Shown here piece after piece: positions 1 to 35,136 of a stretch of 35,136 nt of DNA. Under the pieces are notes generated by a model. That model was not told where the DNA came from. It worked only from the letters and a program-made list of their open reading frames with translations, and searched no databases. The position numbers and the translations under genes were made by a program. This DNA is from Clostridiales bacterium. Its GTDB lineage: Bacteria; Bacillota; Clostridia; Lachnospirales; Lachnospiraceae. Location of the stretch: NCBI GenBank assembly GCA_021203005.1, contig JAJQCB010000021.1:1-35136 (forward strand), written 5' to 3'. Position 1 is the first letter of the stretch; every line of letters starts with the position of its first letter.

Positions 1-42
1 CATTTGCAGGGAACCCCGATTACATCTTTCAGTATGGGAGTT

Positions 43-54
43 CTGAATAGTTAC
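43..54. repeat. 12-bp sequence repeated inverted at the other end of the window
   Basis: CTGAATAGTTAC lies here, and its exact reverse complement lies at 35083-35094. Similarity continues weakly outward (GGG.GTT here against GGGGTA on the reverse complement of the right copy). The two copies bracket every gene in the window, so they could be element ends or a scattered repeat. A 12-bp inverted match is expected by chance many times in 35 kb; only the placement is suggestive. The rest of 1-150 holds no gene, and I see no convincing terminator after the stop codon at 151. Confidence 0.25.
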
Positions 55-150
55 ATAAATTTTAATAAAGAAGCTGTCAACAGTTGGTTTTATTATATCA
101 TAGAATCTTCATATAAGCCATCATAAAACACTTTCAGCCTCTTCGTTTAT

Positions 151-1554
151 CTAATGTTGTTCCGCATTCTCCGCCCATATCTGCCGACCGATCGAGCCAT
201 TCGCAGCTTCCTCCGGTACGATTTTGATCACGATATTTTCGATATCGCCTGACAGTGTTACCCTCCGACCCTTGTATCTGCCTATATTACGGTCATATAC
301 GGTTGCCGCGGTAATTGCTTCCCTCACGGCATCCTTGACGCCTCTGGCACCATAATTGCTATGCTGTTCCTTAAACTGAACCATTAATTCTTCATCCATG
401 TGCTCCAGTTCCATCTCGTAGTTCTGAAGTTCCTCCACAACAAATTTGCTGACGATATCAGTAAGGGCATCTGCAGGTAGTTCACGAAACGCCAGACAAT
501 TCGTGATCTTGCCGGCAATTTCCGGATGGCCGCAGGCTCTGGCCAGTGTGTTCCTGCAGATTTCCTTCTTTCGAAAGGCAGAGGCTTCATCATAAGCTTT
601 CATATCTACCGCAATATTGCTTGTAATGATAAAGATCACATGACTCAGATCAATATCAGAAGAATTATCCGCCAGATGAACCACTCCACTGGAAAAGCAT
701 TCCATCAATCCGGTATAAATGCGGTCTGTTGCCTTCTCAATTTCATCCATGAGATATACCTGGTATGGATTGGAACGCACGGGTTCGAACACTGTAGGAT
801 CCTTATAGCCTACATATGAAGGCGGAGAACCAAAAAATCTGTTCACCGAATGTTCACCAATAAATTCGTTGAGCGCAATCTGGTGAAAGCCATAAGTCTG
901 CCCTGTCAGCTTTTCTAAAATTTTTGGCAGAGCCTTGCCAACCTCTGTTTTTCCTACTCCGGTCGGTCCAAAGAGAACGATAACCTCAACCTCTGGCTGT
1001 TTTCTGCGGAGATTTGCCGAAATCAGTTCACTGATCTTTTTGATAGCCTCATCCTGGCCGTAGATACCACGCATTAATTCCGCAGCAAGTTCATCCGGCC
1101 AGACAGTTTTTGTCCTTTTTTTCTGTTCAAGTTTCCGAACTTTGTCCTTCTCTACGATTCCCTTTTGCTCAATCATATATGACCTTGCAGGCACTTTATC
1201 TCTATGTGAAAAGTCTTTTTCATCAGGACTTTCACGAAGAAACTTCTCTTCTTCCTTCACATTGTAATTCCATACCTGCTCTGTGTTGCAAATAGTTACT
1301 GTTCCTCCATCCTCTTCCGGCTTGAATTCGATGATCATATCAACTTGAATATTCTGCGGCAATCTGACACATCCTGCGGCAACGCAAGTTTTGTCGGCAA
1401 AGTTAATATGATAAATCTCCATATCTTTTTTCCCATTGATACCCCCGAGCATTTTCTTCAGCCCGCTTTTTCCGTTCATCCGGATGACAGGAGTTATATG
1501 AACACGGTCACCATCAAAGCCAATTACAATATAGTCCTTGTCAGTATACCTCAT
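151..1554 (-). CDS. ClpB/ClpA-type AAA+ unfoldase, single ATPase domain
   Basis: 467 residues. This AAA+ ATPase of the Clp/Hsp100 C-terminal (AAA_2) type probably unfolds or remodels proteins. Visible motifs: Walker A GPTGVGKT at about 196-203, aromatic pore loop YVGY at 247-250, Walker B YLMDE at 267-271, sensor 1 TSN at 311-313 and sensor 2 GARG at 402-405. Residues 1-150 form a separate domain I do not recognise; there is no Clp N-domain and no D1 ring. Where ClpB has its arginine finger (PEFLNRID), this protein has PEIAGKIT, with lysine in place of arginine. I see no ClpP-binding loop. Start: GGAGG six bases before the ATG. It is the last gene of unit 4, 124 bases after the YARHG gene. 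The family call is firm; the role with the E1/E2/JAB enzymes is inferred. Confidence 0.85.
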   Translation of the reverse strand: MRYTDKDYIVIGFDGDRVHITPVIRMNGKSGLKKMLGGINGKKDMEIYHINFADKTCVAAGCVRLPQNIQVDMIIEFKPEEDGGTVTICNTEQVWNYNVKEEEKFLRESPDEKDFSHRDKVPARSYMIEQKGIVEKDKVRKLEQKKRTKTVWPDELAAELMRGIYGQDEAIKKISELISANLRRKQPEVEVIVLFGPTGVGKTEVGKALPKILEKLTGQTYGFHQIALNEFIGEHSVNRFFGSPPSYVGYKDPTVFEPVRSNPYQVYLMDEIEKATDRIYTGLMECFSSGVVHLADNSSDIDLSHVIFIITSNIAVDMKAYDEASAFRKKEICRNTLARACGHPEIAGKITNCLAFRELPADALTDIVSKFVVEELQNYEMELEHMDEELMVQFKEQHSNYGARGVKDAVREAITAATVYDRNIGRYKGRRVTLSGDIENIVIKIVPEEAANGSIGRQIWAENAEQH

Positions 1555-1678
1555 GCAATATCCTCCGTTCGTTTTGATAAGTCTACTCTATCAGGCAGCA
1601 GATATTTCATCATCTGCATACTTAAGCAACAGTTGAAACAGCCATCAAAATCCCGTTTCCTTGTCATACTGACTGCAT

Positions 1679-2320
1679 CTACAGATATTCACAGAGCAGT
1701 TTTACATTTGTCCTTTCGAACTCATTGAATTCTCTTACGATTTCCTCATCCGTCTTTCCGGATATGGGGTCATACCAGTCCTGCTCGCTGAAATAATTAA
1801 TATTCTCCTGTGTATGAAACTCACGTCCATGTCTGGCATAGATTCCATTGATGATCAGCTGTATTTCATCATGACTATAGTTTTCAATATCTGATGCCTC
1901 CAGACACCGTTCGGCACTTTCCTGCATCAGATATGCCACAGAAACTGAACGCTCTTTTAAAACGGCTGCTTCTGCCACAACGGTATCTGTCTCCCGATTT
2001 TCCACCATATCAGATACCTCCTGTGCCTGCTGCGCCTTCATATAATTCGTTATGGCCTGCTCTTCCAAAGAAACATGGGAACAATTATAGATAAATGCCC
2101 CGATAAACGACACAATCACAGCGCTGGCAATGACAGCCTTCCATGAAAATCCAGTGTGGACTGTAGCGCTTACTGTACTGGTTGTATTCATTGGATTTGC
2201 TATCGCCTGATCGATCTGGGCTCTTCGGTCTGCCTCTTCCTGTGAGACATTGTCCAGCATAGTCCTCCCTGTCCGGTCGTCTTTATAATATCGTTTTCCA
2301 TTGATCAAAACGTAACTCAT
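1679..2320 (-). CDS. Single-pass membrane protein with C-terminal YARHG domain
   Basis: 213 residues. The N-terminal about 58 residues are polar and cytosolic-looking (starting MSYVLINGKRYYKDD). A single transmembrane helix spans about 60-78, followed by a linker of about 70 residues and a C-terminal YARHG domain (about 150-213) with the defining IYARHG motif at 160-165, then FHTQENINYF and DWYDP. YARHG domains are usually extracellular and of unknown function, often on lipoproteins or membrane-anchored proteins of Firmicutes. The start codon overlaps the stop of the E1-like gene (ATGA), with GGAGG inside that gene, so the two are translationally coupled. I infer that it presents a sensor or wall-contacting domain outside while the conjugation enzymes act inside. 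The domain call is good; the function is unknown. Confidence 0.75.
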   Translation of the reverse strand: MSYVLINGKRYYKDDRTGRTMLDNVSQEEADRRAQIDQAIANPMNTTSTVSATVHTGFSWKAVIASAVIVSFIGAFIYNCSHVSLEEQAITNYMKAQQAQEVSDMVENRETDTVVAEAAVLKERSVSVAYLMQESAERCLEASDIENYSHDEIQLIINGIYARHGREFHTQENINYFSEQDWYDPISGKTDEEIVREFNEFERTNVKLLCEYL

Positions 2321-3651
2321 GTGTGATACCTCCCAGACTTTTTATGTTTTACTCCGCAGCAGGGACACGACTCATTTTTCTGCACCGGACCGGACCTCCA
2401 GGTCAGTGGCCTGCGCTCGCCCTCCTTACCAAACAGATGCATATAGGGATTGACTTCCTGAACCACCGGATAATTAAGCAGTACTGTACACTGGTTAATA
2501 TACGGAAGCAGCTTCGGCTCATAGTCTTTTTCATTCTCCATCAGAAGATCAATGGCCAGTTTTGCCTCAAAGATTGCCGTAAGCTGAATGTCCAGGTACA
2601 TCCCCGGCTGAGAATGAAGCTTCTCAAGTTCTCTCTCCGTTGCATAGAATCGTCTTCGCACTGCCTGGTTGCTGTAATCTACACCTTTATCCTCACCATA
2701 AGCGCAAGTGTAACATGCCATCCCGGAATCAGGTTTATAATAAAAAATCTCACCCGTACTCGCCTTCGGCCCACATCCGGCATCGACCATCGGGATATGA
2801 TATCTGTCCGCCAGCTCATTACAGACATATCCGCAATGACGATTATCTGCACAACTGAGGATAATGGAATCCTTCCCAATAAGCTTATCAAGTTCAGCAG
2901 GATCAACATGCTGAATCAGATCTCTGAAAGTATAGACTTTACAGTATGGATTGATGTCTGCAGCTCTTTCTGCAAAACAATCAACTTTATATCGCCCAAC
3001 ATCATGGATACCGCACTCATGACGACATACATTGTGATAGGCAAAAATGTCATCGTCTGCGACGATCAGCAAACCAATTCCCGCTCTTACCAGTTCCAGA
3101 CCGGCCTTAAATCCCCCAGATCCGATGCCCGAGATAATTGCCTGTTTTGCTGTCATCCTGTCCTTTTCTACAATCCCAGCGTTTCTGGAAAAAGCATCCT
3201 GCTGACAGGAGTAAAACTCGATATGGATTTCTGCCACCGCATTATCTCTCATGGAGATTTCCGCCTGATCATCGTTCCAGATAATAGAAATGTCAAACTT
3301 GTCAACGATTCCTCTTTCCATATGTTCTTTTCTGATCGCAGCGCCTAATGCTTTTACATCCGTTCTGACGCTATAAAGTTCCTCCGGGACGATATTATAG
3401 ATTTTGGTTTCCGGGTGATAGTACCCCTTCAGTTCTCCCTCGTAACGCTGTTTTCTGTAATCTTCTGGAATCATGACCGTGTATGGCCTGAGTATCTCCT
3501 GCATCTTTTCAAAGTCCGAGAAAGCCTCCTCAAACGCACTGTTTTCTTCCGTATTATCTACGAAATTGTCTCCACTTGACGTCCTGTTAACGGATTCTGC
3601 TTCTGCAGATACCATTGCTACCTGCATGATTTTTTCTGCTCTGTTGTCCAT
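2317..3651 (-). CDS. ThiF/E1-like adenylyltransferase of a ubiquitin-like pathway
   Basis: 444 residues. E1/ThiF enzymes adenylate the C-terminus of a small modifier and pass it to a cysteine. Residues 1-165 are a poorly recognisable N-terminal domain. The Rossmann core starts with SGIGSGG at 174-180 and continues with DDD (199-201), N207, R210-H211 and VGRYK (218-222), matching the D..N..R..G.K signature of ThiF. Four cysteines, C313-x2-C316 (CYTC) and C429-x2-C432 (CPCC), should make the usual zinc knuckle. The closest conserved cysteine for thioester transfer is not obvious to me. I chose the ATG at 3651 because GGAGG precedes it by about 11-12 bases. Its first 34 bases overlap the JAB gene, and its stop overlaps the next start. 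The neighbouring E2-like and JAB genes make a protein-modification role more likely than thiamin or cofactor sulfur transfer. Confidence 0.88.
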   Translation of the reverse strand: MDNRAEKIMQVAMVSAEAESVNRTSSGDNFVDNTEENSAFEEAFSDFEKMQEILRPYTVMIPEDYRKQRYEGELKGYYHPETKIYNIVPEELYSVRTDVKALGAAIRKEHMERGIVDKFDISIIWNDDQAEISMRDNAVAEIHIEFYSCQQDAFSRNAGIVEKDRMTAKQAIISGIGSGGFKAGLELVRAGIGLLIVADDDIFAYHNVCRHECGIHDVGRYKVDCFAERAADINPYCKVYTFRDLIQHVDPAELDKLIGKDSIILSCADNRHCGYVCNELADRYHIPMVDAGCGPKASTGEIFYYKPDSGMACYTCAYGEDKGVDYSNQAVRRRFYATERELEKLHSQPGMYLDIQLTAIFEAKLAIDLLMENEKDYEPKLLPYINQCTVLLNYPVVQEVNPYMHLFGKEGERRPLTWRSGPVQKNESCPCCGVKHKKSGRYHT

Positions 3652-4304
3652 AGTTTTTCTCTCCTCCCGATGCCCCTTAACAGTCCAACGAATTTTGAAC
3701 ATATCGATCCTTTTGCTTCGCTTTCTTCAGTCGGTCTGCACCAGGTTTTTCTGAATCCCTTAAGTGTGACCTCATTGCGCTCTACGGTTTCTTTGAGTTT
3801 ATGCAGGTCAATACGCGGCATAGCTGTCCTGACCGCTTTATCATTAATTTCATAACCGGCTTCCGTCTCACCTCCGTCCTCATCGATATACCAGAACCTG
3901 ATCCTGAACTCAGGATCAATAAAGAGGAGTCCGTTTACCACACCGCCATACTGTTGTGCCAGTTTGATATTTGCCGGACGATCGCCTGCGCTGAAGCGCA
4001 GGCAACCATCCGGATGTCTGTGAACCTGTGACACGGTCAGTTGGCCATTCGAGAAATCATAATATTCGGAAAGCCTGGTGGCCAGATGATCTGCATACGC
4101 ATGATCCTTCTCACACATGGTCGGCGTATAAGTAGCATTGATTCCGCTATCCGCCACCATGTCGAAGTAAAAGTCATTACCGATACGAATCCCTGGCATC
4201 TGGATAATACTCTCATTCCCGGGATGCCTGCCCGCTTCGAGCAGCATCCCCCTATATGTATTATGGGTAATATAAACATGATACTTTTCTTTACACCGAA
4301 ACAT
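3618..4304 (-). CDS. JAMM/JAB (Mov34-type) isopeptidase
   Basis: 228 residues. JAMM proteases are zinc enzymes that remove ubiquitin-like modifiers or trim their precursors. The signature H-x-H-P...S-x-x-D is present: HRHP at 95-98 and SAGD at 105-108, so the zinc ligands would be H95, H97 and D108. E23 could be the general-base glutamate near the N-terminus. After the core (to about 150) is a basic C-terminal extension of about 75 residues rich in K and R. Start: the ATG at 4304 has GGAGG six bases ahead; a longer open frame upstream lacks a good site. It sits between E2-like and E1-like genes, overlapping the latter by 34 bases, the order typical of prokaryotic ubiquitin-like operons. The catalytic assignment is firm; the substrate is unknown. 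Confidence 0.82.
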   Translation of the reverse strand: MFRCKEKYHVYITHNTYRGMLLEAGRHPGNESIIQMPGIRIGNDFYFDMVADSGINATYTPTMCEKDHAYADHLATRLSEYYDFSNGQLTVSQVHRHPDGCLRFSAGDRPANIKLAQQYGGVVNGLLFIDPEFRIRFWYIDEDGGETEAGYEINDKAVRTAMPRIDLHKLKETVERNEVTLKGFRKTWCRPTEESEAKGSICSKFVGLLRGIGRREKLWTTEQKKSCR

Positions 4305-4315
4305 AGGTACCTCCG

Positions 4316-4768
4316 TTATCTGTCTCGATCTACGCCGGTCTTCTCCCATACACAATATACGTCAATCCAGCGGAGCACTCTGGTCATAGCCGTATAGCCA
4401 TTAACCGAAGCCGGATCCGTGGATCTTACCTGACAGATATATGGCAGTCCCATCGCGGAATCAGAGATCAGATGATGGAACCCCGGCTTCAGCTTTGTCA
4501 TAGGATACACTTTGATTGACCCACCAAAGAGACCGTCAGCATCCCTTCCCGGATGGTCGTGCTCATATACAACATGGAATATAAACGTTCTCCAACGTTG
4601 ATCCGGTGCCGGCTTAACCGGCAGCGTCACATCCACGCAGAATCTATGTTTATTGTCATAAATAAACATCATCTTCATATTCGGATGGTTATATTCACGC
4701 ATAAATCTCAGGAAGGCATCCTTTTCAAATCTCAGCAGTGCGCCGTTCTCTTTTTCGTACCAGTACAT
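4316..4768 (-). CDS. E2-like conjugating protein (prokaryotic E2 family)
   Basis: 150 residues. The fold signs are a beta-rich middle (residues 33-90: MMFIYDN..FCVDVTLP..RTFIFHVVYEHDHP), a VYP segment at 87-89, then HHL and GLPYICQV around C112, and an aromatic C-terminal helix with W134 and W141. That order, beta-meander, YP, cysteine after a short loop, then helices, is what E2 folds and their prokaryotic relatives show; C112 is the candidate thioester cysteine. Sequence similarity to eukaryotic E2s is too weak to see by eye, so much of the confidence comes from its place directly before JAB and E1 genes. Start: GAGGAGG seven bases before the ATG, and a 12-base gap to the gene before. It might instead be a non-catalytic RWD/E2-like scaffold. 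Confidence 0.6.
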   Translation of the reverse strand: MYWYEKENGALLRFEKDAFLRFMREYNHPNMKMMFIYDNKHRFCVDVTLPVKPAPDQRWRTFIFHVVYEHDHPGRDADGLFGGSIKVYPMTKLKPGFHHLISDSAMGLPYICQVRSTDPASVNGYTAMTRVLRWIDVYCVWEKTGVDRDR

Positions 4769-4780
4769 TCCAGCCCCTCC

Positions 4781-5026
4781 TCAACAGGCGTAATTCTTCT
4801 CAGGTGCGGTATTGATCACCGGGGTGTTGGAATTCTCTGCCTGACTGGCCGGCACCACCTCACCATTGCGAAATACAAACGCCTCAACGTCCGCCATCCC
4901 GTTGGCCTGATCCTCCAGCTGGCCATAGTTTTTACTTTTACTGGTTCTGATCATATCCATATGCTTCTCCTCCTTGTCACAAACCATATGATCCTTAAAG
5001 TTGCGATTCACTACCATTTTATCCAT
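4781..5026 (-). CDS. Small soluble protein next to E2; possible modifier or substrate
   Basis: 81 residues, unrecognised. It has a basic, charged N-terminal third, a middle VEAFVFRNGEVV that could form a beta hairpin, and a flexible tail rich in N, T, S and P ending in EKNYAC. It lies between the membrane-protein genes and the E2-like gene, where prokaryotic ubiquitin-like operons often keep their modifier. There is no C-terminal di-glycine and no clear beta-grasp pattern, so calling it a modifier would be speculative. There are two in-frame starts with full Shine-Dalgarno sites: the ATG at 5026 (AAGGAGG, seven bases) and the ATG at 4960 (AAGGAGG, eight bases), the second giving 59 residues. 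Either or both could be used. It certainly looks translated; its function is open. Confidence 0.65.
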   Translation of the reverse strand: MDKMVVNRNFKDHMVCDKEEKHMDMIRTSKSKNYGQLEDQANGMADVEAFVFRNGEVVPASQAENSNTPVINTAPEKNYAC

Positions 5027-5040
5027 TTGTAATCCTCCTT

Positions 5041-5259
5041 CTATCTAAATAAAGACCTGGTTAAGTAACCTATGGTAAATACCATAATCACGATCGGTAT
5101 AATCGCGTTGATCCATGCCCAGGTGTTGTTGGCAAATGCCGTCACGATAAACTCTTTATACCTGACACAGCTGACAACTACCAGCAATGCACCTACTATA
5201 ATCCAACCGATGAGGAACCGTTTAATCACCGTCCACACGGTTACTGCCTGATCATCCAT
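5041..5259 (-). CDS. Small two-helix membrane protein
   Basis: 72 residues. It has two hydrophobic helices, about 15-32 (FLIGWIIVGALLVVVSCV) and about 47-66 (TWAWINAIIPIVIMVFTIGY), with a short charged loop (RYKE) between and a basic C-terminus (RSLFR). I chose the ATG at 5259 because GGAGG stands ten bases ahead, overlapping the end of the preceding membrane gene. The longer open frame to 5463 would run through that gene in another frame and is rejected. With its neighbour it forms a pair of tiny membrane proteins directly after the two VirD4-like genes, so it may anchor that ATPase pair, as small membrane partners do in secretion systems. No family recognised. Confidence 0.7.
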   Translation of the reverse strand: MDDQAVTVWTVIKRFLIGWIIVGALLVVVSCVRYKEFIVTAFANNTWAWINAIIPIVIMVFTIGYLTRSLFR

Positions 5260-5264
5260 ATCTG

Positions 5265-5543
5265 TCACCACCTCCAAAAGCTTCTGTGCAGTTTCCACCT
5301 TATCCGCACAACAAAACAAACAACCGCCAGTATTGCAACCAGGATCAGGAAACCAGACGATAACAGATTTGCCATAAAAATGGCGATTCGCGCTGTCACT
5401 GCCCCAAAATTGGCAATGATACCGATTGCTGCCAGCACAGATATCGTGGAGCAGATGATCCATGTGAGCGTCACGCCCGACATAGTCCTGACTCCTGTCC
5501 CACGGTAGCTTTCCTGTTCAAAGATGTTTTCTGTACGTCTCAT
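5265..5543 (-). CDS. Small two-helix membrane protein
   Basis: 92 residues. Polar N-terminus of about 22 residues, two hydrophobic helices (about 25-46, LTWIICSTISVLAAIGIIAN, and about 52-80, ARIAIFMANLL..GFLILVAILAVVCFVV), then a basic aromatic tail (RIRWKLHRSFWRW). The start overlaps the stop of the gene before (ATGA) and is preceded by AAGGAGG ten bases upstream, so translation is coupled to the VirD4-like pseudo-ATPase. The next membrane gene begins six bases after its stop. No family recognised; a structural membrane partner of the ATPases is the simplest reading. Confidence 0.72.
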   Translation of the reverse strand: MRRTENIFEQESYRGTGVRTMSGVTLTWIICSTISVLAAIGIIANFGAVTARIAIFMANLLSSGFLILVAILAVVCFVVRIRWKLHRSFWRW

Positions 5544-6814
5544 ATGCGTTCCACCTCCTTCGGTCCTGTATCCGTATATGGTGTCATTACCGGACTTCCT
5601 GCCACTGCCGGCAGGAAATCCGATGTGTGAATTAGAAAGACATTGGTATTCGCCGTAGTCTTAACAGCAAGGTAATTAGATGTTCTGCCGAAGATACCCG
5701 CTTTCGCATACATGTCCTGACTCCGAACGCGCAGACATTCTTCTGTCTGGCTCTGCCAATGAACAGCATGCTTAAATGATACGAAGATATGCGGGGTATT
5801 TCCTGCAACCGGTACCGGATAATGGTACTGATAAGTCCCAAACAGAGCCCGGGAAAGATCATCGGTCACAGCAGGTGTCCCATGATGGAAAAGAACCACA
5901 TTCGGAAAATCCAGTTCTGCATTTCCATGCATCATCGCTTTTATATTCTGTGATACCATCATCAATTCGATCCTGCTCTGGCGCCGGACTTGCATGAGAT
6001 ATTGCATCAGTTCATCGTTTTCATCCGTAAACTCCATCTCATCAAGGATAATCCGGACTCGCGGCACACGCCTAAGGGTATGGAAGATTTCTTCTTTCAG
6101 ATAGGAGTTAAAAATACGCTGATTGCCGGAACACACATACATAACCATTCCTGCCACATTTCCTTTTGCTCCCGTCTGAAAATTATACTTTGTGTCGCTT
6201 CCTGACGTATATATGTCTTCAAATATCTCCTCAAGGCGTTCGAACACTCTTCGAAGCACGATACCCGACTCATGATTTGCCCGAATATTATCGGCAATCA
6301 CATTGGAAAGGCCTGACTGCAGGGCAAATTCAGAGATAAAATCATCGTCCTCATTCAAAAGCTTTACAATGGCCGGTAAAGATACCGGATATTTTGCTGC
6401 CACCACGTTCAACACTGCCGCAGCATAAATCATGACCGAGTCTGTCAGAATGCCATATCCCATCTCTTCTGCTGTCATACAGACAAAGCGAAGCATCTGC
6501 TGTGCGGACATCCCGTAAAAAGGATGATAGTTCCTGTCCGCAGGGTATGATATCATGACGCAATTGATCTCTTGCGAATCTCTTTTCTGCCGGATGGCCG
6601 ACATCAGATCCAGATGACTGGTCAGGAGAATTGTCGGCATATCACTTCTTTCCAGGCCGCTGCGAAACAGGTCGAGCACCATCTCCCTGTTCCTCGCCTC
6701 ACCTCCGGTAATTAAAAGGTCTCCCTGAATCTTTCTGAAAAAGGAGGCGCTGTCTACACGTCCTTCCAGCACATGTCTTGCTGCATTCAATCGTGTACAC
6801 TCGTTCATGATCAT
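5540..6814 (-). CDS. VirD4/TraG-like protein lacking a Walker A motif
   Basis: 424 residues. The general plan follows VirD4/TraG or HerA ATPases: a first strand and loop GDLLITGGEARNRE at about 31-44 where a P-loop should be, an all-helical insertion in the middle, and a Walker-B-like RVRIILDEME at 252-261 followed by RRQSRIELMMVSQNIKAM, the helix-strand-Q pattern of sensor 1 in TraG proteins. The P-loop position has GGEARNRE instead of GxxGxGK[ST], so ATP hydrolysis is unlikely. It directly follows a complete VirD4-like ATPase, after 108 bases in which I see no convincing gene, and may be its regulatory partner in a mixed ring. Start uncertain: ATG at 6814 or 6808, neither with a clear Shine-Dalgarno, so it may be made in smaller amounts. 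Its stop overlaps the next gene. Confidence 0.68.
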   Translation of the reverse strand: MIMNECTRLNAARHVLEGRVDSASFFRKIQGDLLITGGEARNREMVLDLFRSGLERSDMPTILLTSHLDLMSAIRQKRDSQEINCVMISYPADRNYHPFYGMSAQQMLRFVCMTAEEMGYGILTDSVMIYAAAVLNVVAAKYPVSLPAIVKLLNEDDDFISEFALQSGLSNVIADNIRANHESGIVLRRVFERLEEIFEDIYTSGSDTKYNFQTGAKGNVAGMVMYVCSGNQRIFNSYLKEEIFHTLRRVPRVRIILDEMEFTDENDELMQYLMQVRRQSRIELMMVSQNIKAMMHGNAELDFPNVVLFHHGTPAVTDDLSRALFGTYQYHYPVPVAGNTPHIFVSFKHAVHWQSQTEECLRVRSQDMYAKAGIFGRTSNYLAVKTTANTNVFLIHTSDFLPAVAGSPVMTPYTDTGPKEVERI

Positions 6815-6922
6815 TCTTTTATTACTTATAAAATCACCTGTCCCTTTCCGCCTGGATCTTCCGCAATTCTGATTTCCTGGCGCCCAGCAGTATCAATACC
6901 TCGAAGGGTTCTTCTTATTCCA

Positions 6923-8329
6923 TCACCGATATAAAGGCAAAGTAAACAGAAATGGATTTTCTCCCGCCAGTGATACTACCGCCTTACCATTCTTCAGTTT
7001 CAGGATATTCCAGTCTTCTACCGTATGGCCTGCCCTCTGAATGTTAATATTTTGCTGCTGTGCGGAAAAGCTGAAATTTTGGTAGTTCTCTCCGAGCCGG
7101 TTAATCACAAACTGTCTTGTATCGTAATCATTTGTTTTAAACACTACCATATTCTGAAATGAAGACAAGATATTCTTTGCGCCGGATTCTCCGTACTGCT
7201 CTTCAAGACCACAAGTATTCTGAAGACCACACATCACCCGGACTCCCTGTGAACGTCCAAAGTTAAGGCTGTCTGAAAGATGCTCGAGTCTCGGAAGAAG
7301 AAGCATCTCATCCAACAGAAAATATTTATTGGTCTTTATCTGCTGTCTTCCCCCTAATGCGTTCGCAAAGGCACGATCAATGAGAATCGCATACATAGGT
7401 GCAAGAAGCTGGCCTTTACGGAGATCATATTCGATAAAAACCACTTTCTTTTTTCCACTGCACATAATATCTCTCATGGAAAACTCTCTTGCGGGATCAG
7501 CTTGGGCAAATGGCCCCACAAACATCCTCTTTAGCATTGATCCAACGTAACTGTTGACGCCCTGAGTCTGATTCCCCTTTCCTGAAATATAATCATTACA
7601 GCTACGCTGATCTGACATATAATCCAGGTTTAAAATCTTCTTCAGTTCCTCATTGGTACTATGGCGAAAGAAATTCATCAGCTCCTTGTTATTCAGTTTC
7701 GACTGGGCAGAGCGCCAGTAGGTTCTCATGAAATAAATCATAACTGCGGCAATCACCTGTTCCGCCATCGCAGGGAAAACAGGCTGCGTCTCGCTGTTCA
7801 TAGACTGAAACAGCTGCTCGCAAAGCTCCAGCGCATCCTCGTCACACTCTGGTGTGTAAACCAGTTTACCGTCAATTCCCCGCGGCATTACTTCAGCAAA
7901 AATGTTATGAAAAGAAGTAATCTTGCGGTATGTCTCTCCGTTGCCAATCACAACCTTCTCGTTATCCGGGATCCTGCCACCAAAGGTTTCCAGGTAATCT
8001 CCCTTGGTATCAAAGATAACGATCACATCCGTCGGCTGCATTGTGGCAAGCAGACGATCCAGTGTCATGTTGAAGAAATTGGTCTTACCAGTGCCCGGTG
8101 CGCCGATAGCAAGGAGGCCATATGCCAGCGTATCTTTGTCTATTCCAAAAATCTTCCGACTCTCCGGATCCTGAAATGCCACAAACGGGCTTCTGGAGCT
8201 ATCTGCTGTCCATGTGGGAACTATAGCGGCTCCAAGGCTCTGCCCTAAAATCGTCTTCGTGTATATGCCGTCATTTTTCTCGTTGTTACCGTCTGCCCGG
8301 ATCCTCTTCTGTCCGAAATCATACGCCAT
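6923..8329 (-). CDS. VirD4/TraG-like (TrwB-type) P-loop ATPase
   Basis: 468 residues. Walker A GAPGTGKT at 76-83, then IFDTKGDY at 106-112 as in coupling proteins, Walker B KYFLLDEM at 335-342, LNFGRSQGVRV (355-365) and the CGLQN sensor at about 367-371. These are the hallmarks of type IV coupling ATPases, which form hexamers and drive DNA or protein through membrane channels. Unlike conjugative VirD4 it has no N-terminal transmembrane helices, so it resembles soluble forms and the HerA/TraG-like motors found in defence operons. Start: the ATG at 8329 has AGGAG seven bases ahead; an upstream extension overlaps the preceding gene and is not needed. It lies downstream of the HExxH gene and upstream of its P-loop-lacking relative. 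The ATPase call is firm; what it moves is unknown. Confidence 0.85.
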   Translation of the reverse strand: MAYDFGQKRIRADGNNEKNDGIYTKTILGQSLGAAIVPTWTADSSRSPFVAFQDPESRKIFGIDKDTLAYGLLAIGAPGTGKTNFFNMTLDRLLATMQPTDVIVIFDTKGDYLETFGGRIPDNEKVVIGNGETYRKITSFHNIFAEVMPRGIDGKLVYTPECDEDALELCEQLFQSMNSETQPVFPAMAEQVIAAVMIYFMRTYWRSAQSKLNNKELMNFFRHSTNEELKKILNLDYMSDQRSCNDYISGKGNQTQGVNSYVGSMLKRMFVGPFAQADPAREFSMRDIMCSGKKKVVFIEYDLRKGQLLAPMYAILIDRAFANALGGRQQIKTNKYFLLDEMLLLPRLEHLSDSLNFGRSQGVRVMCGLQNTCGLEEQYGESGAKNILSSFQNMVVFKTNDYDTRQFVINRLGENYQNFSFSAQQQNINIQRAGHTVEDWNILKLKNGKAVVSLAGENPFLFTLPLYR

Positions 8330-8345
8330 ACACCTTCTCCTCTCC

Positions 8346-9302
8346 CTAAATATCCATGCCGCCATCGACGCCATCATCAACACTTTCTCCTTCATTCGTG
8401 CTCATATTTGCGCCATTCTGCATATCCTTTATTTCTTCCTTTGCCGAACAATTATTTGCCTGTGTGATCTGCTGCTGAAGGCTGTTGTATGTTGCAATCA
8501 TCTCAGCTTTCACTGCTGTTTCTGTGTTTTTATCCACCGGAACATTGGTGCCAAAATACTGGTTCTGAAGGACTTGATTAAGATCCCGTTCAAAATCCGG
8601 ATTTTGAAACCGTTCGATTGCTTCTCGTTCCATCATCTCATAACCGGTTGCTGCCACTGATTTGCCATAAGCTTCAAACGACGGCTCAGTACCGTACCTT
8701 TCCGCAAGGTCGCTCAGAATTGCTGCTGTCTTCTCCTCCGAAAAGAGGAAAGCGTCCCGCTCTGTCGACTGGAAGTAATAACAATAATACCCATTAGCCG
8801 TCTCGTCAGTCAGATACTGGCTGCCAAGCTGATATCTTCCATCCTGCAGCACCACACTGGCAGTAAAACCATTTGCCTGATATTCTGCTGTTTTCTGCGC
8901 ATCGTCAATGATTATCGTCCCATCGATGACCTGATCCTGAAAACAATGTGTATTTTCATGCAAAACCGTATTTAAAGACTGAATATTATAATCCCCGATG
9001 GCATGGTGAACAGTCTGTCCGTTATATACGAAGGTCTGTACTCCACTGACAGCCATATCCCGGTTCACATGGATCACTCCATTCACTGCATTCCCGCTCT
9101 CATTTGCCGCCAGATTCGCGAAGCGCACTTCCGGCGCGCCAATCTCGCCTTTTTCAAGAGCATCGCGGTTCACGCTCTCCTGCAGCAGTTCCAGTTTCTC
9201 GTTCTCCTCAAGCCTGCTGTAAATGGATTCGCGGAACATCGAATAGAGATGATCATTGCTTAGATTCCCATACCGGGTGGGATGTACTCCATATGCTCCC
9301 AT
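8346..9302 (-). CDS. Putative zinc metallopeptidase-like protein with HExxH motif
   Basis: 318 residues. The segment NTVLHENTHCFQDQ (about 111-124) contains an HExxH motif, H115-E116-x-x-H119, in a predicted helix. About 60 residues later FQSTERDAF (about 177-185) gives E181 as a possible third zinc ligand, an arrangement seen in gluzincin-like peptidases. The N-terminal 60 residues are helical and charged, while 70-110 looks beta-rich. The C-terminal 40 residues are acidic and low-complexity (GESVDDGVDGGMDI). No signal peptide, so it should act in the cytoplasm. The start has GGAGG nine bases ahead, inside the end of the preceding gene; the stop is 16 bases before the ATPase gene. The motif is plainly visible; catalytic activity is an inference and the family was not recognised. 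Confidence 0.65.
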   Translation of the reverse strand: MGAYGVHPTRYGNLSNDHLYSMFRESIYSRLEENEKLELLQESVNRDALEKGEIGAPEVRFANLAANESGNAVNGVIHVNRDMAVSGVQTFVYNGQTVHHAIGDYNIQSLNTVLHENTHCFQDQVIDGTIIIDDAQKTAEYQANGFTASVVLQDGRYQLGSQYLTDETANGYYCYYFQSTERDAFLFSEEKTAAILSDLAERYGTEPSFEAYGKSVAATGYEMMEREAIERFQNPDFERDLNQVLQNQYFGTNVPVDKNTETAVKAEMIATYNSLQQQITQANNCSAKEEIKDMQNGANMSTNEGESVDDGVDGGMDI

Positions 9303-9308
9303 CCCGGA

Positions 9309-9614
9309 CTACCTCCGCATATTCCATATTTTCCGTTCAGCAATTTCAATATTGCCTTTTTCCAGTTCAATCATAATCTCCAGAGCTCTCAGGAAATCCC
9401 TGCTGTTCCAGATAGCCAAAATCATCGGCAGTGAATAATTGCCAATGTAAATGTCTGTCAGTTTCTGCCTTTTTGACCATTCCTCCACATTCTGAGTCAA
9501 TTTCACAGGACACATTTCCATCACCTGCATCGCCTTATCCTGTGCAGACTCCTGTGTCAATCCATATTCCTGGCGGATTCTCTCCGACAGCCCTGTCACA
9601 TCATATATTTTCAT
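9309..9614 (-). CDS. Small helical protein of unknown function
   Basis: 101 residues, no family recognised. It is mostly helical and charged, with a basic C-terminus (IAERKIWNMRR) and no signal peptide or membrane segment. Segment DKAMQVMEMCPVKLTQNVEEW is followed by LPMILAIWNSRDFLRALEIMIELEKGN in separate helices. Start: ATG with GGGAG about nine bases ahead. Its stop is followed after six bases by the HExxH gene, whose ribosome-binding site overlaps this gene's end, so they are co-translated. It may be an adaptor for the metallopeptidase-like protein or the first real gene of unit 4. Confidence 0.65.
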   Translation of the reverse strand: MKIYDVTGLSERIRQEYGLTQESAQDKAMQVMEMCPVKLTQNVEEWSKRQKLTDIYIGNYSLPMILAIWNSRDFLRALEIMIELEKGNIEIAERKIWNMRR

Positions 9615-9713
9615 ATCATCTTGCTCCCTTCTGTCCGACTATTTGTCGAACGTTTACTTTCGTACAGATATGGACGGCGGCAATGCGACAATCACCTCCT
9701 TATGCTACCATTT

Positions 9714-9896
9714 TCATATCGTTCCGGAAAGAACGCAGGATATCCTGTACAATGTAAGTATATCATAGCGATATTCTTTCTGGCTGGAGGGGGGATATAA
9801 AATCAGTTGAAGGCAACCACCGAACGAAAAGTCCGAGTTAGGAACCAATTCATTGGCTGATCTCATATAACTCTTTACTTTATTATTGTACATCAT
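9714..9896 (-). CDS. Possible 60-residue leader protein, unknown
   Basis: 60 residues from an ATG with AAAGGAGG eight bases ahead, a site strong enough to suggest translation. The sequence (MMYNNKVKSYMRSANEL... ending RISCVLSGTI) is not recognised. Against it: a C-tract plus -10 promoter signature (9757-9794) like those before the other units lies inside it. The bases after its stop hold only very short frames with good ribosome sites (for example a GTG frame of 13 codons at about 9693), resembling a leader region. It may be a true small gene, a leader peptide for unit 4, or chance. Confidence 0.35.
   Translation of the reverse strand: MMYNNKVKSYMRSANELVPNSDFSFGGCLQLILYPPSSQKEYRYDILTLYRISCVLSGTI
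9757..9794 (-). promoter_or_regulatory. Candidate promoter of unit 4 (C-tract plus -10)
   Basis: On the minus strand a CCCCCCTCC tract (9786-9794) precedes TATACT (9757-9762) by about 23-26 bases. The same layout stands before the genes starting at 21905, 17373 and 14070. No TTGACA-like -35 is visible. It would give a leader of about 135 bases before the gene at 9614. Confidence 0.4.
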
Positions 9897-9931
9897 AACG
9901 GAATCCTCCTTTAAAAGAGGGAACTTAAGAA

Positions 9932-9966
9932 AGACCCGGAAGAGCAATTGTCACTCCTCCGGGTCT
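9932..9966 (-). terminator. Terminator after the Lon-like gene
   Basis: Inverted repeat AGACCCGGA (9932-9940) and TCCGGGTCT (9958-9966), nine perfect pairs, starting nine bases after the stop at 9975. On the minus strand it is followed by the T-rich TTCTTAAG. It separates unit 3 from unit 4. Confidence 0.7.
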
Positions 9967-9974
9967 CCCGGCGA

Positions 9975-12900
9975 TCATGTTCGGTTATCGGCTGAATTCC
10001 TTTCGGTCTTTCGGCAACACCTTGCTGTATATTCCGGAAAAATCTTCTCAATAACCTGAGTAATATGGTTTACAGGTGCAACCTCACACGAATATTGCCT
10101 TAATTTATCCTTATCCAGATATTCGTAGTTCTGTGCCGGGACAAATACGATGCGACAGCCAGAGTCACTTGCTGCCTGAAGCTTTTCATACACGCCTCCT
10201 ACAGCAAACACGCCTCCCGTAAGCGAGATTTCCCCTGTATATGCAACATCATAGTTGTCCTTGATCTTAAGCGGTTTCTCGATAGCTGCGCTAAAGATAC
10301 TCATAAAAAGAGCCACTCCGGCTGACGGACCATCTTTAGGAACAGAGCCTTCGCCAAAATGCACATGAATATGTTTACCTTTAAGCAGTTTCGGAAACAT
10401 CTTCTTAATGCAAGTAACAGCGATCTTAACCGAATCTGTTGCAGACTCTCTGGGAAGCCCAGTCATTTCAAGAGTTTCATCTCCGTCAACAAGAACAGTT
10501 TCAATGGCAAAGGTGCTCCCCATATTTCCGTTGATTACTCCTAATGCTCTGGAAATTCCAGGCTGATTTCCGTCTTCCGGGAAATTACCTCTCGGAATGG
10601 GCTCCTCACCGAGACATCTTCTCACATCGTCTTTGCTGATATTAACAGTGGTAGAATTCTCCTCCCCGGCTTGCTCCAGCAGCTTACTGCTTACAATCCG
10701 CTGCATTGCCTTTTCAGCATCCCTGACACCAAAAGATGTACAATATGCTTCTAAGAGATATGTGCAGGCACTATCCTCAATTGATACTGAGACGCTGCTT
10801 GCAACGTAGCTCTTCTCAATCTTCGGGATGATGTAATCTGACACAATTTCCGCTTTCTCTTTACGGCTGTAGCCATCAACATTGACAACGATGAAACGGT
10901 CTCTAATTACTGCAGGAACATTACCCCACTCGTTAGCAGTGGCAATAAAAATTGACGTGCGGAAGTCAACTGGCACGCTCAGAAAATTATCTGTAAATTC
11001 ACGATCCAACAGATCCAGAAGTACGGTTGCGATTTCAGGTTTGATCTTATCAATCTCATCAAGCTGAAATACCGTTTTTAACGATCCTGCTTTCCTGAGT
11101 CCTTTCATTATTCTTCCTGGTTCACTTCCGACATAGGTAGAAGAAAAGCCTTTTAATTCCCTTGCGTCATCAATTCCGTTCAATGGGATTTTTACAAAAT
11201 GGTACCCTATTGCTTCTGCAATATTCCTGGCGATAGTACTCTTTCCGATACCAAATCCACCACACAAAGCGAGATTCGAATTAAGGATCGTCCCCTGAAG
11301 AAATGCCGTATGGTAGAAAAGAGTTGCCTCTTTAATCACTTTATCCATTCCATACAGGTTTTCGTGCAGCTTGTCTGAAAAAAGAACAGGGTCAAACCCG
11401 TCCTTGAATACTCCTTCCTCATTTCTACATGAGAGCAGATATTCCAAACACTGGCGCTTCTTATCTTCACCAAAAGAACCTTCATTTGATCTGACATTCT
11501 CCTTCATCTCAGATAAACAACGTTTAATCTCATTAGCAACTGCATCAGAATATTCATTTCTATGGCGATTAAAGAAGATTGCCTGAGTTTCTCTTACCAG
11601 AGGTGAAAGTATCTCATTGACTATTTTTATTGTAAGATTCTTGTACGCCTTCTGATTCTCAGAGCTGATAGTTCTTCGAATAATTTTATCGATATTGTGC
11701 TGAAGGTCTCTTGCTCCACCATCCTCACAATAATCTGTAATAATATGCTGAAGTACTTCATCACTGAAGCAAAGATCTTTATCCTTCAAGCCAAAATTCT
11801 TAAGCAACTGTGGAATAATGAACTTTCTGGCAATAACCATCTTATCCTCTACCGAATAGTCTTCCAGCATGATAATAGCGTTAAATCTATTTTTGATTGG
11901 TTCCGGAATATTCCTTACACTATTGGCAGTTGCAATAAAAATCGTATTTTCAGTAGAAATCCCACAACCCAGGAACTTATCTTCGTGTTCGCCCAGAAGA
12001 ATCCGGTAAAGAACATTCATCGGATCGCCTTCTTTAGATTGGCCATTCATTTTATCAGCTTCGTCGAAACCAATAACCATCTCAGAGGTACCATGCGATG
12101 CAAACACCTTGATTAGTCTTCCTGCATCTGCGTTATCATAACCAGAATCAAGTCCCTCCAACTCTAAAGGGCAGGACATGCCATTAAGAGGAATAATCTC
12201 TGAAGGAATGTTACACACATCAGCAATCGCCTTCATAATAGACGTCTTGCCAACACCCGGCCCGCCAACAAGAAGAATGTTAAACCCCCTCCTCCCCGCT
12301 CTCTCATTAGAAACAAGAACGTCAATCAGCTGTTGCTTAGGCAGGTTCATTTTGTAGAATCTGCTATCCAGAAACTTCTGGAGCTCCTTCTTCGACACAG
12401 ATCTTCTGCCCTTATAAGTGGGAGCGATTCTGGAAAGATAACTCAGCTTCTGATCCGTCTTATGCTTAGAAGAATTTGAATCACGGAACATTGCTTCATA
12501 GGCTCTCTGTGTTTCAAGCGGATATGTCTCCTTGCTCAGGGCATACTTAAGCAGCTGTTCCTGTTTTGAATCAAACAGAATGTCGTCACTGGCATCGTAC
12601 CTGCTATATTTTCTGCCACGAAGCTGATTTAATATATACTCACGCTTACCTGGAGTGTCTTTAAACAACCGGAAAAAGTTTTTGATCGCATTTGCTCTGC
12701 CATAAACGCTCTTCACCTGCTCAAAAATCCATTTCTCCTCTAATCTGATGATTGTTACGGCAATATTAACCGGGCGATCTTCCGCCTTGATTCCGATTAT
12801 ACTCAGCTGATCACCAATCTGTATAATGTTTTCTTTTCCCGCCTCCTCAGTAATGGAGGCGCTATACATAGTATTCTGCACAGGCATAATGGACTCGATA

Positions 12901-13124
12901 CCATCCTGAGTTCTGAGGGCAATTGTGCCCTCAGTCTCATTATAATCCTCGTAGATACCATCAATTTCTACGATGTTGTCCCGGATTTCCTTAGGTGCAG
13001 GGATCTCATAACTGTTACCTGTACCTCTGATGTGAAAATGTTCTAAAGGTCCACTCGCAGTCCCGATATTAAACCTGCTTCCCACCATCTCTCTTGCTAC
13101 ATCAATCGATATATTCTTACTCAT
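9975..13124 (-). CDS. Lon-family protease with two AAA+ domains
   Basis: 1049 residues. The order is an N-terminal region (1-270) without a clear LON substrate domain, AAA+ module 1 (Walker A GGPGVGKT 287-294, Walker B IGFDEAD 351-357, sensor IATAN), a helical linker, AAA+ module 2 (Walker A GGFGIGKST 622-630, Lon-like pore segment ELKGFSSTYVGSEPGRI about 656-672, Walker B QLDEID 687-692), and a C-terminal Lon protease domain. The catalytic serine is S934 in DGPSAG and the lysine is K981 in GGVYEKLQAA, so the Ser-Lys dyad is intact. Ordinary LonA (about 780 residues) has one AAA+ module; two is unusual. Start: the ATG at 13124 has GGAGG eight bases ahead and overlaps the end of the YbjN-like gene by eight bases. 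It probably unfolds and degrades specific, perhaps tagged, proteins. Confidence 0.88.
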   Translation of the reverse strand: MSKNISIDVAREMVGSRFNIGTASGPLEHFHIRGTGNSYEIPAPKEIRDNIVEIDGIYEDYNETEGTIALRTQDGIESIMPVQNTMYSASITEEAGKENIIQIGDQLSIIGIKAEDRPVNIAVTIIRLEEKWIFEQVKSVYGRANAIKNFFRLFKDTPGKREYILNQLRGRKYSRYDASDDILFDSKQEQLLKYALSKETYPLETQRAYEAMFRDSNSSKHKTDQKLSYLSRIAPTYKGRRSVSKKELQKFLDSRFYKMNLPKQQLIDVLVSNERAGRRGFNILLVGGPGVGKTSIMKAIADVCNIPSEIIPLNGMSCPLELEGLDSGYDNADAGRLIKVFASHGTSEMVIGFDEADKMNGQSKEGDPMNVLYRILLGEHEDKFLGCGISTENTIFIATANSVRNIPEPIKNRFNAIIMLEDYSVEDKMVIARKFIIPQLLKNFGLKDKDLCFSDEVLQHIITDYCEDGGARDLQHNIDKIIRRTISSENQKAYKNLTIKIVNEILSPLVRETQAIFFNRHRNEYSDAVANEIKRCLSEMKENVRSNEGSFGEDKKRQCLEYLLSCRNEEGVFKDGFDPVLFSDKLHENLYGMDKVIKEATLFYHTAFLQGTILNSNLALCGGFGIGKSTIARNIAEAIGYHFVKIPLNGIDDARELKGFSSTYVGSEPGRIMKGLRKAGSLKTVFQLDEIDKIKPEIATVLLDLLDREFTDNFLSVPVDFRTSIFIATANEWGNVPAVIRDRFIVVNVDGYSRKEKAEIVSDYIIPKIEKSYVASSVSVSIEDSACTYLLEAYCTSFGVRDAEKAMQRIVSSKLLEQAGEENSTTVNISKDDVRRCLGEEPIPRGNFPEDGNQPGISRALGVINGNMGSTFAIETVLVDGDETLEMTGLPRESATDSVKIAVTCIKKMFPKLLKGKHIHVHFGEGSVPKDGPSAGVALFMSIFSAAIEKPLKIKDNYDVAYTGEISLTGGVFAVGGVYEKLQAASDSGCRIVFVPAQNYEYLDKDKLRQYSCEVAPVNHITQVIEKIFPEYTARCCRKTERNSADNRT

Positions 13125-14070
13125 CTTCGTTTCCTCCAACCACTTTCGGATCTTTGTTTTCATCTCTTCTGGCAAACATAGAAAGCATGCTGGCAGGCTT
13201 TTCAGACATATCATTTGAATCCTCTTCATCATTCTCTTCAGCCTGTGCCTTCATACGCATAAATCCCTCGAAACCCGGAATTGTCGTTCTTCCCCTCAAA
13301 CTACGCATGATGTTGGATCTTATATCCTCGTCATCAGAAGCGCAATCATCCTCTTTACTTTCGTCCCTGTCTTCCTTTCCGAACAAATCTGTAATATCCG
13401 AAATGTTGCCTAACTTTAATGATTTTGTTCCATAGCTTACGTTGTCATCATCAAAATCTCCGTTAACAGTTTCGAGGGCCATCTCCAGGAGTTTTTTGTA
13501 AAGCTTCCTGTCTTCGCCTGACACCATTCCTACCGCCAAATGTGATACCTTCGTATAGATTTCCAGTGCTGGACGAATAAGTGATGCCAGGTTCACCCAA
13601 AAGTACTTGTCGTTAAAGTATGCAGGATCCTCCAACATGTATGAATACCTCATCGTCAGTTCACCATTATCAATGTCAAGATTCAGGAGAGCAAATGCCT
13701 TGATTTCATTAAATCCCGCCATGAACATGCACATGAGAGGGAATGCATTGGACTGCACTCGGAACGGAAAGCTCAGTTTGAAAATTACCTTTCCATTCTG
13801 GAGAATAATATGAATCTCGAAAGGCTTATTATCTATGCCAAAGCCAAGTCTGACATGCTTAGGCTCATCTTCTTCATACGAATACTTAAGCTCATGCTCA
13901 TCAAGAACATGTCGAATCTTGTCCATGATCACCTTTTCCTTCGGGGACACCTCATTAAGATGTTTGATCATCCTGTCAATTTCGACCTTAAGCTCTTCGA
14001 TTTCCATTTCCACACCATCATGATCTGTCTCCTCAGATACCTTCATTCCCTTTAATTCTTTTTCATTCAT
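13117..14070 (-). CDS. YbjN-like domain protein with acidic tail
   Basis: 317 residues. Residues about 48-190 look like a YbjN/type III secretion chaperone-like fold: HELKYSYEEDE, then strands VRLGFGID, FEIHIILQNGKVIFKLSFPF, a helix FPLMCMFMAGFNEIKA and FALLNLDIDNGELTMRYSYML. YbjN domains are generally non-catalytic and bind proteins. The remaining 125 residues are polar and acidic with several DE-rich runs and probably disordered. Start: ATG at 14070 with AAGGAG nine bases ahead. It is co-transcribed with, and overlaps, the Lon-like protease, so an adaptor or substrate-delivery role is a reasonable guess. Alternative: a chaperone for another cassette protein. Confidence 0.6.
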   Translation of the reverse strand: MNEKELKGMKVSEETDHDGVEMEIEELKVEIDRMIKHLNEVSPKEKVIMDKIRHVLDEHELKYSYEEDEPKHVRLGFGIDNKPFEIHIILQNGKVIFKLSFPFRVQSNAFPLMCMFMAGFNEIKAFALLNLDIDNGELTMRYSYMLEDPAYFNDKYFWVNLASLIRPALEIYTKVSHLAVGMVSGEDRKLYKKLLEMALETVNGDFDDDNVSYGTKSLKLGNISDITDLFGKEDRDESKEDDCASDDEDIRSNIMRSLRGRTTIPGFEGFMRMKAQAEENDEEDSNDMSEKPASMLSMFARRDENKDPKVVGGNEDE

Positions 14071-14151
14071 CGTCGTATTCTCCTTTTGCTTTTGATAAGT
14101 GGTGGCGGTGTCTTGCAAGGCTGCTTAATACCGTTTCCCTTTGACACTTTC

Positions 14152-14188
14152 AGCATACCATACTCTTTTCTCTCAACATTAAGGAGGG
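14152..14188 (-). promoter_or_regulatory. Candidate promoter of unit 3
   Basis: On the minus strand CCCTCC (14183-14188) is followed 25 bases on by an extended -10, TGG then TATGCT (14152-14157). Bases around the -10 (ATGGTAT..T, then GAAA.TGT) match those of the 17429 promoter. No good -35. The leader to the ATG at 14070 would be about 75 bases. Confidence 0.4.
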
Positions 14189-14195
14189 AAAAAGG

Positions 14196-14234
14196 GAAAT
14201 CCCAGAAAAATCAATAGCCTTCTTCTGGGATTTC
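14196..14234 (-). terminator. Terminator after the OmpA-like lipoprotein gene
   Basis: GAAATCCCAGAA (14196-14207) pairs with TTCTGGGATTTC (14223-14234), twelve perfect pairs with a 15-base loop, then CCCTTTTTCCC on the minus strand. It lies about 50 bases after the stop at 14287 and closes unit 2. Confidence 0.7.
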
Positions 14235-14286
14235 TAAAATAATGACACTTGGCTCTTAAATTTTGAGCCGCGTTAATTACAACTTA

Positions 14287-15567
14287 CTAAACCTCAAGAC
14301 TCTGAATGATCTCCATCGCGGCATCGCTGTTATAATCCAGCAGTTTCACTGACCGATTTAATACCGCATGTTCATCTAGATTGCCCTCAGGATCTCGATC
14401 TTCGACATATAGACAGGAACTCCAACCACAGCCGATTATCATAATACGTGACTCATCAATTCCCGCCTTTTCCACCAGAAGAGAGCGAATTGCCTGCGAT
14501 CTCTTCTCTGAGAAAGCAATGCACGACGTTTGCTCTCCCGCCGAGGTGGTTGTTCCGCAGACTAGTAACAAGAACTCCGGATGTGTCTTCATATAGGATA
14601 CTACATAGGAAAGGGATTCCATTGCAGCCTCCGGATTTGCAATTTCGGTTGAATCTGGCAGAAATGAAACACTCTGCTCATCAAAGGTCAGGATCCCTCC
14701 ATCAGCAAATGTTTCTATAAGTATCTTTTCTTTTTCCGTTTCTTCTACCTCCTCAAAGTCGACAACCTTAGCTGACAGACCCGATTGCGTTCCTTCTGTT
14801 TTCACCGCTGAGACATGACAATTAAAAGCATACGTGCCGTTCAATGGAGTATTTTCCATAAAAGTTACATCATCTGCTCCCATATTTGTAAACCATGTCT
14901 TATAAAACTCCTTTAAGACTTTTCTTTCCTTCTCGTTCAACGGATCCTGTTCTGAACCAGCAACGTCACCACAGCAATACCAGATAACACTGATCCCTGA
15001 CAGGTCAAGGTCCATGTTTTCAGCAAGATATGCAGTCGAGGCGTCCACATCCAATACAGACACGGGTACTTTTACCATGTTTATCAGGCCTGTCGTTGAT
15101 AAGCCGGATCCATAATACACCAGCAGGTTCTTCCTTCCATCCACCTCGTTTGTACGGATTTTTCTGACCGCAAGCGACGTTGCCGCTGCTATATCCACCT
15201 CATCCGAATCTGGACATGCGGCATTCAACTGCCCGATAATGTCAGCAGCCACAGAGCTTTTCGCTCTCTCAATCATATCTTCGCTGTATCCTCTGTCACT
15301 AAAATCGGGTATCATGCCCTCACAGATAATACTAGGCGTCGCATCAGCAATAATACCGCTATACGTGCTTCCAGCTGCTTGTGGCAACATTGTAAGTTCT
15401 TTTATTCCTGCTGTATCCAGAACCGGGTTGTTGTTCGCTATGGCAGCGACAAAAGATACATTATAGGCTTCTTCCACCGGATCCTCAGACGGCTTACATC
15501 CACCACAAATAAGAATAATCGTAATAATTACCAACACCAACCAAATCTTCTTCGTTGTTTTCTTCAT
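14287..15567 (-). CDS. OmpA-like lipoprotein
   Basis: 426 residues. A short basic start and hydrophobic stretch (8-20) end in ICGGC, so C24 is the likely lipidated cysteine, although a cysteine at the -3 position is unusual. Residues 35-240 show alternating strands and helices (VSFVAAIANNNPVLD, LLVYYGSGLS, VSVLDVDAS, GISVIWYCCGD), resembling a von Willebrand A-like fold. Residues about 295-410 match the OmpA/MotB peptidoglycan-binding domain: SFLPDSTEI, the SEKRSQAIRSLLVEKAGID helix and NRSVKLL near the end. It should sit on the outer face of the membrane and bind cell wall, an uncommon combination in a Firmicute. The start shares one base with the stop of the membrane-protein gene, with AAGGAGG ahead. 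It may anchor the cassette's complex to the wall, as MotB does for motors. Confidence 0.75.
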   Translation of the reverse strand: MKKTTKKIWLVLVIITIILICGGCKPSEDPVEEAYNVSFVAAIANNNPVLDTAGIKELTMLPQAAGSTYSGIIADATPSIICEGMIPDFSDRGYSEDMIERAKSSVAADIIGQLNAACPDSDEVDIAAATSLAVRKIRTNEVDGRKNLLVYYGSGLSTTGLINMVKVPVSVLDVDASTAYLAENMDLDLSGISVIWYCCGDVAGSEQDPLNEKERKVLKEFYKTWFTNMGADDVTFMENTPLNGTYAFNCHVSAVKTEGTQSGLSAKVVDFEEVEETEKEKILIETFADGGILTFDEQSVSFLPDSTEIANPEAAMESLSYVVSYMKTHPEFLLLVCGTTTSAGEQTSCIAFSEKRSQAIRSLLVEKAGIDESRIMIIGCGWSSCLYVEDRDPEGNLDEHAVLNRSVKLLDYNSDAAMEIIQSLEV

Positions 15568-16817
15568 TATACTGCCTCCTTCAGTTCTCTTCCTTCACAG
15601 GAAATCATGGTCTTCATCATTTTCTCCACTTTATCTTCACTAGCTGCTTTCGCCTCCTCACCAAAGTTCGTCTTAAGAAGGCTCTTCGCTGACTCTGACA
15701 TCGAGTTTAAATATGAGGCATCCTGCTGATGTAACGCTAGAAGATGCCGGACATACAGTTTCAACCCCTTTTTCAGTGCCTCGATGTTCTTCTCAGCAAC
15801 GATTTGCAACTTTCCATCACAGATCAGCGGATCAACAGCATTCTCGAGAGAGGTAAGTTCTGCTTCCAGCTGGGTGTATACCTTCTCATCTCGTTTCTGT
15901 TCTGTTTTTAACATTCTGCATTCTTTTTCTATACGATAACCTTCATCATAAGAGAAGAAAAAAGACATCGTGCCTGTTACAGCTGTCGCCAGACCGCTGA
16001 TAATAGCCAGAGAATACTCAGCTACTGTGTACGTATCTTTGCCGATAAAATCACCAGCCGCGTTGAAGTTACCGTAAGTAAGACCCATGGATCCCAGACG
16101 GATTGCAAGGCTACCTACCACACTGATAGAAAACAAGAACGCAAAGACAAATACAAATGTGCGAAACATAAGTGTACGCTTTGAATTTGTCGATAACAAA
16201 CTACCCAGCGCGTACATCGTTCCATCAGACATCAGACAGAGACATATTACAAGAATCCTTAACATATTCATGTTTCCGTAAAGAATATTTTGGATGAACT
16301 GTGTGTTCACATAGTAGTCAGCCACAAGCGCGAGTACGGTAATCGGAAGCCCCAGTTGGATCATCCATCTGCCAATTCGTATCGCATACTTGGCATGATG
16401 GTCCGCCAGCTCGTCAATTCTCTTCTGGCGCTTCACGCATTCTTCGTCAATCGTCTCCATCCTTTTTTTCAACTCCTGCATTCGAATGATCCTTGCCTTC
16501 ATGATGTTGTTACCTGACAGTTCATGGAAAGCAACTTCTTCATGATACTTGTTTTTCACAAACTCCATTTCAGCATCCACGTAGGTATCCATGATGTCTC
16601 CTACCGTGTACTGATCACTGATCTGAATGAGTGGCGTGAGCTTATTCTCACACTCCGTGTATCTTTCTCTTAAAAAATCTTCTTTCAATACACAATAATC
16701 TTCGACAATAAAAGTTGTCAGATCTGCATGCCCATCCTCAGCATTTCTGGGAAGGTAGGCCGGCACATAATCTTCGATGTTTTTTGACCCCAGATTTCCC
16801 TTCTTTTTATTAAACAT
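15567..16817 (-). CDS. Four-helix integral membrane protein with coiled-coil flanks
   Basis: 416 residues, family not recognised. Predicted membrane helices lie at about 151-170, 185-207, 218-241 and 268-290. The 150 residues before them and 125 after are charged and helical, likely coiled coils (ELKKRMETIDEECVKRQKRI; KRDEKVYTQLEAELTSLE), so both ends should face the cytoplasm with an even number of crossings. The start has AAGGAGG six bases ahead and overlaps the stop of the preceding gene by eight bases; its stop shares one base with the lipoprotein start. With the OmpA-like lipoprotein it recalls the MotA/MotB or ExbB pattern of a membrane channel plus wall-anchored partner, though the sequence itself does not show that homology to me. 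Confidence 0.65.
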   Translation of the reverse strand: MFNKKKGNLGSKNIEDYVPAYLPRNAEDGHADLTTFIVEDYCVLKEDFLRERYTECENKLTPLIQISDQYTVGDIMDTYVDAEMEFVKNKYHEEVAFHELSGNNIMKARIIRMQELKKRMETIDEECVKRQKRIDELADHHAKYAIRIGRWMIQLGLPITVLALVADYYVNTQFIQNILYGNMNMLRILVICLCLMSDGTMYALGSLLSTNSKRTLMFRTFVFVFAFLFSISVVGSLAIRLGSMGLTYGNFNAAGDFIGKDTYTVAEYSLAIISGLATAVTGTMSFFFSYDEGYRIEKECRMLKTEQKRDEKVYTQLEAELTSLENAVDPLICDGKLQIVAEKNIEALKKGLKLYVRHLLALHQQDASYLNSMSESAKSLLKTNFGEEAKAASEDKVEKMMKTMISCEGRELKEAV

Positions 16818-17373
16818 GATTATCCTCCTTCAGAATTTTAGAAACTCTTACCTTCATCTCGTCATGATTTGCATGGTACGAGTTAAACGCCCAATCATAT
16901 TCAATCTGCGGGATATACCGGTTGAAAACCGGTTTTAAAAGAGCCCCATGTGCGTAAACACACAGGCGTTCTCTGAGAGAAAATCCCGTGGCGGCCAATT
17001 CATTCCGGCAGTTCGTTTCCATATTTCCAGTCTCCTCACTGATCTGGACAAGCCGCAGAAGGATTGCTGATCTTCTTGCCTCGTCCCGAACAGCCTGAGA
17101 CTCTTTTGTGGAGGCAGGAAACGAAACGAGTTCCATAAGGAGAGTTTCTGCTTCAACGCACATGCCGGCAATGTCTTCTTCTAAACCCTCAACCATATCA
17201 ATACAATATTTGTGGTATAAGTTTAATTTTCCGTTCACATACGCAGAGTTCAGGACACCGGTTTCCGGATCAACTCCGGCAGCCTTCAATCTTCCGTCAA
17301 ACAACCCATGAATGAAGACAATACATGTCGGGACGTTAAGCCCTCTCATCATCCGTACTTTTTTACTTCTCAT
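16810..17373 (-). CDS. Helical protein of unknown function, first gene of unit 2
   Basis: 187 residues, family not recognised. It starts with a basic segment (MRSKKVRMMRG), then VPTCIVFIHGLFDGRLK and long amphipathic helices without membrane segments or a signal peptide. I chose the ATG at 17373 because AAGGAGG stands nine bases ahead; an ATG directly against that site (17379) is too close, and the longer open frame runs through the promoter. Its stop lies inside the start of the membrane-protein gene, so the three genes of unit 2 are tightly coupled. It may be a cytoplasmic partner of that membrane protein. Confidence 0.6.
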   Translation of the reverse strand: MRSKKVRMMRGLNVPTCIVFIHGLFDGRLKAAGVDPETGVLNSAYVNGKLNLYHKYCIDMVEGLEEDIAGMCVEAETLLMELVSFPASTKESQAVRDEARRSAILLRLVQISEETGNMETNCRNELAATGFSLRERLCVYAHGALLKPVFNRYIPQIEYDWAFNSYHANHDEMKVRVSKILKEDNHV

Positions 17374-17428
17374 ACGTATCATCCTCCTTAAGCGTCTGCA
17401 GCAAAACCTGTTGCTTTCTACAGTTTCA

Positions 17429-17466
17429 ATAATACCATGCAAATCAGGCCCTAAAGGAGGGGGGGG
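17429..17466 (-). promoter_or_regulatory. Candidate promoter of unit 2
   Basis: On the minus strand a CCCCCCCCTCC tract (17456-17466) is followed 21 bases on by an extended -10, TGG then TATTAT (17429-17434). It sits between the terminator at 17484-17525 and the start at 17373, giving a leader of about 50 bases. No clear -35. Confidence 0.45.
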
Positions 17467-17483
17467 AACCGCAGACACGCAAA

Positions 17484-17525
17484 AATCCCGGAAGAGAAAT
17501 TATATTTCGTAACTCTTCCGAGATT
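17484..17525 (-). terminator. Terminator after the kinase-nuclease gene
   Basis: AATCCCGGAAGAG (17484-17496) pairs with CTCTTCCGAGATT (17513-17525), with one mismatch, then ATTTTTG on the minus strand. It begins about 34 bases after the stop at 17559 and closes unit 1. Confidence 0.68.
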
Positions 17526-17558
17526 CCTTAAAATGATTCTGTAATTGGTTGTAGCTAA

Positions 17559-20500
17559 TTATGCCTCCATCATCCTCACCAGCACTTCCCCGATATTTCT
17601 GATCGACTCTTCACCGAAGATGGTCACAATATTCATCTGGTTTCCTCTGCTCCGCTGCACCTGATTGAGTTCCAGAACCCCTCGATCATTTTTTTCACAG
17701 GTGTTTCCTACAAGGACTTTGATTGTCCCAATCCCGAAATGCTCCGCGATACTGTAAAGTTTATGATAATATTCCACATCCAGTTTTTCAACAGCTTTGC
17801 ATTCCACAATGATCGACCGGAAACCTTTTGTCAGGACAAGATCCAGTTCACTCTTCACCCCATCCTTTTCCCAGTCAAACTCATATCCGCAGGCCACGTC
17901 ATCGAAATACCCTGTTTTGAGGACCTGATAATATGTGTATATTTTTAAGATTTCTCCGGCTGATGTAAGCAATTTTTTAATCCTCGGGGAAATATAGGCA
18001 AAGCTGATCCGGCTCGGATGATCCGCATTCAGAGAAAGTCCTGTGATGAAATGTGTCTCCTGCAGCTTACGCAGCAAAGCATATCCGCTCTCCTGTCGGC
18101 CAGTCTTCTCCGGATCCAGATCCACACAGGATACATTGAGATCGTCATAGCGAACCACCGCAAAATCATCCTCTGGGCGAACGGATACGTCTATACTGTA
18201 ATAACCCATCAGAAAATGCGGCTTTGAAAACAAACGGTTAAATATGGTTTCCAGAGAAGCATCGGCTTTGATCTCAACCCGGCAGTTTTCACTGGTATAA
18301 CCTGCCACTCCTGAATCTGCACGGACCACCTGATATTCCGCCAGTTTAAAAAGAATATCTTTCACTGTTTTTTGCGCATATGCCGGAAGCAGATAGACCA
18401 TCGTTTTTATGCCCTGCATTGGGGTCCGGTTCCTCGGAATAACCGCAAGCGGCTCCCGGTTTTTCTCATAATTGCCCAGAATCCTGCATAAATCATTCCA
18501 GGTATCCACGCCTTTTTCAAAACAACCATCCGGCAGATAACTGCCTGTATAAATATCCCAGAGCGTCTCATAGTCCTCCGCGAATTCCGGCAGGCTGAAC
18601 TTATTATTTACTGCATTCATCAGCGAGAACATGTCATTGATACGGATGCAGGAGTTTTCGCGGATATAAGAAAGCTCGTCACAATTGATATGCCTGGTGA
18701 ATCTCTTATCTCTCCACTCAAATTCAAAATACGGGATTCCATGATGAAGGATCCCCTCCACAAAACGACTGTTTTCCAAAGCAGAAGAAAACAGAACTGT
18801 CGAACCGTCGTACAAAGCAGGCCGGTTGTTGTCCAGATATTCAGACAATACCTCAGCAGCGCCATCTTCATCCACACAATTCATAATCGCATAATTTTCA
18901 AAAACAGCTTTTTTCCCATCGTTTACTCCGTTTTTCAGCCGATCAAGCGTCTTTCGTAGCCCCTCTTTTTTCTGTTCCGAAAGATCCTGTCGGCAGGCAA
19001 TTGCCATGGTAACTATGCAATGTACATTTCTCTTGTCGAGATAATTGATAACCGCCGAAATCTTACGTCCCAGTAGTTCCGTCCGGGATTTCTGATCAAA
19101 ATAATACAGGTAACAGATCCGCTCCGGACTGAGCACAGTCGCGGCGGCAACATTGGCAAATACTGCCTCGTTTCTCCCATTTTCCCTTTTCCCATCCTCA
19201 AAAGCCAATGCCAACGACGGTTGAAAATGGTAAGTCAGAATAAATGGGATCTTTTCAATCAGAACCTCGTCGTATGCCTTATAATTCCGGTACAGATTCG
19301 CCTCTATTACCGGAAAAAACGCCCTTGAAATCAGCGATAAACGATTCTCAATATTGGATCGGGTTTCTCCATCCAACACGGAAAGTGTATCCTGAAAACT
19401 TCTCTCATAATAACCATATTGCTTGGAATAGCTTTCCACTCCGTTCAGAATGTTTTTCAGGCAAAACTGAAACTGCCTGAAAGTACGTTCCACTTTCCTG
19501 TCACCATTTGCAATCAGCTGACGAATGGCTTCCAGGTCTTCACCCTGAAGCGGGTTTTCCTTTCTAAATTCATCTGCACGCTTACGAAAACACTGATGAA
19601 GCGCCACGGACATCCGGTCCAGTTCATCCAGCTGCGGATCTATCTCCGGATCATCCCATTTGGCGCGGCCATCCGCGGTATATTCTTCTCCCTTTAATGG
19701 CGTGGCTTCCGTGCTGAACACAATACAGGGGTGCGTACGCTTCACGGAGTTTTTTACTTTCCCTTCCCACACACACGATTCCAGATTCAGCCTGCCAAAC
19801 AGATCCCGCGGAGCCTTCCATCCCTCCGTAACCAGGCTAAGTATCCATCTCCGGTGTTCGAGCGCTACCAGTGTATCAAATTTCTTTTTCGCCTCTGCAT
19901 CATTATCTTTTCGTTTCAGAATCTCTTCCGTAAAGACCGCTGCGGCTTCCATTGGATCCTTTGTACGTATACCAATGCTCGCCAGTTTATACCAGACGGA
20001 CAACGCAAAGGCAAAGGAGGAAGAATAATTATACTTATCCCCACGAAATTGATTCAGCGTATCATTGACGTCGAGATTAAGTGAACTGCACCAGGAAAGA
20101 TGTGTGTTGCAAGCCATTCGATCCAGCTCAACGTCCGGCATAATCCGCTCGTTGATGCAAATCGGATAAAGCAACCTTTCTTTGTTTTGACCTCTGCTTT
20201 TTCTTATCTTTTCACTGATATAACAAACCGGACATTTCCCCGCTTTTTCTCGTTTCAGGGAAATCTCTGCAAATAGCTTTGCCACCGTATGATTGAACTG
20301 ATCATTTCCCAGAGCAATAAATATATAATCGCAGGTATGTCGTACCGCCAGCATATGATCCATAATAGCGCAAGCAAGCCGGTAATTTTCTTCCCTGATC
20401 TGCTCAGATTTTGCCTGTCTGAACTCAGGCAATAAATCCTCGTTCCCTGTCTCTCTTCCCAAAAGCGGCAGGAAATCTAAAACAGCATATACTTGTCCGC

Positions 20501-21905
20501 CGCTTTCCTTCAAAGAACCATTGACATTAACAAACCGACTGATATCCGGCCTGAACTGAAGATAAACCTCCCGATCTTCTTCCGGTGAACTGGAAAAAGC
20601 AGCAATCGAAAGACTGCAATCTTTCATCTGTCCGGTCTGCAGGCAAAGATCCATAAACTTCTGGCTGTAATTTCCCGAACCGATCACCATAACATTAATT
20701 TCGCCCATATCGGTACGCGGCATTTCATACAGTGGGTGATCACACAGCATCTTCTGGATAACGACTGACGGATCGTTAATTCCCTTTTCATCTTTTTCTA
20801 TGATCTTCAGTTTTTTGTTCTGACCGATGAGTTCCGCACTGACCGCATACTGCTTCGAACGGACTTCCGCCTTCCGCAGGTCTTTCAACAGTTCCATACA
20901 ACTCCTGTAACGAGCACGCGGATTTCTGGCAAGACACTTCTGCAGAATTCTCACAAGTCTGGACAAAAGCATACTGTCCGAAGTTAATTCTGAATCGGCA
21001 ATCAGCTCTGAATACCGCACCAGCCGGTTCAGCTCCGGATAATACAAATCGCAATATAATCCATCCGGAATTTCTTTCGAGATAACAATCGCATGAAAAA
21101 GCATCGCCCCGATAGAGTAAATATCCGAACGGTTGTCGGCTCTCCCTTTTACTACTTCCGGCGCCCGGTATCCGTCCGTTCCTACAATCCTGGGAACATC
21201 ACTTTTTATCGAATATACCGTATTAATATCAATTGCTTCTATCTTCGCCGCACTGATTCCAAGATCGCTGTTATATGGCACAAAAAAGTTAGATGGTTTA
21301 ATATCCAGATGCATCAGACCAACTGTATGCAGCGCCTTAACAAAATCTGTCAAGGCAATCATCATTTGAAGGATATCATTGAGTCTGTAACCGGATTTTT
21401 CCCACGGCTCCTTTCTTACTTCAATCAGATATTCGTCAAGCCCAATTCCGAAAGTACCGGCATACCATATATATACTGTCTTCCGAATTAAAGATTCATC
21501 CGAACAACCATATAAAATCTCACCACTCTGGATATAATTCTTCAGGAGCTGACTGTCCGGGTTCTCCTGCATCACTTTATTCAACAGTGAATACACTTCC
21601 AAATATTCATCACGCATTTTGTCAAATTTACTCTGGTAATTCCCCTCTACAGCCAGCTGGCCATCCTCCTGTCTTCTTAGCGAATAAAGCCACCTGTCAT
21701 CTCCCTCTACTGCGCTGAGCGGATAAAATTCCTTCAATATCCCGATTTTCCCATCGCTTTCCCTGACCGCTTCATAGCAGATTGTTGATCCGCCTTCTCC
21801 CATGACTTTCCGGACCCGGTAGCTTTTTGGCGAACCTCCCTCCGCACAATCCGAAAGCATGATGCGGTGGCCGCTTTTCAAATAAACACGTTTTAAATCT
21901 CCCAT
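17559..21905 (-). CDS. Giant kinase / Rossmann / RyR-like / PD-(D/E)XK nuclease fusion
   Basis: 1448 residues. Residues about 30-345 are a Ser/Thr kinase: glycine loop GEGGST, K58 in ILKEFYP, catalytic HLDIKPSN at 199-206, DIN in place of DFG at about 226, then GTDGYRAPE. Residues about 400-580 hold a Rossmann-like unit starting VMVIGSGNYS. LEHRRW..EGW at 682-696 and KRTHPCIV after it resemble RyR domains, which often follow TrkA-type Rossmann domains in conflict systems. The C-terminus (about 1300-1448) resembles Card1/DUF1887 nucleases: SAGEILKIYTYYQVL, D1355 in SELDLVL, and E1368/K1370 in IIVECKA. A CARF-like domain may lie in between (about 900-1180), but I cannot confirm it. Start: ATG at 21905 with AAGGA seven bases ahead; upstream in-frame starts (22022, or TTG 22028) lack ribosome sites. 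Probably a nucleotide- or phosphorylation-controlled nuclease effector. Confidence 0.72.
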   Translation of the reverse strand: MGDLKRVYLKSGHRIMLSDCAEGGSPKSYRVRKVMGEGGSTICYEAVRESDGKIGILKEFYPLSAVEGDDRWLYSLRRQEDGQLAVEGNYQSKFDKMRDEYLEVYSLLNKVMQENPDSQLLKNYIQSGEILYGCSDESLIRKTVYIWYAGTFGIGLDEYLIEVRKEPWEKSGYRLNDILQMMIALTDFVKALHTVGLMHLDIKPSNFFVPYNSDLGISAAKIEAIDINTVYSIKSDVPRIVGTDGYRAPEVVKGRADNRSDIYSIGAMLFHAIVISKEIPDGLYCDLYYPELNRLVRYSELIADSELTSDSMLLSRLVRILQKCLARNPRARYRSCMELLKDLRKAEVRSKQYAVSAELIGQNKKLKIIEKDEKGINDPSVVIQKMLCDHPLYEMPRTDMGEINVMVIGSGNYSQKFMDLCLQTGQMKDCSLSIAAFSSSPEEDREVYLQFRPDISRFVNVNGSLKESGGQVYAVLDFLPLLGRETGNEDLLPEFRQAKSEQIREENYRLACAIMDHMLAVRHTCDYIFIALGNDQFNHTVAKLFAEISLKREKAGKCPVCYISEKIRKSRGQNKERLLYPICINERIMPDVELDRMACNTHLSWCSSLNLDVNDTLNQFRGDKYNYSSSFAFALSVWYKLASIGIRTKDPMEAAAVFTEEILKRKDNDAEAKKKFDTLVALEHRRWILSLVTEGWKAPRDLFGRLNLESCVWEGKVKNSVKRTHPCIVFSTEATPLKGEEYTADGRAKWDDPEIDPQLDELDRMSVALHQCFRKRADEFRKENPLQGEDLEAIRQLIANGDRKVERTFRQFQFCLKNILNGVESYSKQYGYYERSFQDTLSVLDGETRSNIENRLSLISRAFFPVIEANLYRNYKAYDEVLIEKIPFILTYHFQPSLALAFEDGKRENGRNEAVFANVAAATVLSPERICYLYYFDQKSRTELLGRKISAVINYLDKRNVHCIVTMAIACRQDLSEQKKEGLRKTLDRLKNGVNDGKKAVFENYAIMNCVDEDGAAEVLSEYLDNNRPALYDGSTVLFSSALENSRFVEGILHHGIPYFEFEWRDKRFTRHINCDELSYIRENSCIRINDMFSLMNAVNNKFSLPEFAEDYETLWDIYTGSYLPDGCFEKGVDTWNDLCRILGNYEKNREPLAVIPRNRTPMQGIKTMVYLLPAYAQKTVKDILFKLAEYQVVRADSGVAGYTSENCRVEIKADASLETIFNRLFSKPHFLMGYYSIDVSVRPEDDFAVVRYDDLNVSCVDLDPEKTGRQESGYALLRKLQETHFITGLSLNADHPSRISFAYISPRIKKLLTSAGEILKIYTYYQVLKTGYFDDVACGYEFDWEKDGVKSELDLVLTKGFRSIIVECKAVEKLDVEYYHKLYSIAEHFGIGTIKVLVGNTCEKNDRGVLELNQVQRSRGNQMNIVTIFGEESIRNIGEVLVRMMEA

Positions 21906-21970
21906 GCCTGATTCCTTCCTGCTTCTCTCCGAAATATTATCGGAAACATCCTCTGATTTTTTATGTCCAT

Positions 21971-22008
21971 AGTATAACAGGTCACTTCTCGCCTTTATGT
22001 ACGGGGGG
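21971..22008 (-). promoter_or_regulatory. Candidate promoter of the kinase-nuclease gene
   Basis: On the minus strand CCCCCC (22003-22008) is followed 26 bases on by TATACT (21971-21976), the spacing also seen at 9757-9794. It overlaps the end of the upstream gene and a perfect 14-base palindrome, GGAGATTAATCTCC (22007-22020), a possible operator. The leader to 21905 would be about 60 bases. Confidence 0.38.
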
Positions 22009-22011
22009 AGA

Positions 22012-24144
22012 TTAATCTCCATACTCAATCAGATACTGATAAAGTGAAAACAATATGTACATATCTATAATATTCTTTTCACTAAGAGTCTGAAATCGTG
22101 ATTCCTCAAGCCTGTGATTTAACATGTCAAAAAAATCCCTCCTCACTTCCGGAAAACTCTTAGTTTCAAACGCCCCTTCCGTATCGCGCATATACAAGTT
22201 TAGATAAAGTGCAATAAATCTGCTGCGAGTCGTCGTTTTTCTATCTAACGGTTCGGCATTTACAACTTCCGTCAGACTCTTAATTGTTTTACCTACTCTC
22301 TCATCCAGCCTATCAACAATCTTGCAAAACTCCTTCTCGTTTCCATACTTTTCCCGCAGCAAATCAGAAAACTCCCAGGGGAAAGTCACGCTTTCCGCCC
22401 GACTCGCTTCTCTAATAAACTTCTTTGCTTCCTTCTTTGCGAAAGAATCCGTAAAAGCAGTTGCAGAATACAGATTCGCAAACGCCTGCATGGTTTCTTC
22501 CTTGTCAATATAATTCAGATCTTCCATAATTCCATCCATCTCATCCTCAACCGTCACTTTTTCAGACGAAACAAGAATCCTTGTCGTGTCGATCGGTGGT
22601 ATAATCAGGTAATGGTTCACAATAAAGTCCACCAGCAAATCTTCTTCCAATTCAACTACCTGATTGATATAACTTTCCCGGAAAAAACTTGTGTTTTGCC
22701 TGTCTTCCGTGTTGTGTAAATTTATTTCTTTATTTTTGGCAGCCCTCCGACACTGTTCAACCTTTTTTTCAGCGCGCTTAATTCTTTCCCCCGGTGTCAA
22801 ATTCAAACCTTCATGATTCATATAATAAAGATAAATTACTTCAACATAATTTTTATAGTTAATACCTGCTCCGTCCGGCTCCTTTTCATAGCTGCTGACT
22901 GTTCGCGGATCGCTGTAACTCTCATCCAGATATCGTATCACATTGTCACAATAATAATCCTCAAACAGATTCTTCTCCATATCTAAGCTCGGATCTATCT
23001 CATCAGTCTTATCAAGTTTTACCTTCATTCCAAACATAAAGGCAAAATAATACAAATATACTCTTGTTTTCCCAGAATTTGTTTTGAATCTCCCCTTAGC
23101 CAGGTCATCACAGACTTGTAGCAATTTCCAGTCCAATCCCCTATTGGCCATTGCATCACGCACATCTGTTTTATAAAGATCAGCTGCCTTTCCGATTCTG
23201 CCTCTCTCGGTCCGGTAAAAGGTATGTTTCATCTGCTCTTTAAAATCATTCTCGAGCGACTTAATCAGTTGCACAAATGATTCGTCTTCCAATAACGTCC
23301 TTATTTCTCCTGTTTCTTCAGACTCTGCCATCTCCTGGATGTTTCTGAAAATATTTAAATTTTTATTCTCAGGATCGCATTGCAAATCGTATTCTTTACA
23401 AAAAGAATTCAGGTAGTTTCTGGTATCGTCACTGATGATCAGATCACCAAATACGAGATTGTTACCATCCCGATCGGTCACCTCCTGACGCATCATCAGG
23501 CTATCTACTCTCCCCATCATAATATCCAAATATTCAGCAGCGCTCAAATCCACCTTAAGATGATCCTCTGAAAAAATACTGTCATCCAGACTTTTTATAA
23601 TCATATCCACCTGCTCGTCCCCGAGTCCCTGGCCGTTGTATTCTTCATATCTTTTTCTGTCTTCAGGCGGCATTTTCTCAATAGCCCAATCACAGATTGC
23701 GCTCGTTCTCATCACCGTCCAGTTCATACCGACACCCTTGATAAATTTTTTCAGGATTACTGTCCTTACCGTGTCATCCTGATATTCCGGAGCCAACCGC
23801 CGGACGATTCGTTCCATATAATCTTCGGGACTCGGAACCTTTCTGTAAAGGCTATGAAAAATCTCAGCTAATTCATCCTGCTTTTCCTTTCGCGTCGGTA
23901 TCTTCCGAAGAACGGCTTCCTGGTACACCTTATCACGCAATAATCTTTCGATATCCACCTCTAATTTTAAAGCATTGCAGACATTTATTAAATCATTTGT
24001 CCGAAATTTCCTGTCCGATTTATCTGTACGCTTAACTTCTTTTACTGCCTCTTCCACATCTTCCCTGCAGTAAAATGTTTCCAGCTTTGAAAGCTGCTTT
24101 TCCACCGAACTTTCCATAACCTTCGTGTAATTGAAATCTTTCAT
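22012..24144 (-). CDS. Large charged protein of unknown family
   Basis: 710 residues. I recognise no family. It appears nearly all helical, highly charged and soluble, without Walker motifs, a signal peptide or membrane segments. Some aromatic stretches (TRVYLYYFAFMFGMKVKLD around 363-381 and NYVEVIYLYYMNHEGLNLT around 438-456) look like buried helices in a repeat-like solenoid. Cysteines are few and unpaired, so no zinc site is apparent. Start: AAGGAGG eight bases before the ATG, 21 bases after the TIR-propeller stop; its end lies against the promoter of the kinase-nuclease gene. Placement between a TIR protein and a kinase-nuclease suggests a scaffold, regulator or new effector. It is clearly a real gene. 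Confidence 0.7.
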   Translation of the reverse strand: MKDFNYTKVMESSVEKQLSKLETFYCREDVEEAVKEVKRTDKSDRKFRTNDLINVCNALKLEVDIERLLRDKVYQEAVLRKIPTRKEKQDELAEIFHSLYRKVPSPEDYMERIVRRLAPEYQDDTVRTVILKKFIKGVGMNWTVMRTSAICDWAIEKMPPEDRKRYEEYNGQGLGDEQVDMIIKSLDDSIFSEDHLKVDLSAAEYLDIMMGRVDSLMMRQEVTDRDGNNLVFGDLIISDDTRNYLNSFCKEYDLQCDPENKNLNIFRNIQEMAESEETGEIRTLLEDESFVQLIKSLENDFKEQMKHTFYRTERGRIGKAADLYKTDVRDAMANRGLDWKLLQVCDDLAKGRFKTNSGKTRVYLYYFAFMFGMKVKLDKTDEIDPSLDMEKNLFEDYYCDNVIRYLDESYSDPRTVSSYEKEPDGAGINYKNYVEVIYLYYMNHEGLNLTPGERIKRAEKKVEQCRRAAKNKEINLHNTEDRQNTSFFRESYINQVVELEEDLLVDFIVNHYLIIPPIDTTRILVSSEKVTVEDEMDGIMEDLNYIDKEETMQAFANLYSATAFTDSFAKKEAKKFIREASRAESVTFPWEFSDLLREKYGNEKEFCKIVDRLDERVGKTIKSLTEVVNAEPLDRKTTTRSRFIALYLNLYMRDTEGAFETKSFPEVRRDFFDMLNHRLEESRFQTLSEKNIIDMYILFSLYQYLIEYGD

Positions 24145-24165
24145 TTGTCCTGCCTCCTTAAAATT

Positions 24166-27100
24166 TTACTGTTCTATAAAATACTTAATCTTATCCATCT
24201 CAGACAATTCTCTGTCTTCTGTTACCTCTTTCGCATATGCCAGGGATTCTTCCAGCGTTCGTAGTCGGTAAACCACACTCCGGTTTCCATTAATGGACAT
24301 TACATAATCTCCGCAATAAAAGCTGTTTGGAAGATCCAGGTATCTGGAAAAGCTCCCATCATCCTCCACACGGTAGACATGTTCTGTAAAATCAGTAAAA
24401 TATCCTATATTCTTTAAACTCTCAAAATTATATTCCTCAATCACAAAAATGTCATCGCTACTATGACATTTCCCATTACTGCTCACGCGCATAGAATCCT
24501 CTGCAGCTTTACATTGGTTATTTAAATCCCAACTATAAAGATAACCGGTATCACTTTCAATCAGAAGGTAACGATCATTTTTTATGAACCAAAAATTTGC
24601 TTTGGAACCGCTTTTAAAAGGAATCTCCTGAAGTATCTCCATTGTGCTTATGTCTGCAACAACAATTCCATTACCCGGTGCATAATAAGCAATCAAGGAG
24701 CCATCATCAGATAAAGCCAAATCCCCTTTGCTGCCCATTCGAAACCATTGATCAGCTACCATTTGTCCACTATCGAGATCCTGAACAAAAAAACCTTCCC
24801 CCGAAAATATATCATATGTCTCAATGACAAGATAACGGTCATCGTTTGAAATATATGCGTTTGATATAATGCCATCAACCCCACATATTTTTAAAGACGA
24901 CTTGTCCAGAACCATGCTTTCCGCTCCTGTTTCAAGATTGATTTTCCATATTTCATTTGTCTCTGAAAGATCAAGGATCTCCAGTTTGTGATGGAAACTG
25001 ACCAGGTCATCATCAGAATGATAGCCCTCCAGAATATGTGCCTGATCGAGACCGATTTCATAAAGAGTTTCAAATTTTATCGTATCATGCACTCTGATTA
25101 ATGAGTTTTTGTTTAAATCTCGCCAATATGTAATCAAATAAAACTGATCGGCACATTCAATGGTCCCCAATCCGGAAAAATCGGTTCCTGTCTCTTCTAA
25201 CAAAATATCTCCTGTATCCACATCCGTAATATAAAGTTTAAATTCATCTGGATCCGAAGAAATGTATATCGAATTGTATGGATAGACCTGTTCATCTCCA
25301 AGTGTGATAAAACCAAACTTCCATGCAAAATATTCACCATTGTTCAATACAGTATAATCGGGATCGAAAACCTGCTCAGATAGATAAATTTTATTATCAT
25401 GCCCTGTACTCATGATTCCCATTTTTTCTACGTCATTCCATATAAATTTTCCATTATCTCCTTCCCTTTCACCATCCTCAGCTGTTATCGAAAGTAATAA
25501 ATACATACTTCCCTTAGAGAAAGTACTCAAATAGATTGTCCCGTCTTCTACACCTACTGTCAGCCGATCGCAGCTTTCCATGTCAGAAAGATATACGGAG
25601 TAAACGCCGATGATATTGCCTGAAAAAGATTTTGTATCAATCACCTCACCAGTGTCCACTCTCAAAACGAGCAGTTGATTTGCAACTGTACAGATAACCC
25701 CCTCCATTTTCTGATTATCGATACTTATCTTTTGGGACTCCACTTTATATTCGCCACTTCTGCTCAGCGTGCCAATCCCGTTATAATTCCAAAGTAATTG
25801 CAGATCTTTTCCGCTGTAGCATCCGATAGAATAGGTACCAAACATTCCTCCGAAAGATTCCTGGATATCATAGTTTTTTGACAAAACAACGATATCCCCA
25901 TTACTCAGGAAACAGCTGCTATAAGTCGATCCGTTCTCTGTTGTCAATCCCATGCATTCCCCGTTTTCAATATCCCAGACATAAACGTCATATGGTTTAC
26001 GAAAAGATGTTGATTCATCCGAGAAAAAAACAACCATTTTTTCTTCATCCTGTGAAAAGGCTAAGCCCATCGCGTGTGGCCCTAATTCCATATTTCCGGC
26101 ATATTCTTCCGGATACTGCAGCTCCGACAGCGTTCCCTCGCTTATTTCCGCCAGAACCACCTTTTCGCCTGAATTAATCGCAAGCCATCTGCCGCCCGGA
26201 CTCAGCTGACAATCTGAGGACGTAAAATAAATAACAGGAAGATCAACTCGGTAAATTTTTTCTCCAGTAACAAAATTCATCCGAACAATATAATTCATAC
26301 TTCCCGAAAAGGCAGCAATGATTTCATCATCTGATAAAAAATCCGCATAGATGCAATCTCCGATTGCACCATCTGAATCAATCTCATTCATCTCCCATAT
26401 ACATAACAAAGTGTCCAGACTCCAGACAGACAAATCCTTATTATTATCCAAAATCAGCAGATTTTTCCCATCCGGGCTGAGAAAAAGATTGCCTGAATCA
26501 AAATCTCTTTCCGGTTCCAGAACGCGGGACGATTTTAAATTGCTGTCGAACTGATACGAATACAACGCACGATTCAGCGCATACTCTGCTTCTGTGATAG
26601 CCGGACGATCTGGATTTTCTTCATCCGGAAGAGCTTCCATCGCAACCTGAATCGCGCGAATGCGATCGCCGGATTCCAACAACTCAAGAGACGTTTTTGC
26701 CAGATACCGCGCCCGGTTAACTTGTAGCTGATAATAATTTTCCTGAATCTGCCGGTATTGCCAGGCTGCAAATGCACCAAAACCAATAGCCAAAACAAGA
26801 CACACGGAGAGCAGCGCAAACAATCGACGCATTTTGTACTCCCGGTCACGTTGGCGTAGATCAGGGTAACTGCATCCAAGCATCGTTGCTGCCAGACGAA
26901 GTAACTCTGTCTTGCTTTTCTTCCGGATTTCTTTCCTGGTCTTTCCCCGGAAATCCGCAGCCATCGGCTCAACCACATCATCCCGTATCCGATTTCCGCC
27001 ATTCTCTGAAATCATTGTTTTTTCTTTTTTCAGCAGAGGTTCTGGTACATAGTCCAACGACCCATCCGCACCAAAAACTGTTAACACGCATTCATGGCTA

Positions 27101-27411
27101 TGCGTTTCCAGAAAAAAATTTATTTCCCGCAGCACCCAATGAGCTTTTGCTGACTTCGACGAACAGATTACGATCAGGTATTCTGACTCTGTAAGAGCTT
27201 CCTTAATATCATCGTTCAGGTCGTCAGATGCCTGCATCTCATCCTTATCTCGGAAAATCCGCTGGAACTTCTTTTTTTCGCACTGCTTTTGAATAGCAGG
27301 TGGAATGCGCAAACGTTCCAAACCGTCATGAATCAATTCTGCGATATATGTATCCAATTCACTATGATGATAGCTGATAAAAGCGTCGTATTTCCACTTT
27401 ACATTACTCAT
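24166..27411 (-). CDS. TIR domain, transmembrane helix and beta-propeller protein
   Basis: 1081 residues. A TIR domain occupies about 1-135: box 1 YDAFISYHH at 8-16, RIFRDKDEM at 51-59, and SSKSAKAHWVLREI at 84-97, where E96 matches the catalytic glutamate of NAD-cleaving TIRs. A single membrane helix follows at about 196-217 (RRLFALLSVCLVLAIGFGAFA), then a helical stretch, then about 750 residues of WD40-like beta-propeller blades (repeated patterns such as FLSPDGKNLLILDNNKDLSVWSLDT and DGSLIAYY..NGIVVADIST, seen in pieces). The TIR side would be cytosolic and the propeller outside if the helix crosses once. Start: AAGGA five bases before the ATG; 64 bases separate it from the TPR-TIR gene. 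TIRs in bacteria serve as NADase effectors in immunity; here the propeller would be the sensor. Confidence 0.85.
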   Translation of the reverse strand: MSNVKWKYDAFISYHHSELDTYIAELIHDGLERLRIPPAIQKQCEKKKFQRIFRDKDEMQASDDLNDDIKEALTESEYLIVICSSKSAKAHWVLREINFFLETHSHECVLTVFGADGSLDYVPEPLLKKEKTMISENGGNRIRDDVVEPMAADFRGKTRKEIRKKSKTELLRLAATMLGCSYPDLRQRDREYKMRRLFALLSVCLVLAIGFGAFAAWQYRQIQENYYQLQVNRARYLAKTSLELLESGDRIRAIQVAMEALPDEENPDRPAITEAEYALNRALYSYQFDSNLKSSRVLEPERDFDSGNLFLSPDGKNLLILDNNKDLSVWSLDTLLCIWEMNEIDSDGAIGDCIYADFLSDDEIIAAFSGSMNYIVRMNFVTGEKIYRVDLPVIYFTSSDCQLSPGGRWLAINSGEKVVLAEISEGTLSELQYPEEYAGNMELGPHAMGLAFSQDEEKMVVFFSDESTSFRKPYDVYVWDIENGECMGLTTENGSTYSSCFLSNGDIVVLSKNYDIQESFGGMFGTYSIGCYSGKDLQLLWNYNGIGTLSRSGEYKVESQKISIDNQKMEGVICTVANQLLVLRVDTGEVIDTKSFSGNIIGVYSVYLSDMESCDRLTVGVEDGTIYLSTFSKGSMYLLLSITAEDGEREGDNGKFIWNDVEKMGIMSTGHDNKIYLSEQVFDPDYTVLNNGEYFAWKFGFITLGDEQVYPYNSIYISSDPDEFKLYITDVDTGDILLEETGTDFSGLGTIECADQFYLITYWRDLNKNSLIRVHDTIKFETLYEIGLDQAHILEGYHSDDDLVSFHHKLEILDLSETNEIWKINLETGAESMVLDKSSLKICGVDGIISNAYISNDDRYLVIETYDIFSGEGFFVQDLDSGQMVADQWFRMGSKGDLALSDDGSLIAYYAPGNGIVVADISTMEILQEIPFKSGSKANFWFIKNDRYLLIESDTGYLYSWDLNNQCKAAEDSMRVSSNGKCHSSDDIFVIEEYNFESLKNIGYFTDFTEHVYRVEDDGSFSRYLDLPNSFYCGDYVMSINGNRSVVYRLRTLEESLAYAKEVTEDRELSEMDKIKYFIEQ

Positions 27412-27609
27412 TATTTTCCTTCATCTGTTTATTCAATTTGTCTCTGCCCTGTATATTTCCCAACAAACCGTTTTCTCATTTCTCTTTACAACATGCAATT
27501 TCATCTACCCTATCTATCATTCTATAAAAATCTTCCCGATCCAGACAAGAATACCAGAGTATCGCCTGGATACGACAAAAATACAGGGCTAATTCGTCGG
27601 GTAATTCTG

Positions 27610-27616
27610 TTTTTTT
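27610..27616 (-). other. A7 tract at second frameshift of the TPR-TIR gene
   Basis: Seven A on the minus strand inside the TIR domain. Before it the frame reads LPIYLEK, and after it the TIR C-terminus continues only in the next frame (TELPDELALY). Losing one A restores the frame. Confidence 0.7.
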
Positions 27617-28378
27617 CCAGATAAATCGGTAACCACCGTTTACTATATTCCTGAGCCAAAAAAAATTCATTTTTACACATTTCACTTTTCGAATAATTTT
27701 CACTAATAAATGCAACAAAATAGCCGCTTCCTCGAATATGCTGGGCGATGACCTCTCTCCACTTTTTCCCTGAAACAATTCCATTGTCAAACCAAACCCG
27801 ATACCCTTCACTCTGCAATTTTTTGATAATCGGCAAAACCTGTTTCGAATCCTCATGCGAGTAACTGATAAAGACGTATGGTTTTGCACCTTCGTATGGT
27901 TCTATTTGAGTTTTCATTCTTTTCAACCCTGCATCGGTTTTTGCCTCATTCTGAACAGGCTGTTCTGATGCCCATCGATTTTCTTCATATTTTATGCGGT
28001 TTTCAAACAAATCCATCTGGTCTGCGCTCAACGGAGCATACATCTGTTTTAATTTCATCGCCTTATCTACATATTTTCCAAGACCAAACATCAACATAAT
28101 TTTATCACAGGCATTGAGGCAATGATCTATATATCCTCCCTCATGATACAACTCCGCCAGCTCATAAAGCCATCTTTCATCCAGTTCTTCTGCTGTATAA
28201 CTTTCAAGCGCATGAATCATCTGCCCAATCGGTGCATTTTTTGCTTTCAGAATCATATATCGCAGCAGATACTGCTGGGAATCATTCCCCGCCATATCGC
28301 AGAACTCCCTGTAATAACCCTCCGCCTCATCGGTATTGCCCTCATTTAAGGCAAGCTCTGTTAATTTATAAAGAAATC

Positions 28379-28386
28379 TTTTTTTT
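28379..28386 (-). other. A8 tract at first frameshift of the TPR-TIR gene
   Basis: Eight A on the minus strand between the first TPR-like unit (ending LALGCAPIKK) and its continuation (RFLYKLTELAL). Losing one A restores the frame. A runs of this length are known sites of polymerase slippage and replication slippage. Confidence 0.72.
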
Positions 28387-28712
28387 GATCGGGGCGCACC
28401 CAAGAGCCAGTTGCAGGATGTCCTTTGCGTCCTGATACTTCTCGTTTTTTTCATAAACCTGAGAAATCATAAACAGGAGATTCGCGTTACGCACCCTTTT
28501 CCAGTCAATCGTATCCGCAATTTTCATCGCTGTTTCAAAATCGCCTTTGTTCACGAGTTTTCGTATCTGTTCTACTTTTACGTTAAACTCATATTTATCC
28601 ATATTCATACCCTCGCTTTCCTCTGACGTTTCCGCACCTAATCATCACACTTGAAACAAGCAACAATTTGACCCAATTAACGTACTCTAACAAACTGCCT
28701 TCCATATTTAAA

Positions 28713-28741
28713 ATCATAGCATATTAAAATATCAAAGTCAC
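28713..28741 (-). promoter_or_regulatory. Candidate promoter of unit 1
   Basis: On the minus strand GTGACT (28736-28741) and an extended -10, TGC then TATGAT (28713-28718), are 17 bases apart. That is four of six -35 and five of six -10 matches. It lies about 110 bases ahead of the start at 28602. Unlike the internal promoters it has no C-tract. Confidence 0.5.
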
Positions 28742-28783
28742 CTTAAATTACTAAATTATTAAAACCAGCAAAGTGGCAAGCAA

Positions 28784-28889
28784 TGACTTCGTGAGACGAA
28801 GTCACCGCTACGCTTGCTTGTTGGGGCATATCCCCAATCCCCTTTTGAACATCACCGCCGGTGATGGCCTGCGCGTTCCATTGGAACGC
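28784..28889. repeat. Cluster of four short hairpins
   Basis: Four inverted repeats follow one another: TGACTTCGT/ACGAAGTCA (28784-28804, 3-base loop), TTGGGG/CCCCAA (28821-28837), ATCACC/GGTGAT (28851-28865) and GCGTTCCA/TGGAACGC (28873-28889, 1-base loop). None has a T-run. The block lies between the terminator of the mobilization genes and the cargo promoter, in a 401-base stretch (28603-29003) with no gene I accept. A 50-codon open frame on the minus strand (28743-28895) covers it but is made of these repeats. Possible roles: transfer origin, recombination site or structured RNA. Confidence 0.55.
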
Positions 28890-28927
28890 TTTCATAAAAA
28901 TCAGAAAAAAATTTTTAAAAAGCAAAA

Positions 28928-28969
28928 AGACTGGCTCAGGACACCGCAAATGGCATCCCGAACCAGTCT
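28928..28969 (-). terminator. Strong terminator of the mobilization genes
   Basis: On the minus strand AGACTGGTTC pairs with GAGCCAGTCT (with internal pairing in the loop), directly followed by TTTTTGCTTTTT. It lies about 35 bases after the stop at 29004 and separates transfer genes from cargo. Confidence 0.85.
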
Positions 28970-29003
28970 AATAGTTACTTTGCTTGAAAAGCAATGGTAT
29001 TAC

Positions 29004-29648
29004 CTATATTGCTATACTGTCAACCGATTTTTTCTTATCCTCAAATATACCTTTAATAGCGATCATATCCTGAATTCTTTTTTCGAGTGCAGATAACTTA
29101 TCCCCGTTTTCCCCGATAAACTCTGCCTTATCCCCCGCGCTGCCATTCAGAAACACTTCATCAAGAATATATTCCACATAACTGATCTTCTGCAGAGCCT
29201 CCACAAAAAGCGGATGATACTCTGCATCCGGAGTTTCCGGCGCATAATCTGTCCGCCACTTTTGAAGCAAATGGAGATAGTCGCAAAGTGTACGATAGCA
29301 TTGCATTTCCTTTTTCTTCGCTTCCAGCTCCGCTGGTATCTTCGGATTTGGTTTTGCCCTGACATTAGATGGATTATATTTCTTCTCGTCATAAGAAATA
29401 CCAAAATCATCCGCCAGTTTCTTCACCGCCTCTATCGGTCTCAGATCAAAGTATCTGGAGACAAAACTGATCGCATCCCCATCTGCCTGGCAGCCAAAGC
29501 AATGATAGCGCTTTGATAGCTTCATACTGGGGTGCTTATCATCGTGAAACGGACAGCACGCCATGCCATTCCAGTTGACTCTGATCCCGTAACTTTCTGC
29601 AACCTCCCTTGCTGTTACAGAATCTCTGACAGCTTCAAATACATTCAT
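29004..29648 (-). CDS. CHC2 zinc-finger, DNA-primase-like protein
   Basis: 214 residues. The N-terminal domain is the zinc-binding part of DnaG-type primases: C32-PF-H35, then C50-FG-C53 (CPFHDD, HPSMKL, YHCFGC), followed by GDAISFVSRYFDL and a helix IEAVKKLADDFGI. The TOPRIM catalytic domain of DnaG is absent; the rest (about 90-214) is helical. Stand-alone CHC2 proteins of this length are common in clostridial conjugative elements, where they may help start replication of transferred single-stranded DNA. I chose the ATG at 29648 (AAGGAG six bases ahead) over an upstream in-frame start lying in the terminator. It follows the relaxase gene and ends the transfer operon. Confidence 0.85.
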   Translation of the reverse strand: MNVFEAVRDSVTAREVAESYGIRVNWNGMACCPFHDDKHPSMKLSKRYHCFGCQADGDAISFVSRYFDLRPIEAVKKLADDFGISYDEKKYNPSNVRAKPNPKIPAELEAKKKEMQCYRTLCDYLHLLQKWRTDYAPETPDAEYHPLFVEALQKISYVEYILDEVFLNGSAGDKAEFIGENGDKLSALEKRIQDMIAIKGIFEDKKKSVDSIAI

Positions 29649-29674
29649 CTCCTGCTCCTTTCCAACAGAAAAAA

Positions 29675-29702
29675 TCCGGACACTCTCGATAAAGTATCCG
29701 GA
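29675..29702 (-). terminator. Terminator or attenuator between relaxase and primase genes
   Basis: On the minus strand TCCGGATACT pairs with AGTGTCCGGA, followed by TTTTTT. It lies 15 bases after the relaxase stop and 27 bases before the primase start, so it may lower expression of the primase-like gene. Confidence 0.72.
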
Positions 29703-29716
29703 CAACCTGTTCCTTT

Positions 29717-31189
29717 TTATCTGCCCTGAATATTCCGCAGTTCCTGCTGTCTTTCCCGCTCCTGCTTCTGATCCTGATCCATTCCCAGAATCGCTTCGAT
29801 ATTTTTTCGGGCAATGAGATAATCCTGCATTTCTTTCCGGGCAGTGCGGTAGTCCGCATAGGCTTTCTTTTTGCTGTTCAAAACCTCAGCATATTCCTGA
29901 TTCAGCTGCTTGATGGTCGGAAGTTTTGATCTGCCCTTTTTCTTTGGATCGGAACTTTCGGCATCCGCATGATTCAGCTGATTAAACGCCTCCTTTGCCG
30001 CCTTATGAATCAAGATATCTTTCCTGTGTTCCTCCAGGAACTTTTTGCTGTATCCGGATTTCCGGTATGCAGCGTAGGTATCCTTTGTCCTGCCATAGTT
30101 GAGGATATGCTTTTTCAGAGCAGCGATCTCCGCGAGACGTGCTTCCGACGACTTGATAGAAGCGGAAAGTTCATCAAAATGCGCTGTGGCGGCATCGGTC
30201 TTTTCCGCCAGTTCTTCATAGGTGCCAATGCCATGCTCCTTGATAAAGCAGACAGCCTCCGCCATCTGTTTCAGGTTAAAGGTATTTGCCCACCGGACAT
30301 AACCGCCGCCCTTACCCTCTGTGCGTTTCGCTTCGATGTCAATCAACAGCTGGAGTTTCGGCGGTGCCGCAGAAAACTGTTTTTCTTTCCGGCGTTTCTT
30401 CGGCTGATGCCTGGTTTCTCCTGCTATAACTGCCCGGATTTCTTCTTCTGAATATCCTTCCCCCAGAGAACGCAGGCGGATGAAGCGCTGCTGGTCTTTT
30501 CCCTTCAGCGCAATGTGCTTGCCGCGTTTGATTTCAAATCCATCAGCCTCAAGCTGCCGCAGGAAATCATCAAAGCTCTGCGGCTTTTGCTGCAAAGCGG
30601 CGTCAATCGCTTCGCAGATGATATCACGAAATGATATTTTATTTGGATAAGCTGTCTTTTTTTCACGTTCCCTGTAAGGTTTCGGATCAATGATAGATAG
30701 TCCATGCTCTACACACAATCGGTCACTGATCTTCTGGACAGCCAGATAGGACAGGAAAAAATTATGGAACTTCCGGGTTCCCTCAAGATTGGTGGAATTA
30801 AAGACGATATGATTGTGGATGTGTGCCTTATCGGTATGAGTAGCAACAATAAAGGCATGTTTTCCTTTGGTGAAACGCATCGCAAGCGCATATCCGATTT
30901 CATTCGCCTCCTCCGGTGTCACCTCTCCGGGTTTAAATGACTGCCGGATCTGATAGGCGATCACGTCATGCTTCTGCTGCCGCCCGGTACTGTGTTCATA
31001 CTGACGCTTAGAGAGCATAAATTCCTCGTCCACTGTCACAGGGTCGCACTCATATGCTGTGACCAGTTCCCCTTTCTCCGTCTTTTCCGGATTCTTCGCA
31101 TAGTCTGTCCGGTCATTGAGTGTCTGTGCAACGGTTCTCCCCTTATTGACATGGAGAGGAATAATTCTTGTTGCCGCGATAAGCCTCAC
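29717..31189 (-). CDS. Relaxase, MobA/VirD2-like mobilization nuclease
   Basis: 490 residues. It nicks DNA at a transfer origin and stays attached through a tyrosine. The three-histidine metal motif is present as THTDKAHIHNH (H118, H123, H125, with H127 following), and Y30 in DRTDYAKNPEKT is the likely nucleophile. The start region AATRIIPLHVNKGRT is typical of relaxases of clostridial integrative elements. The N-terminal 260 residues form the nuclease; the C-terminal half is basic and coiled-coil-like (KKKGRSKLPTIKQLNQEYAEV). The start is a GTG at 31189 with AAGGA about seven bases ahead; no ATG is available nearby. It lies between two terminators and so may have its own promoter. It looks complete. 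Confidence 0.92.
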   Translation of the reverse strand: MRLIAATRIIPLHVNKGRTVAQTLNDRTDYAKNPEKTEKGELVTAYECDPVTVDEEFMLSKRQYEHSTGRQQKHDVIAYQIRQSFKPGEVTPEEANEIGYALAMRFTKGKHAFIVATHTDKAHIHNHIVFNSTNLEGTRKFHNFFLSYLAVQKISDRLCVEHGLSIIDPKPYREREKKTAYPNKISFRDIICEAIDAALQQKPQSFDDFLRQLEADGFEIKRGKHIALKGKDQQRFIRLRSLGEGYSEEEIRAVIAGETRHQPKKRRKEKQFSAAPPKLQLLIDIEAKRTEGKGGGYVRWANTFNLKQMAEAVCFIKEHGIGTYEELAEKTDAATAHFDELSASIKSSEARLAEIAALKKHILNYGRTKDTYAAYRKSGYSKKFLEEHRKDILIHKAAKEAFNQLNHADAESSDPKKKGRSKLPTIKQLNQEYAEVLNSKKKAYADYRTARKEMQDYLIARKNIEAILGMDQDQKQERERQQELRNIQGR

Positions 31190-31218
31190 CTCTTTTCCTT
31201 TTGAAACTGCATAGAAAA

Positions 31219-31248
31219 AGAGCCATCCTCTTTTTAAAGGACAGCTCT
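31219..31248 (-). terminator. Terminator upstream of the relaxase gene
   Basis: On the minus strand AGAGCTGTCCT pairs with AGGATGGCTCT (two internal mismatched bases), followed by TTTTTC. It separates the CD1845-like gene from the relaxase gene. Confidence 0.7.
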
Positions 31249-31273
31249 CAGACTGATTATTTTATTATTTCTG

Positions 31274-31570
31274 TCAGGATTTGATAAAATCCCAGAGTGC
31301 CGCATTTAACACGGAAGCCTTCCCGATCAGCCACCCCGCCACAAGGGGAAGTCCAAAGGCAACGAAACCGACCCCAAACATACAGGCTGCTTCTGAACCG
31401 GTATGGATACCCATCAGATACCCAAGAACCGCGATCAGAAAACACAGACCGGAAAGGATATAAAGAATTGCCCCGGCAAAGCTGGTCAGGAAAACACCTG
31501 CCCACTGTGCTAATGTAACAACCAGCGCCGCAGGAAACGCAATCAGTTTCAATGGCAGTTTTAACAGCAT
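31274..31570 (-). CDS. CD1845-like small membrane protein
   Basis: 98 residues, with three to four hydrophobic segments (about 4-20, 24-48 and 62-85). The opening LLKLPLKLIAFPAALVVTLA and length match the CD1845 family, small membrane proteins of unknown function carried by clostridial conjugative transposons between relaxase and mobC genes. I chose the ATG at 31570, which overlaps the stop of the preceding gene (TGATG) with GGGAGAGG ahead; a GTG one codon earlier is possible. Family call from memory of the pattern, moderately sure. Confidence 0.7.
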   Translation of the reverse strand: MLLKLPLKLIAFPAALVVTLAQWAGVFLTSFAGAILYILSGLCFLIAVLGYLMGIHTGSEAACMFGVGFVAFGLPLVAGWLIGKASVLNAALWDFIKS

Positions 31571-31881
31571 CACGGTTCCACCTCTCCCTTCTCAACCTGT
31601 TCCCGGAAATATCTCTCGCTATATATCTCGTAGATTTCCTGCATCAGCATCACCCCAAGCGCAAGGCCATAACGAAACCGTTCCTCCTCCTCATAACCCT
31701 GGTTGATGCACAGCGTATCGCGGAGTTCTTCCAGCTGTTTCTGATCCTTACCGTTCAGCCGGGAAAGAAGGTCTTCATATAAATCATTTGCCTTCTCCTC
31801 TCCTTTCAGGAATTGTTCATCCTGCGGCCTCACCGTTTCCAGTGGGTTAATCAGTCCCCTGTAAAGAAGATCCATAATCAT
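31570..31881 (-). CDS. DUF6809-like small protein
   Basis: 103 residues. Helical and acidic, with MDLLYRGLINPLE near the start and a GLALGVMLMQEIYEIY helix near the end, the pattern of the DUF6809 family found in conjugative elements of Firmicutes; its function is not known. The start at 31881 has GGAGG nine bases ahead (a TTG at 31887 is too close to it). Its stop overlaps the CD1845-like start, so the two are co-translated. Confidence 0.68.
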   Translation of the reverse strand: MIMDLLYRGLINPLETVRPQDEQFLKGEEKANDLYEDLLSRLNGKDQKQLEELRDTLCINQGYEEEERFRYGLALGVMLMQEIYEIYSERYFREQVEKGEVEP

Positions 31882-32121
31882 AGTCAAATTCCTCCCTTTC
31901 TGAGTTGATACAAAGCCTTTTTCAGTTGCTGATTCTATTTTACCAGAGCCGCCGGATTAGGCAATGATACCGCCACGTTATATCCGCCGGATCAGTCTCC
32001 TTTGCCTGAAACATTCTGTATCCTTGCAAAAACATTGTATCAGGTGGGATAATAAACAGGCAACGATGTCAAAGCTGCTATGTATGGCATGGGCGTTTCT
32101 TCCCATGCCTGATTGCCGCGC
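31882..32121. other. Intergenic region after mobC with a hairpin; possible transfer origin
   Basis: No gene seen in these 240 bases. There is a perfect inverted repeat, GGCATGGG (32086-32093) and CCCATGCC (32102-32109), two direct copies of CCGCCGGAT about 30 bases apart (near 31952 and 31983), and a TATCCTTGC sequence near 32019-32027 that faintly resembles IncP-type nick sites (TATCCTG). Position between mobC and relaxase genes makes a transfer origin possible but unproven. The hairpin lacks a T-run. Confidence 0.3.
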
Positions 32122-32460
32122 TCACAGGATTTCAGAAAGCGCTTTCAACGATTCTTTCTGATTTTCCCAGATTTCGTCCAGCCTCTCCTGCAGATCCTGA
32201 ATGTCAGCGGCGTAAATACTGCCGGTGGTATTGGCAGTCTTCGCATACTGGTTCAGGTTATTGCTGCAGCGCCTGAGAAGGGAACTGATCTGCTTCGGAT
32301 AATCATAATCCAGCTTCACACAGTACCCATCCAGTGCCATTTTACGGAGATAAGCGCTCATACTGGCAATGCCGCTTTCCTCCATCTTTTTCCGGATGCG
32401 CTCCGCTTCCGATGCGGAAACGCGAAAGTTCAGGAAAATATCCCTGTTTTCTCCATCCAT
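32122..32460 (-). CDS. MobC-like relaxosome accessory protein
   Basis: 112 residues. The N-terminal half has the ribbon-helix-helix type pattern of MobC proteins (FLNFRVSASEAERIRKKMEESGI, then MSAYLRKMALDGY), and the C-terminal half has the conserved LLRRCSNNLNQYAKTANTTGSIY helix. MobC binds the transfer origin and helps the relaxase open DNA. The start shares one base with the stop of the helicase fragment (TAATG) and has GGAGG eight bases ahead. It appears complete. Confidence 0.88.
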   Translation of the reverse strand: MDGENRDIFLNFRVSASEAERIRKKMEESGIASMSAYLRKMALDGYCVKLDYDYPKQISSLLRRCSNNLNQYAKTANTTGSIYAADIQDLQERLDEIWENQKESLKALSEIL

Positions 32461-34199
32461 TACAAAGCCTCCTCTCTGCTCCGATCACTCTCCCTGCGGG
32501 GCGGCGGCACCTGGCCAGCCTTCTGCTTTAAATCTGCCAGGACAGAACGACGCTCTCCGGTACCGCTGTTTCGCTCCTCCCGGTCTTCCGATTCCTGTCC
32601 TGTTTCTGCAGTTTCCCGTTCAGCAGGAGAACCGTTCTCCATATTGAGGGCGGCATCCAGTTCTGCTAACCGTGCGGATTTCTCAGCCAGTTCATCTTCC
32701 TGCGGGAATGGTTTCCCGACTTCTTCCCGTGCCGCCTCCTGCTGCTGTTTCAGTGTCTCCATTTTCACCTGCGCCTGCTCCAGCTTTGCGGGAATATTAT
32801 TCAACGCATTATCCAGACGGATCAGGTTTCCCCTGACGTCGCTGCCGATGGGAACGCGGTGAGTCATGTTGCCTTTCAGCGCGATATTAAATTCCCTGGA
32901 AAAGCTGTCAAACGACAGTTCCATCTGAAACCCCCGGTAACTACCCAGCGGATATCCTTCCACCGCATTTGCCTTTTTACAGACAGCAAGGATTGCCTCA
33001 CCGGCGTCGGCTTTCTCCATATAGGTTTTTCCAGCGACAGTCATACCGGCAAAGCCGTCCTTAGGATGCTGGTGCGCTGCGACTGTCTCCACATCCTTCT
33101 GAAAGCCTTCGATATTGCTCTGCTGCTGTTCCATTTCCCTGGGAAAGTATTTTAACAGCTGATCTTCCAGCCGATATTGCTTGCTGCGGAAATCTGCTTT
33201 CAGCACTTTTAACTTTGCCACATCGATATCCAGATCCATCTTTTCCTTGATCCGGCTGTCACCGGCACATAACGCTTTCACCTCCGCGTAAGAGAGTGTC
33301 TGTTCGTCTACATCATCACAGGAGCGGACCGGCGATTTGCTGGTCATCACCTGCGAAATGAATTTCTGCTTATTTTCCAGCGTCTGCCAGAGGTATGCAT
33401 CAAACGTACCTTCCGTGACGTAATTATAAATCTGCACCTCCTTATTCCGGTTACCCTGGCGGATAATACGGCCATTCCGCTGGGTCAGATCTGCGGGACG
33501 CCATCCCACATCCAGATGATGCACGGCGATCAGCCGATCCTGCACATTAGTCCCTGCCCCCATCTTCTGTGTCGAACCGAGAAGCACCCGCACCTGGCCG
33601 TTTCTCACTTTGGCAAAGAGTTCTTTCTTTTTGGCTTCCGTATCCGCGTCATGGATAAAAGCTATTTCTTCGTGTGGGACGCCTCTGGCCTCCAGTTTCT
33701 TACGGATATCATCATAGACATTGAACGTCCCATCATTTTTCGGCGTACTCATATCACAGAACAGCAGCTGGGTCACCTTATCCGGCGTCCCATCCTGCCA
33801 GATACGGAATACATTTTCCACGCAGGCATTCAACTTGCTGTTGGGATCATCCGGCAGGAGCGGATTCATCAGCCGCTGATCAAGGCCGATCTTTCGCCCG
33901 TCGGACGTAATGCAGAGCATGTTGTCCTCCGAAGAATCTACCACGCCGGCATGAACCTTCGCGGCGCGCTCTGATAAATCCTGCACCATCTCCTTCTGAT
34001 ATTCCGACGGCTGTACCACCACAGTCTCAAACTTCGCGTCCGGCACCGGCAGGTCAAGCTGATCGGATGTTTTGATGTCCGCTACTTTCTTGAACATATT
34101 CATCAGTTCCGGCAAATTGAAAAACTTCGCAAACCTGGTTCGCGCCCGGTAGCCTGTGCCCTCAAAATCGACTTTGTCAAGATATTTTTGAAATTTTCT
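32460..34199 (-). pseudogene. SNF2-type helicase, N-terminally truncated
   Basis: The open frame encodes 579 residues from just after a TAG at 34200-34202. It contains only the second helicase lobe: STQKMGAGTN (motif V) and QRNGRIIRQGN (motif VI), then a long coiled-coil and charged tail. Relatives in clostridial conjugative elements are very large proteins of around 2,000 residues or more, with a methyltransferase-like part and the first helicase lobe ahead of this point (estimate from memory). Here the frame starts inside the protein (KYLDKVDFEGTGYRARTRF precedes LPELMNMF) and abuts a TnpW-like gene, so a deletion removed the front. A TTG at 34115 could start a 551-residue product. Without Walker A it cannot be an ATPase. 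Confidence 0.8.
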
Positions 34200-34392
34200 C
34201 TAAACTGAATTTTGGAGCGTTTGAAAAGTCCCCTGAAACCTCATGTCGGCACATATCGCGAAAGACCGTTTCTGCTGATTTTTTCGCGGTTTCTGCCTGT
34301 TTCACGACAACGATATAGTTGGTTTTTCCTATCTTGACTTCCATGCTGTTGCCGCCGTTTCCCGGCGCGTTCTTTTCTCTATACTCTGCCAT
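34177..34392 (-). CDS. TnpW-like small transposon protein
   Basis: 71 residues. The core MEVKIGKTNYIVVVKQAETAKKS matches the pattern (MEVKIGKTTYIV..) of TnpW-family proteins encoded by clostridial transposons; function unknown. The start at 34392 has GGAGG seven bases ahead. The last residues (LEKISKIS) overlap the beginning of the helicase fragment by 23 bases, so its natural C-terminus may have been altered by the deletion that formed the junction. Confidence 0.68.
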   Translation of the reverse strand: MAEYREKNAPGNGGNSMEVKIGKTNYIVVVKQAETAKKSAETVFRDMCRHEVSGDFSNAPKFSLEKISKIS

Positions 34393-34460
34393 CTCAATTA
34401 CCTCCGTAAAATAAAAATAGCCGACGCTCTTTGCCCGGCTCAGTGTGTTTGTGTTATAAA

Positions 34461-34825
34461 TCAAGTCCACAAAATGAGGACTTGAATCGCAAGCGGACAT
34501 TTTGTCCATTCGCGGCGCGCGATCCTCGAAGTGGAGATTAACCGCAAGTCCTCATTTTGAGGACTTGCGGCGCGGCGCGTTTCCTCTGCTCTGTTCTTCA
34601 AATTGAGGAATTGCCCGCAAGTTGCCATTTTGACAACTTGCGGCGCGGCGTTCAGACCACAAGTTCTGATTTTCAGAACTTGCGGTGACTGCCATATCAA
34701 GTTCCCAAAATGGGAACTTGATCTCCGGTCAGTGGTGGTGGCCATTTTGTCCACCACCAAAATGCAATCTCTTATCTTTTCTTTTCCGCGCCGCCCGATT
34801 TCAAGTTACCAAAATGGTAACTTGA
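34461..34825. repeat. Array of palindromes with a shared CAAAATG/CATTTTG core
   Basis: At least eight inverted repeats lie in 365 bases. Arms (left, then right): TCAAGTCC/GGACTTGA (34461-34485); GGACA/TGTCC (34495-34507); CCGCAAGTCCTCA/TGAGGACTTGCGG (34542-34570); CCGCAAGTTG/CAACTTGCGG (34615-34643); CAAGTTCTGA/TCAGAACTTG (34660-34682); ATCAAGTTCCCA/TGGGAACTTGAT (34696-34722); GGTGGTGG/CCACCACC (34734-34758); TCAAGTTACCA/TGGTAACTTGA (34801-34825). Six have CAAAATG or CATTTTG in the middle, one has GATTTTC; a weaker member at 34594-34610 has CAAATTG. Arms differ between copies but stay complementary. Linkers carry GCGGCGCGGCG-like repeats. Open frames through this block are by-products of the repeats. 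Function unknown. Confidence 0.85.
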
Positions 34826-34958
34826 TTTCCCGCCTGTGGTTCTGCTCAAAGTAAGCAGTATCAAAATGCAGGCTCCTACCTTCACCCTGTCTCCTTGCCT
34901 CGCGGCGCGGAGCTGCCCGACAGGGAAAAGCAATCCCGCGAAGCCGGAAGGTCGCGGC

Positions 34959-35068
34959 TGTAAACGAAAAGTGTAAACAGCGCCCAAAACATTTTCATAA
35001 TAAAACCGTACTTCCAGAAACTCCTCCCTTATCGAAAAAGTCTTTTATCTTCGTTTACACTGTTTACA
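34959..35068. repeat. Four TGTAAAC boxes in two opposed pairs
   Basis: TGTAAAC occurs at 34959-34965 and 34972-34978, and as GTTTACA at 35053-35059 and 35062-35068. Each pair is closely spaced (13 and 9 bases from box to box) and the pairs face each other about 75 bases apart. They look like binding sites of a regulator or replication protein. No gene is acceptable in 34826-35136; a 71-codon minus-strand frame (34772-34987) is doubtful because it runs through palindromes. Confidence 0.5.
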
Positions 35069-35082
35069 TACACAAAAAGAAA

Positions 35083-35094
35083 GTAACTATTCAG
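35083..35094. repeat. Right copy of the 12-bp inverted sequence
   Basis: GTAACTATTCAG, the reverse complement of bases 43-54. It stands between the TGTAAAC boxes and a hairpin at the window edge. Confidence 0.25.
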
Positions 35095-35099
35095 TACCC

Positions 35100-35132
35100 C
35101 TCTGTTTCACACGATTTTTGTGAAAAACAGAG
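35100..35132. repeat. Hairpin at the right window edge
   Basis: CTCTGTTTCACA (35100-35111) can pair with TGTGAAAAACAGAG (35119-35132), with two unpaired bases. There is no T-run on either side, so a terminator role is uncertain. Confidence 0.45.
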
Positions 35133-35136
35133 AAAT

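Follow-up and report, generated by a model that had tools for sequence, protein, structure and literature searches.

The window (the whole 35,136-nucleotide stretch of DNA analysed) carried genuine E1, E2 and JAMM genes, all sharing a single minus-strand gene run at 151-9614. An earlier note on this DNA had placed a ubiquitin-like conjugation set, a VirD4-like ATPase and small membrane proteins together in one run; this was borne out, and the gene order recurs in Lachnospiraceae. From its head, the run comprised:

9309..9614 (-), u101, a 101-aa protein heading the run, with no family assigned
8346..9302 (-), HExxH protein, a putative metallopeptidase (motif HENTH, seen in the sequence)
6923..8395 (-), VirD4a, a VirD4/TrwB-like ATPase with the P-loop GAPGTGKT
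5540..6814 (-), VirD4b, partner of VirD4a without an assigned family (the name does not imply kinship with VirD4)
5265..5543 (-), 92-aa protein with two hydrophobic segments by hydropathy; orthologues in L022 and L024
5041..5463 (-), small membrane protein with two hydrophobic segments; orthologues of 72-85 aa
4781..5026 (-), u81, candidate modifier (tag), with the C-terminus ..TPVINTAPEKNYAC
4316..4768 (-), E2-like protein with a UBC fold; Cys112 and His99 conserved
3618..4355 (-), JAMM/JAB isopeptidase; its ORF overlaps that of the E1
2317..3702 (-), E1-like ThiF-fold adenylating enzyme (ThiF 6.7e-22; best PDB match UBA5, 1.9e-17)
1679..2320 (-), YARHG protein (PF13308, 7.4e-17) with one N-terminal hydrophobic segment
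151..1554 (-), ClpB-like ATPase with a single AAA_2 domain (PF07724, 3.4e-23)

VirD4a matched TrwB_AAD_bind (2.7e-32) and had no hydrophobic segment of its own by hydropathy, and u101 had no Pfam match above the cut-off. The lengths of its orthologues suggest that only the C-terminal ~72 aa of the ORF at 5041..5463 are real. The E1 possessed the ThiF fold, nucleotide-binding and Arg/Asn/Asp/Lys motifs and paired CxxC of ThiF/MoeB-type enzymes, and the invariant residues were kept in all seven rows of its alignment (A1). The UBC fold of the E2 was supported by AF2 and VIA-align, with a Foldseek E-value not below 0.001, and its catalytic Cys was kept in 73 of 82 sequences, as expected of an E2. 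The JAMM motif E..HxHx7SxxD was present in 74/74 sequences, placing the protein in the JAMM/JAB family, and the Prok-JAB model matched the JAB of one relative.

A contig scan returned five close loci (L022-L026; L026, L009 and G289 are the same), all in Lachnospiraceae, with E1s 73-76% identical: the hosts were two Candidatus Blautia MAGs, Lachnoclostridium sp. An118, a Lachnospiraceae MAG and Frisingicoccus caecimuris. The order u81-E2-JAB/E1-YARHG was found in all five (with YARHG partial in L025, whose locus ends at a contig edge), and the ClpB-like gene in four. JAB and E1 were fused as one ORF in four of the five; in the window and in L024 they lay in different frames. The order u101-HExxH-VirD4a-VirD4b occurred in three of the five, with orthologues 66-75% identical for u101 (L026, L023, L024), 74-82% for the HExxH protein and 77-82% for VirD4b. 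L022 lacked u101, HExxH, VirD4a and VirD4b although its upstream sequence is available, yet it had the conjugation genes, so those four are not needed everywhere; judged from sequence, this argues against VirD4a being indispensable. Distribution was sparse, with E1 matches in only 4 of 299 genomes of the family, the own genome counted.

A Card1-like protein of 956-1051 aa followed the ClpB-like gene in L023, L024 and L026 (74-90% identical to one another), and its relative in the window, 20-23% identical, lay upstream instead. The window ORF at 17559-22028 (1489 aa), to which the proteins behind the ClpB-like gene in L023, L024 and L026 are homologous, combined a Pkinase domain (2.5e-16) with a C-terminal Card1-like nuclease region (1.1e-5, just below the cut-off). 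At 24166-27411 a protein with a TIR domain, a hydrophobic segment and beta-propeller-like repeats was encoded, followed at 27522-28454 by what we take to be a second TIR-like protein. Upstream of the cassette in L023 (2006-2893) lay a DarT1-type NADAR antitoxin (2.3e-55), with similar ORFs in L022 and L024.

Beyond these, 81 loci encoded more distant E1 relatives (roughly 29-43% identity). They came from Bacillota, Bacteroidota, Planctomycetota, Spirochaetota, Actinomycetota, Chloroflexota, Pseudomonadota, Lentisphaerota and others; a Methanosarcina was the one archaeon. We evaluated a set of 86 loci, made up of 80 of 103 relatives plus L102, L012, L014, L019, L020 and L021; it contains duplicates, as L012/L072 and L019/L098 each lie on one contig and L021/L076 are nearly identical. 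HMMs recovered the E1 in 81, the JAB in 80 and the E2 in 73 of these loci. An EssC-like type VII ATPase was encoded in 48 of the 86, with WXG-like ORFs in 41 of those 48, as counted with EssC and WXG HMMs that, like the tag HMM below, were trained on members of the same loci. One EssC scored 8.5e-34 against NCBIfam EssC, below the equivalog cut-off, and a WXG100 Pfam match reached 1.9e-5, under the cut-off. These neighbours fit the earlier suggestion that the set might export proteins. The pairing of an EssC/EccC ATPase with WXG100 proteins that marks type VII secretion was confined to the distant relatives: no EssC match was found in L022-L026, or among the window genes searched against Pfam or NCBIfam, and the window is not a type VII locus by this measure. 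On the E1 tree the EssC label required eight changes, at least five of them forced, so EssC was gained or lost repeatedly, and the VirD4-type E1s grouped in a single clade (100/100) whose branch was very long (3.18). Beside EssC, loci including L012, L014, L019, L021, L031 and L033 encoded WXG-like N-termini with varied C-terminal domains, which by sequence resemble type VII polymorphic toxins. The EssC-type loci may correspond to mobile type VII variants, carrying three FtsK/HerA domains, that Zhang et al. (2012, PMC3482391) mention for Bacteroidetes and Planctomycetes.

Clustering of neighbouring genes revealed a tiny protein upstream of the E2. A peptide ending P-x-G-K-L-A, placed before the E2 or fused to its N-terminus, was found by HMM in 68 of the 81 distant loci (66/78 when L012, L019 and L021 are omitted), a count that is not an independent test because the HMM was derived from these loci's own tags. 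Of 64 motif units, the one from L038 did not pass the tag HMM and was left out. In the 13 remaining loci no tag was found by HMM, and some of these sit on short contigs. The tag was a separate ORF in 40 of the 68 loci, joined to the E2 in 26 and part of other ORFs in two. As called, separate tags were mostly 47-83 aa long, with L073 (177), L095 (137) and L101 (121) longer; L095 carries a long extension resembling a zinc finger, and the end of L101 is a variant. Twenty-four of the 40 stopped exactly at GKLA and 14 continued for 1-4 extra residues. Two or more tag domains shared an ORF in 14 loci, and in L060 and L100 the motif occurred three times ahead of the E2. A leader copy of the motif stood at the start of many tags, which suggests, from the sequence pattern, a cut at both tag ends. 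The motif was present in 48 of 101 E2/tag ORFs versus 5 of 1544 other ORFs, where shuffling expects 3.8. In whole-genome searches the tag profile gave one match in each of nine EssC-type genomes. Among the 344 genomes of the order sample it matched only one, G355, which carries an EssC-type E1, and missed the other three E1-bearing genomes (G000, G289 and G460). In Muribaculaceae, two E2 ORFs (L063 8434-9219; L075 8067-8849) had only a degenerate leader motif (TPKGRLA and VPSGRLA), perhaps reflecting a decaying or a different tag.

The tag had no Pfam match. In an AF2 model of one natural tag-E2 fusion, the E2 was folded and the tag mostly had a pLDDT below 50 apart from one helix, although these low values may in part stem from a shallow alignment (19 rows). 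The tag of this one modelled fusion did not have the fold of a beta-grasp modifier.

In the Lachnospiraceae branch, u81 occupies the corresponding place, 12 bases upstream of the E2, and the window E2 starts (MYWYE) at the point where fused E2s begin after GKLA. Its orthologues comprised one unit in L026, two in L022, L024 and L025 and three in L023; those of L025 and L026 begin at the internal Met of (M)MIRT, and the second, last unit of L022 is without the conserved end. For the last unit, nine of ten pairwise dN/dS values lay at 0.03-0.28 and the remaining pair was saturated. HH-align placed u81 16-45 on tag 27-56, in register up to just before the C-terminal residues (P=0.013), a score reached by 3 of 200 column shuffles. 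The tag HMM did not find u81, with E-values of 0.69 (the best) and 5.3 for two orthologues, and a 26-row tag profile missed the own genome and all four VirD4-type genomes. On balance u81 is probably the tag of this branch, an assignment that leans on place, repeats and pattern more than on score.

Several known systems share parts of this composition. Bil and Cap2 are covered by two reviews, of which portions were available (PMC11354881, PMC12355090). Like Bil (BilABCD), which according to the former combines an E1, an E2 and a JAMM with a precursor processed at its C-terminus, the present loci pair these enzymes with a candidate precursor; BilA, however, has two beta-grasp domains, whereas the candidate modifier here is a short peptide predicted by AF2 to be mostly disordered. 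CBASS type II and 6A-MBL are similar in their enzymes, as E1 and JAB of this family matched Cap2 and the 6A-MBL cap2_3 and Cap3 models and the E2 model aligned to a CBASS E2, and in having a non-beta-grasp substrate. They differ in that E2, JAB and E1 are mostly separate genes here, accompanied by a dedicated peptide gene that is often in tandem. Bub operons, for which the comparison is partial and draws on part of PMC13373217, gave a weak E1 match (4.5e-7 for the E1-containing BubCD). Iyer et al. (2006, PMC1779556), in the part available, divided E1/E2/JAB operons into types 6a-6e and set YukD with ESAT-6 export apart from them. Their type 6e (poly-Ubl with JAB-E1) likewise has a JAB fused before the E1 and repeated modifier units, but in type 6e the repeats, each ~70-75 aa, are predicted to be beta-grasp domains and the Cys is missing from the E2-like domain (PMC1779556). 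The present family has units of ~45-50 aa and retains the E2 Cys. Type VII subtypes T7SSa-j share with the distant relatives an EssC-like ATPase and WXG100-like proteins, which in the latter lie next to the pathway genes. For subtypes c-j, the available portion of a 2024 survey lists no JAB or ThiF and a YukD-like protein in nearly all (PMC11217815). YukD was matched in only two of ten EssC-type genomes, on contigs other than the tag's. Pup and UBact are short, mostly disordered modifiers with a helix, a likeness to the tag; the Pup ligase PafA, in contrast, is glutamine-synthetase-like, not an E1/E2, and the tag ends P-x-G-K-L-A rather than in the Gly-Gly-Gln/Glu of Pup. The literature compared, with the main Bub papers outside that comparison, held no description of the peptide tag.

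We give an even chance to a reading in which a prokaryotic E1-E2-JAMM conjugation pathway uses a short, largely unstructured peptide as its modifier and the run 9614-151 represents its Lachnospiraceae branch. Its basis is what was observed in sequences and models: an E1, an E2 fold and a JAMM with conserved catalytic residues, and, in most relatives, a short peptide gene directly ahead of the E2 or joined to it, with a conserved end and variable extensions. Weighing against it are the failure of the tag models to find u81, the weak HH-align link, the long branch of the VirD4-type E1s, the L022 unit without the conserved end, the absence of VirD4a and its three neighbours from L022, and the 13 distant loci with no tag by HMM. 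The proposed modifier is the new element and lay outside the scope of the earlier note. JAMM cleavage of precursors would fall just after the conserved end, which is ..P-x-G-K-L-A across the wide family and either ..NY-A or ..NY-G for u81, and would expose the peptide's C-terminal Ala, or possibly Gly in u81. The E1 would adenylate this Ala or Gly and the E2 would transfer the tag to a protein, from which the JAMM could also remove it. In the most speculative step, a motor encoded nearby would use the floppy tag as a handle for threading; in relatives this motor would be EssC, and here it would be VirD4a together with the small membrane proteins, as well as the ClpB-like ATPase. Tagged proteins would thus be exported or unravelled at the membrane. 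That a disordered tag could be the starting point for a hexameric motor is a speculation modelled on Pup and Mpa. Extended to all relatives, the proposal becomes a widespread pathway joining Pup's design to ubiquitin's enzymes, in which FtsK/HerA-type motors would thread proteins by a ~45-50 aa disordered, Ala-ending peptide made from tandem or E2-fused precursors. The motor would be EssC in a type VII variant that has yet to receive a name, and VirD4a in the window's Lachnospiraceae branch; we put this forward tentatively, as somewhat short of an even chance.

Alternatively, the GKLA peptide and u81 might be docking or autoinhibitory segments uniting E2, E1 and JAMM, the conjugated protein being something else, as in CBASS, where the Cap2 E1-E2 activates the CD-NTase C-terminus and so demonstrates E1s acting on other proteins (PMC12355090, part available). 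Fusion of the peptide to the E2 in 26 loci and the weak resemblance of u81 to the tag would suit such a role; since GKLA is the end, or lies within four residues of the end, of 38 of the 40 separate tag ORFs, tandem units have an identical junction, and separate tags occur alongside their own E2 gene, we regard it as rather unlikely. Anti-phage immunity like Bil or CBASS type II, in which phage proteins are modified or a partner is activated and VirD4a and the ClpB-like protein are accessory, would account for the TIR and Card1-like genes that lie nearby, both in the window and in its relatives, the NADAR antitoxin homologue in L023 and the sparse distribution. Against it, the wide relatives often adjoin EssC and WXG100-like genes instead, and no CD-NTase or BilA-like double beta-grasp gene was recognised among the window genes searched (with libraries that differed by gene), and we consider it unlikely.

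Two further readings concern the surroundings of the run. VirD4a could be a leftover or alternative coupling protein for conjugative genes at 29004-34509, with the conjugation genes as passengers on a mobile element. It matches a conjugal VirD4 family, far below the cut-off, and we take 29717-31189 to be a relaxase and 29004-29705 a zinc-finger primase, but VirD4a is kept in place beside E2/E1 in three of five relatives, which makes this very improbable. The earlier note had also drawn Lon, YbjN, 4-TM and OmpA genes into a single ~17-kb membrane system, which their adjacency on a common strand would favour. These genes were not found travelling with the E1 cassette, and in the genomes sampled the units largely occurred independently. 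In eight genomes (five close and three distant relatives) no single match covered the double-AAA Lon over its two AAA halves plus the protease; every genome had at least one match to the Lon-like C-terminal half (29-35% identity), and three had separate AAA pieces. The 4-TM protein was absent from all eight and present in three of the 299 family genomes, own genome included; in G194 and G296 it is flanked by u222 and OmpA, which is also the window's arrangement, and neither had an E1 match, so the u222/4-TM/OmpA trio occurs without the cassette. Of the 299 genomes, only the own one yielded YbjN; for this gene the sample shows rarity alone. The single system, including the double-AAA Lon, is thus largely refuted and extremely improbable. 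The trio itself (window 14287-17478; also L119/L120 and L121) might, as a guess, be a stator-like or Zorya-like pair.

According to a 2025 review, no E1 system other than Cap2 is known to activate a protein without the beta-grasp fold, and others may hide behind unusual substrates (PMC12355090). If the peptide-modifier reading is true, a peptide present across many phyla, with precursors resembling polyubiquitin, would make this a hidden system of that kind, ubiquitin enzymes would not require the ubiquitin fold, and protein export would gain a covalent signal.
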